Origin: a virus
Length of the DNA: 55,342 nucleotides
Virus record (IMG/VR): IMGVR_UViG_3300020220_000067
Location: 1-55,342 of that record
Direction: 5' to 3' (one strand)
Shown piece after piece: positions 1 to 55,342 of the stretch (its first letter is position 1; each line of letters starts with the position of its first letter). A model generated the notes under the pieces. It saw nothing but the letters and a program-made list of their open reading frames with translations. It was not told the DNA's origin and made no database searches. The position numbers were made by a program, and so were the translations under genes.

Positions 1-219
1 AACGCAAAAGACCCTGAAACAAAACAAAGGTTAAAAAGAGCGTATGATTATATTGAATCGGTGAAAGAAAAGTCAAAAGAGAAAACCATTAGGTTACAGA
101 AACAAGAACATAATGAAGTGGAACTAACAGAAAAGTGTTGGCCAGGTTATACTCAAAAAGGAATGAAAACAATGTTCGGAAAGAGATACCCTAATTGTGT
201 AAAGAAGACAAAGAAATGA
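1..219 (+). CDS. C-terminal part of an unknown phage protein
   Basis: The last 72 residues of a gene that starts before the window. The frame is open from base 1 and ends with TGA at 217-219. The piece is charged and helical, then ends in CWPGYTQKGMKTMFGKRYP followed by a second Cys and a Lys-rich tail. From memory, tails of this kind (Cys-Trp-x-Gly-Tyr, later Met-Phe-Gly-Lys-Arg and Cys) occur at the C-termini of proteins in marine T4-like phages; their function is not known to me. The next reading frame begins at 216 inside the stop region (ATGA overlap), so the two genes are probably co-translated. Confidence 0.7.
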   Translation, partial: NAKDPETKQRLKRAYDYIESVKEKSKEKTIRLQKQEHNEVELTEKCWPGYTQKGMKTMFGKRYPNCVKKTKK

Positions 220-590
220 ACCTACAAGAAAACATACAGAGAATTAGAGAAATGATGGGAATAGACGAAACTATGACTGATTATCGTTTAGGTGAAATAC
301 CTTACGATGAAGAATCATTTTTTGTAACTCCAGATTATAAAACTTGGATTAAATTCTACCCTGATGAATAAATTTATAAAATTACTACAAATAAATTATA
401 CTTACCATTACGTGGTAAATCATTTTCATCTTGGGATGAACTTAGAAGTAAATACAATTTAGGTGAATTTACAGATGATGATGTATCTTATATTAATCCA
501 GAAGAAAGTGGAATTCAAGGATTTGAACAATACGAAATAAAACCTGATGATATAATTAATTTGGAACAATTAAACATTTATATGAAATAA
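216..590 (+). pseudogene. Leader-type small protein interrupted by an in-frame TAA
   Basis: ATG at 216 opens a frame beginning MNLQENIQRIREMMG, a short helical leader like that of the next gene (MNIQESIRRG). After 51 residues there is a TAA at 369-371, but the same frame stays open for another 72 residues to TAA at 588-590. That downstream part looks like real coding sequence (acidic, with a Trp-Asp-Glu-Leu segment) and has no start codon of its own near its beginning. The likeliest reading is one 124-residue gene with a nonsense change or a base-call error; readthrough cannot be excluded. A second in-frame TAA occurs in the gene at 4972. Confidence 0.6.
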
Positions 591-591
591 G

Positions 592-897
592 ATGAACATA
601 CAAGAATCCATAAGAAGAGGATCATATGAAAATATACCACCTCAAGTTAAAAGGAGATTACCAGAATTTGATGAAACTTTTATTCATTATAGAAATTTCT
701 TTAAAAATTACTTTTATAGACAATTCGACCATTTTTGGGATTCATTAATGGAAAGGGTATTAGAATCATTATATCATGAATGGTTTGTTAATTCAGTATC
801 TGAGGACAAATGGGACGATTCAGAACAATTCATACAAGATTATTTAACAGAGAAGTATTACGAAGATACCAAAAAATGGTGGGAAAAAAATAAATAA
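592..897 (+). CDS. Small acidic leader protein, unknown
   Basis: 101 residues. It starts one base after the TAA of the previous frame, so it is probably in the same operon. The N-terminus MNIQESIRRGSYENIPPQVK resembles the leader of the gene at 216. The rest is rich in aromatic and acidic residues and ends in a helix (YLTEKYYEDTKKWWEKNK) similar in style to the C-terminal helix of the KIIISESQ family further on (7375, 9504, 22485). No catalytic motif, signal peptide or membrane helix is visible. Confidence 0.65.
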   Translation: MNIQESIRRGSYENIPPQVKRRLPEFDETFIHYRNFFKNYFYRQFDHFWDSLMERVLESLYHEWFVNSVSEDKWDDSEQFIQDYLTEKYYEDTKKWWEKNK

Positions 898-975
898 TAC
901 ACTTACAGAGTGCCATAATTTTATCTTTTTGAAATATATTTTTTTACTTAAGTTTTTTGTAGTATTTATTTGAAT

Positions 976-1551
976 ATGAAAAGTATTATTAGAAAAATTC
1001 TTATAGAGGGCTCAAAATTAAATATATTAAAAAAATACTTAATAAAAACTTGGAATGATCAAGTTAAATCAGGTAAAATTCCAATGTTGAATATTATAGA
1101 TTTACATAGAAAAAATTTATCCAATCATATTGACGAAATAATTAAATGTTATTTTGAATTTGTTGGTGGTGAAGAAGAAGCATTTAAATTATTTAAGAAA
1201 TATATTGATGGTAAAATTATAACTGATGTAGATATAAGAAATATGGGCCTTAAGGTTTTACCTGAAGACCAATATAAAATTAAAATAACAAGAATTTACA
1301 ATTTAGATTACAGGGGTAACAGAATATTAGGAAGTAATGAAGAATTAGAATTTGGTTTTGAATTACTTAGTGGACAATTTTTAACAAGTGAAGGTATATT
1401 GACTTTGGAAGAATTATATGATGAAAAATATGAACATTTATGGTTTGACGTTAGAGATTATTTAAGAACTGAACTAGAAGATTATGTTTGGAGTGTTTCT
1501 AAAAATTTTGGTCTTGAGTTTGATGCTTATACATCTTATTCGAGAGATTAA
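976..1551 (+). CDS. Leader protein of unknown function
   Basis: 191 residues from the ATG at 976; a TTG two codons earlier is less likely. TATTTATT lies at 963-970, immediately before the start, as in most leader genes here. The N-terminus MKSIIRKILIEG is short and basic and ends in L-I-E, matching the [ILV]-x-E pattern. The body is mixed alpha/beta, acidic towards the C-terminus (EELYDEKYEHLWFDVRDYL), with no recognisable domain. A terminator at 1559-1585 follows. Confidence 0.7.
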   Translation: MKSIIRKILIEGSKLNILKKYLIKTWNDQVKSGKIPMLNIIDLHRKNLSNHIDEIIKCYFEFVGGEEEAFKLFKKYIDGKIITDVDIRNMGLKVLPEDQYKIKITRIYNLDYRGNRILGSNEELEFGFELLSGQFLTSEGILTLEELYDEKYEHLWFDVRDYLRTELEDYVWSVSKNFGLEFDAYTSYSRD

Positions 1552-1558
1552 AAAATTA

Positions 1559-1585
1559 AAAAGTTGGATTTCTCCGACTTTTTTA
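1559..1585 (+). terminator. Rho-independent terminator
   Basis: AAGTTGG and CCGACTT form a 7-base stem (one G-T pair) followed by a T run, just after the stop of the preceding gene. Confidence 0.7.
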
Positions 1586-1694
1586 TTGTGAATAGTTTAC
1601 TCGTTTATCCCTCAGGAGTTTAATTACGTTTTAAACCGCTACCTGATTTAACAGAATATACGATCAAATCAATTTTTTTTATATATTTATTATT

Positions 1695-2243
1695 ATGAAC
1701 AAATACAGATTTTATACTTTATTAGAATCCAAATTGGGTAATTCAAAACCCTTGATATTCGAAAATAAATTAAAAGATGAAAGGTATCTGAATAAAAAAC
1801 AACAACTATTGGATTATCTTTATACCATTGGTTTAGAATCAGACAAAGATACAAAGGAAGTTGATATCAACAAAGATGGTAAGATAGACACAGAGTTATT
1901 TACATTCAACAAAGGAAACGTTGTGATGTATTTGGGTATATGTAATTTCTCAAACGGGGATATACAATATCTTTGTCTGATCAAAACAAAACCAGATTAT
2001 TATATTGTATTAAAACCAACCTTTGTAGAGACATTAGAAGAAGTACAATCAAACATAGAGCCATATATAAAACAATCCTACGAAGATACAAAACTTGATT
2101 TTCTTGGTGTAGAAAATCAAACGGAATATATTCCAACTAAAGATGAATTAAATGATTTAATAAATCAGGCTTTAGACGATGAGAATTTCGAAGAAGCAAC
2201 AAGGCTTCAAAACAAGTACGGAAATTTATATAAGAGTATATGA
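1695..2243 (+). CDS. LLESK-GN-KPLI leader protein
   Basis: 182 residues. Start follows TATTTATTATT at 1684. The N-terminus MNKYRFYTLLESKLGNSKPL ends in I-F-E and is the same leader type as the genes at 4972 and 8697 (the latter an M23 peptidase). The body contains an Asp-rich loop (DINKDGKIDTE) that looks like an EF-hand or dockerin-type calcium loop, and ends in a coiled-coil-like segment (LINQALDDENFEEATRLQ) resembling a UvrB/UvrC interaction motif, although this may be coincidence. It is the last gene before the non-coding island. Confidence 0.7.
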   Translation: MNKYRFYTLLESKLGNSKPLIFENKLKDERYLNKKQQLLDYLYTIGLESDKDTKEVDINKDGKIDTELFTFNKGNVVMYLGICNFSNGDIQYLCLIKTKPDYYIVLKPTFVETLEEVQSNIEPYIKQSYEDTKLDFLGVENQTEYIPTKDELNDLINQALDDENFEEATRLQNKYGNLYKSI

Positions 2244-2273
2244 TTAAATCATTCGGTTCATAGTCCTACACTC

Positions 2274-2291
2274 GTTTCACTTCGTTCGGAA
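2274..2291. repeat. 18-base direct repeat, copy 1
   Basis: GTTTCACTTCGTTCGGAA, identical to 2702-2719. Confidence 0.8.
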
Positions 2292-2323
2292 TTCACCTCA
2301 TAATTTTATCCTATACTCTTAAC

Positions 2324-2449
2324 GAGAGTAAGAATTACCGTTATATATTAAACAAGAGTAATTTTTACCGTCATAATCAGACCATACGGTAAATAAGATA
2401 TATTCTACCGTTTACATATCTATTCACGGTAAGTGGTATATTTTACCAC
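2324..2449. repeat. ACCGT/ACGGT motif array with hairpin
   Basis: ACCGT occurs at 2337, 2367 and 2407 and its complement ACGGT at 2386 and 2426; from 2367 onwards they alternate in orientation every 19-21 bases. The first two lie in a 30-base direct repeat (AGAGTAA, short spacer, TACCGT). GTGGTA and TACCAC at 2433-2449 form a hairpin. The spacing of about two helical turns suggests a protein-binding array, either operator or iteron-like. Confidence 0.5.
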
Positions 2450-2701
2450 ATATACTTTATAGAAATGTAAATTACTGTAACGTGTATTACAAAAAGGAAT
2501 ATGTATAAAAAACATAATACTTTATACATGATGAGGTTCTCATGTATAGATTGTATACATAACTTACCATTTAGTAAGTTCCCCCCATTTCATAAACAAG
2601 ACCCCCATTATTAAGTAGACAAATATGTAGACGATTAGTGATCAGAAGAGTATTGGTGGTTTAGAGATGGGGATCACAGATCTTCCACTTTTTACCACTC
2701 C

Positions 2702-2719
2702 GTTTCACTTCGTTCGGAA
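2702..2719. repeat. 18-base direct repeat, copy 2
   Basis: GTTTCACTTCGTTCGGAA, identical to 2274-2291. Confidence 0.8.
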
Positions 2720-3298
2720 CTGTCGTTACCACCAAGTTAGAGTTGATCATTTAGTTATGTGATGAGGTTTCATATAGAGATAATACCTTCGGTAAATGTG
2801 TGAGATGAAGAAATAATACATATGTTTAGATGTCTATATAGTTGTCTTATATCAAGGGGTCAATTGTTAAAGGGGACACTAAAGTGTTAGTTGAAGTGTT
2901 ATTAAATGAGACATAATGTCCTATTCTAACGTCCTAAAGGACTGTACCCGCTATATGTACTATAACTATACTAAATTAGCTGGATTTTATTAGTAGTTAA
3001 AAAAGTGGTTCTGTAGGGGTCAACATAGGGGATTTTTTTACTCTCACTATAGCAACAGGACCAAATGTGGTGGTAAAAAGTGGGGAGAATACTATGGGGA
3101 AAAAGTGGGAATATGTGGTGAAGGGACTGTGTCGTGTGTAACGCAAACATGACATTTTGACAAAATCAAGAAAATTAACAATTATTTATTAACAAAATTC
3201 CCCCCTGTCATAGTGTCAGGTACAATAAGAGTTAAACAGTATACTATATTTTATATGTACTATTTATAAATTAAATTAGAATTAGTAAAATTTAAACC

Positions 3299-3715
3299 AT
3301 GAGAGAGATCATAGAAAGTTTCCACACAGATGTGGAGTACACCAACGAGACATATATTGTTAGATACAGTAACAACAAATACTTTGGGGACATAAGTTAT
3401 AAACCCATGTCAACAACAGGAATAAGAAAACCAATCAAACAAAAGTTCTATATACTTGTAGAAGCAAACATGAATGAAGTGGTTGAGTATATTAATACAC
3501 AAACAGAACTGAGTGGGGAAAGATTACAAGAGGTTAATAAGTTGATTCGTGATCACTCCCTTGAGATTCTAAATCAACATCTGTTATTACATGGTGGCGA
3601 AGAAACCGTGACAGACGTGAAGTGGACAAGTACTTTAGACATAGAACACTTAGATATAGAAGAGATAACAAGACCCCTTCAATTAGAATCAAATAAAGAA
3701 GAACCGAAATCATAG
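3299..3715 (+). CDS. Unknown protein in the non-coding island
   Basis: 138 residues, starting MREIIESFHTDVEYTNETYI. It has no shared leader. Codon use differs from its neighbours, with more GAG, CCC and ACC. TATTTATAA lies about 30 bases before the start, further away than usual. The first half is probably beta-rich and the second helical with many Glu residues; no motif identifies it. It is flanked by two long non-coding stretches, so it may belong to a separately acquired segment. Confidence 0.55.
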   Translation: MREIIESFHTDVEYTNETYIVRYSNNKYFGDISYKPMSTTGIRKPIKQKFYILVEANMNEVVEYINTQTELSGERLQEVNKLIRDHSLEILNQHLLLHGGEETVTDVKWTSTLDIEHLDIEEITRPLQLESNKEEPKS

Positions 3716-3922
3716 TTCAATATAATTGTTTAACCAGGAAGATACCCTATGGTTGTTAGAAAAGAACAGTCGAACAAAGTAGTAGATCCAATACACAATG
3801 AAAGGAAAGGATAAACAAATGAGGGGAATAAAATAAATGGATAGGTCTTTAATCATAATAGAACAAAGGTATATATAATAATTAACATTACCAAATTTTT
3901 TTTCATACATTGGGGACAGATC

Positions 3923-4005
3923 CTTTATAAAAAAATATAAAGCAGGTTGGAGTATACACTCCAAAGGGTGTTTCTCCCCCAGCCCGACTAAATGATCCCT
4001 TACTG
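3923..4005 (-). ncRNA. Possible small structured RNA
   Basis: Read on the minus strand downstream of a TATCTTTG box (4019-4012), the segment would begin near 4005, form a stem TTGGAGT/ACTCCAA with a 4-base loop (3947-3964), then a stem CTTTATA/TATAAAG around a T6 loop (3923-3942). No good reading frame starts in it. It could be a small RNA or a structured 5' leader of a short frame further left. Call based only on promoter plus hairpins. Confidence 0.3.
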
Positions 4006-4011
4006 TCAATA

Positions 4012-4019
4012 CAAAGATA
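4012..4019 (-). promoter_or_regulatory. Host-type promoter -7 box (TAnnTTTG)
   Basis: TATCTTTG on the minus strand, matching the Bacteroidota primary sigma -7 consensus. No clear TTTG is seen at the expected -33 distance. Confidence 0.4.
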
Positions 4020-4234
4020 CAAATTATATTTGAGACCATCGAAGAATAGGGTTAATTTCTTTTTGATCATTATAGGAAGTTATCAACATGACAAAATGAC
4101 CCCCTCACTACTATGGTACACCCCCCTACTAGGGGTATATTGGTTTTCTACCCCCTCCCCCCTCCGTATCCCCCCCATATATGACAGATTGACAGGGTCA
4201 AAAGGGGGGTCAATCCCTTATGTAACATATTCGT

Positions 4235-4260
4235 AAAAAATTTCTGGAAAAATTTTTCTA
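4235..4260. repeat. A/T-rich repeated motif, copy 1
   Basis: AAAAAATTT, then CTGGAAAAATTTTTC. Nearly the same string is at 5588-5613. Each copy lies 30-80 bases before a leader gene (4315 and 5642). Confidence 0.5.
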
Positions 4261-4314
4261 AAAAAATTGGATCCTATCTTCATTCGTATTATAGGGTGAA
4301 TTATATTTATCAAT

Positions 4315-4611
4315 ATGGAGAAAGGTTTGAGATGGTTTGCAAGGAGAGTAAGAGATTTAGAACTAATGGATCATCTTACAGAAATTGTAGATGAAGGTTT
4401 TGACTATGAGGACCCCTGTGATTACGTTGGGATGAAAGATCAATATATTGATGAAATAGCTCATGGGTCAACTATTACTTTCATAAATTCTTATAATGAG
4501 TTAGGTAATTTGAGTGACTCAGGTGTGTTTGCAATTTACAAATTTATTAGGTCAGAATTTCTTAACTCCATTTCAGAACATTATGATATGCATGTTGAGG
4601 ACTGTGATTAA
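4315..4611 (+). CDS. Small acidic protein, unknown
   Basis: 98 residues. TATTTAT at 4304-4310 directly precedes the ATG. N-terminus MEKGLRWFARRVRDLELMDH is a basic amphipathic helix but not one of the common leaders. The C-terminal part (FIRSEFLNSISEHYDMHVEDC) resembles the C-terminal helix of the KIIISESQ proteins, suggesting a distant relative with another leader. No catalytic motif seen. Confidence 0.65.
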   Translation: MEKGLRWFARRVRDLELMDHLTEIVDEGFDYEDPCDYVGMKDQYIDEIAHGSTITFINSYNELGNLSDSGVFAIYKFIRSEFLNSISEHYDMHVEDCD

Positions 4612-4668
4612 TCCTTCAATAAAGAAATTTTTTTATTTACAGTATATTTATTACTAAAGAATACTATT

Positions 4669-4944
4669 ATGAAAAGAATTATAAGATTAACCGAATCGAA
4701 CCTTATTAGTATTGTAAGAAAAGTTATTAATGAAACTAATAGAATTGATGAAACATCACTTATTAATAGACTTCAATATCGTAAAGAAATAAAACAAGCA
4801 AACGAGTTAGGTGGATGTTCTTGTGTTGTTAAAACAATTGTGAGTGGAATTGTTGTAAAACCATGTTCAGAACTTACACGAACTGAAGAAGATAATATTA
4901 TCTATTACACAAAAGATTGCGATACATGGGATGGAATGTATTAG
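4669..4944 (+). CDS. LTESDL-type leader protein, Cys-rich
   Basis: 91 residues. The leader MKRIIRLTESNLISIVRKV is followed by I-N-E and Thr, the expected cleavage-like junction. The mature part would be about 70 residues with four Cys (CSC, PCSE and DCDTW contexts), so disulfides or a metal site are possible. TATTTATTA at 4645-4653. No known domain recognised. Confidence 0.75.
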   Translation: MKRIIRLTESNLISIVRKVINETNRIDETSLINRLQYRKEIKQANELGGCSCVVKTIVSGIVVKPCSELTRTEEDNIIYYTKDCDTWDGMY

Positions 4945-4971
4945 ATAAGATATTTATAATAAAAAAATATT

Positions 4972-5409
4972 ATGGACAAATATAGATTTAAACAATTACT
5001 GTAATCAACAATGGGAAATGTTAAACCGTTGATTATGGAAAACCCTACTGGTAGTACTCAAACAATCAGTAAGATGTTACAAGGAAAAAAATTTCGTGGT
5101 TTAACCAAAAGTGTAACAGGATTTGGTGATGTTTATTACGAACTTTGGGGACAGTCTAAAGGAAGATTATTTTATGTTAAATTTATTTTACTCCCCGATG
5201 GATTGGTTGAGACAACAGTTGGATCAGAGGACCCGACGTACTTTGACATGGTTGAGGCCGTGTATAATTCTTTAGACGGTTTTGAGAAAATTGGGTTTGA
5301 TAAAAGTGACACCGAAGCGGTAAAAGGTAAAATAAAGACAAAGTTTGACAAAGAACAGGTTGCTCAACTATTTCACGCATTGGAGAAATCATATAATAAA
5401 GTGTCCTAA
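4972..5409 (+). pseudogene. LLESK-type leader protein with in-frame TAA in the leader
   Basis: TATTTATAA at 4951-4959 points to the ATG at 4972. The frame reads MDKYRFKQLL, TAA (5002-5004), ST, then MGNVKPLIMEN and on to 5409. Aligned with the intact leaders at 1695 and 8697 (QLLESKVGNVKPLISE), the TAA sits exactly where Glu (GAA) is expected, so a single G-to-T change explains it. The body (about 130 residues) is intact and could still be translated from the ATG at 5011, but without most of its leader. The C-terminal half has an amphipathic helix (KEQVAQLFHALEKSY). Confidence 0.7.
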
Positions 5410-5431
5410 CAACAATTCAAATAAAATAATT

Positions 5432-5506
5432 ATGAAAAAATATCTTTGTTTATTTGTAAAGAAGATTACATTCGGTAAGATTTGTCTCGGATGGTGTAAT
5501 CTTTAA
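5432..5506 (+). CDS. 24-residue Cys-containing peptide
   Basis: MKKYLCLFVKKITFGKICLG followed by WCNL. Three Cys, hydrophobic and basic, ending in Gly-Trp-Cys. It is followed directly by a strong terminator (5513-5541), which supports a transcribed unit. It is too short for confident coding assignment. Note that TATCTTTG inside codons 4-6 could also act as a promoter box. Confidence 0.4.
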   Translation: MKKYLCLFVKKITFGKICLGWCNL

Positions 5507-5512
5507 TATACT

Positions 5513-5541
5513 AACCCCTTTTTCAACGGAAGGGGTTTTTT
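5513..5541 (+). terminator. Rho-independent terminator
   Basis: AACCCCTT/AAGGGGTT stem, 9-base loop, T run. Confidence 0.85.
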
Positions 5542-5587
5542 ATTTCTATAAAACACGACCCCCATTTTAAATAAAACCCAAATACTC

Positions 5588-5613
5588 AAAAAAAAATTTT
5601 TGGAAAAATTTTC
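5588..5613. repeat. A/T-rich repeated motif, copy 2
   Basis: AAAAAAAAATTTTT then TGGAAAAATTTTCC; partner of 4235-4260. Confidence 0.5.
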
Positions 5614-5641
5614 CATATTATAGATTAGTATATTTATTAAT

Positions 5642-6031
5642 ATGAAAAGAACAATAGAACTTACAGAATCTCAATTAACCAAGTTGATTCAAAACATTAT
5701 TAAAGAAAATTTATACGATAATGATTTATACTCACAGATCATGAGTACTCTAAGTAACTCGACATCTTCCAACGAAGAGAAAATTGATATGCTTAGAATT
5801 ATCATAGATGAAATGGAATCAGCAAATCAAATAAGACAAAATATGAGATCACGTTCTAGACGTAGAATGGATGAGACAAAAGATAATAACAAAGAATCCG
5901 ATCTTATTCAAATTTATAATTTATACAAGGAGGGAAAAATCAGTAAAAAACATTTCTACGACTTTTTAGAAATTACTGATAGAAAAGAACAAGATGAATT
6001 AAGGCGGTACATTGAAAATAAAAAGAACTAA
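5642..6031 (+). CDS. LTESDL-type leader protein, helical
   Basis: 129 residues. Leader MKRTIELTESQLTKLIQNI, then I-K-E and Asn. TATTTATTA at 5631-5639. The body is strongly helical and charged, with an Arg-rich patch in the middle (MRSRSRRRMDE) and a final pair of helices (YNLYKEGKISKKHFYDFLE). The Arg patch could bind nucleic acid. No family recognised. Terminator follows at 6043-6070. Confidence 0.75.
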   Translation: MKRTIELTESQLTKLIQNIIKENLYDNDLYSQIMSTLSNSTSSNEEKIDMLRIIIDEMESANQIRQNMRSRSRRRMDETKDNNKESDLIQIYNLYKEGKISKKHFYDFLEITDRKEQDELRRYIENKKN

Positions 6032-6042
6032 TATAACCTGAC

Positions 6043-6070
6043 AACTCCTCCAACTAAAGAGGGGTTTTTT
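6043..6070 (+). terminator. Rho-independent terminator
   Basis: AACTCCTC/GAGGGGTT stem (one G-T pair), 8-base loop, T run. Confidence 0.75.
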
Positions 6071-6127
6071 ATTTAGAATGATTTTTTTTATTTTTCAATA
6101 TATTTATTTAAAAAATAAAAAAAAATT

Positions 6128-6532
6128 ATGAAAAAAATTATAAGATTAACAGAAAACGATTTGGCTCGTATTGTTAGACGAGTTTTATCAGAAGCAGTTT
6201 CAGGATCTGGAACTTATGAAGACCCTTATTTGATGAAAGTTTTTCAATCAGAAATAGACAAAGAAGATAACACAAGAAGTCATAATATTAATGTTTATGA
6301 TCTCAGTGTAAAGGACGAAGACGTAGAATTCTTTTATTTTTTTGCAGGTAAAAACAAACTTGAAAGTGGATCGTTTCACTGTGACAGAAATTATGTCACG
6401 TTATTTAGTCAACAATATTTCTTGACTGATGAAGCGTCAGCTATATTTCAGAAAAAATGTGATGCTTACGCATCTACTGGATCTAAACAATCAAACATGA
6501 CCGAATCAAGAAGATACAAAAGAAGATTTTAA
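6128..6532 (+). CDS. LTESDL-type leader protein, beta-rich
   Basis: 134 residues. Leader MKKIIRLTENDLARIVRRV, then L-S-E and Ala. The first 57 bases and the A-rich stretch upstream are almost identical to those of the gene at 8208, while the bodies are unrelated. TATTTATT at 6101-6108. After the leader comes a Gly-Thr-Tyr-Glu-Asp-Pro-Tyr segment, then predicted strands with two Cys, and a basic tail (SRRYKRRF). Terminator at 6555-6583. Confidence 0.75.
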   Translation: MKKIIRLTENDLARIVRRVLSEAVSGSGTYEDPYLMKVFQSEIDKEDNTRSHNINVYDLSVKDEDVEFFYFFAGKNKLESGSFHCDRNYVTLFSQQYFLTDEASAIFQKKCDAYASTGSKQSNMTESRRYKRRF

Positions 6533-6554
6533 AAAAAACTGAAGTATAATTAAT

Positions 6555-6583
6555 GACCCCATCTTTTAAGGTGGGGTTTTTTA
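6555..6583 (+). terminator. Rho-independent terminator
   Basis: ACCCCATC/GGTGGGGT stem with TTTTAA loop and T run. The same 20-base core recurs at 9457-9484. Confidence 0.85.
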
Positions 6584-6633
6584 TTTGACAATTAGTTTTA
6601 TTGTTTTTAAATTTCTAAGAACAAAATATATTC

Positions 6634-7197
6634 ATGAAATACACTCTTAATGTTTATGGTTGGGAAGCCGAGTTTGTTTGTAAATCACTAACTCATGAGC
6701 AAACAAAAATCATCGATGATTTGAAACAAAAAGATGACTCAGATTACTCGCAAATCAGGTGGGATATTGATACCCACATTGAGGACTTTGATATGTATGA
6801 CGGGGATCTTTTACATATGAGCAAACCCTTAAATAACGGTACCGTTCATTTTGAGTTGTATAACGAAAATAATGAAATGGTTTTGGAATTTACAATTGAT
6901 GATATTTTATATCCCTCTGATGACAAGGAGTACTTAATTGAAACCTCATCTAAACATAATGTTTATTTCTCTGTTGATGAATCAAAAGGGGGCATTCATT
7001 CTTATGAGATTGATAGCGATTCTAAAATCTATCCTTTTGATTTTACTTGGTCTGAGGGATTAATTCTTCTTCCCTCAGGTGAGTTTTGGTCTTTTATTGA
7101 TACCTTTTATTTCAGAGGGGATGAAATGGAAGTATATGATCATTTGGATAACTACGGCAAGAGTTCTTCTTTGAGTATTTTTAAACATTCTATATAG
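6634..7197 (+). CDS. Unknown protein without leader
   Basis: 187 residues starting MKYTLNVYGWEAEFVCKSLT. There is no shared leader and no TATTTAT motif close by. Very acidic and aromatic, alternating strand-like segments (HFELYNENNEMVLEFTIDD), suggesting a beta-sandwich. No known family recognised. It stands alone between two terminators, so it is a separate transcription unit, perhaps with different timing from the leader genes. Confidence 0.6.
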   Translation: MKYTLNVYGWEAEFVCKSLTHEQTKIIDDLKQKDDSDYSQIRWDIDTHIEDFDMYDGDLLHMSKPLNNGTVHFELYNENNEMVLEFTIDDILYPSDDKEYLIETSSKHNVYFSVDESKGGIHSYEIDSDSKIYPFDFTWSEGLILLPSGEFWSFIDTFYFRGDEMEVYDHLDNYGKSSSLSIFKHSI

Positions 7198-7261
7198 TTT
7201 TCTTACTTTTGTTCTGGGGGCATAAACCGTTTGACCGACTTCGTCGGAATTTTCGACCGAC

Positions 7262-7283
7262 CGAACCCTTCGGGTTTTTTTTG
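7262..7283 (+). terminator. Rho-independent terminator
   Basis: AACCC-TTC-GGGTT hairpin with T8 tail; a second hairpin CCGAC-TTC-GTCGG lies just before (7234-7246). Confidence 0.8.
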
Positions 7284-7374
7284 TTTTATTTAATATCTTA
7301 CTTAAGTTGTCATCTCAGATAAACGGGTCCACCTTTTTTTGTTTTTTTTATATTTATTTAAAAAATAATTTATT

Positions 7375-7707
7375 GTGAAAATTATTATTTCTGAAAATCA
7401 AAAATATGTTATTAGACGCATACAACAATTTATAGAAATTGTTGAAGATCAGATTGAAGGGTATGAACTAAACACAGACGATCCTTGGTGGTGTAGATCT
7501 TATGATCCAGATACTTTTTTGGAAAATGTCAGAGGTAGATCAATTGAAATATTTGTTGATAAAAATTGGGATTTTTTTAATGATAACACAACTAATGGAG
7601 GATCCAAAATAGATCTATCTCTTTTATATCAAATTTTTCACTCAGAATATGGAAATGAAATCAGAAATCTTTTTGTCCGTAAATGTAATCATCAACGTTA
7701 TTGGTAA
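7375..7707 (+). CDS. KIIISESQ-family small protein
   Basis: 110 residues with a GTG start at 7375, chosen because TATTTATT lies at 7351-7358 and the N-terminus MKIIISENQKYVIRR matches the family. Relatives in this window are at 9504, 9832, 13396, 13730, 22485 and (minus) 31366. Features shared with 9504: an early amphipathic helix, a central acidic region, and a C-terminal pattern Tyr-Gly-Asn-Glu-Ile followed by a final Cys (EYGNEIRNLFVRKC). Function unknown. Confidence 0.7.
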   Translation: MKIIISENQKYVIRRIQQFIEIVEDQIEGYELNTDDPWWCRSYDPDTFLENVRGRSIEIFVDKNWDFFNDNTTNGGSKIDLSLLYQIFHSEYGNEIRNLFVRKCNHQRYW

Positions 7708-7767
7708 AATTGATTTTCTTATTTAAACTAAATTGATTTGTTTTTTTATTTTTCTTATCATTATGAT

Positions 7768-7986
7768 ATGGAAAATGAAATAGAAGATTTGAAACATCGT
7801 ATCAGAATGATTGAGGATGACTTAAAAGTTATACAAGATTTTATTGAATCAAATAATTTAAAAAACTTTTTTTTAAAACCATCAAGTACTTCTGATACCT
7901 GTATCACTAATTTTAGTAACATTGAAATTGCTTGTGATCTAACGTCTGATGAATCACTATCTTGGAAACCATTCAATTTAAAATAA
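7768..7986 (+). CDS. Short coiled-coil protein
   Basis: 72 residues from ATG 7768 (MENEIEDLKHRIRMIEDDLK). The first 40 residues have a heptad pattern typical of a coiled coil; the remainder is polar. An upstream TTG in frame (7738) is less likely to be used. No leader. The next small membrane-protein frame overlaps its end. Confidence 0.5.
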   Translation: MENEIEDLKHRIRMIEDDLKVIQDFIESNNLKNFFLKPSSTSDTCITNFSNIEIACDLTSDESLSWKPFNLK

Positions 7987-8144
7987 CTTTGAGAACACTC
8001 TCTATATATCTCTCTTTTTTTGTAACGATACTTCTTGTTATCTTATACGTTCCTCCATTTGTTTTGTATCTTTTAGGCTGTTTTCAACTTGGTTCTTGGA
8101 TCGTAGGTTATTTTTTTGATAAACTACACGAAGATGATGAATAA
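7962..8144 (+). CDS. Small membrane protein (TTG start)
   Basis: 60 residues. The frame has no ATG; TTG at 7962 or 7988 must be used, overlapping or just following the end of the previous gene. It encodes a long hydrophobic stretch (LSIYLSFFVTILLVILYVPP then VLYLLGCFQLGSWIVGYFF), enough for two membrane helices, and an acidic tail (KLHEDDE). Small size and position would suit a holin- or antiholin-like role, but nothing proves it. Confidence 0.45.
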   Translation: METIQFKITLRTLSIYLSFFVTILLVILYVPPFVLYLLGCFQLGSWIVGYFFDKLHEDDE

Positions 8145-8207
8145 GTTTTTCTAAGTACGATTTTTTTTATTTTACAATATATTTATTAAAAAAAAATAAA
8201 AAAAATT

Positions 8208-8615
8208 ATGAAAAAAATTATAAGATTAACCGAAAACGATTTGGCTCGTATCGTTAGACGAGTTATAAGAGAAAATGAAGAAAATAAATTTATTGGTGAA
8301 ACAATAAATCTTTACAGAAACAAAAAAGAAATGCAAACAGATTTTGCATATAAAGTAAAAATTGCAAGTGTCAACGTTAATGGAAATGATATTACAGTAG
8401 ATTTAGAGGGTGGCAGTAAATTAACTTTGAAATGTACAGATTCGACAGGAGCACTTTCGTTCGGTTCTCAAATGATGTATAATCAAGATTTGTACAGAGA
8501 TCTTAAAGAAACCTATTGTATGCGAAAAAGAGAGAGAGATCGCAAAAAAGAGTTTAAAACTGTACCTAAAGCAACTTATGCCTATACTGGAGGTCAAATG
8601 GGTAATATGGGTTAA
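8208..8615 (+). CDS. LTESDL-type leader protein
   Basis: 135 residues. Leader MKKIIRLTENDLARIVRRV, then I-R-E and Asn, and ENEEN as in the gene at 15496. The leader DNA differs from that at 6128 at only two of 57 bases. TATTTATTA at 8180-8188. The body has a short beta-rich domain (NVNGNDITVDLEGGSKLTL) and a basic, Gly-rich tail (Tyr-Thr-Gly-Gly-Gln-Met-Gly). Function unknown. Confidence 0.75.
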   Translation: MKKIIRLTENDLARIVRRVIRENEENKFIGETINLYRNKKEMQTDFAYKVKIASVNVNGNDITVDLEGGSKLTLKCTDSTGALSFGSQMMYNQDLYRDLKETYCMRKRERDRKKEFKTVPKATYAYTGGQMGNMG

Positions 8616-8636
8616 TTTTTTGTACATAAAATGTAA

Positions 8637-8664
8637 AACCTTACCCTAATTGGTGGGGTTTTTT
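8637..8664 (+). terminator. Rho-independent terminator
   Basis: AACCTTACC/GGTGGGGTT stem with two G-T pairs and a T run. Confidence 0.7.
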
Positions 8665-8696
8665 GTTTTACCAAAGTATTTATTAATAAATTAATT

Positions 8697-9437
8697 ATGG
8701 ATAAAAAAAGATTTAATCAATTACTTGAATCTAAAGTTGGAAATGTCAAACCACTTATTAGTGAATCTTTACCCCCACTAAGTAATTTTCCTATTCAAGG
8801 AGGAAGATACAATATTGGTTATGATGATGATTGGGATAATTTTAGTAATCCCATGGGAACTGCAAATAGCGACTTCTCAACTAAACCAACTTATGCTGGT
8901 TCAGGAGGTCATTTAAAGGGACATATTGGAATTGATATTTTTGGACAAAGGGGTACACCAATACTAGCCCCTGTTAATGGAAGAGTAAAATATGCTGGTA
9001 ATGGACTAACGGTAATAATAGAGGATCCTGAAACAGGTTATTCTCATTGGTTAGGGCACTTAGATTCAAGAACTGTAGACGAAGGTGTCTTTGTTTTTGC
9101 AGGACAACAAGTAGGAACCTTGGGTGATTCTGGAAACGCTAAAGGTACTGCACCTCATTTACATTATAATATATACAAAACTAATCAAGGTTTTTATTCA
9201 GGAGAAGATCCTTTGGATATCCTTAAATCTGCAATAAACAAAACTGCAAAAAAACCAGAGGAGGTCGAATATAAAGATCTTGGTCCAAATTTTAAAAAAT
9301 CATTTTTGAAATTGTTTGACGATGAAGAAAAAACGGAAGAAGGAAATGTGAAAGCTGATGATGAAGTAGACCTATGGGACAAGATGAAAACCGCAGGAAA
9401 AGTATTTTTTAACAAACTCAAAGATATATTTGATTAA
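8697..9437 (+). CDS. M23-family peptidoglycan peptidase with leader
   Basis: 246 residues. Leader MDKKRFNQLLESKVGNVKPL then I-S-E and Ser. Residues about 68-175 are an M23 (LytM/lysostaphin-type) zinc endopeptidase: H76-x3-D80 (GHIGIDIFG), a His in GYSHWLGHL (about 117-121) and HLH at 154-156, the zinc ligands and catalytic His of this family, which cuts peptide cross-links in peptidoglycan. An acidic and Lys-rich tail follows. With a leader but no signal peptide, it fits a virion-carried wall enzyme used on entry better than a classical endolysin, though either is possible. TATTTATTA at 8677-8685; terminator behind. Confidence 0.85.
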   Translation: MDKKRFNQLLESKVGNVKPLISESLPPLSNFPIQGGRYNIGYDDDWDNFSNPMGTANSDFSTKPTYAGSGGHLKGHIGIDIFGQRGTPILAPVNGRVKYAGNGLTVIIEDPETGYSHWLGHLDSRTVDEGVFVFAGQQVGTLGDSGNAKGTAPHLHYNIYKTNQGFYSGEDPLDILKSAINKTAKKPEEVEYKDLGPNFKKSFLKLFDDEEKTEEGNVKADDEVDLWDKMKTAGKVFFNKLKDIFD

Positions 9438-9456
9438 AAAAAAACTAAATTTTAAA

Positions 9457-9484
9457 ACCCCATCTTTTAAGGTGGGGTTTTTTG
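9457..9484 (+). terminator. Rho-independent terminator
   Basis: AACCCCATC/GGTGGGGTT stem and T run; same core as 6555-6583. Confidence 0.85.
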
Positions 9485-9503
9485 TTTTAAAGTATTTATT
9501 AAT

Positions 9504-9830
9504 ATGAAAATTATTGTTTCTGAAAGACAATATAACCATGCTTTCTTAAGAAGAAGATTTTACGAAATATTGAATGAAGCGTTACTCATGATTGCAGATG
9601 ACGGTGCTTTTTATGGTGACATTGACTTTTGTTGGGAATATCCCACGTTTTATAGTTTTATGGAAGATATGGTTGCTGAAATAACGCGTCATTATGACTT
9701 TAATTATGGACACGACATAGCTGAATTTATCTATGGTGATATTGGAGTTAAAAACTTTATTAAACTGTTACTTGATGAACACGGTAATGAAATTAAGGAA
9801 TTCTATGATCTAAAAACAAAAGATTGTTAA
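9504..9830 (+). CDS. KIIISESQ-family small protein
   Basis: 108 residues. MKIIVSERQYNHAFLRRRFY at the N-terminus, TATTTATTA at 9493-9501 only two bases before the ATG. Acidic and aromatic, ending EHGNEIKEFYDLKTKDC, parallel to EYGNEIRNLFVRKC in the gene at 7375. The next family member begins one base after its stop, so the two are co-transcribed. Function unknown. Confidence 0.7.
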   Translation: MKIIVSERQYNHAFLRRRFYEILNEALLMIADDGAFYGDIDFCWEYPTFYSFMEDMVAEITRHYDFNYGHDIAEFIYGDIGVKNFIKLLLDEHGNEIKEFYDLKTKDC

Positions 9831-9831
9831 C

Positions 9832-10107
9832 ATGAAAATTATTATTTCTGAAAGTCAATTTGATAATGTTTTGAAAAAATACGAAAGAGTTTTAAATAAT
9901 TTAAAATTTTATGGTGTTAAGAAAATAACATTGGACTATAGAGATCCAGAAGCTATTGAGGTGAATATTTTTTATGATATAAAATTAGCAATAGAACTCG
10001 GACAAGATTTCAATACAGTTCAGTGGAAAACGAATAGAAACATTTTCAATGTTGTAGAAAAAATAAATTTAGGACCAAAGTATTTGTACTATCTACACTA
10101 TGAGTAA
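9832..10107 (+). CDS. KIIISESQ-family small protein
   Basis: 91 residues, MKIIISESQFDNVLKKYERV. One base separates it from the preceding gene. After the leader it differs from 9504: basic helix, then strands (KKITLDYRDPEAIEVNIFYD). The family name therefore describes the N-terminus, not a common body. Confidence 0.65.
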   Translation: MKIIISESQFDNVLKKYERVLNNLKFYGVKKITLDYRDPEAIEVNIFYDIKLAIELGQDFNTVQWKTNRNIFNVVEKINLGPKYLYYLHYE

Positions 10108-10136
10108 TCATTTCTTTTTTTAAGTATTTATATAGT

Positions 10137-11345
10137 ATGAGCCAAGGATTTATAAAAAATAATATAGTTCGAAGAGTTATTGATCAAATAACATCAAATA
10201 GAATATTATTTGAAGACAAACTTTCTGATTTACAAAAACAATATGATGACGATTACTTCGATACGATAGATTACATTTATAACCAAGACCCATCAAAATC
10301 AAAAAAATATTTCAAATGGATTTTCGAAACTTGGTTGAAAAATTTGGGAAAAATTGATTACGAAGATTTAATTACTATGGTGTCATATTTTGATAAAAAT
10401 CCTCATAAGTTTGAAAAAAAAGATCTATATCAATATGATTATGATGAGTTTTTAAAAAAGTATAATGAAGCTATTTTGAAATTATCAAAAAGAGAAATAG
10501 TTTCTTCTGGTGTTGAAAAATTATATGAAGATGATAGGTATGTCTTAGTTAGACCAAAAACAAGTGAGGCGTCTTGTAAATACGGTGCAAATACGAAATG
10601 GTGTATTTCATCAAGAACAAATAATTATTTTAACAATTATAGTTCTGAAAACTTGTTTTTTTTTATAATTGATAAAATACAAGAGCCAATTCCAAATAAA
10701 AAAAAATCGCCTAATTATTTCAAAGTTGTTATTCAATACCATCCTGATCAACCGTTTTTTAATGTAAATGATATTTCACCTGAGTATAAAAATTATTATC
10801 TCTCAAAAGCATTAACAGGTAAATTCACTTCTTGGAACGCTATTGACAATGAAATTGAATTGAAAACTGTCAAAAAATATATCCCACAAGATTTGTTAAA
10901 AAAATTTTTAGAATTAATTAAAAATTATACCTACAATTTATACACAAATTATTACGAAAAACAACTTTCTTATTTTCAGTCATTTAATTTTGAAGAATAT
11001 CAAAACCTTAAATCGGAAGTAAACCTACTATATGGTACAGTAAGACGTAAAACTCGAAAATACTCTCAAGACAAACATGTTAAATTTGTTAATGATGTTC
11101 AAGACGCTTATGATACCTTTGTTATTATTTTAAATCGGTGGAATCTTCCTACCAGAAGTTTAGAAGAATTTTTGGAATTTAAAGGGATTAAAGAAAAATT
11201 TATGGAAGATCTTAAAATAGAAAAAAAACTAAAAAATGATTTGAATCATTCTCAACAATTATTTGAAACCAAAGATAAACAATTAGAAGATATGGAAACT
11301 AAATTAGAATTTATAAAAAAAGAAATTAATTTTAAAAATATTTAA
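10137..11345 (+). CDS. Large protein with YG-x2-TKWC signature
   Basis: 402 residues. TATTTATA at 10125-10132. The N-terminus (IVRRVIDQITSNRILFED) resembles the helix part of the LTESDL leader and contains L-F-E. Around residues 143-160 it has SEASCKYGANTKWCISS, with Cys147 and Cys156; I recall a similar Tyr-Gly-x2-Thr-Lys/Arg-Trp-Cys signature in phage proteins of unknown function, but cannot name a family. The C-terminal third is a long charged coiled coil (KNDLNHSQQLFETKDKQLED). No signal peptide or membrane helix. Confidence 0.7.
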   Translation: MSQGFIKNNIVRRVIDQITSNRILFEDKLSDLQKQYDDDYFDTIDYIYNQDPSKSKKYFKWIFETWLKNLGKIDYEDLITMVSYFDKNPHKFEKKDLYQYDYDEFLKKYNEAILKLSKREIVSSGVEKLYEDDRYVLVRPKTSEASCKYGANTKWCISSRTNNYFNNYSSENLFFFIIDKIQEPIPNKKKSPNYFKVVIQYHPDQPFFNVNDISPEYKNYYLSKALTGKFTSWNAIDNEIELKTVKKYIPQDLLKKFLELIKNYTYNLYTNYYEKQLSYFQSFNFEEYQNLKSEVNLLYGTVRRKTRKYSQDKHVKFVNDVQDAYDTFVIILNRWNLPTRSLEEFLEFKGIKEKFMEDLKIEKKLKNDLNHSQQLFETKDKQLEDMETKLEFIKKEINFKNI

Positions 11346-11350
11346 AAATA

Positions 11351-11410
11351 ATGAAACAATACTTACTTTTGACTGAATCCCATTCAAATCAAATAAAAAT
11401 TTTGACATGA
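11351..11410 (+). pseudogene. Orphan leader fragment
   Basis: Reads MKQYLLLTESHSNQIKILT and stops. The first ten residues match the leader consensus (hydrophobic strand, LTES), but nothing follows. It lies just after 11345 and just before the LTESDL gene at 11475. Best seen as the remnant of a deleted leader gene, or a leader acquired without a body. Confidence 0.5.
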
Positions 11411-11474
11411 AATTTTACACAAAGGATAAAATTTGATGTTTTTTACAATTAACTTATATTTATAATAAAAAAAA

Positions 11475-12101
11475 ATGAAAAAAATAGTGAGATTAACTGA
11501 ATCAGATTTAACTAACTTAGTTAGAAGAATTATTTCAGAAAAAAAAGGTAAAAAATCCAAAGAAAATGATGAAGATGACGTTATGTCTATTTTAGATCAA
11601 TGTATAGAAGATATAGATAAGGAAGATTTTGATGACGCTGAAGAGTGGGTTGAAGAAGTTTTTAGTGTTTGTATGGATGAAATGGGTGAAGACATGTCTG
11701 AAGAAGAATTAGAAGAGTTTAAAGATGAATATTACGATTATGTAATGGGTTGTTGGGATGATTATTCTGACGACGATGATTATTCTGACGATGACGACGA
11801 TGATTATTCTGACGATGATGATGATTATTCTGACGATGATGATGATTATTCTGACGATGATGATGATTATTCTGACGATGATGATGATTATTCTGACGAT
11901 GATGATGATTATTCTGACGATGACGACGATGATGAAGATTTTTCTGATGACGAAGATGATGAAGATTTTTCTGATGACGAAGATGATGAAGATTTTTCTG
12001 ATGACGACGATGATGAAGATTTTTCTGATGACGACGATGATGAAGATTTTGGAACTATGAGAGGTCGTTTTTTTGATAAAGACGACGACGACGAATTTTA
12101 A
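11475..12101 (+). CDS. LTESDL-type leader protein with long Asp/Ser repeats
   Basis: 208 residues. Leader MKKIVRLTESDLTNLVRRI, then I-S-E and Lys. A helical acidic domain (about residues 25-95) is followed by a repeat tract: eight Tyr-Ser units spaced by runs of 4-6 Asp, then four Glu-Asp-Phe-Ser units spaced by Asp/Glu, then a short tail with FGTMRGRFF. Such a highly acidic tract could mimic DNA, bind divalent cations, or compete with DNA inside the head. TATTTATAA at 11457-11465. The repeat makes replication slippage and length variation likely. Confidence 0.8.
   Translation: MKKIVRLTESDLTNLVRRIISEKKGKKSKENDEDDVMSILDQCIEDIDKEDFDDAEEWVEEVFSVCMDEMGEDMSEEELEEFKDEYYDYVMGCWDDYSDDDDYSDDDDDDYSDDDDDYSDDDDDYSDDDDDYSDDDDDYSDDDDDYSDDDDDDEDFSDDEDDEDFSDDEDDEDFSDDDDDEDFSDDDDDEDFGTMRGRFFDKDDDDEF
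11761..12050 (+). repeat. In-gene tandem repeats (21- and 27-base units)
   Basis: First block: 21-base unit (GATTATTCTGACGATGATGAT) less one base shown as GATTATTCTGACGATGATGA, repeated with small changes. Second block: 27-base unit coding Glu-Asp-Phe-Ser-Asp-Asp-x-Asp-Asp, four copies. Translated in frame in the gene above. Confidence 0.85.
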
Positions 12102-12106
12102 TTAAA

Positions 12107-12286
12107 ATGACAAACGAACAAAAAGCGCAGAAATACAATCAATTGATGTATGAATTTACAAAAATTGAAAATAAAATTTCTCAAATTAAAGGGGAGTCAA
12201 TAAATTTAAACGATCGCCAATTAGAGGAAATTAAAAAACTACAAAATCAATTAAGATTTTTAACAGAACAATCTTATAGATTATAA
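12107..12286 (+). CDS. Short coiled-coil protein
   Basis: 59 residues beginning MTNEQKAQKYNQLMYEFTK. ATG lies five bases after the previous stop. Entirely helical with a heptad pattern (KIENKISQIK, EEIKKLQNQLRFLTEQ), so probably a small oligomerising or partner protein for the acidic repeat protein upstream. Terminator follows at 12305-12332. Not in a known family. Confidence 0.6.
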   Translation: MTNEQKAQKYNQLMYEFTKIENKISQIKGESINLNDRQLEEIKKLQNQLRFLTEQSYRL

Positions 12287-12304
12287 TGTTTGTCAAATTT
12301 TATT

Positions 12305-12332
12305 AGCCCACCTGAAAACGGTGGGTTTTTTA
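12305..12332 (+). terminator. Rho-independent terminator
   Basis: AGCCCACC/GGTGGGTT stem, 7-base loop, T run. Confidence 0.85.
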
Positions 12333-12394
12333 TTTGAATCAATTTGATATAAAAATATTTTTAAAAAAATGTAAAAGACCTTGATTAATGTATT

Positions 12395-12402
12395 TATATT
12401 TG
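12395..12402 (+). promoter_or_regulatory. Host-type promoter -7 box
   Basis: TATATTTG ahead of the lipoprotein at 12451; a TTG near 12381 may be part of the -33 element. It implies a 5' leader of about 45 bases. Confidence 0.55.
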
Positions 12403-12450
12403 TTAACTTTTCTTAACAAACATAAACTATTAAAATCTAATAAGAAAAAA

Positions 12451-12618
12451 ATGAAAAATTTATTTTTTGTTGGTCTTTTTACACTTTTGATTACGTCTTG
12501 TGGTGGAGAACAAAAAAGCGAAACCTCTAATTCAGCAACTAACAATGTTGAAGTTCAGGACTCTACTCCAAATTCTAGCGAAACTGTGAAACCTGACACA
12601 ACTGTCGCTGTTAACTAA
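12451..12618 (+). CDS. Small lipoprotein
   Basis: 55 residues from ATG 12451 (MKNLFFVGLFTLLITSCGGE). A hydrophobic signal is followed by a lipobox ITSC, with Cys17 as the lipidated residue; the mature part is a short Ser/Thr/Glu-rich disordered peptide. It should sit in the host membrane, possibly blocking other phages, as small phage lipoproteins can do, but that role is inference. Expressed from a host-type promoter, unlike the leader genes. An in-frame ATG further upstream is less likely because the signal peptide starts at 12451. Confidence 0.7.
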   Translation: MKNLFFVGLFTLLITSCGGEQKSETSNSATNNVEVQDSTPNSSETVKPDTTVAVN

Positions 12619-12648
12619 AATGATTTATATTTTGTGAAAATTATTTAT

Positions 12649-12673
12649 ACCCCTCACCTTGAGGGGTTTTTTA
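12649..12673 (+). terminator. Rho-independent terminator
   Basis: ACCCCTCA/TGAGGGGT stem and T run. Confidence 0.85.
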
Positions 12674-12695
12674 TTTTTATTGGTATTTATAAAAT

Positions 12696-13391
12696 ATGAA
12701 AAAACTAATTATAACTATTATTACTATGACCATGTTAGTTGGTTGTAATACAGAAACCAAAAAAGAAAAAATTGAAGGTATTGAGTCAAATAAAATTGTT
12801 AAGATACATAGTGGATCTTTTGCATTTTGTGGTGCATCAGGTGCAGTACCTACAGGTCGTAAAATTATAGTACAAGGAAAGGAGTATGATGAAGGTTGTG
12901 CAATTTGTCCTGTATTACATGGACCATCAATTTCCAATTTAGTAATGGAAGGGTTGAGCCAAAGTTTTGGTAAATTTAATGTTAATCAAAATTTCGAAAC
13001 ACCTGATGGTACTAGTCAGACCGTATGGTCTTTGTTTTGGTATTACGATTCAACAACTACAATACCACAGTTTAACCCATCAACTAAACAATGGGAACTT
13101 ATGAAACCCATCAACAGATCATTTATAATAAACACAGATGACCCAAATACAAGTGAAAGTAATATGTTTGCAATGCCGGGTATTATATTTGACACAACAT
13201 CAAATGGAATTGTTCTTGCAAAAGTTTACGGCCCACTAAATGAGGCTGCAGTACCTTTACGAAAATCAATACCTGTTAAAAATGGAATGACCTCTGTTAC
13301 TGCCGCTAAGTTAGGTTTTCCTTATCCTGTTGGAACGCCAATTCCAATTATTAACTTAAGTAAAAAACTTCAAAAAAAGACAAATAATTAA
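12696..13391 (+). CDS. Lipoprotein of unknown function
   Basis: 231 residues. Signal MKKLIITIITMTMLVGC with lipobox LVGC (Cys17). Residues 40-80 hold three Cys in FCGASG and GCAICP contexts, possibly a disulfide or metal site; the remainder looks like a compact alpha/beta domain. TATTTATA at 12684-12691 places it with the leader class of promoters although it is exported instead of carrying a leader. The next gene starts four bases after its stop. No family recognised. Confidence 0.7.
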   Translation: MKKLIITIITMTMLVGCNTETKKEKIEGIESNKIVKIHSGSFAFCGASGAVPTGRKIIVQGKEYDEGCAICPVLHGPSISNLVMEGLSQSFGKFNVNQNFETPDGTSQTVWSLFWYYDSTTTIPQFNPSTKQWELMKPINRSFIINTDDPNTSESNMFAMPGIIFDTTSNGIVLAKVYGPLNEAAVPLRKSIPVKNGMTSVTAAKLGFPYPVGTPIPIINLSKKLQKKTNN

Positions 13392-13395
13392 ATAC

Positions 13396-13728
13396 ATGAA
13401 AATTATTATTAATGAGTCACAATTCCATTTGATCAGAAGGGTTAATATGATAGAAGACCTTTTTAAAAAATATGTTGACGACGATGAATTTATTTATAGA
13501 GTTTTGGATACTGGACCTGGAGCTTTTGGTACCAATAAAGTACATTTGGATGAGTTTATACCAACAATATCATATACAATTGCACAATTGATCGCAAAAA
13601 ATGACATGGAGCCAAGGGATGATGAAGACAACGATAACTTTGTAACATTTAGGAATCAGTTACAAAGGTTTATTCAGACAAATTATTATGATTATTTGAA
13701 AAAAAGATACAAGGAAACTTTAAATTGA
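13396..13728 (+). CDS. KIIISESQ-family small protein
   Basis: 110 residues, MKIIINESQFHLIRRVNMIE. It follows the lipoprotein after four bases and is followed one base later by another member (13730), so all three are probably co-transcribed. Acidic middle (EPRDDEDNDN), C-terminal helix YYDYLKKRYKETLN. Function unknown. Confidence 0.7.
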   Translation: MKIIINESQFHLIRRVNMIEDLFKKYVDDDEFIYRVLDTGPGAFGTNKVHLDEFIPTISYTIAQLIAKNDMEPRDDEDNDNFVTFRNQLQRFIQTNYYDYLKKRYKETLN

Positions 13729-13729
13729 T

Positions 13730-14128
13730 ATGAATTATTTAATAACAGAATCTCAATTTAGTCAAACAATAATTAAATTTTGTGAAATGTCATTTCGCGA
13801 AATTCAAGAATCTTGTGACGAACCTTTAGAGGATATACCAAGTTACTTAAATTTAGAATCTTGTTTTGTTTGCGGATTAGTAGAAAAATTGGAATTTTCG
13901 AATGTATTGAAAACTGACTCGACATCATTTCGATCATATCCACCAAAAAAAAGTAGTTTGTTTTTAATTGATTGTAAAATATATTATTGGTCTTTGAATT
14001 ATCATGGTGAAGAATTTTTTGAAAGTATGATCTACGACATTCGACAAAGTATCAAAAGAAGATTCAGATTAGATGTCTCAATAAACGTAATTGATACAGT
14101 TAATAAGAACTCAGACCCTCAGTGGTAA
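13730..14128 (+). CDS. KIIISESQ-like small protein
   Basis: 132 residues, MNYLITESQFSQTIIKFCEM: I-T-E-S-Q replaces I-S-E-S-Q. It has Cys residues at several positions and ends in a strand and helix segment. The start overlaps the region of the previous stop by spacing of one base. Function unknown. Confidence 0.65.
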   Translation: MNYLITESQFSQTIIKFCEMSFREIQESCDEPLEDIPSYLNLESCFVCGLVEKLEFSNVLKTDSTSFRSYPPKKSSLFLIDCKIYYWSLNYHGEEFFESMIYDIRQSIKRRFRLDVSINVIDTVNKNSDPQW

Positions 14129-14179
14129 TTTTTGTACTTTATTTTTTATAAAAAAAAACATATATTTTTATTAAAAAAT

Positions 14180-14563
14180 ATGAATTCACAATCTTTAGTT
14201 TTTGGTATACTTATTACCTTTGGAATTGTTTTAACCACTTTCATTATTTTTTGTTCATTTGAAATTCAAAAGTTAAGTAAAAAATTAATTAACTTTGAAA
14301 AAGATCTTGAGCTAAAACAAAAACAAACTCGAAGAATTTTAGAAGAAATATCTAAAGACATAACCATGGTTGAAAGGACTATAATGCAAAGAATTGACAA
14401 GACCAATAAACACATTGATGAAGAAGTACATCAGATTCATTTACACGAAAATGAATTACAAAAAGAAATAGAACAGGTAAAATCATACACCGAGAAAAAA
14501 TTGGATAAGATTGTGATCACGGGAACTTTTCCGACCTCAAAACCTAAAAATAAAAAAATGTAA
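14180..14563 (+). CDS. Membrane-anchored coiled-coil protein
   Basis: 127 residues from ATG 14180 (MNSQSLVFGILITFGIVLTT); a TTG upstream is not supported. One membrane helix (about residues 5-27) is followed by a coiled coil of roughly 80 residues (KKLINFEKDLELKQKQTRRI and on). The topology is like phage spanins (i-spanin) or other envelope-spanning proteins, but the partner is not seen. TATTTTTATT just upstream; terminator behind. Confidence 0.6.
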   Translation: MNSQSLVFGILITFGIVLTTFIIFCSFEIQKLSKKLINFEKDLELKQKQTRRILEEISKDITMVERTIMQRIDKTNKHIDEEVHQIHLHENELQKEIEQVKSYTEKKLDKIVITGTFPTSKPKNKKM

Positions 14564-14568
14564 TTTGA

Positions 14569-14593
14569 GACCCACAACAAGTGGGTTTTTTTT
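14569..14593 (+). terminator. Rho-independent terminator
   Basis: ACCCAC/GTGGGT stem, 5-base loop, T8. Confidence 0.8.
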
Positions 14594-14623
14594 ATTTAGA
14601 ATATATTTATATAAAAAAAAATT

Positions 14624-15271
14624 ATGACAAAAATTATAAGATTAACAGAATCAGACCTTTACAGAATTGTCAAAAAAACTATCATGGAGGTTAAAGAGAA
14701 AGAAAAAGAAAAAGAAAAGACACAAAAAGAAGAACCAAAAAAATCTGGACCAAAAAACATTATAATTGGAGATTCTCAATGTGCTTGGATTGCTAAAAAA
14801 AGTTCTAAATTCAACCTCATGTCTGAAAAGGGTAGTATGGGATCGTTATGGTCGCCAGGAAAAGGTTTGTCTTGGTTAAAAAATGCGGTTGAATCTCATA
14901 GAGGATCTTCTGTGATAAAAAATATTGCAATCTCAATTGGTACCAATGGAGGATTTAACAAAAATGATGATGTCAAAGGTTTAGTTTCATTATTGAGAGA
15001 AAAATTTCCAAATGCAAAATTGTTTGTTGTTCAAGGCTCATGGGGATGGGGATCTAATAAAAATATTACAGAGAAAGAAGTTGAAAATTACTACTCAATG
15101 TTTTCCTCACAACGTGTGAAAGTAATCAATCCTCCAATAGGTAAAAATGAACCTCATCAAAATTTACCTAGTTATTCATCAATTGGAAAAAATTTAGATA
15201 ATCAACCATTAAACGAAAATTACAGGTCAATATATGAATCTAATTTCATTTCTAAAAAAAAAGCGAAATAA
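14624..15271 (+). CDS. SGNH/GDSL hydrolase with LTESDL leader
   Basis: 215 residues. Leader MTKIIRLTESDLYRIVKKT then I-M-E, and a Lys/Glu linker (22-45). The rest matches the SGNH hydrolase fold: block I IIIGDSQ with nucleophile Ser51, block III IGTNGG with Asn108, and His178 in NEPHQN as the likely catalytic base. Members remove acyl or acetyl groups from lipids or glycans. A virion-carried esterase could deacetylate surface polysaccharide during entry or act after injection. Block V lacks the usual Asp two or three residues before His (Glu-Pro-His here). TATTTATA at 14604-14611. Confidence 0.75.
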   Translation: MTKIIRLTESDLYRIVKKTIMEVKEKEKEKEKTQKEEPKKSGPKNIIIGDSQCAWIAKKSSKFNLMSEKGSMGSLWSPGKGLSWLKNAVESHRGSSVIKNIAISIGTNGGFNKNDDVKGLVSLLREKFPNAKLFVVQGSWGWGSNKNITEKEVENYYSMFSSQRVKVINPPIGKNEPHQNLPSYSSIGKNLDNQPLNENYRSIYESNFISKKKAK

Positions 15272-15453
15272 TATCGGTTTTCAGAGAGATAAAAGATCTT
15301 CTAACTGATTATGGTTATACGGACGAGGACTTAAAAGGATTAACCAATGACGAAATTTTGGAAATACTTGAGGAGGTAATGTATGAAGTTAAAAATTTGA
15401 AACAAAAGAAATATATGAACTTTCTTCACAACCAAGCTTTGGAATTGATTTAA
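15271..15453 (+). pseudogene. Open frame without a normal start codon
   Basis: A frame of 60 residues (EIKDLLTDYGYTDEDLKGLT, then NDEILEILEEVMYEV) starts inside the stop region of the SGNH gene and ends at 15451-15453. It looks protein-like and helical but has no ATG, GTG or TTG near its beginning; the only candidate is ATA at 15268 or 15271. It may be the tail of a deleted gene, or be translated by coupling to the upstream gene. Confidence 0.4.
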
Positions 15454-15495
15454 GTTCAAAAAATAAAATTATTCAGATATTTATAATATAAAATT

Positions 15496-16110
15496 ATGAA
15501 AAGAATCATAAGATTAACAGAATCTGATTTAACTCGTCTTGTAAGACGGATTGTAAAAGAAAATGAAGAAAATTGGATTAGTCAATCGGAAGATTTAGGA
15601 TCAGAATCCGATTTTACGTCTATGAACCTCAAACAAGACAAAAGATTTAGAAGATTAGTGTCTTTTTTCAAGAATCATCCTGAAATTGCAATGGATATTA
15701 AAAAATCTTTAGAAAGAAGTGTAAACGAAAATTACAAATACTACGATTATAGTGGAGCTCCAAAAAAAGAAATAACAAAAAAACACTTTTTAAAAAGAAA
15801 ACTTGCAACATATGGACTTGCAACAATTGTAAGTGCTATAGTTGGATCCACAATAGGTGTCATGGCTGGCGAAGAAGTACTTGAAGCGGCACTTGTTGCT
15901 GCTGGTATGGGAGGTCCATTATTTGGGGCTTTATCATCTGAAGTAGGTAGAGAAAAAGTGACAGATGAACCCCCTGTAGACAATGATGAAACTGAAGATA
16001 TAGAAGAACCACTGAGTGAACGATGGTCACAAAAATACAAAAAATCAATTGATTGTAATAATCCAAAAGGTTTCTCCCAAAGAGCTCATTGTCAAGGAAG
16101 AAAAAAATAA
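15496..16110 (+). CDS. LTESDL-type leader protein with Gly-rich membrane segment
   Basis: 204 residues. Leader MKRIIRLTESDLTRLVRRI, then V-K-E and Asn. Residues about 100-145 form a hydrophobic, small-residue-rich hairpin (TYGLATIVSAIVGSTIGVMA then LVAAGMGGPLFGAL), which could insert in a membrane, as in ejection or pore proteins. It ends IDCNNPKGFSQRAHCQGRKK; I recall this type of tail (Cys-x-Asn-Pro-Lys-Gly-Phe-Ser-Gln, Ala-His-Cys) in marine phage proteins. TATTTATAA at 15478-15486; terminator follows. Confidence 0.75.
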   Translation: MKRIIRLTESDLTRLVRRIVKENEENWISQSEDLGSESDFTSMNLKQDKRFRRLVSFFKNHPEIAMDIKKSLERSVNENYKYYDYSGAPKKEITKKHFLKRKLATYGLATIVSAIVGSTIGVMAGEEVLEAALVAAGMGGPLFGALSSEVGREKVTDEPPVDNDETEDIEEPLSERWSQKYKKSIDCNNPKGFSQRAHCQGRKK

Positions 16111-16134
16111 AATTATCATTTTTAGATCAAATAT

Positions 16135-16163
16135 AAACCCCTTTTACAAGAGGGGTTTTTTAT
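16135..16163 (+). terminator. Rho-independent terminator
   Basis: AAACCCCTT/AAGAGGGGTTT type stem and T run. Confidence 0.8.
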
Positions 16164-16194
16164 TATATTAATTCTTTATATTTATAATATAGAA

Positions 16195-17436
16195 ATGGAC
16201 TTGATACAAAATTATATTTTTTACTATTTGAAATATGCTAAAATAACAGAATTACTTATTATACGTAATTATAGTGGTAGCGGGTTGTACTATAGTAGTA
16301 GAGAGGAAAAGAGAAGAGAAGCAGAAGACACTTATATTAGATATCGTGATTCCGAAGGTAATCAACATGGATCTTGGGGGGGCGACCCTAGAATTTCGTC
16401 CGCCCTTGTCAAACAAATTGATAAATTAATTGAGAATTATTTTGATGAAATTTACTATACCGTAGACACTGATTTAGACGAATATTGGGAGTTAAGAGTT
16501 GACATATCGGTTCCATTAAAAACAATAACATTTGGTGCGTCTCATAAAGTTGTAAAAGAAAACAAAGAAGTAAAATCAGAAGAAAATATATTTAATTTAA
16601 ATTCAGATCTAAGAAAGAATATTCATGGATTACAAAATTATTATGGAGGTAAATACAAATTGTCATTTGACGGCAGGTGGGACGAAACAGATATCGAATT
16701 TGAAGACGATTATAGATCATATCGATTAAAAGAACCATACCTTACTTATGCTTATGAAGTTGTTGATTCAACTATGGATTTTTTTGTTGAGACTTATTGG
16801 AATGAATCACAGGGTGCTTATGGAGAAATTATTGTTTGGGGTGACGACATGTATTTAAGTTACATAACAAGAGAAGAAGATTGGGAAGATACTGGATATC
16901 AAAAAGTTTTAAATTTTAATTCAGAATCAAACTCAATAAATGAAAATGATCAAGAAAAATACAAATCAACATATGAATTATCAGAAGAGCAAGAAGTAGT
17001 AATCGATAAATTAAAAAAATTGGTCAAAAGAAAATACCCTTTTGTTTTAGATTTTTACTTAACAGATTTGACCAAATATTTTGGCAAAGATACTTTAAAT
17101 ACAGTTGTTGTTGTAGATTTAGAAAAGGTAAAAGAATACTTCAACACGGATTTTCATGAGACATACTACAATTATCCTTACTTATTTGATTCATTACACA
17201 ATAAAGATTTAATGATGTTTTTATTTACACCTTTCAATTTTGACGATCAAAAAAAATTAGTCGATTTCAACGAACAATTTGAATTTTATTTCAACAAATT
17301 AATTTTAAATTTACCAGAAAGATTAAGAATTCCAAATATCAGAATATCTTCATTTATTTACAAATTCGACTCTTCAAAATATTATGATGAAAGGGAATGG
17401 TTTTTTAAAAATCATGGATTTTACCCCACCAAATAA
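16195..17436 (+). CDS. Unknown 413-residue protein
   Basis: TATTTATAA at 16179-16187, ATG at 16195 (MDLIQNYIFYYLKYAKITEL). No clear leader cleavage motif, no signal peptide. The body alternates strand-rich acidic segments (ELRVDISVPLKTITFGA; DDMYLSYITREEDWE) with helical ones and has very many Tyr, Asp and Glu. It may contain two similar beta domains. No family recognised. Confidence 0.7.
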   Translation: MDLIQNYIFYYLKYAKITELLIIRNYSGSGLYYSSREEKRREAEDTYIRYRDSEGNQHGSWGGDPRISSALVKQIDKLIENYFDEIYYTVDTDLDEYWELRVDISVPLKTITFGASHKVVKENKEVKSEENIFNLNSDLRKNIHGLQNYYGGKYKLSFDGRWDETDIEFEDDYRSYRLKEPYLTYAYEVVDSTMDFFVETYWNESQGAYGEIIVWGDDMYLSYITREEDWEDTGYQKVLNFNSESNSINENDQEKYKSTYELSEEQEVVIDKLKKLVKRKYPFVLDFYLTDLTKYFGKDTLNTVVVVDLEKVKEYFNTDFHETYYNYPYLFDSLHNKDLMMFLFTPFNFDDQKKLVDFNEQFEFYFNKLILNLPERLRIPNIRISSFIYKFDSSKYYDEREWFFKNHGFYPTK

Positions 17437-17481
17437 TTTTTTGAAAGTTTCAAATATTTATAAAAAAAATAAAATAAAAAA

Positions 17482-18099
17482 ATGAGTAAATTTTTAATTA
17501 GTGAATCAGAAAAATCAAGAATATTGAACATGCATAAAAATGCCACTAAACGTCAATATTTGTCCGAACAAAGCTGGAAGTGGAAACAAGGTGATCCTAC
17601 TCCTGAAAAATTAGACCCAAATACAATCAACACAACTGTAACTTTAGAATATACTGCGTTAACCACACCGGTAAAAGAGAATGACAAAACATTTAATTTT
17701 GATGGATCGAAATTAAATGTAGATATAAAAGGAATTCCTAATTTATCCGCAGGAACTTTTGTTTATGAGTTTACACTAGCGGGTAGAGGGATGAAACAAT
17801 TTGGTCCGATTACAAACGCTACTGTTAATGGTGATGTATTGTCATTCAGTATTCCTCTTAAGAGAGGAGATCTTTCTTTGGATTACATAAATAACGAGCT
17901 TATTTTAGATTCTAAAAATAAAAGGCAAGTTAATTATGTTTTATCAGTAGGCGTACTCCCAAGCTACTACGATACAAAACAACTTAGACAGACAAGTGGT
18001 ATGGCTAATGTAGTCGCAAATCAAGTACAAGGATCAAACCCAACACCACAAGTCGCTCAACAACCTCAAAGTGTAGCAACCCCAACAACAAAATCTTAA
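17482..18099 (+). CDS. ISESEKSRIL-type leader protein
   Basis: 205 residues. N-terminus MSKFLISESEKSRILNMHKN, then QYLSEQ: a second leader type, helix plus L-S-E junction near residue 30. The body (about 45-175) is beta-rich and could be an immunoglobulin-like or carbohydrate-binding fold; the tail is low complexity Gln/Thr/Pro (PTPQVAQQPQSVATPT). TATTTATAA at 17455-17463. Terminator follows; the next gene (18189) has a related leader. Confidence 0.7.
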   Translation: MSKFLISESEKSRILNMHKNATKRQYLSEQSWKWKQGDPTPEKLDPNTINTTVTLEYTALTTPVKENDKTFNFDGSKLNVDIKGIPNLSAGTFVYEFTLAGRGMKQFGPITNATVNGDVLSFSIPLKRGDLSLDYINNELILDSKNKRQVNYVLSVGVLPSYYDTKQLRQTSGMANVVANQVQGSNPTPQVAQQPQSVATPTTKS

Positions 18100-18122
18100 T
18101 TAAGATAATCATATTTATAAAG

Positions 18123-18153
18123 AATCCTCAATATCTAATATTGAGGATTTTTT
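18123..18153 (+). terminator. Rho-independent terminator
   Basis: AATCCTCAATAT/ATATTGAGGATT long stem and T9 tail. A TATTTATAA motif lies just before (about 18111-18119) without a gene behind it. Confidence 0.85.
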
Positions 18154-18188
18154 TTTACATCTTATATATTTATTAAATAAAGTAATTT

Positions 18189-19748
18189 ATGCGAAATTTT
18201 TTGTTAGAAACTGAATTAAAAAAAATGAAAATGCTTATGGGTTACGACCCACAAGAAACCCTCACAGAAAATGAAATTCCATCATTAGATAAAGTTGGAA
18301 ATACCTGGACGGGTACGTTGGATATGACTAACGCATCGGCATTTGGGAAATTTAAAAATGAAGGATCTTTTTCCGAGGCAGGAAAAATAGTTTATATCGA
18401 AGCGGCATCTTCAGCCATTGGTTACGAGGGTATCACAGTTTCGACACCAAAACAAGAAAATTCAAATAAAGAAGATACGGAAACTAAAGTGCCGGTATCA
18501 ATTGATATTGATGTAGATGCGACTGAACCTTTTGAGTTCGATTCACTTAATTTAGTTTCTGGTGGAACTGAAGCAATTACAAAGTTTGCAAATGAAATTT
18601 TAACAGGAGTTGAGGAAGATTATGGACCTGATGTTAAAGAAAAATATTATACTTGGTTAAAATCAAAACCGATTACAATTAGGGCGTATTCCTCAATTGA
18701 CGCATCTTCTAATTTTCCTGACGGTGGTACAGTTGCTGAGTGTGCTCAATATGGGACAGGAAAAGGACCAAGAAAAACTTATAATAAATGTTTATCACAA
18801 AAAAGAGCCGAAGTTATTGTTTCTGAACTAAAAAAGAAAGGTGGTATACTTGCAGAGTTAACCTATGATCCTGTTGGTATGGGCGAAACAAACAAATTTA
18901 GTAAAATTGTTTGGGCCGATGGGAATAAAACTTTCGGACCAAAACCTAGTAAAAGCGAAGATCAAAAAAATCCTAACGGAACTGATAAAACACAACCTGA
19001 CAGAAGATTTGAAATAATTGTACCTACTTTTACATTGTCTGACCCTCAACCAAATCCCGACGACGATAAATCAAACAACTCCAATATTAGTTCTGTAGGA
19101 AAAAGACCTATGTGTTACAAATGGGCGGTAGTTTTAGGTATTGCCACCGAAGAAAATATTGCATATGGAAAAGAAAAAGAAGGACGAAACGGAATGTTGG
19201 TAGATGATAGAAATCAACCAATAATGGTAAATTTAAAAACTCAAGCCCCTCAATCATTAATGAGCCAAAAAGGAATTTGTTGGGATTCTGAAGTTATGGG
19301 TTGTGACAGTCAAAAAGGAAATTTTATTTGGTGTAAAAATCAATGGCCTTTAGTTTGGGACCTTAGTAGTGACTTAGGAATAACTGGCGATTACAAAATT
19401 CCTTGTAGAAAAGAAGCGGGAGGGGCAAGAATGTTTTTTGATGGTAAAGTTTTAGAAGATAAACTAGGTGAAGATTATCCAAAATATTTTTACTTTGATA
19501 CAGACGACAAAAATCCCGAGGTTACAATATCAACTTCAGGTATAGAATTGAACTTTGAAAAACAAAATATATATTTTGGTCCATGGATTACACCTCAAAA
19601 AAATTTAGATCAAACAAATTCTGTATTTAAAATAACCCCTTATAAATTTAAAGTTTCAAATGTTGGTACTGGAGGCGAAAACAACGATATTCAAATAGTT
19701 GGATTGAGTAAAATTTCATTTTCACTAAGTAAAAACCCAAATCTATAA
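18189..19748 (+). CDS. OmpA-like peptidoglycan-binding protein with leader
   Basis: 519 residues. Leader MRNFLLETELKKMKMLMGYD, then L-T-E and Asn near residue 29. Residues about 155-300 match an OmpA C-terminal domain: ITIRAYSSIDASS, then KCLSQKRAEVIVSELKKKG and a closing DRRFEIIVP, the strand and helix order of that peptidoglycan-binding fold, with an insert. The C-terminal 200 residues are beta-rich and unassigned. A virion protein that binds the wall under the outer membrane would help DNA entry or anchor an ejected complex. TATTTATTA at 18167-18175. Confidence 0.75.
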   Translation: MRNFLLETELKKMKMLMGYDPQETLTENEIPSLDKVGNTWTGTLDMTNASAFGKFKNEGSFSEAGKIVYIEAASSAIGYEGITVSTPKQENSNKEDTETKVPVSIDIDVDATEPFEFDSLNLVSGGTEAITKFANEILTGVEEDYGPDVKEKYYTWLKSKPITIRAYSSIDASSNFPDGGTVAECAQYGTGKGPRKTYNKCLSQKRAEVIVSELKKKGGILAELTYDPVGMGETNKFSKIVWADGNKTFGPKPSKSEDQKNPNGTDKTQPDRRFEIIVPTFTLSDPQPNPDDDKSNNSNISSVGKRPMCYKWAVVLGIATEENIAYGKEKEGRNGMLVDDRNQPIMVNLKTQAPQSLMSQKGICWDSEVMGCDSQKGNFIWCKNQWPLVWDLSSDLGITGDYKIPCRKEAGGARMFFDGKVLEDKLGEDYPKYFYFDTDDKNPEVTISTSGIELNFEKQNIYFGPWITPQKNLDQTNSVFKITPYKFKVSNVGTGGENNDIQIVGLSKISFSLSKNPNL

Positions 19749-19766
19749 AAAAAATTAAAATTTTTT

Positions 19767-19797
19767 TTTGTAACGTTTGAAAAAAAAAGTATATTTG
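19767..19797 (+). promoter_or_regulatory. Host-type promoter (TTTG, 19 bases, TATATTTG)
   Basis: TTTG at 19767-19770 and TATATTTG at 19790-19797 are 19 bases apart, matching the Bacteroidota -33/-7 consensus. The ATG is five bases downstream (19802), so the transcript has almost no 5' leader. Confidence 0.75.
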
Positions 19798-19801
19798 TAG
19801 T

Positions 19802-20425
19802 ATGAAAACTTTGATACTTACAATTCTTTTACCTTTTACTTTTTTATCTCAAGTAATCGATTATAATAATTTTGACTCTAAACGGGCTGAAGTTGTTTTA
19901 TTTGAAACTTTACAACATTTTAGAGATACTATACAATACACTGGTGGTGGAAAACTTCAAAAAGAATGTTATTCCGGTGTTAAAGATTATAAAACATCTA
20001 TGAAATGGGTATGGTCTGATGATGTTTACAAACTTTTTAGTAAACCAAATTGTGAAAAAATTGTCAAAGAAAATCGTTTATATCACAACGACGTTAAAGA
20101 TTTTTTCAAAAGTGAAAAGTGTCAACAATTATTCATTCCAATAGTTTGGAAAAACTATAAAGGCAATTATCCATTTACCCCCCACGTTGCTTATTCTGAA
20201 AATGGAGTAATGAGTACTGTTGAATATAAAACGTATCAAGAAATGGCCAACGATATGATCAAAATTTGGGAAAGCTCAATTATGCATAAAGGAACTCAAA
20301 GACGGTTTTTTTCCGACGAAATTGTTAAGTTGTTTGGTAAAGATTTATATACACAAGTCGCTTGTTGTGTTAGATATTCAAACGGATCTTTTTGGGCTTT
20401 TGTAAATATTGTATACGCCACTTAA
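19802..20425 (+). CDS. Secreted CAP-like protein
   Basis: 207 residues. Signal peptide MKTLILTILLPFTFLSQ. The segment after it, VIDYNNFDSKRAE, matches VVNYNNFDSKLFD in the CAP protein at 53524, so the two are related. The body has an even number of Cys pairs (KECYSG, KPNCEK, KCQQ, ACCV) likely forming disulfides. The SPGH motif of typical CAP domains is not present, so it is divergent or has lost the site. Exported to the periplasm or surface, from a strong host-type promoter; a candidate early envelope protein. Confidence 0.55.
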   Translation: MKTLILTILLPFTFLSQVIDYNNFDSKRAEVVLFETLQHFRDTIQYTGGGKLQKECYSGVKDYKTSMKWVWSDDVYKLFSKPNCEKIVKENRLYHNDVKDFFKSEKCQQLFIPIVWKNYKGNYPFTPHVAYSENGVMSTVEYKTYQEMANDMIKIWESSIMHKGTQRRFFSDEIVKLFGKDLYTQVACCVRYSNGSFWAFVNIVYAT

Positions 20426-20463
20426 TTTTATTGATTATATTGATATTTATAAATAAAAAACTT

Positions 20464-20814
20464 ATGAATACAAGAAGTCAATCAAAAATAAGACAAACTC
20501 AACAATTAAATTTGTTGTCAGAACAAAGATATTTTGCAAATAAATCTCTTGTTAAAGAAGATGTCTCAAGATGTTTCAAAGATACAGGAATTGATTTAGA
20601 AAAATGTCCATCATGTAAAGCGTCCCCTGTACCTGGTCAAACTCCTGATTTAGCGAAATGTATGCAAGAATTAAAAAATCAACAAATTGACACAACTAAA
20701 GTTACTTCTATTGTGGCTTGTATAACAAAAGAATTAGGTATCGGTATGGATAATATACAATTACCAAACATAAATATTGGAACATTTCCTGGAATTGCAG
20801 GAGGTAACTTTTAA
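20464..20814 (+). CDS. Leader protein with Cys cluster
   Basis: 116 residues from ATG 20464, chosen because TATTTATAA is at 20444-20452 and the N-terminus MNTRSQSKIRQTQQLNLLSE is leader-like and ends in L-S-E before Gln. Conserved-looking Cys in SRCFKD, EKCPSCKAS, KCMQE and ACITKE; the pattern recurs in the protein at 23613 (RCRSCGE, ESCLECKK). Gly- and Pro-rich C-terminus. Function unknown. Confidence 0.7.
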   Translation: MNTRSQSKIRQTQQLNLLSEQRYFANKSLVKEDVSRCFKDTGIDLEKCPSCKASPVPGQTPDLAKCMQELKNQQIDTTKVTSIVACITKELGIGMDNIQLPNINIGTFPGIAGGNF

Positions 20815-20831
20815 AGTTCGAACTAATATTT

Positions 20832-20864
20832 AAAAACCCTTGAAGATAATTTCAAGGGTTTTTC
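20832..20864 (+). terminator. Rho-independent terminator
   Basis: AAACCCTTGAA/TTTCAAGGGTTT stem and T run. Confidence 0.85.
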
Positions 20865-20885
20865 TTTGCCATTATATTTATTATT

Positions 20886-21611
20886 ATGAAACTCAAATTA
20901 ACTAAGGATCAATACAATAATTTGTTTGAACAAAATACATCTTTAGACATACCTATTGTTGGAAAATTAGATGTTTCTAAAATTCCTTTGGTCGGAGATA
21001 TGATAGCGCCAAAGGAGTTTAAAAAAAAGTTTAAAAAAATATCTCAAAATACTATTTTAGAAGAAAGGTATCAATTAAAAATTTATAGAAGAGAAGAAAA
21101 TAACACTTACCCTAAGGAAATATGTGTGGTATTCAATGGATTTTTGAACGTTGGGGTCGACTACTCAACATTACCTTCAGGATTATTAGATCTAAGAACA
21201 GTTGTAATTTCTGAATATAATAATAAATTCGAGGACGTAAAATCACAATTAGAATTATTAACAAAAGATAAGACCTCTACTTTATACAATCAAAAAATTA
21301 AAATTACTTCTATTATTGGATTTTCTTTGGGTGGGAGAATACCGACCAAATATATAAATCGAGGATATTTTATAGGTTTGATTGATCCTTACTTAGATAA
21401 AGAATCATTAGGTAGATCTTTGGTGAATGATTTATCAAATGTTAGAATGATTTATGGAAATGATCTTTTTTGGAATTCATTGGCTCAATCACACGTTTAT
21501 GACAATATTAAAAAATTGGCAAGAAAAATGGAAGATAAAGCAAAGTTTGTTAATAAATTTCACACCGAAATTCCAAAAATATTTTTCGAAAAATACTACA
21601 AATTAATGTAA
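20886..21611 (+). CDS. Alpha/beta-hydrolase-like protein with leader
   Basis: 241 residues. N-terminus MKLKLTKDQYNNLFEQ carries L-F-E before Gln, a leader-like junction. Residues 79-107 form a strand and loop (ICVVFNGFLNVGVDYS), and 143-150 IIGFSLGG is a nucleophile elbow (Gly-x-Ser-x-Gly) with Ser147. Asp168 (LIDPYL) and His203 (QSHVYD) could complete the triad. Likely a lipase, esterase or related hydrolase; substrate unknown. TATTTATTA at 20875-20883. The candidate ADP-ribosyltransferase follows after ten bases, in the same unit. Confidence 0.6.
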   Translation: MKLKLTKDQYNNLFEQNTSLDIPIVGKLDVSKIPLVGDMIAPKEFKKKFKKISQNTILEERYQLKIYRREENNTYPKEICVVFNGFLNVGVDYSTLPSGLLDLRTVVISEYNNKFEDVKSQLELLTKDKTSTLYNQKIKITSIIGFSLGGRIPTKYINRGYFIGLIDPYLDKESLGRSLVNDLSNVRMIYGNDLFWNSLAQSHVYDNIKKLARKMEDKAKFVNKFHTEIPKIFFEKYYKLM

Positions 21612-21621
21612 TTTTAATATA

Positions 21622-22041
21622 ATGAAACTCCCAAAAAAATTTGTTAATCATTTACTGTCACTGTATCAAGATATGGGTTATGACCAAGGATCTGCAAAAG
21701 AAGAACTCAAGAGTTTAGTTGACTTAATGAATTCCTTTCCTAAAGAAATACTATTATATCGTATCATACATTTAGAAAATAAAAAAATTTTAGACACAAA
21801 AAAATTGGGAAGTCATTACTCTTATGATAAAGAGAATTTATTAAATTCTCATTACGGTAGATCTAGTGTTTCTTTTTTAAATCAGGACGGTCAAACAGTT
21901 TTAGTTACCGTAAAGGTTGATAAAAAACAAATAGATTTAGTTGAGACATTATCAAATAACATACTTTATCCACACGAGATGGAAATTACTCTGAAAGATT
22001 ATGGCCATAGAGTTACTATTCTTGACATCGAAAATATTTAA
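21622..22041 (+). CDS. Candidate mono-ADP-ribosyltransferase
   Basis: 139 residues. The order of motifs fits the R-S-E group: LLYRIIH (Arg47) in a first strand, GSHYSYD (Ser64/Ser67) in place of the S-T-S motif, and PHEMEITL (Glu119 and Glu121) as the E-x-E turn, followed by a last strand pair (HRVTILDI). The size is that of a minimal catalytic domain. These enzymes move ADP-ribose from NAD to a target protein; in T4, the packaged Alt protein modifies host RNA polymerase this way. No obvious [ILV]-x-E leader is seen in the first 30 residues. Assignment by motif only. Confidence 0.5.
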   Translation: MKLPKKFVNHLLSLYQDMGYDQGSAKEELKSLVDLMNSFPKEILLYRIIHLENKKILDTKKLGSHYSYDKENLLNSHYGRSSVSFLNQDGQTVLVTVKVDKKQIDLVETLSNNILYPHEMEITLKDYGHRVTILDIENI

Positions 22042-22097
22042 CTTTTTGTAGTAAGCAGATATTTATAAAAATAATAAAAATAAAAAATTCATCAAAA

Positions 22098-22418
22098 ATG
22101 AGCAAATACCTAAAATTAACAGAATCCGAATTAATAAACTTAATTCAAAATATAATTAAAGAAGAGGAAGAAATGACCTCTGATGTTGAACAAATTTTCC
22201 AAGAAAAAGGAGTTACTTTACCAGAAGCTTGTAAAACTAAAGTGGACCAATCTACAGGACAGGAAACTTCTAACTTAAAAGCTTGTTTTGATGAATTTAC
22301 AAAACAAAATGAAAAAATTATGGGGATTGCAACTGCGCTACAATCTATGATGGCAAGTAAAGGAATTCAAACAGAATCAAGACGACGAGTATATAATAGA
22401 AGATATGGAAGATATTGA
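22098..22418 (+). CDS. LTESDL-type leader protein
   Basis: 106 residues. Leader MSKYLKLTESELINLIQNI, then I-K-E and Glu. The mature part has two Cys (EACKTK, KACFDE), a helical core and an Arg/Tyr-rich tail (SRRRVYNRRYGRY), similar to the tail of the gene at 6128 (SRRYKRRF). TATTTATAA at 22060-22068, an unusually long 29 bases before the ATG. Terminator at 22439-22465. Confidence 0.75.
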   Translation: MSKYLKLTESELINLIQNIIKEEEEMTSDVEQIFQEKGVTLPEACKTKVDQSTGQETSNLKACFDEFTKQNEKIMGIATALQSMMASKGIQTESRRRVYNRRYGRY

Positions 22419-22438
22419 TTCTGAACTATTTTATAAAT

Positions 22439-22465
22439 AAAACCCTCATCAGAGGGTTTTTTTGT
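22439..22465 (+). terminator. Rho-independent terminator
   Basis: AAACCCTC/AGAGGGTTT stem and T run. Confidence 0.8.
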
Positions 22466-22484
22466 TTTTATACTATTTATCAAT

Positions 22485-22856
22485 ATGAAAATAATTATCA
22501 CTGAAAGTCAAAGACACAAGATGTACCAAAGATTACGTAGAATCTCTGAGTTAAAAGAAAGTATTGAGTTTCAAACTGAAGTTCATGATCCATGTAACTT
22601 TGAAGACGGTGAAAATTATGCCGATTTTTGTATTGATGAAGCATTTTGTTTTTTTTATCGAGATCAAAATTGTAATGATGACTATGATGAAGATTATGAT
22701 GAGGATGAAGATGAAGGGGATGAAGTACCAAAAAAATATGATATTTTTGATGATGAAGATTATCCTGAAAGAGAAGAATTATATAATTTATTGTACGAGG
22801 AATATTTTTTCAAAATAAAAGAAATGTGGGAAGAATATTCCATAAATTGTAAATAG
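22485..22856 (+). CDS. KIIISESQ-family acidic protein
   Basis: 123 residues, MKIIITESQRHKMYQRLRRI, with TATTTAT at 22474-22480. The centre is very acidic (Asp/Glu runs at about residues 64-95), less regular than the repeat protein at 11475. It ends with a helix and Cys (EEYFFKIKEMWEEYSINCK), the family's C-terminal pattern. Function unknown. Confidence 0.7.
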   Translation: MKIIITESQRHKMYQRLRRISELKESIEFQTEVHDPCNFEDGENYADFCIDEAFCFFYRDQNCNDDYDEDYDEDEDEGDEVPKKYDIFDDEDYPEREELYNLLYEEYFFKIKEMWEEYSINCK

Positions 22857-22865
22857 ATATATATT

Positions 22866-22991
22866 GTGGCCAAGGCAAAAAAAATAGGAAAAAAACCTAA
22901 AAACAAAGTTAATTTGAAAAAAAGGTTAAGAGTAATTAAAAAAAATGAAGACATGATTGAAATGTTGAATCTATCAGATAAAAAAAAATAA
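22866..22991 (+). CDS. Very basic 41-residue protein (GTG start)
   Basis: GTG at 22866, nine bases after the previous stop. Sequence begins VAKAKKIGKKPKNKVNLKKR and ends NLSDKKK; about 40 percent Lys/Arg, so it probably binds nucleic acid or an acidic partner, perhaps the acidic protein encoded just upstream. No ATG alternative gives a sensible length. Confidence 0.5.
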   Translation: MAKAKKIGKKPKNKVNLKKRLRVIKKNEDMIEMLNLSDKKK

Positions 22992-23026
22992 CGGTGTAGT
23001 TATATTTTTTTGGATATTTATTGAAT

Positions 23027-23611
23027 ATGAATTATAATAACTTTAAATTGAATTTAAAAAAAATTTTGGTTAAAAACAACCAAATGGAAATTTTGCAATC
23101 CAAAAATTTAAATTATTCGTTGTATGATGATACAATTTTAAGAATTAAAAATCTTGCGTCAAATCTTGATAGTAACGACATAATCATCAAAGAATATTAT
23201 AGAAGATTGGAAAGGGATTCAAAAAATATGTTGGACGGTCAAGTAAGAATTAATTTTTTAAAAAAAATAAATGAAATGAAAAAGGGATCAATCGATCCTT
23301 CGACAACAACACAGAATTTTATTAAAAAATACAATGACAAAATAAGTGACTTGGCAGAGCAAATAATAATAGAGGACGTAAAAAAAATAATTTTCAAAAA
23401 AGACGAGCTAAGTCAAAAATTATCAAAAAATATAAACAACATAGTTAAAAGGATAGATAACTTTATTATCAAAGAAGAAAATATCCAAAACAAAAAAAAC
23501 GTCGTAAATTTAATTTATAATGTGATAGATAAAAAAATGAAAAAAGTGGTTCCTTATAATAAAATTGACCCAATATCAAATTGGGTAAACAAAAAAATTA
23601 AAAATTTTTGA
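23027..23611 (+). CDS. Basic helical protein, unknown
   Basis: 194 residues from ATG 23027 (MNYNNFKLNLKKILVKNNQM), with TATTTATT at 23015-23022. A TTG two codons earlier is not needed. Lys- and Asn-rich, helical throughout with coiled-coil character. It has no [ILV]-x-E leader. The next gene starts one base after its stop. Confidence 0.65.
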   Translation: MNYNNFKLNLKKILVKNNQMEILQSKNLNYSLYDDTILRIKNLASNLDSNDIIIKEYYRRLERDSKNMLDGQVRINFLKKINEMKKGSIDPSTTTQNFIKKYNDKISDLAEQIIIEDVKKIIFKKDELSQKLSKNINNIVKRIDNFIIKEENIQNKKNVVNLIYNVIDKKMKKVVPYNKIDPISNWVNKKIKNF

Positions 23612-23612
23612 A

Positions 23613-24140
23613 ATGGAAAATAAAGAAAAAACAATTATCAAAGAAGAAATTAATTATATAAAATACTTATTCGAGTATCAAAAAGGTAAAGTTGTTTCTG
23701 AACAAATGACACCACCGTCGCCAACACCTCCACCAACAAGTCAAAATCAGGATATGAACGCAAAAAAACCTGAAGGTGTGACTGATGAGAAATCTCCACA
23801 AGAACTTATGAAAGATGCTAGTTATGAAATATGTTCTAAAAATGAAAACCAAGAAAGATGTCGAAGTTGTGGTGAAGTTGCAAAAAATTTAGAACTTGGA
23901 AAGTTAAGAGAAAAAGAAATTGAATCTTGTTTAGAATGTAAGAAAAAAACAGGCACTGATTACTTGAAGTGTGATGAGTTAAAAGGTCAGTTGTTAGCGG
24001 CATCAGGAAAATTAAGTACGGAAAAAAAGGGAGTTGAGACAAAGACATCCGCTTGGGTATTACTAGGATCAACTTTACTAACTTTATTCAAAGATATTAA
24101 ATCAATGTTTACAAACGATTCAAATCAAGGACCAATGTAA
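23613..24140 (+). CDS. Leader protein with Cys pairs
   Basis: 175 residues. The N-terminus (INYIKYLFEYQKGKVVSEQ) ends in V-S-E before Gln. A Pro/Thr/Gln linker (residues about 34-50) leads into a Cys region with CRSCGE and SCLECKK, perhaps a small zinc or disulfide module also seen at 20464, and a C-terminal hydrophobic helix (SAWVLLGSTLLTLFKDI). One base after the previous stop and one base before the next start, so part of an operon 23027-24348. Confidence 0.7.
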   Translation: MENKEKTIIKEEINYIKYLFEYQKGKVVSEQMTPPSPTPPPTSQNQDMNAKKPEGVTDEKSPQELMKDASYEICSKNENQERCRSCGEVAKNLELGKLREKEIESCLECKKKTGTDYLKCDELKGQLLAASGKLSTEKKGVETKTSAWVLLGSTLLTLFKDIKSMFTNDSNQGPM

Positions 24141-24141
24141 A

Positions 24142-24348
24142 ATGGTAAAAAAAAACATTAAAGATTTTTTTAAATACTTCATCATAAACATGATGAATAA
24201 ATATGGTTCTTTTATGTGGATTGGTACTCATGTTGGTATGACACAAGTTGATTGGCATTGGGTTTTTGAAATGTTTCTTTGTGTGTTAGTAAATATTTTA
24301 ATGGTTGTTGCAATCTATTTGGAATGGTCAAAAGAACACACCAATTAA
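24142..24348 (+). CDS. Small membrane protein
   Basis: 68 residues, MVKKNIKDFFKYFIINMMNK, with one strong membrane helix near the C-terminus (FEMFLCVLVNILMVVAIYLE) and a Trp/His-rich middle. It is last in the operon. Its TAA shares TTAA (24345-24348) with the stop of the convergent gene. Function unknown. Confidence 0.6.
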   Translation: MVKKNIKDFFKYFIINMMNKYGSFMWIGTHVGMTQVDWHWVFEMFLCVLVNILMVVAIYLEWSKEHTN

Positions 24349-24620
24349 TTTATATACTCAATTGAAGAAGTAATAATTAAAGGTTTGTCTCTACCGATAA
24401 CCTTCCAACCCAATTTTGTTATTATTTCCAATCCATCAGGAAAAATTTCAGAAGATTTTTCAATATCCGTTACAAAAATTGTAATACAAACTAAATGAGA
24501 TTTTTTACTTCTTATAAAATCTAAACTTTTTACTTTTACGTAACAATTTTCCCCAAAATAAGTTGTCATCGTCAACTTCAAAGATTTGTTTATTATATTT
24601 TCTAAAAGTTTTTTCCTCAT
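24345..24620 (-). CDS. Small unknown protein, minus strand
   Basis: 91 residues, MRKKLLENIINKSLKLTMTT. A short alpha/beta protein (CYVKVKSLDFIRSKKSHLVC, then ITIFVTDIEKSSEIFPDG). Upstream on the minus strand is GATATTTTTATCTC before the ATG, a loose version of the TATTTAT motif. The N-terminal helix could be a leader. Convergent with the previous gene, shared TTAA stop. Confidence 0.55.
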   Translation of the reverse strand: MRKKLLENIINKSLKLTMTTYFGENCYVKVKSLDFIRSKKSHLVCITIFVTDIEKSSEIFPDGLEIITKLGWKVIGRDKPLIITSSIEYIN

Positions 24621-24729
24621 GAGATAAAAATATCTATTATTTCTTACAAAATAAACCTGACTATGCTAATTTATGTTCTAATCAACACAACCATATGGTT
24701 TATTTTTGGTATTTATTGAAAAATTACTT

Positions 24730-27180
24730 ATGAAACACATTTTATTTCTATTATTACTTCCCTTTTTTGTATTCTCACAAAATTGTCCTTACATTGGACC
24801 TGATTTAACTTTACCTTGTGGAGTAAATCAAACAACATTAACTGCAGATCTTTCACAATGTGGTCCCAATGCCTTACCACAAGGAACTTCTAATTATGGA
24901 GTTACCAACATACCGTATGTTGCTCAAGTGAATAACGGAACGTTGGTTCAGTTGAGTGATGATGTTCAATCAGGAATATTTAATATCGGTTTTACTTTTT
25001 GTTTTTATGGTCAAACATTTACACAATTTAGAATTGGGTCCAATGGTTGGGTTTCATTAGGAGTTGGAGTTCAACCAGCAACATTTACATCAACACCAAT
25101 TCCGAATGCGGGAGCAGGTGTGCCCAAAAATTGTATTATGGGCCCATGGCAAGATTGGAATCCTGGTATCGGGGGTCAAGTAAGGTACCAAGTACAAGGA
25201 GTTGCACCATGTCGTAAATTAGTTGTTAGTTGGATTGGAGTTCCAATGTATTCTTGTACTAATTTACAAGGAACTTTTCATATTATTCTATACGAATCTA
25301 CCAACGTAATAGAAAATCACATCGCAAATAAACCAAATTGTCCACAATGGGCAGGAGGAACGGCAGTTCAAGGAATTCACAATCTTTTAGGAAATATTGC
25401 GGTGCCAGTTCTTGGTAGAAATTCAACTCAATGGACTACAGTCAACAATGCTTACCGATGGACCCCAAGTGGAGGACCAATTCAACCAACTTGGACTTGG
25501 TATCAAATTGGGAATCCAAATCCAATAGGAACAGGATTAAGTATTACGGTTACACCACCTATTGGAGGAGCTTATTATACCTGTCAACCTGTTTATCCTT
25601 CATGTAATGCTGGGTGGTCTTCTTGTAATTTAGGTGCGGGTCAAGGTCCTGATACTATTTTAGTCACACCAACTCCCAATTTACCTCCCCCAACAATTAC
25701 GCCAACTGATCCTTTATGTAATAATGGTTGTGACGGAACTATTGTTGTTACCCCTATTGGTGGATTGGCTCCATATGTTATCAATTGGACTAATGGATCA
25801 AACACTCTAACACTAAATAACTTGTGTGCAGGAACATATAACTTTTCTCTAACAGACGCTAATGGTTGTGTTTATAATGGAACGTCAACTTTATTAAACC
25901 CACCACCTCTACAATTACCAACAGTAACCCCAACAGACCCAACTTGTTTTGGTTATTGCGACGGATCAGCGATTGTAAATCCTGTTGATGGGCTTGCCCC
26001 ATACACTTACCTTTGGAATAATGGTCAAACAACTCAAACGGCAACCAATTTATGTTCAGGAAACTATTCTGTTACCGTTACAGACGCAAATAACTGTCCC
26101 GCAACTCAAACAACAACGTTAGTTGATCCTTTACTTGTATCAATTAACCCAATTACAGGATCTGATACCGTTTGTTTTAACTCTACGGGTAATTCATACA
26201 ACCTCTCAAGTGTTTTTCCTAACCTTGAGTACGTTTGGACTAATACAATGGGAAATATCTCGTCAGGACAAGGAACGAATCAAATAAACTTGGATGTAAT
26301 TGGTGTAAATGGGGGTTTTTATACTAATACTTTATCTGTTATTGGTGTAAATCAACTTGGTTGTCAATCATCACCACAAACTTTCTCTATAGTTGTATTA
26401 AATATCCTTCCTGTTATTATTCAAGTGGGTCCCTTTTGTGAATACGACAATTGTATTAACTTGATTGCAACCCCACCTAATGGAATTTTTAATGGATTTA
26501 ATGTAATTGGTAATCAATATTGTCCAAATAATGGATTTTTTGGTCTCGATGAGGTTACATACACCTATACACAATCAGGATGTATGTTTGATACGTCAAT
26601 ATTTGTACAAACTTACTCAAGACCATCAATAATTCCCGTTACAAACGGTATTGTTGGTGAAAATACAGAGTATCACCAAATATGTGAGGGAGATACCGTA
26701 CAAGATGCGTTCAGTTTGAACTCTCCGAGTGGTGGATTTAACGAATGGTATGTATTTGGTGACACAACACAGACACAAAATCTATTAATCACATGGAATA
26801 TGGATGGAATTTACACATTTCAGGGTGTTAGATGGGACAATGGTTGTGTTTCTAACCCCCAAACGTTCACTGTAACGTTGGAATTGTGTCCAAATGACAT
26901 ATTTTACATACCGAACGCCTTTACACCTGATGGAGACGAGAAAAACAATGTATTTAAACCCATAATTACCTCAGGAGTAGACATTTTTAACTATTCTTTC
27001 GTCATTTTTAATCGTTGGGGACAAATTATATGGGAATCATTCAACACTAATGTAGGTTGGGACGGTACATATAACAATATTATGTGTCAAGACGGTGTTT
27101 ATACGTGGAAAATGAGGTATAAAAATCCTAAAAACGATGAAATTCGTGAATTTTATGGAAATTTTACATTAATTAGATAA
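24730..27180 (+). CDS. Secreted SprB-type adhesin with type IX sorting domain
   Basis: 816 residues from ATG 24730; TATTTATT at 24710-24717. Signal peptide MKHILFLLLLPFFVFSQ. Residues about 20-270 form a Gly/Asn-rich domain with paired Cys, like surface domains of Bacteroidota. Two SprB-type repeats follow (PTDPLCNNGCDGTIVV and PTDPTCFGYCDGSAIV, each closing with TDANxC). After further beta domains comes a C-terminal gliding-associated (CHU_C) domain: IPNAFTPDGDEKNN, IFNRWGQIIWES, GWDGTYNN, DGVYTWKMRY, the type B signal for the type IX secretion system. So the protein should be exported and displayed by host machinery. Unusual in a phage; could be a captured host gene acting in surface masking or adhesion. 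Confidence 0.85.
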   Translation: MKHILFLLLLPFFVFSQNCPYIGPDLTLPCGVNQTTLTADLSQCGPNALPQGTSNYGVTNIPYVAQVNNGTLVQLSDDVQSGIFNIGFTFCFYGQTFTQFRIGSNGWVSLGVGVQPATFTSTPIPNAGAGVPKNCIMGPWQDWNPGIGGQVRYQVQGVAPCRKLVVSWIGVPMYSCTNLQGTFHIILYESTNVIENHIANKPNCPQWAGGTAVQGIHNLLGNIAVPVLGRNSTQWTTVNNAYRWTPSGGPIQPTWTWYQIGNPNPIGTGLSITVTPPIGGAYYTCQPVYPSCNAGWSSCNLGAGQGPDTILVTPTPNLPPPTITPTDPLCNNGCDGTIVVTPIGGLAPYVINWTNGSNTLTLNNLCAGTYNFSLTDANGCVYNGTSTLLNPPPLQLPTVTPTDPTCFGYCDGSAIVNPVDGLAPYTYLWNNGQTTQTATNLCSGNYSVTVTDANNCPATQTTTLVDPLLVSINPITGSDTVCFNSTGNSYNLSSVFPNLEYVWTNTMGNISSGQGTNQINLDVIGVNGGFYTNTLSVIGVNQLGCQSSPQTFSIVVLNILPVIIQVGPFCEYDNCINLIATPPNGIFNGFNVIGNQYCPNNGFFGLDEVTYTYTQSGCMFDTSIFVQTYSRPSIIPVTNGIVGENTEYHQICEGDTVQDAFSLNSPSGGFNEWYVFGDTTQTQNLLITWNMDGIYTFQGVRWDNGCVSNPQTFTVTLELCPNDIFYIPNAFTPDGDEKNNVFKPIITSGVDIFNYSFVIFNRWGQIIWESFNTNVGWDGTYNNIMCQDGVYTWKMRYKNPKNDEIREFYGNFTLIR

Positions 27181-27193
27181 AAAAAAGAAAAAA

Positions 27194-27424
27194 ATGGTGT
27201 TTTTAGCAATAAGTTTGATGTTTTTTGGGTTTGTTTTGTTGTTTATGACAATAATGTTTATAATTTGGTGGAAAAAGTACGGTAAAGAACTATTTTTTAC
27301 ACTAAAAAACGGTTTTTTAAACCAAAAAGGAGGAATTTTACCTCAAAACATGCCGAAATACATGGGATTACATCAACAAATCAAGAATTTTTATCAAATT
27401 ATTAATAAAATGAATAGAAAATAA
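27194..27424 (+). CDS. Small membrane protein
   Basis: 76 residues, starting MVFLAISLMFFGFVLLFMTI; one long membrane helix to about residue 26, then a basic cytoplasmic segment (WWKKYGKELFFTLKNG). It starts 13 bases after the adhesin stop and may be co-expressed with it. No family recognised. A symmetrical terminator follows. Confidence 0.6.
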   Translation: MVFLAISLMFFGFVLLFMTIMFIIWWKKYGKELFFTLKNGFLNQKGGILPQNMPKYMGLHQQIKNFYQIINKMNRK

Positions 27425-27430
27425 ACAAAA

Positions 27431-27456
27431 AAACCCCTGAAATTAGGGGTTTTTTA
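27431..27456. terminator. Bidirectional terminator
   Basis: AAACCCCT/AGGGGTTT stem with T run on one side and A run on the other, between convergent genes. Confidence 0.8.
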
Positions 27457-27457
27457 T

Positions 27458-27634
27458 TCATTTTTTGGGTAATTTTGTCCTTTTTAGTTTGGATGTAAGA
27501 TATTCTTTTTTCCATCTCATCTCAGTTTCAGTTGGATAAACCCTACTTTTTTTAAAATCATACTTGTAAATAATAGTACAATCCTCAAATTCTCTAATAA
27601 TTTCTTTTTTTGTTTCGGTGGAATCTTTGTTCAT
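27458..27634 (-). CDS. Small basic protein, minus strand
   Basis: 58 residues, MNKDSTETKKEIIREFEDCT, then YKYDFKKSRVYPTETEMRWK. Charged, with helices, no leader. The host-type box TATATTTG lies only four bases before the ATG, so the message is nearly leaderless and probably early. Function unknown; it resembles small phage regulators only in size. Confidence 0.55.
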   Translation of the reverse strand: MNKDSTETKKEIIREFEDCTIIYKYDFKKSRVYPTETEMRWKKEYLTSKLKRTKLPKK

Positions 27635-27638
27635 TCTA

Positions 27639-27646
27639 CAAATATA
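27639..27646 (-). promoter_or_regulatory. Host-type promoter -7 box, minus strand
   Basis: TATATTTG read on the minus strand, just before the ATG at 27634. Confidence 0.6.
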
Positions 27647-27655
27647 ACAAATAAA

Positions 27656-27961
27656 TTAGACATTTTCAATTTTATCGTCCTCTTTAAAAAAATTTGTTAA
27701 AAATTTTCCGACAACACCAAGTGAAATTGATGTAACAATCATAATTTTTATTTCAATCGGGGTAAAAATGTCTTTTAGGTTGTCAAATTGCCACAAACCC
27801 CCTATTGCTAACACAGAAGCAACGGCTAACAAAGAATCGCCCCATTTTCTCCATTTTTTTGGAGTTGGTTTCCAATATTTGTGCATCATACCATTTATCT
27901 TCTTTTTCATTTTATCTACCTTGTCCTTTATATTTTTTTGGTCTTTCTTCTTTAGGACCAT
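27656..27961 (-). CDS. Holin-like two-helix membrane protein
   Basis: 101 residues. Basic N-terminus (about 40 residues, KKKDQKNIKDKVDKMKKKIN), then two hydrophobic helices: SLLAVASVLAIGGLWQF and IEIKIMIVTSISLGVVGKF, with an acidic C-terminus. Size, helix count and charge suit a class II holin or a small membrane remodelling protein. The start is uncertain, because it overlaps the gene at 27912-28040 and later Met codons exist. No endolysin is adjacent, which weakens the holin reading. Confidence 0.5.
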   Translation of the reverse strand: MVLKKKDQKNIKDKVDKMKKKINGMMHKYWKPTPKKWRKWGDSLLAVASVLAIGGLWQFDNLKDIFTPIEIKIMIVTSISLGVVGKFLTNFFKEDDKIENV

Positions 27962-28040
27962 ATTTCTTTTTTAACTTACCTACAGTTTTTTTTCCGAAAT
28001 TAATTTTAGATGGAGAACCTGAACTTACCTTTTTACTCAT
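27912..28040 (-). CDS. Very basic 42-residue protein
   Basis: MSKKVSSGSPSKINFGKKTV, then GKLKKKYGPKEERPKK. ATG at 28040, eight bases after the stop of the minus-strand LTESDL-like gene. High Lys content suggests nucleic acid binding or packaging into the head. Its 3' end overlaps the start region of the holin-like gene by 50 bases in another frame. Confidence 0.5.
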   Translation of the reverse strand: MSKKVSSGSPSKINFGKKTVGKLKKKYGPKEERPKKYKGQGR

Positions 28041-28048
28041 TTTGTAAA

Positions 28049-28588
28049 TTATTTACCTTTTATAATGTTGACACATTGTTTTAGATATTCTTTAGCTCTT
28101 GGTGATGGTGTATATTCATCATCTTTTGTTTGTAAATCTAATATTTTTTGAATGTCTTTAACTAAATCGTTTCCATGTTCATTTTCTTTATATAATTCAA
28201 TAATTTTGTCCATGGCTCCATGACATTGACCTGTAGTTTCGTCGTAATAATTTTTATTTCTAAATTTATTCAAATGATGCATCATATCGTAGGATAAATG
28301 AGATCCACCGTCTTTAATATCTTTCAGTAATCTTATGTTATTCAAAGCCCCCAAAGTGTCGACTAGATGTCCAACCCCAGTGTTTCTTTTTGAAATTCCT
28401 GGTGAATATCTTTGAAAATCGTCAGGGTTTCCTGTTATCTCCTCAAGTGAAATAACATTTTCAGGTACGCACCTATGAACTTTCTTTTTGACTTCCTTTT
28501 CTCTTGGTGTATTCACATTGTCGTTTTCATTGATTGCCATTTTAATCAAAGAAATGAGTTCATTTTCATTTAATCTAATTCGTTTCAT
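28049..28588 (-). CDS. LTESDL-type leader protein, minus strand
   Basis: 179 residues. Leader MKRIRLNENELISLIKMAIN, ending I-N-E before Asn. TATTTATTA at 28609-28601 on the minus strand. Body helical with His-rich sections (SYDMMHHLNKFRNKNYYDE, QCHGAMDKIIELYKENEHG). No catalytic motif assigned. First gene of a minus-strand operon with 28040 and 27961. Confidence 0.7.
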   Translation of the reverse strand: MKRIRLNENELISLIKMAINENDNVNTPREKEVKKKVHRCVPENVISLEEITGNPDDFQRYSPGISKRNTGVGHLVDTLGALNNIRLLKDIKDGGSHLSYDMMHHLNKFRNKNYYDETTGQCHGAMDKIIELYKENEHGNDLVKDIQKILDLQTKDDEYTPSPRAKEYLKQCVNIIKGK

Positions 28589-28600
28589 AAAAAAATATAT

Positions 28601-28639
28601 TAATAAATATTATTGTTTATACTTGTTGAATATTTATAC
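28601..28639. promoter_or_regulatory. Divergent TATTTAT promoter pair
   Basis: TATTTATTA on the minus strand (28609-28601) faces the gene at 28588; TATTTATAC on the plus strand (28631-28639) faces the gene at 28655. The two motifs are back to back with 21 bases between. Confidence 0.55.
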
Positions 28640-28654
28640 TAATAAATATATAAA

Positions 28655-29269
28655 ATGATGGAAATATTAAAAAAAGTCATACGAGAGAGTTTAGAAAAAG
28701 AATATTATTCAATGAAACTAATAAAAGAATGTGAAATATCTGAAAATTTGAAGTTTCATTTGGAAGAAAAAATACCATTAAGTGAGAATATTTTTAGAGT
28801 TTACTCAGAGTCATACTTTGATTTGATCAATGAAGTGAGACACTTACATAGAAGAGGTTTGATTGAGTTAAATGAAGATGACCTATGGTTTATAAAATCT
28901 GACTTAGGTAAAAAAATTGTTTTGGAAAATGGTGAAATAATTTATTTAGACGCACCATATGAAATCGAGGAAACAATAAATGAGGCAAAACACAGAGGTA
29001 AAAATGTTAAACTAAATAGTCCTTTTAGAACACCAGGTGGACCTAAGAAATTTGCCGTTTATGTAAAGTCACCGGGAGGAAATATTAAGAAAGTTACTTT
29101 TGGGGACCCGAACTTAAAAATTAAAAATGCTAACAAAGCAAGGGCCAAATCTTTTAGAGCCAGACACAATTGCGATCAGAAAAAAGATAGAACAACTGCG
29201 GGATATTGGTCATGTAACGTATCGAGATATAGAAAAAAATTAGGACTTAAATCATCAAGAAGTTGGTAA
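28655..29269 (+). CDS. Protein with marine-phage basic C-terminal domain
   Basis: 204 residues; ATG 28655 or the adjacent one at 28658. The N-terminal helix (MEILKKVIRESLEKE) has I-R-E before Ser, leader-like. Residues about 105-204 form a basic domain: KNVKLNSPFRTPGGPKKFAV, then GDPNLKIKNANKARAKSFRA and RHNCDQKKDRTTAGYWSC. I recall this domain, alone or fused to other head proteins, in marine T4-like phages; its biochemical role is not known to me. It supports a phage origin. INEA just before the domain is another possible cleavage point. Confidence 0.75.
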   Translation: MMEILKKVIRESLEKEYYSMKLIKECEISENLKFHLEEKIPLSENIFRVYSESYFDLINEVRHLHRRGLIELNEDDLWFIKSDLGKKIVLENGEIIYLDAPYEIEETINEAKHRGKNVKLNSPFRTPGGPKKFAVYVKSPGGNIKKVTFGDPNLKIKNANKARAKSFRARHNCDQKKDRTTAGYWSCNVSRYRKKLGLKSSRSW

Positions 29270-30744
29270 ATAAAAATTACATAATACAAAAAAAACTACG
29301 TGAACTGATTAATGAAGCAGACATTGAACCTTCTGATGTTGCAATAAATAATATTTGTAATTCAAAAAAGTTTTGTGATTCTCAGGGGCCAATAACTTTT
29401 GGTCAGTTAAGAGAATTAGTTGAAACAGGGAGAGTAAAAAGAATAGGTGTTCACATGGCCGAAGGTGGGTACAAAGGTTTCCTTAGATTATTACCTTGGT
29501 TCATACCTCAACTTGCAATTGCTGGATTTGGAGCAACTTGGATTAGGGTTGCAAACAAACTTTTTAGACCAACCTTAGAGGAAACCTCAAATTATAAAAC
29601 TTGGTGGGGAAAAACTATAATGAAAGTTTTTGATTTAGTTGAAGGTGAATTAAATACTGAAGATCCTTTATCTAAAATATTTTTTGTTTCTGATGGTCTT
29701 ATGACTATGTTAAACGAAAAATATAAAATAAAATTTGCAAACTATATTGCGAACTTAGCGTCAGACCAACCCGATGACAAAATAGTTCCAGAATTATTTG
29801 TTGAAAATGAACTCAGAAATTGGTTAAATAAAAAGTTTATGTTGAATCCACCCCTTCCCCCAAAATACACAAATTTTAAAAATAATGAAGATCTCCCATT
29901 TGAAGAAATTAATAAGGGGGATATAAAAAAAAGAATTTTTTCTGAAAATTTGGATACTGATGAACTTAAATGGCATTTCGATCAAAACGATAGAGATGTT
30001 TATATAGTAGAATCAGATGGATGGAGATTACAAATGGACGATGAATTACCTAGAACATTAAAAAAAGGTGACAAAGTTTTTATTCCCAAAGGAAAATATC
30101 ACAGAGTTTTGAAAGGTTCAGGAAACTTAGTTGTGGAAATCAAAGAATATCTAACTGAAAAGAGAAGTGGTTACAGAAACTATATTAGAGAAATTGTTAG
30201 TGACATAATAATAATTTTTAAACAAATTGAAGAAGGAACTTTTGTTTTGCCTGAAGATCTTCATAAGGATAAATTATATTATGAGTTTCCAAAACTAAAA
30301 GACAATATACAGGTGGAATTATCGATTTCTGAAAATACAAATGTAAATAAATTTTATGTAGATGCTAGTTACTACCATACAGAAGGGGTAATAACTGTAG
30401 AAATAGATTACAACCCTAATAACAAAAGATCAATGATGTACGAGTTGGTTGGTGAATTAAATGAAATTATTGCACATGAATTAAGGCATGTTGAACAAAA
30501 ATCTAAAGGTAGTTTTAAATTTTCGTCAGTAGATGATTTTGAGGAAGTTGTTGATCCATTTGAGTACTATACTCAACCAAAAGAGTTAGATGCACAATTA
30601 AAAGGATTTAAAAGATTATCGTTTATGACAAAAAAACCTTTAACATACGTGGTTAAAAATTGGTTTGACACTCATAAAGAAATACATGGTTTAGACGAAG
30701 ACGAGGCAAAAAAAGTAATAGATAAAATTCTTAATTACAGATAA
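29263..30744 (+). CDS. Cupin plus zinc metallopeptidase fusion
   Basis: 493 residues with a probable TTG start at 29263, overlapping the previous stop; the first ATG lies 64 codons later and would lose the leader-like MVNKNYIIQKKLRELINEAD (I-N-E before Ala). Residues 72-97 may insert in a membrane (FLRLLPWFIPQLAIAGFGAT). Residues about 225-297 resemble a cupin-like domain (WRLQMDDELPRTLKKGDKVF, IPKGKYHRV). Residues 400-450 hold EIIAHELRHVEQ, an HExxH zinc site (His405, Glu406, His409), with Glu441 in KELDAQ a possible third ligand. A metallopeptidase that may be delivered with the DNA. Confidence 0.7.
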   Translation: MVNKNYIIQKKLRELINEADIEPSDVAINNICNSKKFCDSQGPITFGQLRELVETGRVKRIGVHMAEGGYKGFLRLLPWFIPQLAIAGFGATWIRVANKLFRPTLEETSNYKTWWGKTIMKVFDLVEGELNTEDPLSKIFFVSDGLMTMLNEKYKIKFANYIANLASDQPDDKIVPELFVENELRNWLNKKFMLNPPLPPKYTNFKNNEDLPFEEINKGDIKKRIFSENLDTDELKWHFDQNDRDVYIVESDGWRLQMDDELPRTLKKGDKVFIPKGKYHRVLKGSGNLVVEIKEYLTEKRSGYRNYIREIVSDIIIIFKQIEEGTFVLPEDLHKDKLYYEFPKLKDNIQVELSISENTNVNKFYVDASYYHTEGVITVEIDYNPNNKRSMMYELVGELNEIIAHELRHVEQKSKGSFKFSSVDDFEEVVDPFEYYTQPKELDAQLKGFKRLSFMTKKPLTYVVKNWFDTHKEIHGLDEDEAKKVIDKILNYR

Positions 30745-30745
30745 A

Positions 30746-31366
30746 TTAAGATTTGAATTTTTTTATTATTTTTTTAATTAAATCATGAATAATTTTTGAA
30801 GATAAAGTACTTCCAAAATAAGAAACAACACCTTTTGTAATTTCTGAAATATCTTCAGAGTTTAATTCATGTGTTGAGAACTCTAATAACTTGGGTAATA
30901 AAGGAATCAAAAAGGTATATCCTATCATCATAGAAATGTTATACATAGATAAATTCAAACCTTCTACGAAGTTCAAAAAGGTTGATTTTAATTTTTCAGA
31001 TTGTCTTAACATAGAATTGAATTCAGAAACTAAATTTCTTTCTTTAATTTTTTTTAGAATATCAGATAACATTTTTTTATTATCCGTAAAATAAGTTAGA
31101 ACACAACCTACAGTAATTAAAGTAAGGTCTTGATTAGTAATATCAATTTCATTTGTCTTAATAAAATGTGTAATTGGCATCATAAAACCACCAATTGTTG
31201 CGCCCCATGTTAAAAGGTAACTTAAATCAACACTTAACTGATTTTTAGCCGAAATCACTAAATCTTTGAAGAAGGACTTTGATTTATCTAATTCTTTTTC
31301 TATTGAGGAATTTTTACTCTCAACTATAATATTTCTGTATTGGGATTCTGTTATTGTGATTCTCAT
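30746..31366 (-). CDS. Membrane protein with ITESQ leader, minus strand
   Basis: 206 residues, MRITITESQYRNIIVESKNS: the KIIISESQ-type N-terminus, with V-E-S at 15-17. At least three hydrophobic segments follow (DLSYLLTWGATIGGFMMPIT; LTLITVGCVLTYFT; YNISMMIGYTFLIPLLPKLL). TATTTATTA at 31381-31373 on the minus strand. It shows that a leader-type N-terminus can precede a multi-pass membrane protein. Function unknown. Confidence 0.7.
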   Translation of the reverse strand: MRITITESQYRNIIVESKNSSIEKELDKSKSFFKDLVISAKNQLSVDLSYLLTWGATIGGFMMPITHFIKTNEIDITNQDLTLITVGCVLTYFTDNKKMLSDILKKIKERNLVSEFNSMLRQSEKLKSTFLNFVEGLNLSMYNISMMIGYTFLIPLLPKLLEFSTHELNSEDISEITKGVVSYFGSTLSSKIIHDLIKKIIKKFKS

Positions 31367-31372
31367 ATCAAA

Positions 31373-31397
31373 TAATAAATATATTCGAATATTTATT
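31373..31397. promoter_or_regulatory. Divergent TATTTAT promoter pair
   Basis: Minus-strand TATTTATTA (31381-31373) and plus-strand TATTTATT (31390-31397) are nine bases apart and serve the genes starting at 31366 (minus) and 31401 (plus). Confidence 0.55.
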
Positions 31398-31400
31398 TAT

Positions 31401-32165
31401 ATGTCAAGACAAAAATTAGAACTTAATGGACCTTTTTTTAAAGAAGATATAGAAAAAGGCATCAACAACAAAATCGTTTGTAAAAAAATGAATGACCCAT
31501 TTCCCCTCAGAACGGGAACACCTGGTGTTGTGACAAAAGTAAGTACGGTTATGGGTGAAAAACATTACCAAGTCACTTGGAAAACGGGAAGACAATTGTC
31601 TGTAATAGACGCTTTTGAAACTGTTGAAAAAAAAGATCCTATTACAGGTGAGGTGAAAAAAATAACTCAAAGGGTTGATGAATGGTGGAAAGTAATAGAA
31701 ACTGAACCAAATAACGATTTAGTTCCTGAACGTTTTATTGTAACAAAAAAATCTTTATTAGAAAGTGAAAAAATTTGGCCCAAAGAATTTATTAAATTAA
31801 GTAGATTATACGATTTAACTTTGATTCATGAATTCTTAGAAAATCTAAGAGAATCAGGATTAATAAATATGGTAGGTTGTTCTCCTTATCTATACATGGG
31901 TAAAAATCGAATTCAAGATTTACATAGATACGAATTGAATCACACCGAGATGAATGATGAAAGAAGGGACTCTTTTGAGAAGGTTTTAGAATTGGCAGAA
32001 AAAGTTAGAAATAATTTAATTTTGGGTGCGTCCAATCAAATTAAAGATCAAGATTCGGATAACTATTTGAGTAATGTGTCTAAAAAAGTTCAGAGGGATG
32101 CTTCTAATATAGCTCAATTATGGTTTAAATTTTACGGTAAAGAACGATTTAAGAAAAAAAAATAA
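31401..32165 (+). CDS. Unknown 254-residue protein
   Basis: ATG 31401 (MSRQKLELNGPFFKEDIEKG), four bases after TATTTATT. The first 90 residues look like a small beta-barrel (GTPGVVTKVSTVMGEKHYQV, TWKTGRQLSVIDAF), comparable to SH3/KOW-like barrels that recognise nucleic acid or protein. The second half is helical and basic at the end. No leader. I do not recognise a family; an upstream in-frame ATG at 31266 would run through the divergent promoter and is rejected. Confidence 0.65.
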   Translation: MSRQKLELNGPFFKEDIEKGINNKIVCKKMNDPFPLRTGTPGVVTKVSTVMGEKHYQVTWKTGRQLSVIDAFETVEKKDPITGEVKKITQRVDEWWKVIETEPNNDLVPERFIVTKKSLLESEKIWPKEFIKLSRLYDLTLIHEFLENLRESGLINMVGCSPYLYMGKNRIQDLHRYELNHTEMNDERRDSFEKVLELAEKVRNNLILGASNQIKDQDSDNYLSNVSKKVQRDASNIAQLWFKFYGKERFKKKK

Positions 32166-32187
32166 ATACTTATAAAAAAACAAAAAA

Positions 32188-32799
32188 ATGAATCAGTACT
32201 TTTTTAAAATGAAAAAAGAAGAAAAAGAAAATATTCTTGATCAACATAAATCAATATATGATGGATACGTTACCAAGTATGGACAACAAATAAATAATCA
32301 ACCTTTATATATTCAAGATTTAGCAAACGATAAAAATGGAATTACGGTTTCTAACAAAGGAAATGTATCTACTTATAAAAATGTTGGTATTAATGAAAAT
32401 GTTTTAGACACAATTGGAGACGGAGAAAACGATTTAAAAAATGGAACGGTGGATTTAGATTCTGAAATGAGTTTCCAAATGGACGATGCAAATTTTTTAC
32501 ACGATATCCTTCCATCACCAAATGATGATGAACACGAAATTATAATTTCTTTGGGTGACCTTGGTAATGAAAATACCAAATTTGACATAATTGATACTCA
32601 AGACGACTACACCGATGAGTCAGAAAATAGTTTTAATATACAATCAATTGATGATCTTGAGGATGAAGAGTACACAACATTTGACGATCTACCATATAAT
32701 GAATTTTTTAATTCTGAGGACATAGAAGACGTGGAATCTTTGGAAAATTCAATAAATGAGTCCTTAGACATGTTTAAAAGATTTAAAAAATACAATTAA
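32188..32799 (+). CDS. EEKENILDQH-type leader protein, acidic
   Basis: 203 residues. N-terminus MNQYFFKMKKEEKENILDQH, then KSIYDGY: the helix corresponds to EKSRILNMH of the leader type at 17482 and 55130. A conserved-looking segment follows (NDKNGITVSNKGNVSTYKNV); I recall similar text in uncultured marine phage proteins. The rest is very acidic and probably disordered (about residues 100-190). It opens the 32188-41913 operon. A variant motif TACTTATAA lies upstream. Confidence 0.7.
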   Translation: MNQYFFKMKKEEKENILDQHKSIYDGYVTKYGQQINNQPLYIQDLANDKNGITVSNKGNVSTYKNVGINENVLDTIGDGENDLKNGTVDLDSEMSFQMDDANFLHDILPSPNDDEHEIIISLGDLGNENTKFDIIDTQDDYTDESENSFNIQSIDDLEDEEYTTFDDLPYNEFFNSEDIEDVESLENSINESLDMFKRFKKYN

Positions 32800-32800
32800 A

Positions 32801-33100
32801 ATGGAAGTAGTAGAAATAGTTTCATATTACTACCATGAAGATAGAAAACTATTAGAAGTTTCGTTTAGATCTAGTATTGATAGTGATGATGAAATAAGAA
32901 ATGATATGTTAAATTTGGACGATGCTAAAAAAATAGGTTTCGAATTGATAAAAGAAGAGATTGACATCTTCGAAGATGAAGAAGATTTTTTCGAAGATTT
33001 CGATGATTTTGTTTTAATTGATGAGGATTTACTTTTATCTTATTTGAATGAATATTATATAGTTAATCCTAATAAAATTCCTAAAGCCGAGTTTTTTTAA
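32801..33100 (+). CDS. Small acidic protein
   Basis: 99 residues, MEVVEIVSYYYHEDRKLLEV. Begins one base after the previous stop. A beta-strand pair at the start, then a strongly acidic helix region (EEIDIFEDEEDFFEDFDDF). No leader. Function unknown; its charge could make it a partner of the basic proteins in the window. Confidence 0.6.
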   Translation: MEVVEIVSYYYHEDRKLLEVSFRSSIDSDDEIRNDMLNLDDAKKIGFELIKEEIDIFEDEEDFFEDFDDFVLIDEDLLLSYLNEYYIVNPNKIPKAEFF

Positions 33101-33104
33101 AAAG

Positions 33105-33344
33105 ATGGAATTGAATGATTTAATTTTTTTAATGAAAAAATTTACGACTTCAGAATATTCTGAGTTGGGTGAAGAAGATGCTGCGGCCGCTCCATCATCA
33201 GGAGGTGCTGCTGGTGGGGGGTACCCAACTGTAACTAAATGGGAGAGTGGACTTGCTCGTAGTGTTGCCAATACTTTAGACGCTAAAGTAAAATGGAATA
33301 CTTTGTATAAATTAACTCGAGGAAAAGCAAATACATTATTATGA
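33105..33344 (+). CDS. Small protein with Ala/Gly linker
   Basis: 79 residues, MELNDLIFLMKKFTTSEYSE. A GC-rich Ala/Ser/Gly stretch (DAAAAPSSGGAAGGGYPTV) separates an N-terminal helix from a compact C-terminal segment (TKWESGLARSVANTLDAKVK, then WNTLYKLTRGKANTLL). The Trp-Glu-Ser-Gly pattern seems familiar from marine phage proteins, but I cannot name it. Its stop overlaps the next start (ATGA), so the two are translationally coupled. Confidence 0.65.
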   Translation: MELNDLIFLMKKFTTSEYSELGEEDAAAAPSSGGAAGGGYPTVTKWESGLARSVANTLDAKVKWNTLYKLTRGKANTLL

Positions 33345-35731
33345 AAAACATTGATGAAATTATTGTTGAGTCGTTAAAATTGATCAACTATAATAGGAAT
33401 GAAACTTTAGATGAACAGGTTCCCTCATATTTAGCACAAACATCACAAGCACCTTTACTGCCAAAGGTTAAACTAAAAAATCTTGAGTACCCAAAAAAAA
33501 CCCCAAATAGTGCTTTAGATTATTTGTACGCAAGCCCTAGTGATGGTACCGTTGGTATTGCTTCAGGTCAATTAAGTCAAAGTCGTTATCCAAAGTCAAT
33601 TCCTAATGACGCTTTCTATATTGATGAAACAACATACAAACTTTGGATTTCTATGGATCCGTATAGTAGGTACACGGCGATAAAATTAATGGCCGCATCA
33701 AAAGATTTAGAAGCAAAGCAGGCCGCGGCAAGAACAAAAATTACAACTTCTTTTGATGTGAAAGAAGAAAATCCTTCCGACTATTTGTTAACATATCCCT
33801 CTTTACAAACGAATAATAGTGTATTCATTTATCCTGTAGAAAACGCGAGAAAAAACGAATACAGTTATGGTATGTACAAATACGTTATTTCTAACATAAA
33901 AAAATTGAGTTCTTTTGACAAACCAATGGCCGAAAAATTTTTTGGTAGACAATGTAAAAAATTATCAGGAACTCACCCAAACTATAATGTTGGGTATGAG
34001 GCAAAATTTGATTGGTATATAAATAAAAATACCGCATCAAAATGTTATCCTATTGTTATAACCCAAAAAGAAGTTGAGGTTGAGGAAACAAAGGGTGACA
34101 AAACATATTCTAAACAATATACAGAAAGATATTTCAATGTCCCAACCACAACGGTAACTAAATTAAAAAATGGTAATGAGATCAAAATTACTAAGACAAA
34201 ATACGATAAGGAATGTATTCCAATTGGATATGATAGTTGTTTGAAATTATCTTGGGAAATGATGTCATTATATAATAATACCCAAGGCATTTTTGAATTT
34301 ACCTTAGATCGATATGAAAATTCAAAACCATTGAGAACGCAAACTGATAACCCTTTTGAAAAAGACCCAGGATGGCCAAGGACTTATATGGCAACCATGA
34401 CAGAAGAATGGTTTCCTTGGACAAATACATTTAAAGGATACTTGGAGATTACTGAAGATTCAAAAAATAAATTTGGGTCTTGGGTCATACAGAGAGCTGA
34501 AACCAGCTCCAACAAAACAGGAGTTCGAATTGTTGAAGATTATTTGAAAACAAAAAATTTATCTAGTGGTGATTATAATTGTAACGGACCTTATACATTA
34601 AACGATAAGTTTGGACTACAACAATGGTCTTATCAAAACTATTTAGAAAAATCTAAGGCAAAGAATGTTTCTACCCAAAATTTAAATTATAGTACAGAAT
34701 CAAATAAATGGATGGTAAGAAATATTTTCACATATTGGAATGAGGAGAATTATTATAATTCTACAGGAACCCTTGGGACAACTCCATTAATGTCAAATGA
34801 AAATGTTTTGGATCCCTACCTTAATGATTTATACGGGATAAACGATAAAAAATTAGGGTCAGATGCTGAATACGATCAATTTTACTCTTTGAAAGATGTC
34901 GAAGCTTTAGAAAAAAAATATGAGGATATTTTAAATCAAAAAGGAAATAACCTAAAAAGTTTTTTAGCGGTTTTATCAAAAGATTATAACTCTGAAAAAA
35001 ACTCAAAAAATAAAGTGAATACCTCATCATTTTTAGAACTTTATTTAAAATATAAATGGGATAATATTTTACAATCCTATTTGTTTCAAAAAGTAACAAG
35101 CGTGGAAGAGGATGTTTGTGTTATGCCACCTGAAACTTCAACCACTAAAGTTTGGAGGATGATGATTTTTTTAATGACAGAAGGTTTGAAGTTATCTCCG
35201 CCAACTTTTACAACACCAAAATCAAAAGGAGTACCTTACAAAACGCCAGAACTCACTTGGTTGAATGCTGGTACCACATCTAAAGATTTAAGAATTTCTA
35301 ATATAGAATCATGCGCAAAAAAAACTATGTCATTTACACCTGGAATTAGTTTTTTTGGTACCATACCACTTCCAAAAGAAATTAATGACTCTCAACTATC
35401 TGAGTTAAAAATTGATAAAAATAGAATTTGTACGATAGACGACGGGGAATCAAAAATTTTAAACGGTAATACAATTTTTTTTAAATTGAACGATGTGTCT
35501 CTTGAAGAATTAGGGGTTAGTTCACCTGTTGATTTTAACATGTTTGGTGGATCTGTTGATGCAAATGAATTAATAAACGCATTTAGTAACAAACCTACTG
35601 ATGATAATATTGACACAAATAGTGAGGCGTTCATGAAACAACAATTGGCCGTTTATAATAAAATGAATGAAGAAATTGATAAATTTATAAACACTCATTT
35701 AGTTGTTCCGTCAAAATTAATTAAAATTTAA
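33341..35731 (+). CDS. Very large leader protein, unknown
   Basis: 796 residues. N-terminus MKNIDEIIVESLKLINYNRN, then ETLDEQ: L-D-E before Gln at about residue 26. The body is soluble in appearance, with many Lys, Tyr and Asn, and Trp/Tyr-rich segments; Cys at scattered positions. No domain recognised. Its place directly before two other very large proteins suggests that the three form a virion complex. Start overlaps the previous stop. Confidence 0.7.
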   Translation: MKNIDEIIVESLKLINYNRNETLDEQVPSYLAQTSQAPLLPKVKLKNLEYPKKTPNSALDYLYASPSDGTVGIASGQLSQSRYPKSIPNDAFYIDETTYKLWISMDPYSRYTAIKLMAASKDLEAKQAAARTKITTSFDVKEENPSDYLLTYPSLQTNNSVFIYPVENARKNEYSYGMYKYVISNIKKLSSFDKPMAEKFFGRQCKKLSGTHPNYNVGYEAKFDWYINKNTASKCYPIVITQKEVEVEETKGDKTYSKQYTERYFNVPTTTVTKLKNGNEIKITKTKYDKECIPIGYDSCLKLSWEMMSLYNNTQGIFEFTLDRYENSKPLRTQTDNPFEKDPGWPRTYMATMTEEWFPWTNTFKGYLEITEDSKNKFGSWVIQRAETSSNKTGVRIVEDYLKTKNLSSGDYNCNGPYTLNDKFGLQQWSYQNYLEKSKAKNVSTQNLNYSTESNKWMVRNIFTYWNEENYYNSTGTLGTTPLMSNENVLDPYLNDLYGINDKKLGSDAEYDQFYSLKDVEALEKKYEDILNQKGNNLKSFLAVLSKDYNSEKNSKNKVNTSSFLELYLKYKWDNILQSYLFQKVTSVEEDVCVMPPETSTTKVWRMMIFLMTEGLKLSPPTFTTPKSKGVPYKTPELTWLNAGTTSKDLRISNIESCAKKTMSFTPGISFFGTIPLPKEINDSQLSELKIDKNRICTIDDGESKILNGNTIFFKLNDVSLEELGVSSPVDFNMFGGSVDANELINAFSNKPTDDNIDTNSEAFMKQQLAVYNKMNEEIDKFINTHLVVPSKLIKI

Positions 35732-35742
35732 ATGTATAAAGT

Positions 35743-38316
35743 ATGATAACTGCAATAGCAATAATAACTTTAGTAGTTGGGGGTGGTGTTTTTTTATACA
35801 AACAACAAACTTTAAGTCATTATGATCAAGAAATGCAACAATATGATGGGTTTTTTACCGATTTAGTTCTTGGGGAATTTTTTGAAATAGATTTTTTTAG
35901 TGGATCAGAAAATGCCGCAACAGCGATGGATTTAACCTATCTCAAAAACAAAAACAGCGGTTTAGAAATCTTTAAAGACCAAAATGGATATTACTTAAGA
36001 TTTCAAACAAGTGATACCGCTACAGAATATGTTAGATTGTACTTACCAAAGGATGAGTGGTTCAAACAATTTAATGGGGTTGTAAAATCGTTTAAAGATA
36101 GAGAATCTGAAGGTAGTGAACTACAAAATAAATTCTCATTGTTGTTTTATTTGAAATACCCAAGCAGTTCAATAAGAACTAAACAAGTTGACGAAAATGG
36201 AAAAGAATTTTATGGTCCTTTAGGTGGTAATGTTGATGCCAGTAGGGGTTGGGATGTTTATAACAAATATAAAGTTTCAGGTTATTTTTCACTCGAGGGT
36301 AATAAAATACGAAAAAAAGTGGAGGTTACAGAATCTTTTTTACCGCAAAACAATACTAAATTTATTGGCGAAGAAATAATAACTCAATATCAATTGGATG
36401 CTCAAAGAAGAGAAATAGAATATCAATCACAACAAAGAGAAAAACAAAACTTATTATCAAAAGTTAATGAAGCACAAATACAAACACCTGGCGGTTTAGC
36501 CGAATATACATATCAATCAGATGAATACGGAAAAAGCGATTTTGATGTTTGGTATGACAGCTCTCAGGGAACCCTTATCATTATTGGGGTTCAAATTGCT
36601 GTAGGTATTTTGACATCTGGTGTAGGTAATGAAATTATGTTAGGTTGTGAAACTTATGCTTGGGGTACAGCGGTAAAGGCCGGTATTGTAATTGGGGGAG
36701 AACTTGTTGTAGGATTGCCAGAAGCTCTATATCTTTACAATAGAGGATACACATCAATTGCCGGTTTAGTTACGTTATGTTGTTTTATACCACTAATAAC
36801 AGAATTCAAATTGGGAAGAATGATTTTGAATTTACAACCCGGTAACACCGAAATTTTATTCAGGTTGGTAAAAGAAAGTAAAACTTGGAGAACCCCAAGA
36901 GAATTTTTAACTTTTATGAAAGGTTTATCAGAAATCGAACAAAAATTTATTGCAGAACATTTATCGGCACTTGCAGTATATTATTCTAAAAATGGAACTA
37001 AACAAATTGTTGAAGAGGCTTCAAAAAAATTAGTACAAGAGTTTGAAAGTTTGGCAAAAAAAACTTCAAAAGTATCTGCTATTAAAACAGAAAAAGAATT
37101 AATTCAAAGATTACAAAATACTTTTCGTAAAGTTTCTAAATTACAAAAAGGAGGAAGATTTGCGGCCTTAGAAACTTATAAATTCAATCAATATCCTATA
37201 TTAAGTAGTTTAGGATTTACAACAGGTACAATTTTAGTAATGATGTTAGGTTGTGTTGTTTTTATTGAAAACGACGATAATCTCTTGAGAGATCCGAATG
37301 GTCTAATTGGTAAGTTGGAAAAAGGGGTACAATATTTTGCAAAAGAAGTTCCTAAAGCAAAAGAACTTTTACAACAAATGGCTAATCTTTGTACATCGTC
37401 ATTTAACACCGCAATGACAAATCCAACAGAAGAAAACTTGAAAAAAGCAGTAGAAGTTAATAAAAGTTTTTACATAGTGTTAAACAACTTATCTATTTTT
37501 TATAATTCAGGCCAATTGAATGGTTGGGCTAATGCGGACTTTACTAACGAAAAAAGAAACGATACAAATAGACAGGCATATTCATTACTTTTAAAACTAC
37601 AATGTTTACTTGTAAACAATATTATTCAAAAAAATGAAGACGAGAAAAGACAGGGTTTAAAAGAACAAACTGAGGATGATTTTGATGATTTGACAGTTGT
37701 TGTTGCAGACAAAGAATTAAGTGAGTTGGAAAAAAAACAACTCGAGGGGTACAAAGTAAATATAGGAGGAACATTATATCCCAAAAAAGGAATATATTAT
37801 ACGATTGATGCAGAACAAGTGAATTTTGAAAAAAGTGATTTTGATCAATTTTTATTTTGGTTAATTGGTGTGAAAGATTGTTCAGTAGTAAACACAACAC
37901 CTTGGTTTAGTAATCAAAAAGACGGATTTTCTTGGAGTTATTATTTGTATAAAAGTAAAGATGAAAATGGAGAAATGGTTTTTTACCCAAAAACTCTCAC
38001 TTTCCAATATGGGCCAACTCAGTTAAAATATGTTATTGGTGATTACCAAAATATGTGTAAAAAATTTGATAGAAGTACTTTAGATAGTGATTTTTATAAT
38101 TGTTGTTTTATTAGAGCTCTTTATACAAATTATTTTGACAATTGGATCTTAAGTGATGACTATAAACAATGGCAATCAAAAAAATCAACAAGTCAAAATG
38201 ACGAAATACCCAAAGAAAAAACGTTAGCGAACAATGATTTAACAAATCAAACTGATGTCAACACAACCAAACCAATAGAAGATAAAAATACGACAGTTAT
38301 AAAAGATAAAACATGA
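35743..38316 (+). CDS. Very large membrane-interacting protein
   Basis: 857 residues. The N-terminus is a membrane helix (ITAIAIITLVVGGGVFLY) rather than a leader. Residues about 270-350 contain Gly- and small-residue-rich hydrophobic helices (GTLIIIGVQIAVGILTSGVG, AWGTAVKAGIVIGGELVVGL, SIAGLVTLCCFIPLITEF), the pattern seen in ejection or channel proteins. Another hydrophobic segment is near 480 (GFTTGTILVMMLGCVVFIE). The C-terminus is polar with a Thr/Asn-rich tail. It starts 11 bases after the previous gene. Role by inference only. Confidence 0.65.
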   Translation: MITAIAIITLVVGGGVFLYKQQTLSHYDQEMQQYDGFFTDLVLGEFFEIDFFSGSENAATAMDLTYLKNKNSGLEIFKDQNGYYLRFQTSDTATEYVRLYLPKDEWFKQFNGVVKSFKDRESEGSELQNKFSLLFYLKYPSSSIRTKQVDENGKEFYGPLGGNVDASRGWDVYNKYKVSGYFSLEGNKIRKKVEVTESFLPQNNTKFIGEEIITQYQLDAQRREIEYQSQQREKQNLLSKVNEAQIQTPGGLAEYTYQSDEYGKSDFDVWYDSSQGTLIIIGVQIAVGILTSGVGNEIMLGCETYAWGTAVKAGIVIGGELVVGLPEALYLYNRGYTSIAGLVTLCCFIPLITEFKLGRMILNLQPGNTEILFRLVKESKTWRTPREFLTFMKGLSEIEQKFIAEHLSALAVYYSKNGTKQIVEEASKKLVQEFESLAKKTSKVSAIKTEKELIQRLQNTFRKVSKLQKGGRFAALETYKFNQYPILSSLGFTTGTILVMMLGCVVFIENDDNLLRDPNGLIGKLEKGVQYFAKEVPKAKELLQQMANLCTSSFNTAMTNPTEENLKKAVEVNKSFYIVLNNLSIFYNSGQLNGWANADFTNEKRNDTNRQAYSLLLKLQCLLVNNIIQKNEDEKRQGLKEQTEDDFDDLTVVVADKELSELEKKQLEGYKVNIGGTLYPKKGIYYTIDAEQVNFEKSDFDQFLFWLIGVKDCSVVNTTPWFSNQKDGFSWSYYLYKSKDENGEMVFYPKTLTFQYGPTQLKYVIGDYQNMCKKFDRSTLDSDFYNCCFIRALYTNYFDNWILSDDYKQWQSKKSTSQNDEIPKEKTLANNDLTNQTDVNTTKPIEDKNTTVIKDKT

Positions 38317-38371
38317 CATATCAATTATTGGGAAATTACTAATGATTGATATATTTATTAATAAAGTTTAT

Positions 38372-40468
38372 ATGAAATATTTTTTAAATGAAGAAATAAA
38401 AAGAAGTTTGGTTCTTATGGGTTTACCTGAAAGAATTTCACATAGATTATCTGAAGCCATTTCTGCTGCAGCCTCAACCAATCCAATCTTGGAATTTATG
38501 GCGATTTTGAAAACGGCAATGAAAAAAGGGGACGTAGAAGTTTTAACTGCGGAAGAGAGAAGGGCAATCGCGGCATTTGCTGATGAACTACAGGGTCAAA
38601 AAGTCATAGATGATTTTGGTGATGTGGGAGAAAGATTGACAAAAGATCAGTTGACAATACTTAAAAATTATTTTAGTGGGACAAGTATTGGTAAAGGTGT
38701 GGACATTGCTTATGCTTCTATGATATACCATAATACAAGTGCATCTATAAGATACTTAGAGGTTGAAGAAGAAATATTCGAATCATTAGAAAGACAATTA
38801 GCAGAAGTAAGTGATAACTCTACTGAAGAATTAAAAACAGTAAGAGATTTATTTGATGCCGCAAAAGACAATGAACTTAGTCCTGCGGTAAGGGCGGAAC
38901 TTGCAGAAAAAGCTAAAGTAGTTGCTGCTAAATTGGAAGAAGACAATATCTACAAAAAATTGATACTTGACACTGCAGATAATGAGGCGGCAAAGGCCGA
39001 ACGACAAGCCAAAAATGGTAATGTGTACTTGGTCACTGATGATGAGATTGCAAAAGTCACTGACGAAGGAATACAACAATTAAAAGATGCTGCTGATACA
39101 GGCCTTTCTAAAATGGAAGACGAGTTTGGGGACATTGTTTTTAGAGGAACCGAAGATTTAGAAGAAGAAATTGGTGAAGAAGAAGCTGTTAGTTTAGAGG
39201 AGGCGGCACAAAAAGCATTCATGGAAAGAATGAATCAAACTTGTAAGTCAAAATTTTGCGGAACTATGTATGCTTACTGGAAAGGGAAGTCGCCAAAATT
39301 TGACTCGATGTGGGACATCATGGTTAAAGAACTAGAAAAAATGATGAGAACCTCAACAGGGCAAAGTTTGAGTAGAATACCAAAAGAAACTGAAGATACA
39401 TATAATATTATATTAAAAAAATTCAAAGAAGGTAATACACCTTTAACATTGGATCAGTACATGACTTTAGGTCAAAAAGTTTATGATAAATGGTCCAAAG
39501 GTGGTATTTGGGAAAGATTTAGTTTGTCAGGTTTATTTGGTACAGGAAGACAAAGTATGGTCACTTTGGGAAGATTTAGTTTGGGTTCGGATTTGTATAC
39601 AGGTAAATGGACATTAAAAAGCTCCATCAAAAGATGGGCACCTTTCAACGCTTTATGGTTGTTATGGTCAATTGGGGTTGGTGTTTATGAATTGAAAGTT
39701 GGAAGTGACGACCCAAATAAAACGACTGAAGATATTTTAAGAGAAGCGGTTGTAGATTGGGTAAAAAATTCCGTTGCAACGGGTTTTGGTTTAGCTTTTG
39801 CACCAAGATTAGCAATGGAGGGTTTAATAGAGGGATTCCAATTTCTTTTACCTCCAAGTACATACGTAAATAAAGAAGATTTGATTGAGTATCTAAAAAA
39901 GAACTCATTATCTTCCCAAGGAACCGCTTGGACAATTTTAGAGATAAATGATAATATTTTTAATAAGAAAGGTGTTAAAGTTTATTTTGGGCCAGATGAC
40001 GAACCACCAATAACGCAAATCACTGGAATTAAAGACCCGGCATATTCTATGGCAAATGGTAGATATTATTTTGAAAAAACGGGAGATTTTTCTTATAAAT
40101 TAGTTTTTATACCTGAAGGTCAGAAAAAACCAAAAGTAGAGGAGGAAAAAACAGATGAGTTGGATAAAAAATCGATTGAAACTATTGAGAATCAAATTGC
40201 AACAAATTCGGTTTTATCTCAATTTATAAAAGACCGTTTGACAGGTATAATTAAAAGTCATAAAAAACATATTGATTTCAAATCACAGAAAAAAATGTCA
40301 CAAGATGACGGTAGTCAAATCATTGCACTAATTTTTGAATGGAAAGACAAGGACACTGATCAAAGTTATAAATTCGCCTTTAATTACACAAAATTTAAAT
40401 CAATGAATAATCCCGATTTGAAAAACCAAGAAAATTGGGCTCAACTAGTAAGAGAATATAAAGAATAA
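38372..40468 (+). CDS. Large leader protein, helical with membrane segments
   Basis: 698 residues from ATG 38372, chosen over the in-frame ATG at 38342 because TATTTATTA (38352-38360) lies between them. N-terminus MKYFLNEEIKRSLVLMGLPE, ending R-L-S-E before Ala near residue 28. The first half is Ala/Glu-rich helix, probably elongated coiled coil. Residues about 420-500 include hydrophobic stretches (ALWLLWSIGVGVYEL; ATGFGLAFAPRLAMEG). It has an internal promoter motif, so it can be made independently of the upstream genes. Stop and next start overlap (TAATG). Confidence 0.7.
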   Translation: MKYFLNEEIKRSLVLMGLPERISHRLSEAISAAASTNPILEFMAILKTAMKKGDVEVLTAEERRAIAAFADELQGQKVIDDFGDVGERLTKDQLTILKNYFSGTSIGKGVDIAYASMIYHNTSASIRYLEVEEEIFESLERQLAEVSDNSTEELKTVRDLFDAAKDNELSPAVRAELAEKAKVVAAKLEEDNIYKKLILDTADNEAAKAERQAKNGNVYLVTDDEIAKVTDEGIQQLKDAADTGLSKMEDEFGDIVFRGTEDLEEEIGEEEAVSLEEAAQKAFMERMNQTCKSKFCGTMYAYWKGKSPKFDSMWDIMVKELEKMMRTSTGQSLSRIPKETEDTYNIILKKFKEGNTPLTLDQYMTLGQKVYDKWSKGGIWERFSLSGLFGTGRQSMVTLGRFSLGSDLYTGKWTLKSSIKRWAPFNALWLLWSIGVGVYELKVGSDDPNKTTEDILREAVVDWVKNSVATGFGLAFAPRLAMEGLIEGFQFLLPPSTYVNKEDLIEYLKKNSLSSQGTAWTILEINDNIFNKKGVKVYFGPDDEPPITQITGIKDPAYSMANGRYYFEKTGDFSYKLVFIPEGQKKPKVEEEKTDELDKKSIETIENQIATNSVLSQFIKDRLTGIIKSHKKHIDFKSQKKMSQDDGSQIIALIFEWKDKDTDQSYKFAFNYTKFKSMNNPDLKNQENWAQLVREYKE

Positions 40469-41913
40469 TGAAATTTAAAAATATTTTAATTTTAGAAGAT
40501 CTAGGTTGCGACGATTCAAAATGTGATGGTGGATTCACAACTTGTGCGGGACAAACAAGTAAATGTGAAAAATTAAAAAACGATCCAGATTTTATTGTTT
40601 GTGTCAATCGAGGAACACAAGTTGCTGAAAAATTTTGTAAAAAAAAGGTTAATGTTATAACTCCACCAACACCGAGTCCTGGTAAAAAATGTTCACAACC
40701 AGAAGATTGTCCTGCTGATGTAGTAAATTTTTTAACTTGGTATTGGAAAGATAAAAAATGGGTAGACGCAAGTGGAAATCCTGACTCATTAAAACATCCA
40801 GACCAGATTAACGGGGTCAATCTCAAAGCTGATGGGTGTGTATCATCTACATTTTCAAGAAATTTTGAGGATGCCAAAAAAAGGTACACTACAACACATA
40901 AATGTGTTGCAGGACCAACAAAAACTGAAGGACTGAAAAGAGCATATTCTGAAAATAAGGAAAAATATCTCAAAACAGTAAGTCCTACAATTATTGATGA
41001 TCCCGATGCTTCGGCAAAAGAAGAATGTACGAAAAAAGGAGGTACTTTTGATCCTAAAACAAAAGAATGTAAAATGCCAATAAATCCTGGTGTGCAAAAT
41101 TTTAGGATCGAGTTTGACACTAAATTTGGAGGTTTAGTTGACAAATTCAAACTAGATCCTGAACAATGGGATCGGATGTATGACACAATGCCAGAAACAT
41201 ATCCACCAACAAGTTTTTCAGTTTTGAGTGCGATAACCAAAAACATAGTTTCTTATATTGAAGATTTTTATGCGTCATCAGAATTTGGAATTTTCAAACA
41301 AGTTTTAGACACTTTTGTCGAATTATATAGTAATAAGGTAGATGAAAAAGGAACAGTGACCGACGATAAAAGTAAAATCTTGGACCCATCTTTTTTCAAA
41401 AGATTCGGAGGTACTGTAGATGAGGTTAAACAGTTATCAACTAGTATAGAAACTGTAAATAATGTAAAAATTACAAAATTAAACTACAATTCTTTGATGG
41501 ATCCTGAAGCATCATACCAAAACATGTTTTCACAAAAAATTGTGACTGTGTTAGCATCTCCTGAAAGCTACTTCACTAAACCATTAAAAATGTATGCGTG
41601 GAAAAAAAACAGTTTTGGGGCTCTTCCGAAAATTGACCTTACTCCAATCGATAATGTTTTGAAAAGTGAAATAACCGAAAAAAATTGTGAAACACTTTTG
41701 GACACATTTGGGTATTATAAATCAAATCCACTAATACCTCGACAAAAAATTGAGGAAATGGTTACTATGGGTCAAACGTGTCTATGTAAAAATAAATTTA
41801 TGGAGATAGGAAAACTAACGGGTAAAGATAAATTTAGTAGAGAAAAAAAAGAATTGGCAAAAAAAAGATTAGGGATTTTAAATAACATGGGGGTTTCTAA
41901 ACTGAATTGTTAA
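40468..41913 (+). CDS. Cys-rich 481-residue protein
   Basis: MKFKNILILEDLGCDDSKCD at the start, with I-L-E-D as a possible short leader. Over 15 Cys, mostly in the first 200 residues (CDGGFTTCAGQTSKCEKL, SQPEDCPADVV, GCVSSTF, KCVAGPT), so either disulfide-bonded outside the cell or metal-binding. A Trp-rich segment (FLTWYWKDKKWVDASGNPDS) recalls small wall- or sugar-binding modules, without firm match. The C-terminal half is helical. Last gene of the operon; a terminator follows. Confidence 0.65.
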   Translation: MKFKNILILEDLGCDDSKCDGGFTTCAGQTSKCEKLKNDPDFIVCVNRGTQVAEKFCKKKVNVITPPTPSPGKKCSQPEDCPADVVNFLTWYWKDKKWVDASGNPDSLKHPDQINGVNLKADGCVSSTFSRNFEDAKKRYTTTHKCVAGPTKTEGLKRAYSENKEKYLKTVSPTIIDDPDASAKEECTKKGGTFDPKTKECKMPINPGVQNFRIEFDTKFGGLVDKFKLDPEQWDRMYDTMPETYPPTSFSVLSAITKNIVSYIEDFYASSEFGIFKQVLDTFVELYSNKVDEKGTVTDDKSKILDPSFFKRFGGTVDEVKQLSTSIETVNNVKITKLNYNSLMDPEASYQNMFSQKIVTVLASPESYFTKPLKMYAWKKNSFGALPKIDLTPIDNVLKSEITEKNCETLLDTFGYYKSNPLIPRQKIEEMVTMGQTCLCKNKFMEIGKLTGKDKFSREKKELAKKRLGILNNMGVSKLNC

Positions 41914-41935
41914 CCAAATTAATTTATTATTTTTA

Positions 41936-41969
41936 AAAAAGGGTTATTTATTATAATAACCCTTTTTTT
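41936..41969 (+). terminator. Terminator hairpin that contains a promoter-like motif
   Basis: AAAGGGTTATT/AATAACCCTTT stem and T7. The loop side reads TTATTTATTATAA, which includes TATTTATTA, and the T run touches the ATG at 41970. One element may end the upstream operon and start the glycan operon. Confidence 0.65.
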
Positions 41970-43028
41970 ATGGTTTCAATAATTATAACCGCTTTTAACA
42001 ATCCCAACTATATTCATGAGTGTTTAGATTCAGTCATTAGATCCTGTAAAGATATCGAGTATGAAATACTCTTAGGAATTGATTCATGTGAGACAACATT
42101 GAAGTCGGTTATGGAAAGATATACCACATACCCAAATTTAAAAATATTCTTTTTTGAACAGAGGAATGGGACTTATATTACAAAAAATTCTTTAGTGGAA
42201 GAAACAAAATTTGAAAACATAATTTTTTTCGACTCTGATGATATAATGACAAATAATATGGTCAGTGATGTTCTTCATTTTTTAGATAAAGAAATTGATT
42301 CAGTTAAACCAATGTCCTTTATATTTAAAAACCAAGCAGAGTTAGAAAGTTTGGATATGTCAAAAAAAAGAAACACTTATGGTGAAGGTGTTTTTGCAAT
42401 CAAAAAAGAAGTTTTCAAAAAATTAAACGGATTTGAACCTTGGGTTTGTGCCGCAGATTCTGAGTTTCAATGGAGATTAAACAAAAATGGATATAAAATA
42501 CAATACTCGCCAAGAATTTGTTTTTTATATAGAGTTCATGGTGAAAATTTGACAGCAACAAAAGAAACTGGAATGAAATCTAGTTTAAGACAGAGATATT
42601 CACATATTATTAGACAAAAGCTCAAAACAAACAATTTTGAACCTTTAGAAAATATGGTAGTTGCAAATAAAATAGAAGTTAATGAGACAAACTACAATAA
42701 TTTTAGAATTTATAAAGTTACTGATGTTGAGTTTTATAACAAAATCAACGAACAAGAAGAAAATAGATTACAGGTAATTCAAAATATATTCGGAAAAGAA
42801 CCAAGAAAAATTGTAGAAAAGACACAACCAAAAAATGGACCTAAAATAGTCGATATATTTAAATTCAAACCAAATAGAAATATCAAAAGAGAAGAAGAAA
42901 GAAATAATCTAAGAAATGAAATTATTGAGACAAAAAATAATCAATCAAGACAAATTTTAGTGTCAAATATTCAAGACAAACCAAACAGAAGAGTAAATCT
43001 TCCAAACATAAACTTAAGAACTCCTTAA
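41970..43028 (+). CDS. Family 2-type glycosyltransferase with long tail
   Basis: 352 residues. Residues 1-215 are a GT-A fold: VSIIITAFNNPNYIHECLDS at the start, IIFFDSDDIM with the D-x-D metal site at about 91-94, and an acceptor region (VFKKLNGFEPWVCAADSEFQ, WRLNKNGYKIQYSP). It should transfer a sugar from a nucleotide sugar. The C-terminal 130 residues are charged and probably disordered, ending RRVNLPNINLRTP, comparable to the tail of the gene at 50682. First gene of the plus-strand glycan operon. Confidence 0.85.
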   Translation: MVSIIITAFNNPNYIHECLDSVIRSCKDIEYEILLGIDSCETTLKSVMERYTTYPNLKIFFFEQRNGTYITKNSLVEETKFENIIFFDSDDIMTNNMVSDVLHFLDKEIDSVKPMSFIFKNQAELESLDMSKKRNTYGEGVFAIKKEVFKKLNGFEPWVCAADSEFQWRLNKNGYKIQYSPRICFLYRVHGENLTATKETGMKSSLRQRYSHIIRQKLKTNNFEPLENMVVANKIEVNETNYNNFRIYKVTDVEFYNKINEQEENRLQVIQNIFGKEPRKIVEKTQPKNGPKIVDIFKFKPNRNIKREEERNNLRNEIIETKNNQSRQILVSNIQDKPNRRVNLPNINLRTP

Positions 43029-43071
43029 TTTAATATTTATTTATATAGGTGTTTTATTTAAATTTTTTAAT

Positions 43072-43716
43072 ATGGCAAACGGAGTATATAAAATGACTGA
43101 GGATTTTGAAAAGGCTTTAAGTGACTACACTAAAGCTCCTTACGTTGTAACTTTAGATAATCAGAGTAATGGACTTTTTTTATCTTTATATTATGAAAAA
43201 AATATAACCAAAAAAATTGAATCTAAAAAAATAGGAATTCCATGTAGAACCTACCCATCCGTACCGTGTGAAATTATACATGCAGGATTAAAAGTTGACT
43301 TCAAACCGGTGAAAGGTAAAACTATTAAAGGGGCGTATAATTTAGAAGGAAGTAAGGTTTGGGATTCTGCTTTAAGTTTCACTTACAATATGTATAAACC
43401 AAACACACATATGTGTATATCTTTTACAGGACCTTACAAACATTTCAAACTTTCCAAAGGTGGGGCTATTTTAACAGATGACTACGATGCGTATCTTTGG
43501 TTCAAAAGAGCTAGATATAGTGGTAGACGAGAGTGTTCTTATCATGATGATCATTTTGACACGTTGGGTTGGAACTTTTATATGATGCCTGAATTAGCCA
43601 CAAGGGGTTTATTACTTATGAACCAATTTTATAATACAGACGGAACACCTAAACATAATGAGGATTTAGAATTACCTTATCCTGATTTATCTAAATTTGA
43701 AATATATAAAAAATGA
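43072..43716 (+). CDS. Short DegT/StrS-like aminotransferase
   Basis: 214 residues, against about 370 in usual members; the C-terminal small domain is missing. The N-terminal part is recognisable: VVTLDNQSNGLFLSL (cofactor phosphate site), GIPCRTYPSVPCEII, VWDSALSF (Asp98, binds the pyridine nitrogen) and FTGPYKHFKLSKGGAILTDD with Lys123 at the Schiff-base position, seven residues before Gly-Gly. Full-length relatives make amino sugars such as those in O-antigens. It may act with a partner or be a compact phage version. TATTTATT at 43034-43041. ATGA overlap with the next gene. Confidence 0.7.
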   Translation: MANGVYKMTEDFEKALSDYTKAPYVVTLDNQSNGLFLSLYYEKNITKKIESKKIGIPCRTYPSVPCEIIHAGLKVDFKPVKGKTIKGAYNLEGSKVWDSALSFTYNMYKPNTHMCISFTGPYKHFKLSKGGAILTDDYDAYLWFKRARYSGRRECSYHDDHFDTLGWNFYMMPELATRGLLLMNQFYNTDGTPKHNEDLELPYPDLSKFEIYKK

Positions 43717-44333
43717 GAATGTTACACGAATTAATTATTAAAGATCACTATGATATTGGGGGTCTATGTACAGAATCAAAAGGAAACGTTATAAAAACTT
43801 TAGTGGAAAAAACAAATGCAAAATTCTGTGTTGAAATAGGAGTTTATAAAGGTTCTTCGTTATTATATTTTGCAGAAGCTTTACAAAAAACAAATGGTAA
43901 AATCATAGGAATTGATCCGTATAAATTGGATTCCTTAAGAAACGAAATCCCAAATAAACAAGTGAATGAGTATTTCTATGACGTTTTGTTTAAAGAACAA
44001 AAAACTCTTGATAACATTTACTCAAACTTGAGTAAGATTTTAGAAGATAATAATTTAGGAGAATTAATTACTTTAGTCAGGGAAAAGTCAGAAAATTATT
44101 ATCAAAACATAGAAAAAGAATCAATAGATGTACTGCATATTGATGGTAACCATGACGAAGAATATGTTACCAAGGATATTATAAATTATTTACCTTTAGT
44201 AAAAAAAGGTGGGTACATAATTATGGATGATACTTCTTGGGTGGGCGTTATAAACTCAATCCAAAATCATTTGATTGATAAATGTAAATTAATAAGTGAA
44301 CATTCTGAATTTGCAATTTATATAAAAGAATGA
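43713..44333 (+). CDS. Class I SAM methyltransferase
   Basis: 206 residues. Motif I CVEIGVYKGSSLLYFAEAL (Glu41, Gly43, Gly47), motif II IIGIDPY (Asp68), then DVLHIDGNHDEEYVTKDI and KKGGYIIMDDTSW. This order fits the Methyltransf_24 group often found in polysaccharide gene clusters, where it methylates sugars. Starts inside the stop of the aminotransferase gene (ATGA), so the two are translationally coupled. Confidence 0.8.
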   Translation: MRMLHELIIKDHYDIGGLCTESKGNVIKTLVEKTNAKFCVEIGVYKGSSLLYFAEALQKTNGKIIGIDPYKLDSLRNEIPNKQVNEYFYDVLFKEQKTLDNIYSNLSKILEDNNLGELITLVREKSENYYQNIEKESIDVLHIDGNHDEEYVTKDIINYLPLVKKGGYIIMDDTSWVGVINSIQNHLIDKCKLISEHSEFAIYIKE

Positions 44334-44337
44334 AGTG

Positions 44338-45096
44338 ATGACAAGAGTCAAACAGGCGTTAGTTGCCCCATCTATAAAGTTTTTTAAGGAACGATTTTTA
44401 AAAAAATATGATTTAGTTGAATATCATGACCCAAATGAACCTGCAATTTTTTATGGGGCTTCGGAATCTAGTAATTTTATAAACGGTCATAATAGTTATA
44501 AAATTATCTTACCTTCTACACCAAACGATATACCAAAATTGAATAACTACAATAATACATTTTTAATATGCTCTGATAATTTCCAACTACCAAAAAATGT
44601 AATAAGAAAAAGTATTACTCCAAGATTGAAAAACTATGATGTGTTTAAACCAAATAAACTCGGGGATAAAATTTATTTTTATAGCGGATTCAAAGATGGT
44701 TGGAATTTGAAGAACGGTATGATAAATGAAATACAAAAAAGAATTAATTATGAAATAATTACAACCAACCATTCAAAAATAAATGATTATTACGACATCG
44801 AGTATCTCAAATCAAATTATTACGATAAGTGTTTTTTAAATATAAACTTGACTAATGGTCACGGAATGTCCACAGTAATTGAGCTCGGATTAATGGGGAG
44901 AAAAACGATATTCAGAAACCCAAATAAAAACAATTTTCAAAGAATAGAATTTGAAAGTTTAATATCTTATGAAACTTTGGATGATATAGTGAATATTATT
45001 AATGACGAAAGTAAAAAAATTAATACCATACAAGAATCAATTGATGTTCACAATGTTGATGATGAGTGGTTGTATATAGATTATTGGATAAAATAA
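44338..45096 (+). CDS. Glycosyltransferase-like protein (GT-B type)
   Basis: 252 residues from ATG 44338; the GTG just before it is less likely. The C-terminal half looks like the donor-binding half of a GT-B enzyme: INLTNGHGMSTVIELGLMGR then KTIFRNPN, resembling the Glu-x7-Glu region of family 1/4 enzymes. The N-terminal half is less clear. Four bases after the methyltransferase stop. Acceptor and sugar unknown. Confidence 0.6.
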   Translation: MTRVKQALVAPSIKFFKERFLKKYDLVEYHDPNEPAIFYGASESSNFINGHNSYKIILPSTPNDIPKLNNYNNTFLICSDNFQLPKNVIRKSITPRLKNYDVFKPNKLGDKIYFYSGFKDGWNLKNGMINEIQKRINYEIITTNHSKINDYYDIEYLKSNYYDKCFLNINLTNGHGMSTVIELGLMGRKTIFRNPNKNNFQRIEFESLISYETLDDIVNIINDESKKINTIQESIDVHNVDDEWLYIDYWIK

Positions 45097-45127
45097 ATTT
45101 TAAGTTAATTTAAAAAAATAATAAAGT

Positions 45128-45967
45128 ATGAAGTTAAAATATATTATAGATGAGGAAACATTTGATATAGAAGTCCCTGATGATCAAGATTTTATTTCTG
45201 GCGACAATGAAATTTTATCAAGTTATGAAACAGATATGACTCACAAATTAGATTGGTATGAAAATGGTTTTACAATTGAGAAATTTGTTTCAAAAGACGA
45301 ATTTGCAAAAATCAAAAAAGGGATAGAGGAATCAATCAAAAAGATTGTTGTGTCAACAATTGGTAGTAATGTTGAAGAATTTTCATTGGAAAATTACCAT
45401 AAGTTTGTCACCAACGATACTGATCATTTTAAAATAGTTTCCCAAACCAGAGATCTTTTTAGTAAAGATTTTATGTTTGACATTGATTATTTAATTCCAA
45501 AGTTAGAAAAGATTTTAAATATTGAACTAACTAATTACGATAATACAAATGACTACAAATCTCATATAATAGTAAGAATAAATAGACCCGAATCATCTGA
45601 TTTTAACCCACCACACAAAGACATGTATGAACACTATGATGGAGAGGGATATATACCAAAGTTTGTAAATTTTTGGATTCCTATTTGTGGTGTAAATGAA
45701 ACTTCGGTTTTACCAATATGCCCAAAATCCCATTTAATTCCTGAAAATAAAATTTTGAGAACTAACAATGGATCGACCGTAAACAATAATAAATACAGAG
45801 TTAGGTTGATAAAAAGTTGGGAGGAATCTAACAAGTTAATTAGACCGAAAGTGACTGATAGTCAAGTTTTAATTTTTTCTTCACATTTGATTCATGGGTT
45901 AGCAATTAATAATCAGAAAGACATTACACGAGTTGCTTTGGAATTCAGATTGTATGGAAAAAATTAA
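45128..45967 (+). CDS. PhyH-like Fe(II)/2-oxoglutarate dioxygenase
   Basis: 279 residues. Residues 145-275 fit the double-stranded beta-helix: His163 and Asp165 in PPHKDMYEH, His256 in FSSHLIHGLAI, and Arg268 or Arg274 (TRVALEFRLYG) for the co-substrate. Such enzymes hydroxylate small molecules or sugar and lipid precursors; several lie in phage and bacterial glycan clusters. The first 120 residues are unassigned. Between the GT-B-like gene and the acetyltransferase, so it likely modifies the same glycan. Confidence 0.75.
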   Translation: MKLKYIIDEETFDIEVPDDQDFISGDNEILSSYETDMTHKLDWYENGFTIEKFVSKDEFAKIKKGIEESIKKIVVSTIGSNVEEFSLENYHKFVTNDTDHFKIVSQTRDLFSKDFMFDIDYLIPKLEKILNIELTNYDNTNDYKSHIIVRINRPESSDFNPPHKDMYEHYDGEGYIPKFVNFWIPICGVNETSVLPICPKSHLIPENKILRTNNGSTVNNNKYRVRLIKSWEESNKLIRPKVTDSQVLIFSSHLIHGLAINNQKDITRVALEFRLYGKN

Positions 45968-45979
45968 AATCAAAGAAAA

Positions 45980-46558
45980 ATGAAAAAGGCGTTGATTGGT
46001 TACGGAGGACATGCTCGTGAAGTGATGGCCCAAATGGGTAGAAAATTACCATGTTTTGTTGACGATGAGTTTGTGGATGAATATACATTACCATTATCAA
46101 CTTTTGATCCTAAAAAATACAAAGTGATGGTGGCGATAGGGGACTCCAAAATTAGATATGACATGGTTCAAAAATTACCAAAAACAACAAAATATTTTTC
46201 TTGGGTCCACCCAACCGCTCTGATAATGAACAAAGTTAAACTGGGTATTGGAAGTTTTGTCGGGGCGTATTCTATTTTGACTTCAAACATAAAAATAGGT
46301 GATCACGCATTACTTAACAGAGGAAATCAAATCGGACATGATTGTGAAATAGGAAGTTTTTTTTCGGCAATGCCAGGTGCAATAGTATCAGGTAATGTCA
46401 AAATTTACGACTGTGTTTATATGGGTTGTAATTCCTCAATAAAAGAAAAAGTATCAATTCACTCCATGTCAACTATAGGTATGGGGGCTGTTGTAATAAA
46501 TAACATTGAAGATAATGGAACTTATGTTGGGGTTCCTGCAAAAAAATTAAAAACATAA
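45980..46558 (+). CDS. NeuD/PglD-type sugar O- or N-acyltransferase
   Basis: 192 residues, the usual family length. N-terminal Rossmann-like part KKALIGYGGHAREVMAQMG, then a left-handed beta-helix with hexapeptide repeats from about residue 78 (VKLGIGSFVGAYSILTSNIK, IGDHALLNRGNQIGHDCEIG). His120 is the catalytic base of the family. It would acetylate an amino or hydroxyl group of a sugar; together with the aminotransferase this suggests an N-acylated amino sugar. Confidence 0.85.
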   Translation: MKKALIGYGGHAREVMAQMGRKLPCFVDDEFVDEYTLPLSTFDPKKYKVMVAIGDSKIRYDMVQKLPKTTKYFSWVHPTALIMNKVKLGIGSFVGAYSILTSNIKIGDHALLNRGNQIGHDCEIGSFFSAMPGAIVSGNVKIYDCVYMGCNSSIKEKVSIHSMSTIGMGAVVINNIEDNGTYVGVPAKKLKT

Positions 46559-46576
46559 ATTGACTAATTTTAAAAT

Positions 46577-47290
46577 ATGAAAGACACAAGTATTGGAATA
46601 ATTATGACAACATATCAAAGGGAAGATGGTAAATCCCCCAATTATTTAAAAGTTTCTTTAGACAGTATTTTTTCACAAACATATAAAAATTTCAAGTTGT
46701 TTTTAATTGGTGACAAATATGAAAATGAATCCGAATTAAAATCAATTTTGAAAAATTATGATGGTTCTAAAATATACTTTGAGAATTTACCTTACGCTAA
46801 AGAAAGAGATAAATATTCAGGAGAAACCTTATGGTTTAGTGGGGGAATCAACGCTATGAACCATGGTATAGACGTTGCTTTATCTCAAAATTTTGAATAC
46901 CTTTGCCATTTAGATCACGATGATTTTTGGCACGACAATCATTTAGAAGTATTAAATAAATGTATACATGAAACCAAATCAGATTGGATCTGTACAAAAT
47001 CTTCGTACAAAGTAAACAGAATACTACCTAAAACAGATGACAAAACACATTATGTTAATTTTTTACCACAAAAGTTTAAAATCATACATTCATCAACTTG
47101 TATTAATTTTAAAAAAATACCTCTTAGATATGTAAATTTATTTGAGGAAAAAAATGAATTGGCGTCATCAGATGCAGATTTATGGGAAAGATGTAGAGAT
47201 TACATTGAAAAATACAAATTAAAGAGTACCTTAGTTAATGTTTTAACTTGTAGACACGATGAAGAGGGTTACGAAAGATTTAAAAATTAA
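46577..47290 (+). CDS. Family 2-type glycosyltransferase
   Basis: 237 residues. GT-A fold: IGIIMTTYQREDGKSPNYLK, KVSLDSIFSQTYKNFKLFLI, YLCHLDHDDFWHDNHLEVLN with D-x-D as Asp-His-Asp-Asp. Last gene of the plus-strand glycan operon; its TAA shares TTAA (47287-47290) with the stop of the convergent gene. Confidence 0.85.
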   Translation: MKDTSIGIIMTTYQREDGKSPNYLKVSLDSIFSQTYKNFKLFLIGDKYENESELKSILKNYDGSKIYFENLPYAKERDKYSGETLWFSGGINAMNHGIDVALSQNFEYLCHLDHDDFWHDNHLEVLNKCIHETKSDWICTKSSYKVNRILPKTDDKTHYVNFLPQKFKIIHSSTCINFKKIPLRYVNLFEEKNELASSDADLWERCRDYIEKYKLKSTLVNVLTCRHDEEGYERFKN

Positions 47291-47871
47291 TTGTGTACAA
47301 ACAATATTTTGTTAATTTTGTAAGAAGTTATTCCTAAATCTAAAATTGATTTAAAATATTTCCAATCAGCGGCAAAATCTTTGTTTTTAAATCCTACCTT
47401 TTTGGCTATTTTAGTTCTTACAACGGCACCTCCCATATCAATTCTACTACTTTGTAACTTGGTATCCATAAATCCATAATCGGATGAATTATGATTGATT
47501 GGTGTTTTATGTGAATGAACACAATCAAAATAGATTAAATCTTCGGACCTTTTTAAAACTTCACTAACCATGTTAGGTGTGTAGTAATTATCACCATTAG
47601 TTAAAATTACATATTCAGAAGTTGCTAAATTTTCTAAACCCCAATCCCTTAGTACATGACCATAATGTTCAGTTCTCAATGGATGTTCTATGAAAATTAT
47701 TTTATCTTTTTGAAGATACCCATTATCGATCAAATCTTTTTTTAGGTTTTCATTAGGACCATCATGAATTATAAACAACTTCCAAGAATCATTATATTGA
47801 GCCTTGATAGAATTTATGAAACATTTAAGTTGATAATTTTGACCATAAGTAACTGCAATTATATCTATCAT
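47287..47871 (-). CDS. Family 2-type glycosyltransferase, minus strand
   Basis: 194 residues. MIDIIAVTYGQNYQLKCFIN, SIKAQYNDSWKLFIIHDGPN, YVILTNGDNYYTPNMVSEVL with Asn-Gly-Asp-Asn in the D-x-D position, and a late SRIDMGGAVVRTKIAKKVGF. Short but complete for a minimal GT-A domain. Last gene of the minus-strand operon 50601-47287. Confidence 0.8.
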   Translation of the reverse strand: MIDIIAVTYGQNYQLKCFINSIKAQYNDSWKLFIIHDGPNENLKKDLIDNGYLQKDKIIFIEHPLRTEHYGHVLRDWGLENLATSEYVILTNGDNYYTPNMVSEVLKRSEDLIYFDCVHSHKTPINHNSSDYGFMDTKLQSSRIDMGGAVVRTKIAKKVGFKNKDFAADWKYFKSILDLGITSYKINKILFVHN

Positions 47872-47877
47872 TTTCTT

Positions 47878-48558
47878 TTAATTTACTGTCCACCTTTTAG
47901 GGTGTTTTATTTTTGGGTTTAAAAATTTATTATCGTAGATTGATCTACCAATTTTTATTTGATCTATTTTAGTATCAGTCGCCCAAGATGAAAATACTTG
48001 AGAAAGTTGGTCTCTTCCACTATGATTTTTAACTTCCTCCCACCATTTTTCATTGAACGCTTTAACTTGGATTGAATTTTTTCTAATTGTAAATCCGCTG
48101 TCAAATAAACCATAATTTGAGGGAAACCCAATATTTTTATATTTTATCATTTGCTGATCAACTATAGATTTGTGATCCAATTTGTCCTTTATTATTACTT
48201 TTGCCTCTTCATAGATGCAATTTCTAACATCATGTTTATAACACATTATGGAATTGTTAAATGATATTTCATTTATAACATTGTTGGCATTATTGAATCT
48301 TGTTCGATAACAATTATCAACCCAAATGCTTATATCATGTTCAGGAAGAACTAAGTGAGGATTTATTTTGATAAATCTTGCAATTTTTCGATTGTCCAAA
48401 TCTTTTTCTACAAAATCAACATGATTAACCTCCCAAACATCAGACCTAAAATATTTGTTATCAGTAAATAAAATGTAACGAATGTTTGGGTCAACTGCAG
48501 TTGGTGAGTTCAGATTATCATATCCGCCGGTATTAACACTATAGACAACAATTTTCAT
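47878..48558 (-). CDS. DUF616/TOD1-MUCI70-like glycosyltransferase
   Basis: 226 residues. IVVYSVNTGGYDNLNSPTAV, then IRYILFTDNKYFRSDVWEV, HDISIWVDNCYRTRFN (the metal-site segment, Trp-Val-Asp-Asn), FDSGFTIRKNSIQVKAFNEK and HSGRDQLSQVFSSW. This order is typical of the DUF616 glycosyltransferase group found in bacterial and phage glycan clusters. Its start overlaps the end of the next minus-strand gene (ATGA). Confidence 0.75.
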   Translation of the reverse strand: MKIVVYSVNTGGYDNLNSPTAVDPNIRYILFTDNKYFRSDVWEVNHVDFVEKDLDNRKIARFIKINPHLVLPEHDISIWVDNCYRTRFNNANNVINEISFNNSIMCYKHDVRNCIYEEAKVIIKDKLDHKSIVDQQMIKYKNIGFPSNYGLFDSGFTIRKNSIQVKAFNEKWWEEVKNHSGRDQLSQVFSSWATDTKIDQIKIGRSIYDNKFLNPKIKHPKRWTVN

Positions 48559-49307
48559 TTATAATAATTGTCAATAATGTTTATTTTAGTTTTGATCATG
48601 TCAGTAAAGTGTTGCTCAATAATTTTAAAATTATTTGTGGTTCTAAATTCTTGCCATTGTGATTTCCAATTTTTCATACCCCAATTAAGTTTTCCTTCTG
48701 GTTCACGGTTCAAGGAAACGTGAATACCATGTACTGGCCTGAAAGTTTCCTCAAAATTAAAATTTGGAAATCTTTTTTTAACTAATTCATATAAAAAAAC
48801 TTCATCGTGCATTAAAAACCCATTTTGACATAAATCTAAATATTTTGGAACGGGGTAGTAATTCTCGTAAGGGGTAAAATGAAGTCCCGATAAACGATTG
48901 GATTTTGGTCTTACAATATTCGAGTATGGTAATTTAGTTTTAACCATATTTTGAATGTGTATTTCATGTAAATTTTTTTGTAACGTAATTATGTCTACAT
49001 CAGAAATATAGACATATTTTGTTTTCATTACTGGGGTATTGAAAAATCTTATCGTGTTTGATAGACAATTAAAATTTTGATTTGACACTTTTTGATTACC
49101 AAATTTGACATTATAAATCAGAAATTTATTAGGATACATTTCTTTCAATAATGACAAAGATTTTTTTGTTTTCTTATAATTTTTGTCATCGACACCGATT
49201 TCTACAAAACATGAGTCGTTATAGTGTATATTGGATAAAATAAATAATGGTGTGAAATCTTTATAGATACCATCGCAACAAGTATATATATTTAAAATAT
49301 TTTCCAT
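48555..49307 (-). CDS. Glycosyltransferase-like protein (GT-A), minus strand
   Basis: 250 residues from ATG 49307 (MENILNIYTCCDGIYKDFTP); a TTG two codons upstream is not needed. KYVYISDVDIITLQKNLHEI has a D-x-D motif (Asp-Val-Asp), and LSGLHFTPYENYYP plus VHGIHVSLNREPEG supply His residues as in family 8-like enzymes. Family assignment is uncertain. Confidence 0.65.
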   Translation of the reverse strand: MENILNIYTCCDGIYKDFTPLFILSNIHYNDSCFVEIGVDDKNYKKTKKSLSLLKEMYPNKFLIYNVKFGNQKVSNQNFNCLSNTIRFFNTPVMKTKYVYISDVDIITLQKNLHEIHIQNMVKTKLPYSNIVRPKSNRLSGLHFTPYENYYPVPKYLDLCQNGFLMHDEVFLYELVKKRFPNFNFEETFRPVHGIHVSLNREPEGKLNWGMKNWKSQWQEFRTTNNFKIIEQHFTDMIKTKINIIDNYYK

Positions 49308-49309
49308 AG

Positions 49310-50041
49310 TCAATCAATTATACTTGTTTTATTTGTTCTTATAAAGTCAAAACCTTTATCAGCCCATTTGATTCTATTAATTGGACTCTTCAAAAAATGA
49401 GTTACTAATGTAGGGATATAATCATATTCACAAATAGGTATATGATCTTCTAAAGAATTAAATTTTTGGTCCCCGACTTTTTCAGTTATAACAAATGACT
49501 TATTAGATAATAGAGGCGATAACCTAATCCAATCTGGCTCAAATCTATTATCATAACAAGAAATGTTCAAAATTATTTTACTGTTGTTAATATGTTTCCA
49601 CAAATCAGGCCCTACAACAGGTGGTGACGTGTGTAAAATTAATTTATTACAATTTATTTTATCTAATATTTTTTTTCTCCTATCACTCAAAACACCATAA
49701 AAAAAAACATCAATTTCTTTTGACTCTTCACTTTGTAATCTATAAACGTCGCTGTAACCAAAATTTAAGTTCTTGGAAAAATCATAAATTTTGCTCGCAT
49801 TGTCTAAAAAGTTTTTGTACTCAGGATATCTTGAAATGGTTTTGTCCATAAGTTCAGTTTGTATTACAATGTAAGGTTGTGAAATACTTTTATAGAAACC
49901 AGATAAAAAAGACGTAAAAAATAAAACCCAAGTTCCTTTGTCAGATGGAATACTTGACTCAATCGATGGTTGATTTAATGCTTCTTTAACCACTTGTGAA
50001 ATTGTATTGAAGTACCCTCCTTGTCTGTGAAAAATTAACAT
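49310..50041 (-). CDS. GT-B-type glycosyltransferase-like protein, minus strand
   Basis: 243 residues. IDVFFYGVLSDRRKKILDKI, a GT-B linker-type motif, then NSKIILNISCYDNRFEPDWI, RLSPLLSNKSFVITEKVGDQ: the Glu-x-Arg-Leu and stop-the-acceptor pattern of CgeB-like or family 1-like proteins. Stop is followed by the next ATG after two bases; its start overlaps the upstream stop (TAATG). Confidence 0.65.
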   Translation of the reverse strand: MLIFHRQGGYFNTISQVVKEALNQPSIESSIPSDKGTWVLFFTSFLSGFYKSISQPYIVIQTELMDKTISRYPEYKNFLDNASKIYDFSKNLNFGYSDVYRLQSEESKEIDVFFYGVLSDRRKKILDKINCNKLILHTSPPVVGPDLWKHINNSKIILNISCYDNRFEPDWIRLSPLLSNKSFVITEKVGDQKFNSLEDHIPICEYDYIPTLVTHFLKSPINRIKWADKGFDFIRTNKTSIID

Positions 50042-50601
50042 TACTTTAAATGATTTATATTTCTAATATTTCCTCCTCTATACCAATGTTGTACATAGAT
50101 TCCCTTCATTAAACCGACTTTCAGTCCTGAATTTTTAAATTTTGTGTGAATGTCGTTATCAACCCCTAACATTCCTGATTCTTTAAAACCACCAACTTTT
50201 TGCCACGCTTTTTTATTAATCAAAATTAAAACTCCACTAAGTAACTGAAGATTTGTAATATCTATTACTGATGTTTTATGGGTATTCCAAATATTTTCAC
50301 CAAATTCTCTATGATATTTATGATCATCAGAAGTTTGATTAACCCCTTGGGCAATTTGATATGGACATCCTATTCTATTTGTCACACAAGTGAACATAGA
50401 AAAATTATAATTATTAACAATAACTTCCTCTAACCGTTTTCCAAAAAAAGAACTTGTGTGAACTGCATCGCCATCTAAAAAACAAACCCAATCATCGTCA
50501 TCAACTAAGTTTAAAATTTTGTTATATGAAACTCCTATATTTTTGTTAGAGTCCCATGGAATGTAATGGTGAACAGAAAATTTTGGGATTGTAAAATTCA
50601 T
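50041..50601 (-). CDS. Family 2-type glycosyltransferase, minus strand
   Basis: 186 residues. NIGVSYNKILNLVDDDDWVC, FLDGDAVHTSSFFGKRLEEV with D-x-D as Asp-Gly-Asp, and GGFKESGMLGVDNDIHTKFK as the acceptor-side helix. It lacks the first strand and nucleotide loop of a full GT-A domain, so it is either short or a compact variant. First gene of the minus-strand operon; TATTTATA at 50612-50605. Confidence 0.75.
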   Translation of the reverse strand: MNFTIPKFSVHHYIPWDSNKNIGVSYNKILNLVDDDDWVCFLDGDAVHTSSFFGKRLEEVIVNNYNFSMFTCVTNRIGCPYQIAQGVNQTSDDHKYHREFGENIWNTHKTSVIDITNLQLLSGVLILINKKAWQKVGGFKESGMLGVDNDIHTKFKNSGLKVGLMKGIYVQHWYRGGNIRNINHLK

Positions 50602-50604
50602 TAC

Positions 50605-50658
50605 TATAAATACAAATTTAAAAAAAATTTATTAAAAAAAGTTTTGTTATTATTTATA
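50605..50658. promoter_or_regulatory. Divergent TATTTAT promoter pair
   Basis: TATTTATA on the minus strand (50612-50605) ahead of the gene at 50601, and TATTTATA on the plus strand (50651-50658) ahead of 50682. Confidence 0.5.
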
Positions 50659-50681
50659 GTTATAATTATAATTAAACTGAG

Positions 50682-51977
50682 ATGAAACTAAATGTTGTTT
50701 GTATTTTTGAAAACTCTGAAAGTACTATAAAAGAGTGTGTCGCTTCTATCAAAAATCAATATTTTAGTGACTATAAGGTAACATTAATTGATAATAATTC
50801 CTCTGATTTAAGTTATGATATTGTTCATAATTTAATAAAAGATGATAAGAGATTTAAACTTATAAAAAATAATGTTAAAAAATTTTATGCATCTAATATT
50901 ATTGAGAATTTTTCTAAATCAAAAAAATTAAATTGGTCAGACGTTATATTGGAAATAAATCCTGACGAAAAACTTGTAGATAATAATGTTTTTGGTCTAA
51001 TTACAAAAATATTCAACAACGAAAACAATTGGATTTTAATAGATTCTAAAAACAAAAATAACTTGACAGAGTTGCGATCATCTATTGATAATAACATAGA
51101 TAATATTCAAAAATTGAAAATTTTCAAATCATTTTTACTTTGGTCGGTACAAGTTAATCAAAATTCAATTTTAAAATCCGAAAAAATAAATAATCAAAAT
51201 TTGAGTTACGCATTACCTATTTTGGAAATGTCAGACAACAGTCATATTGTTTCTTATCTTGACCTATTTGTGAAAGTTGGAGAACCAAAAATTAAAACTA
51301 CAAGTTATAATTTGGATGAAATAAAAAATATTGTCAAAGAAATACCTCAACACAATAAGATAAATCTCATACAAAATACAATTTTTAGAAGTAGTTCATT
51401 ATCGTCTTACCACGACCCTTTTATCAACTTAGACATTAAAAAAAAGTCCATACTTCCCAATATCCAAGACCAAAAAATAAATTTATCTCAAGAAAAGTCG
51501 AAAGACCCCCAAATTATTGAAGAAAAAATAGATTTAAAAAAAATTATTGTACCAACAAATTTGAATCATCTTTTGGATAATAAAATTGTAAAACCAAGAA
51601 CTGAGGACGCAGTAGAACCTACCAAAAACATAATCAACACAACACCAACAAAAGTAATTAAACCAACTTTAAAAAATGATAATTCAATTGTCCAAAAAAT
51701 AATAAACAAAAAAATTATTCAAGAAAAAAAGCCCCAACCAAAGATTGAACAAAATCAACCGACAAAAAAAATAAATCAAATTGATTACAACAATATAAAT
51801 TTATTATTTCAAAAGTCGCATCCACAAAAATCAGAAAAATTTCCAATCATAAAAAAAGAAACAAACAAAAGGAATGAAGTTTTTGAAATTAAACAAAGAC
51901 AAGTTCATCGAGAGATCAAATTACCAAAACCAAATTTATCTGAAACAAAACCTAAAGCCAATATCAAGATTCATTGA
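50682..51977 (+). CDS. Degenerate GT2-like protein with long disordered tail
   Basis: 431 residues. The first 110 residues follow the GT-A start (VVCIFENSESTIKECVASIK, NQYFSDYKVTLIDNNSSDLS) but the D-x-D site reads Asn-Pro-Asp-Glu, so activity is doubtful. From about residue 240 to the end it is Lys/Asn/Pro/Gln-rich and disordered, with basic short repeats (PTKVIKPTLK, EKKPQPKIEQNQPTKK), closing REIKLPKPNLSETKPK. The tail resembles that of 41970. It may scaffold other enzymes or the virion surface. Confidence 0.6.
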   Translation: MKLNVVCIFENSESTIKECVASIKNQYFSDYKVTLIDNNSSDLSYDIVHNLIKDDKRFKLIKNNVKKFYASNIIENFSKSKKLNWSDVILEINPDEKLVDNNVFGLITKIFNNENNWILIDSKNKNNLTELRSSIDNNIDNIQKLKIFKSFLLWSVQVNQNSILKSEKINNQNLSYALPILEMSDNSHIVSYLDLFVKVGEPKIKTTSYNLDEIKNIVKEIPQHNKINLIQNTIFRSSSLSSYHDPFINLDIKKKSILPNIQDQKINLSQEKSKDPQIIEEKIDLKKIIVPTNLNHLLDNKIVKPRTEDAVEPTKNIINTTPTKVIKPTLKNDNSIVQKIINKKIIQEKKPQPKIEQNQPTKKINQIDYNNINLLFQKSHPQKSEKFPIIKKETNKRNEVFEIKQRQVHREIKLPKPNLSETKPKANIKIH

Positions 51978-51996
51978 TTATTATAAATATAATTTT

Positions 51997-52004
51997 TATA
52001 TTTG
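51997..52004 (+). promoter_or_regulatory. Host-type promoter -7 box
   Basis: TATATTTG, four bases before the ATG at 52009. Confidence 0.6.
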
Positions 52005-52008
52005 TAAT

Positions 52009-52185
52009 ATGTATGTGATAATCAAACACGTAAAGACAAAAGATAATAGAATTTTTCCTGTAATTATGTTGGATTCACATGGTGAGGTTTTAGAATTCGA
52101 GAAAAAAGAAGATGCTGATGAATTATCAAAAATTTTAAACGTGAATACAGATTCAGGTCATAGATACGAAGTAAAAAAGGTTTAA
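52009..52185 (+). CDS. Small protein, unknown
   Basis: 58 residues, MYVIIKHVKTKDNRIFPVIM, then LDSHGEVLEFEKKEDADELS. ATG 52009 chosen because of the promoter box; a longer frame starting inside the previous gene is rejected. Compact beta-beta-alpha layout. No leader, host-type promoter, probably early. Confidence 0.55.
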   Translation: MYVIIKHVKTKDNRIFPVIMLDSHGEVLEFEKKEDADELSKILNVNTDSGHRYEVKKV

Positions 52186-52192
52186 ATAATAT

Positions 52193-52264
52193 GGTTCCGT
52201 GGTGAAAGGGATATCACAGTAGATTTCTAATCTTCTATTCCTGGTTCGAATCCAGGCGGGACTA
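52193..52264 (+). tRNA. tRNA-Arg (anticodon TCT)
   Basis: Acceptor GGTTCCG pairs with CGGGACT (one G-T and one T-G pair), D stem GTGA/TCAC, anticodon stem GTAGA/TCTTC with one T-T mismatch, loop TTTCTAA giving anticodon TCT at 52226-52228, T stem CCTGG/CCAGG with loop TTCGAAT. CCA is not encoded. It reads AGA, the favoured Arg codon in this AT-rich genome. The minus-strand HNH gene runs into its 3' half. Confidence 0.85.
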
Positions 52265-52781
52265 CTACCTTTCCATGTATTTCTCTATGACAATTAGAAC
52301 ACACCAAAATACATTTATCTAATTCCAATTTCACTTTATCATCAAAAGTGTATTTTTTCATATGTGCTAAATTAAAGTCCTTTTCTTTAGGGTTTAGGTG
52401 ATGGAATTCTAAAGCTCCCATATATTTTTTATAACCACATATCATACAAGAACCACCTTTATAATCAACCATTTCCCTTTTAAGTTTCTGCATACGACTC
52501 AAAGTTTGTTCTGAAGTACAAATTTTACAATAAGTTGATGAATGTTCAACCCCCCTTCGTTTATAAAATTCCGTAGAAGGTAAAATCTTTTTACATTTAG
52601 GACACGACCTTTCTGAACCAATTTCTTTTTTTTCTAAATACTTAAATTGTAAATGGGAAGATTTAAGTTCATACTTTTTTACCCAATACCTCACAGTAGT
52701 TAAGGATTTACCAGTTTCTTTACTTATTTGATTCAATGACATCCCTTCATTAATCATTTTTTCTATTTCTTCTTTTTTCAT
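52227..52781 (-). CDS. HNH endonuclease, 3' end antisense to the tRNA
   Basis: 184 residues. An N-terminal helix-turn-helix (MSLNQISKETGKSLTTVRYW) is followed by a Cys pair domain (C60-x2-C63, C85-x2-C88) and an HNH nuclease with C112-x2-C115, His127-His128 in ALEFHHLNPKEKDF, C161-x2-C164 and His165, His169 (CSNCHREIH). Free-standing HNH nucleases of this type act as homing endonucleases in phages. The last about 12 residues (VPPGFEPGIED) are the antisense reading of the tRNA T arm; the nuclease domain ends before it. TATTTATA at 52808-52801. Confidence 0.85.
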   Translation of the reverse strand: MKKEEIEKMINEGMSLNQISKETGKSLTTVRYWVKKYELKSSHLQFKYLEKKEIGSERSCPKCKKILPSTEFYKRRGVEHSSTYCKICTSEQTLSRMQKLKREMVDYKGGSCMICGYKKYMGALEFHHLNPKEKDFNLAHMKKYTFDDKVKLELDKCILVCSNCHREIHGKVVVPPGFEPGIED

Positions 52782-52800
52782 AGTATAGTGGATTTATATA

Positions 52801-52854
52801 TATAAATATCCAACTAAACTAAAAAAGTTGATTTAAAACTAAAATATATTTATA
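52801..52854. promoter_or_regulatory. Divergent TATTTAT promoter pair
   Basis: Minus-strand TATTTATA (52808-52801) ahead of the HNH gene and plus-strand TATTTATA (52847-52854) ahead of the 31-residue frame at 52863. Confidence 0.5.
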
Positions 52855-52862
52855 TTAGTATT

Positions 52863-52958
52863 ATGGAAGATATACACCAACAGATCCACGAGGAGTTTAT
52901 TAACTCAGAAGATTATGAAAAATTTTTGTACGAATTAAATCAATATGGCTTGATTTAA
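52863..52958 (+). CDS. 31-residue acidic peptide
   Basis: MEDIHQQIHEEFINSEDYEK, then FLYELNQYGLI. ATG eight bases after TATTTATA, stop followed at once by the host-type promoter of the next gene. Helical and acidic. Length limits confidence. Confidence 0.45.
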   Translation: MEDIHQQIHEEFINSEDYEKFLYELNQYGLI

Positions 52959-52969
52959 ATTTTTTTTTG

Positions 52970-52977
52970 TATCTTTG
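52970..52977 (+). promoter_or_regulatory. Host-type promoter -7 box
   Basis: TATCTTTG four bases before the ATG at 52982; a good TTTG at the -33 distance is not seen, CTTG at 52949-52952 is nearest. Confidence 0.55.
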
Positions 52978-52981
52978 TAGT

Positions 52982-53479
52982 ATGAAAAACGAATTACCAT
53001 ACGAAAAAACAGGAAACGCGATTAAGGGATATACTGAATCTTCAATTGCCAGAAGTGAAACAAATGATTGTGTTGTTAGGGCTTTCGCATCATCTTTTGA
53101 AGTTTCATACGATTACGCTCACAGGTATGTTGCCGATGAATTTGGAAGAAAACCAAGAAAAGGAACTTATGGGACTATAAAAACTCTTGTTAAGATGTCC
53201 GACAGTTTAATAAAAGTGAATGGTAAGAAAATCTGTCCTCTTGGGGTAAGACACAATGATCATTTATTAAAATCATTAATGTATGATGTTACTGTTAAAG
53301 GTGTAACTAAAAAAAGAAACATGACCGTAGGTACTTTTGTTAAACAAAACCCAAAGGGAACTTTCTTTGTACTTGTTAGACAACATGCCTTTACAATCAA
53401 AGATGGTGTTGTTATTGGGAATCCTGAAGACGCAACAAAAACAAAACGACCTATGAGATGTGCCTTTGAAATCAAATAA
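52982..53479 (+). CDS. Papain-like (C39-type) protein
   Basis: 165 residues from ATG 52982 (MKNELPYEKTGNAIKGYTES). SETNDCVVRAFASSFEVSYD provides a possible catalytic Cys30 at a helix start, and VLVRQHAFTIKDGVVIGN provides His135 followed by a strand, the order of papain-fold peptidases. I recall similar proteins (Asn-Asp-Cys-Val-Val-Arg-Ala) in marine phages. Nothing shows that it cuts peptides. Host-type promoter, no leader: likely early. Confidence 0.6.
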   Translation: MKNELPYEKTGNAIKGYTESSIARSETNDCVVRAFASSFEVSYDYAHRYVADEFGRKPRKGTYGTIKTLVKMSDSLIKVNGKKICPLGVRHNDHLLKSLMYDVTVKGVTKKRNMTVGTFVKQNPKGTFFVLVRQHAFTIKDGVVIGNPEDATKTKRPMRCAFEIK

Positions 53480-53494
53480 AAATTTATATATTTG
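53465..53494 (+). promoter_or_regulatory. Host-type promoter (TTTG, 18 bases, TATATTTG)
   Basis: TTTG at 53465-53468 inside the end of the previous gene and TATATTTG at 53487-53494, ahead of the CAP gene. Confidence 0.7.
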
Positions 53495-53523
53495 TAATTA
53501 ACATTTAATACGGAATTTACCAA

Positions 53524-54096
53524 ATGAAAACCATATTTCTTTTTTTATACTCATTAATTTTTTTCAGTTGTTTTTCACAAGTAGTGAATTATAATAATTT
53601 TGACTCAAAACTTTTTGATCAATTACTTGTTGACAAAATCAACAATTATCGGGTATCAATAGGTTTGAAATCTTTGTTTGTATCTCAAACATTGAAAAAC
53701 TATACTTCTGAAAAAACCGCAACTCAATGTGCCAAAACTGAATTTGCGAGTCATATTAAATTTAGTAATGTTAATGACAGCGTTAATAAAAAGTTATATG
53801 AAGAACTATACAATTTTACTAATGGATCGTGCGGGGTAAAAACACCATCAAATTTATTTATTAATGAAGGTATTGGTGAAATCATCTCAGTAAAAAAAAT
53901 TAACAATGTAACTTATGAACAATTGGCAACCATTACACTAAAAAGTTGGTTAGATTCTCCAGGACATAAAAAAGTAATTGAATCTCAATTTACAGATATA
54001 AGTTTAAACTTCGGTTTGATAAGTTGTTCCTCAAAGGTCTCAAAAACAAATATTGTATATACAAGTTGTAATTTTGTTGCAATATCAAATTATTAA
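53524..54096 (+). CDS. Secreted CAP/SCP-domain protein
   Basis: 190 residues. Signal peptide MKTIFLFLYSLIFFSCFSQ. The CAP domain is recognisable: KINNYRVSIGLKSLFVSQTL, FASHIKF with His77, INEGIGEI with Glu115, and TLKSWLDSPGHKKVI with His148. CAP proteins include extracellular peptidases and lipid-binding proteins; bacterial roles are mostly unknown. Related to the protein at 19802 through the YNNFDSK segment. Exported from a host-type promoter; likely envelope-acting. Shares TTAA with the convergent gene. Confidence 0.8.
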   Translation: MKTIFLFLYSLIFFSCFSQVVNYNNFDSKLFDQLLVDKINNYRVSIGLKSLFVSQTLKNYTSEKTATQCAKTEFASHIKFSNVNDSVNKKLYEELYNFTNGSCGVKTPSNLFINEGIGEIISVKKINNVTYEQLATITLKSWLDSPGHKKVIESQFTDISLNFGLISCSSKVSKTNIVYTSCNFVAISNY

Positions 54097-55130
54097 TAAG
54101 GTGCAACGTACTTAGAATATCTTTGGCCACCAGTTACAGTATTTCCTTCAGAAATTCCCATCATGTATTTTAAAACAACATCATCTTTTGAAACATTGGA
54201 TTGAGGAGGAAAATTTTTATCAATAACTTTTGTGTTGTTATATTGTTGTCTTGTGATTTTTGATATTTTTGAACCATCATTAGTCCAATAAAAATTCCAT
54301 CTTGCTAATGGCTCTGTATATGTATTCTTTAAAACATTTGGGTTCCACTTTATTTCAAAAGCCGCTAATTTATTTTTATTATTTCTAGTTGACTGTGGGC
54401 ATTGAACATCATAAAAATCAGGAGTTGCTGGTTTACCCTGTGAATTTGTACCATCACAAAAATATGTTCCAGTTGAAACCATATTTGCGGTTATTTCTGT
54501 AAAATTTTGAACGGAGTTAAGATCGTTTAGTTCGTCTTTTGACTTTAGTGAAATTTGACAATTTATAAACTGACCTGTATTGGGGTATAAAGATGTATCT
54601 CTATCTTTATCATTTTTACCTCCAGTATTTACCACAAATGATTGTGTCATCACTCTAGTTAAATTCGGATCTTTGAAAACTTTAAAAGGTTTTAGTTTTT
54701 CAAAAAGTTTAGTTTCAAAAACTTTTGCTCTATTAAGTGATAAATCCAAGTTTTTCTGATATAAAACTGTTTCGGATGGTGTGACTTTTGTGTATAAATC
54801 ATTTTCCAAATTATATCCTGTCGCTTTACCTCCCCAAGAATTACTGGCTCCTGACCCAACTCTTATAAAAGAACAATAAATACCATTGGCACTTGCTCTT
54901 AATTTTCCAGCTTCTGCATTTGCATCTATTTTAGCAACTAAATTTTTTACATAATCATCAATAAAAGTTGATGGGTCTGTACCTCCAGCAGGATATGTAC
55001 TTGTCGCTCTATAATTAATCGAGAATGATTCAGTAATTATATTCTTATGTTCGAAATTAATATCCAACTCGTTAAGATATAAATTTAAAATACGTTTTTT
55101 TTCTTCTTCGCTGATAATAAATCTTTTCAT
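54093..55130 (-). CDS. OmpA-like leader protein, minus strand
   Basis: 345 residues. N-terminus MKRFIISEEEKKRILNLYLN, then NIITE before Ser at about residue 34. Residues about 130-205 resemble an OmpA C-terminal domain (LYQKNLDLSLNRAKVFETKL, FEKLKPF, then QFINCQISLKS), more diverged than the one at 18189. The C-terminal third is beta-rich. TATTTATA at 55148-55141 on the minus strand. Confidence 0.65.
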   Translation of the reverse strand: MKRFIISEEEKKRILNLYLNELDINFEHKNIITESFSINYRATSTYPAGGTDPSTFIDDYVKNLVAKIDANAEAGKLRASANGIYCSFIRVGSGASNSWGGKATGYNLENDLYTKVTPSETVLYQKNLDLSLNRAKVFETKLFEKLKPFKVFKDPNLTRVMTQSFVVNTGGKNDKDRDTSLYPNTGQFINCQISLKSKDELNDLNSVQNFTEITANMVSTGTYFCDGTNSQGKPATPDFYDVQCPQSTRNNKNKLAAFEIKWNPNVLKNTYTEPLARWNFYWTNDGSKISKITRQQYNNTKVIDKNFPPQSNVSKDDVVLKYMMGISEGNTVTGGQRYSKYVAPY

Positions 55131-55170
55131 AAATTTTTTATATAAATATTTCCCAATAAAAAAAAATTTG

Positions 55171-55178
55171 TATCTTTG
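55171..55178 (+). promoter_or_regulatory. Host-type promoter -7 box
   Basis: TATCTTTG about 48 bases before the ATG at 55226. Confidence 0.5.
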
Positions 55179-55225
55179 TACAAGAAATTAAAACTTTTTA
55201 GAAAAACGATATAAATATAATAGAA

Positions 55226-55330
55226 ATGAAAAATACACTCAAACATATGGTCAATTGTCTACCGAGCAATCAGTGGTCGTTTAGCTATATTACGCGTAAA
55301 CAGTCGAGGGTATTTTCACTTATGAGTTAA
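55226..55330 (+). CDS. 34-residue peptide
   Basis: MKNTLKHMVNCLPSNQWSFS, then YITRKQSRVFSLMS, preceded by a host-type box. Codon use is less AT-biased (CCG, TCG, CGT), so a non-coding RNA at this place is an alternative. Low confidence because of length and the window edge. Confidence 0.4.
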   Translation: MKNTLKHMVNCLPSNQWSFSYITRKQSRVFSLMS

Positions 55331-55342
55331 AAACGTTTAACT

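What the first reader, a model, noticed from the sequence alone, without database searches (positions are those of the whole stretch)
976..55130. A large set of unrelated proteins share short leaders that end in [ILV]-x-E: a packaged effector arsenal
At least twenty proteins with unrelated bodies begin with a strand plus amphipathic helix and then a junction: VINE-T (4669), IIKE-N (5642), VLSE-A (6128), VIRE-N (8208), LISE-S (8697), IISE-K (11475), TIME-V (14624), IVKE-N (15496), YLSE-Q (17482), TLTE-N (18189), LLSE-Q (20464), NLFE-Q (20886), IIKE-E (22098), VVSE-Q (23613), AINE-N (28588 minus), LINE-A (29263), TLDE-Q (33341), RLSE-A (38372), IITE-S (55130 minus). T4 internal head proteins carry N-terminal capsid-targeting sequences removed by the gp21 protease after (L/I)-x-E. 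The same logic here would mean that peptidases, hydrolases, wall-binding and membrane proteins are loaded into the head and injected. A set this large with several leader types would go well beyond the few internal proteins of T4.
Basis: partly seen in the sequence, partly recalled or inferred. Interest (0 to 1): 0.95.

Follow-up and report, generated by a model that had tools for sequence, protein, structure and literature searches.

The report
Phage proteins tagged for head packaging
A large virus of Bacteroidota bacteria attaches short interchangeable address tags to dozens of otherwise unrelated proteins, most likely so that they are loaded into the virus head, trimmed by the virus's own protease and delivered into the next cell with the DNA.

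Summary
Iterated profiles find 25 tagged N-termini in five leader classes in this 55-kb fragment, 48 in a 292-kb relative, 36 and 17 in two others, and none in 1,011 kb of randomly chosen viral DNA. In class A, 152 of 170 leaders have Glu at one fixed position, with I/L/V at P3 in 151; 17 of the other 18 have a four-residue insert and the same ending. Relatives that keep their head module (16 of 16) encode a T4-type prohead protease (Peptidase_S77), Gp23 capsid and portal; capsid protein and protease carry the same junction motif. Homologous bodies carry different leaders, with the boundary at the junction Glu, and some bodies are fused inside longer ORFs behind the same motif. A promoter-like ATATTTAT element precedes leader genes and head genes. 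Best reading: a greatly expanded T4-type capsid-targeting system. Cleavage and packaging are inferred, not shown; ejection and effector action are one step further.

The parts
195..371 (+). class E leader (MNLQENIQRIREMMGIDE), small ORF near the window edge
   Evidence: class E profile 5.5e-7
976..1551 (+). short amphipathic leader-like start MKSIIRKILIE|G
   Evidence: read directly; no profile support
1695..2243 (+). class C leader ...KPLIFE|N; ATATTTAT at 1683-1690
   Evidence: profile 8.6e-10; motif
4669..4944 (+). class A leader, VINE|T; ATATTTAT at 4644-4651
   Evidence: profile 2.2e-11, motif
5011..5409 (+). class C remnant: upstream frame reads MDKYRFKQLL*STMGNVKPLIME|N, a TAA inside the leader; ATATTTAT at 4950-4957
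5642..6031 (+). class A leader, IIKE|N; ATATTTAT at 5630-5637
   Evidence: profile 2.5e-8
6128..6532 (+). class A leader, VLSE|A; ATATTTAT at 6100-6107
   Evidence: profile 1e-13
7375..7707 (+). class D N-terminus, no clear junction; ATATTTAT at 7350-7357
   Evidence: profile 3.8e-4
8208..8615 (+). class A leader, VIRE|N; ATATTTAT at 8179-8186
   Evidence: profile 1.1e-13
8697..9437 (+). class C leader LISE|S on an M23 peptidase body; the homologue L025:2724-3488 has a class B leader ending GLNE|S
   Evidence: Pfam M23 2.7e-20, leader swap 77% identity
9504..9830 (+). class D N-terminus
   Evidence: profile 6.5e-5
9832..10107 (+). class D N-terminus, no clear junction
   Evidence: profile 2.4e-6
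10137..11345 (+). helix plus RILFE|D, leader-like
   Evidence: sequence only
11475..12101 (+). class A leader, IISE|K, on an Asp-rich repeat body; ATATTTAT at 11456-11463
   Evidence: profile 9e-14
13396..13728 (+). class D N-terminus, no clear junction
   Evidence: profile 2.5e-6
13730..14128 (+). class D N-terminus
   Evidence: profile 8.6e-5
14624..15271 (+). class A leader, TIME|V; body with a GDSQ-type motif; ATATTTAT at 14603-14610
   Evidence: profile 1.7e-11; no Pfam family over cut-off
15496..16110 (+). class A leader, IVKE|N; ATATTTAT at 15477-15484
   Evidence: profile 1.8e-13
17482..18099 (+). class B leader, YLSE|Q; ATATTTAT at 17454-17461
   Evidence: profile 5.5e-17; this leader was the seed of class B
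18189..19748 (+). class E leader, TLTE|N; weak OmpA-like stretch; ATATTTAT at 18166-18173
   Evidence: profile 1.2e-5, also a seed; OmpA 0.025, below cut-off
20464..20814 (+). leader-like, LLSE|Q; ATATTTAT at 20443-20450
   Evidence: sequence and motif
20886..21611 (+). class D-like leader NLFE|Q, body with GFSLGG hydrolase-like motif; ATATTTAT at 20874-20881
   Evidence: weak PDB alpha/beta hydrolase match E 0.11
22098..22418 (+). class A leader, IIKE|E; ATATTTAT at 22059-22066
   Evidence: profile 1.4e-7
22485..22856 (+). class D N-terminus
   Evidence: profile 3e-5
23613..24140 (+). class E leader, VVSE|Q
   Evidence: profile 1e-9, also a seed
28049..28588 (-). class A leader, AINE|N; homologues have class A, class B or other leaders; ATATTTAT on the minus strand at 28603-28610
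   Evidence: profile 2.8e-5; swaps
28655..29269 (+). short-helix leader VIRE|S; homologues have different short leaders, most ending in [IVL]xE; ATATTTAT at 28630-28637
29263..30744 (+). leader-like, ELINE|A, TTG start
30746..31366 (-). class D leader, IIVE|S; ATATTTAT on the minus strand at 31375-31382
   Evidence: profile 4.8e-4, also the seed of class D
33341..35731 (+). class E-like leader, TLDE|Q
   Evidence: used as a seed of the class E profile, so not an independent hit
38372..40468 (+). class E leader, RLSE|A; ATATTTAT at 38351-38358
   Evidence: profile 0.0016, also a seed
40468..41913 (+). short leader-like NILILE|D
   Evidence: sequence only
54093..55130 (-). class B leader, IITE|S; ATATTTAT on the minus strand at 55142-55149
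   Evidence: profile 7.4e-9

Best explanation
The leaders are capsid-targeting sequences of a T4-type head. During late infection each tagged protein is bound through its N-terminal strand-plus-amphipathic-helix by the prohead core. The phage's S77 protease then cuts after the Glu of [ILV]-x-E and removes the leader, and the freed body stays in the head with the DNA. The bodies are then most likely ejected into the next host, some to act on the cell wall and others on unknown targets. Several interchangeable leader classes (A to E here; others in a cultured relative) serve the same step, so bodies can be recombined behind them, and two bodies can be fused with an internal site. Shown here: the leaders, the fixed junction, leader swapping at the junction, co-occurrence with protease, capsid and portal, and the shared upstream element. 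Inferred: binding to the core, cleavage, packaging, ejection and effector action.
For: Fixed Glu with I/L/V at P3 in class A, all but one of 170 leaders explained with or without a 4-aa insert. About 95% or more of matches to classes A, B, D and E are N-terminal. 25, 48, 36 and 17 tagged proteins in the window, G001, G004 and G009; 0 in 1,011 kb of random viral DNA. Peptidase_S77, Gp23 and Portal_T4 in the same 16 of 20 leader genomes; the four negatives lack all three, and one of them, G003, has the same leader spacing as G010 and G012, which have them. The major capsid protein of those genomes has LI[NY]E|[AS] near residue 60, and the protease has [ILM]-x-E|[SN] before its conserved domain; T4 gp23 has a 65-residue propeptide (PMC9026906). 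Leader swaps: window M23 peptidase (class C) against L025 (class B), 77% identical from the residue after Glu; 312 pairs with dissimilar leaders have the motif at offset 0 in 88, more than at any other offset. Fused bodies: 36 internal body starts, motif at offset 0 in 15, 0 to 5 at other offsets. ATATTTAT precedes S77, scaffold and other head or tail genes of G001 and none of 28 genes in its glycosyltransferase block; in the window 15 of 22 leader genes against 9 of 51 others, Fisher p = 7e-5.
Against: No virion proteomics exists for these phages in what I could search. The window's own genome is held only as a fragment without the protease. S77 is common in large phages anyway (6 of 12 random large contigs), and the leader genomes are related, so co-occurrence is weaker than the count suggests. 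Class D junctions are regular in only about half. Some class D bodies match HNH or homing endonucleases, which are not obvious head cargo. The pair counts are not independent events.
Confidence: 0.82

Rival explanations
1. The leaders are capsid-targeting and cleaved, but most bodies are head-core or structural components that shape the capsid or accompany the DNA and are not effectors ejected into the host.
For: T4 gp22, gp67 and gp68 are cleaved core proteins and IPIII affects head assembly (PMC9026906). Most bodies match nothing. Some long tagged proteins are conserved between genomes.
Against: The bodies vary greatly between related phages and include M23 peptidase, lysozymes, cell-wall hydrolases, PAP2, GNAT and alpha/beta hydrolase families.
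Confidence: 0.2
2. The leader is a docking or localisation signal for something other than the head (membrane, phage replication compartment, ribosome) and is not cleaved.
For: A conserved strand plus helix could dock anywhere; no cleavage was observed.
Against: An uncleaved tag would not need an invariant Glu at its last residue, nor a homology boundary right after it, nor the same motif between fused internal bodies.
Confidence: 0.07
3. Shared ancestry only: the N-termini are remnants of a duplicated domain family with diverged bodies.
For: Leaders within a class are clearly homologous to each other.
Against: Bodies that are 77% identical carry unrelated leader classes, which divergence from one ancestor does not give.
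Confidence: 0.03
4. Class D (MKIIITESQ...) is a separate thing, for example the N-terminus of a mobile-nuclease-linked family, and should not be counted with the others.
For: Only 79 of 135 have the Glu at +15 or +16; some bodies match HNH or homing endonucleases.
Against: Contigs picked by class D also carry class A (7 of 7, one weakly) and S77 (6 of 7); class D and class A alternate on homologous bodies with the boundary at the Glu.
Confidence: 0.25

Closest known systems
T4 internal proteins IPI, IPII, IPIII and Alt with capsid-targeting sequences cleaved by gp21
   Same: N-terminal targeting peptide, cleavage after Glu with a hydrophobic P3, S77 protease, Gp23 capsid, variable bodies behind conserved leaders (PMC9026906; the P3 preference is general knowledge)
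   Different: T4 has three IPs plus Alt and short leaders (7 residues for Alt, 10 to 19 for the IPs); here 17 to 48 tagged genes per large genome, leaders mostly 15 to 34 residues, at least five interchangeable classes, and fused bodies with internal sites
phiKZ and 201phi2-1 head proteins processed by their prohead proteases
   Same: Many head proteins (at least 19 in each) are cleaved (PMC10052503)
   Different: No family of near-identical short leaders is reported for them in the passages read; G001 has 48 tagged genes and a T4-line capsid
SPN3US ejection proteins processed by gp245
   Same: Large set of head proteins, many ejected, some protease-trimmed (9 substrates, 14 sites; PMC10052503)
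   Different: Propeptides there are mostly 111 to 254 residues, the motif is A-x-E, and 42 head proteins are not cleaved
Bacteroidetes phages with ribosomal protein bS21 (Chen et al. 2022, PMC9723584)
   Same: Same genome size class and head gene neighbourhood; G001 has a bS21-like gene on the opposite strand inside its head module at 156088-156282
   Different: That paper describes bS21 and late transcription of structural genes; I found no mention of leaders in the passages read
crAss001 capsid cargo proteins (PMC10172136)
   Same: Bacteroidota phage with cargo proteins in its capsid
   Different: Crassvirus head; only the search listing was seen, no leader comparison was made

Membership tests
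T4-type capsid-targeting (CTS) cargo proteins | Short N-terminal leader shared by proteins with unrelated bodies | tested here: met
T4-type capsid-targeting (CTS) cargo proteins | Leader ends at the gp21-type motif, hydrophobic-x-Glu | tested here: met
   Class A 169 of 170 with or without the insert; class D only about half
T4-type capsid-targeting (CTS) cargo proteins | S77 prohead protease in the same genome | tested here: met
   16 of 16 relatives with a head module; the window itself is a fragment without the head module
T4-type capsid-targeting (CTS) cargo proteins | Expected protease substrates of the genome carry the same motif | tested here: met
   MCP and protease junctions; that they are cut is inferred from T4
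T4-type capsid-targeting (CTS) cargo proteins | Leader removed in the virion; body present in the head | not testable with these tools
   needs virion mass spectrometry
T4-type capsid-targeting (CTS) cargo proteins | Leader sufficient to load a foreign protein | not testable with these tools
   shown for T4 IPIII only (PMC9026906)
T4-type capsid-targeting (CTS) cargo proteins | Body ejected into the host and active there | not testable with these tools
   needs infection experiments
T4-like head (Gp23, Portal_T4, S77) | Gp23-type capsid protein near the protease | tested here: met
   in relatives, PF07068 E about 1e-64, about 3.5 kb from S77; PDB gp23 match E 8e-26

The most novel reading that the evidence does not exclude
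These phages run a modular head-loading code: several leader classes, each read by the prohead core, carry dozens of freely exchangeable bodies per virion, including fused bodies released by internal cleavage, so that the virion delivers the largest set of pre-made effectors known for a phage before any phage gene is expressed.
Probability: 0.5. Interest if true: 0.92.

Novelty: new variant of a known kind. Interest (0 to 1): 0.82.

Why it matters
Most genes of large phages have no known function. A readable tag that marks which of them travel in the head would sort hundreds of orphan proteins into one testable group, probable first-minute effectors against Bacteroidota. The T4 system has been used to load foreign proteins into heads (PMC9026906); leaders of several classes would extend that tool to phages of an abundant bacterial phylum.

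Tried and rejected
tblastn of the 22-aa leader and of window protein 38342 against INPHARED found nothing; the first is uninformative for so short a query. The search for related loci with 38342 found no relative. A literature search for the leader string found nothing, and searches for the immuto phage gave no proteomics. PDB searches with window bodies gave no significant match. The four S77-negative leader genomes looked like a contradiction until they also proved to lack portal and capsid genes. A simple density test of [ILV]xE by position showed a peak at residues 21-25 in the window but was blunt in G001; profiles replaced it. The possible likeness of the capsid N-terminus (LLESGLVGN) to class C (LLES..GNV) was seen and not tested. 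No structure predictions were run.
Full report
What was checked. The window is a 55,342-base IMG/VR fragment with no Peptidase_S77 hit in it. The 71 ORFs that I translated show several N-terminal types that recur on unrelated bodies.

Leaders are not chance. From these, 170 distinct class A proteins were read: [ILV]xE ends exactly 15 residues after the L of LTE in 151, and 152 have Glu there; 17 of the 18 others have a four-residue insert and end hydrophobic-or-Thr-x-E four residues later. In a 140-protein alignment only the leader columns are conserved. Iterated profiles gave five classes, with N-terminal against internal matches of 202:10 (A), 46:1 (B), 7:2 (C), 135:3 (D) and 28:1 (E). Counted the same way in each set: 25 in the window, 48 in G001 (292 kb), 36 in G004 (296 kb), 17 in G009 (401 kb), 1 in the immuto phage, 0 in 1,011 kb of randomly chosen viral DNA. 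The profiles were seeded from the window: one window leader each for classes A to D, and for class E four window sequences (18189, 23613, 38342, 33341), so the matches of those seeds are not independent.

The protease is there. In 20 large contigs picked by the class A leader, 16 have Peptidase_S77 (E 6e-23 or better), the same 16 have Gp23 and the same 16 have Portal_T4. The four without lack all three; one of them, G003, has the same leader spacing as G010 and G012, which have the module. As a control, 12 large contigs picked by an arbitrary 14-mer have S77 in 6 and class A leaders in 1, so S77 alone is common and the co-occurrence should be weighed modestly. Contigs picked by class D carry S77 in 6 of 7 and class A in 7 of 7, one weakly. 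The window is collinear with G004 at about 120-132 kb, so its full genome is expected to have the protease.

The same motif in the head proteins. The capsid protein of these genomes reads ...LINE|A, LINE|S or LIYE|A near residue 60, and it matches T4 gp23 in the PDB; T4 gp23 loses a 65-residue propeptide (PMC9026906). The protease itself has FLQE|S, VIKE|S, IIKE|N, MIRE|N and similar before its conserved domain. That these two sites are cut is inferred from T4.

Leader swapping. Homologous bodies carry different leaders and the homology begins at the residue after the Glu: the window M23 peptidase (class C, KPLISE|SLPP) and L025 (class B, SHGLNE|SLPE), 77% identical; a DHH-like body in L158 (class D, RLLNE|SGIR), L310 (RKLIKE|SGIR) and L063 (KKILKE|TGIR); L091 (class C, PLISE|QEET) and L120 (class B, GMINE|QEET). 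In 312 pairs with dissimilar leaders the partner has [ILVMF]xE at offset 0 in 88, with 52 at +1 and 0 to 38 elsewhere; the pairs are not independent and some are class D with class D. Of 36 places where such a body starts inside a longer ORF, 15 have the motif immediately before it (for example SYGINE|, GGINE|, KKPLNE|, RKVNE|), against 0 to 5 at other offsets. Fused bodies separated by a bare motif without a leader are hard to explain without cleavage.

Shared regulation. ATATTTAT lies about 12 to 30 bases before the start of many leader genes. In G001 it lies within 40 bases of 52 of 342 genes, more than any other arrangement of its letters (median 4), including S77, a gene next to the capsid gene, the bS21-like gene and tail-type genes, and 0 of 28 genes in the glycosyltransferase block; the scaffold gene has it at -42 and the capsid and portal genes do not have it. 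In the window 15 of 22 leader genes have it against 9 of 51 others (p = 7e-5); in G001 the contrast is weaker (13 of 46 against 39 of 296, p = 0.014). It could be a late promoter or a translation signal.

Cargo. Of 140 class A proteins only 7 Pfam families were found, and of 76 class B, C and E proteins 9, among them M23 peptidase, lysozyme-type and glycoside hydrolase 19, PG-binding, PAP2 and GNAT; class D adds cell-wall hydrolases, lysozymes, LysM and, in PHROGs, HNH or homing endonucleases. Most bodies match nothing.

Verdict. The set is real and works, on present evidence, like the T4 capsid-targeting system, on a much larger scale and with interchangeable leaders. Sequence-level features of membership were met; cleavage, packaging and ejection were not testable here.

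Noticed in passing
window 24706-27180 +: 824-aa secreted-looking protein with a C-terminal region that reads like a gliding-motility/T9SS type sorting domain; 64% identical homologue in G001, suggesting a Bacteroidota host. The domain name is from reading, not from a profile search.
   Followed up: partly
window 4950-5409: Class C leader interrupted by an in-frame TAA with the promoter-like element still upstream: leader broken, body frame open.
   Followed up: partly
L165 (G001 156088-156282 +): bS21-like gene on the opposite strand inside the head module, as in the bS21 Bacteroidetes phages of PMC9723584; named by reading, not by a profile.
   Followed up: partly
L173-L176 (Flavobacterium phage immuto_2-6A): A cultured phage with two other recurrent leader types (FDLKKFLVENKLTxNSKLLxE-like on at least four proteins; MKKQILSEQFxRMQxLAGIITE on two), several of them near its head genes.
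   Followed up: partly
window and G001, 5' of many genes: ATATTTAT about 12 or 20-30 bases before start codons; its TATTTATA form is the reverse complement of the T4 late promoter core TATAAATA (the T4 core is from general knowledge).
   Followed up: partly
window 11475-12101: Class A leader on a body made largely of Asp-rich YS(D)n repeats, extremely acidic.
   Followed up: no
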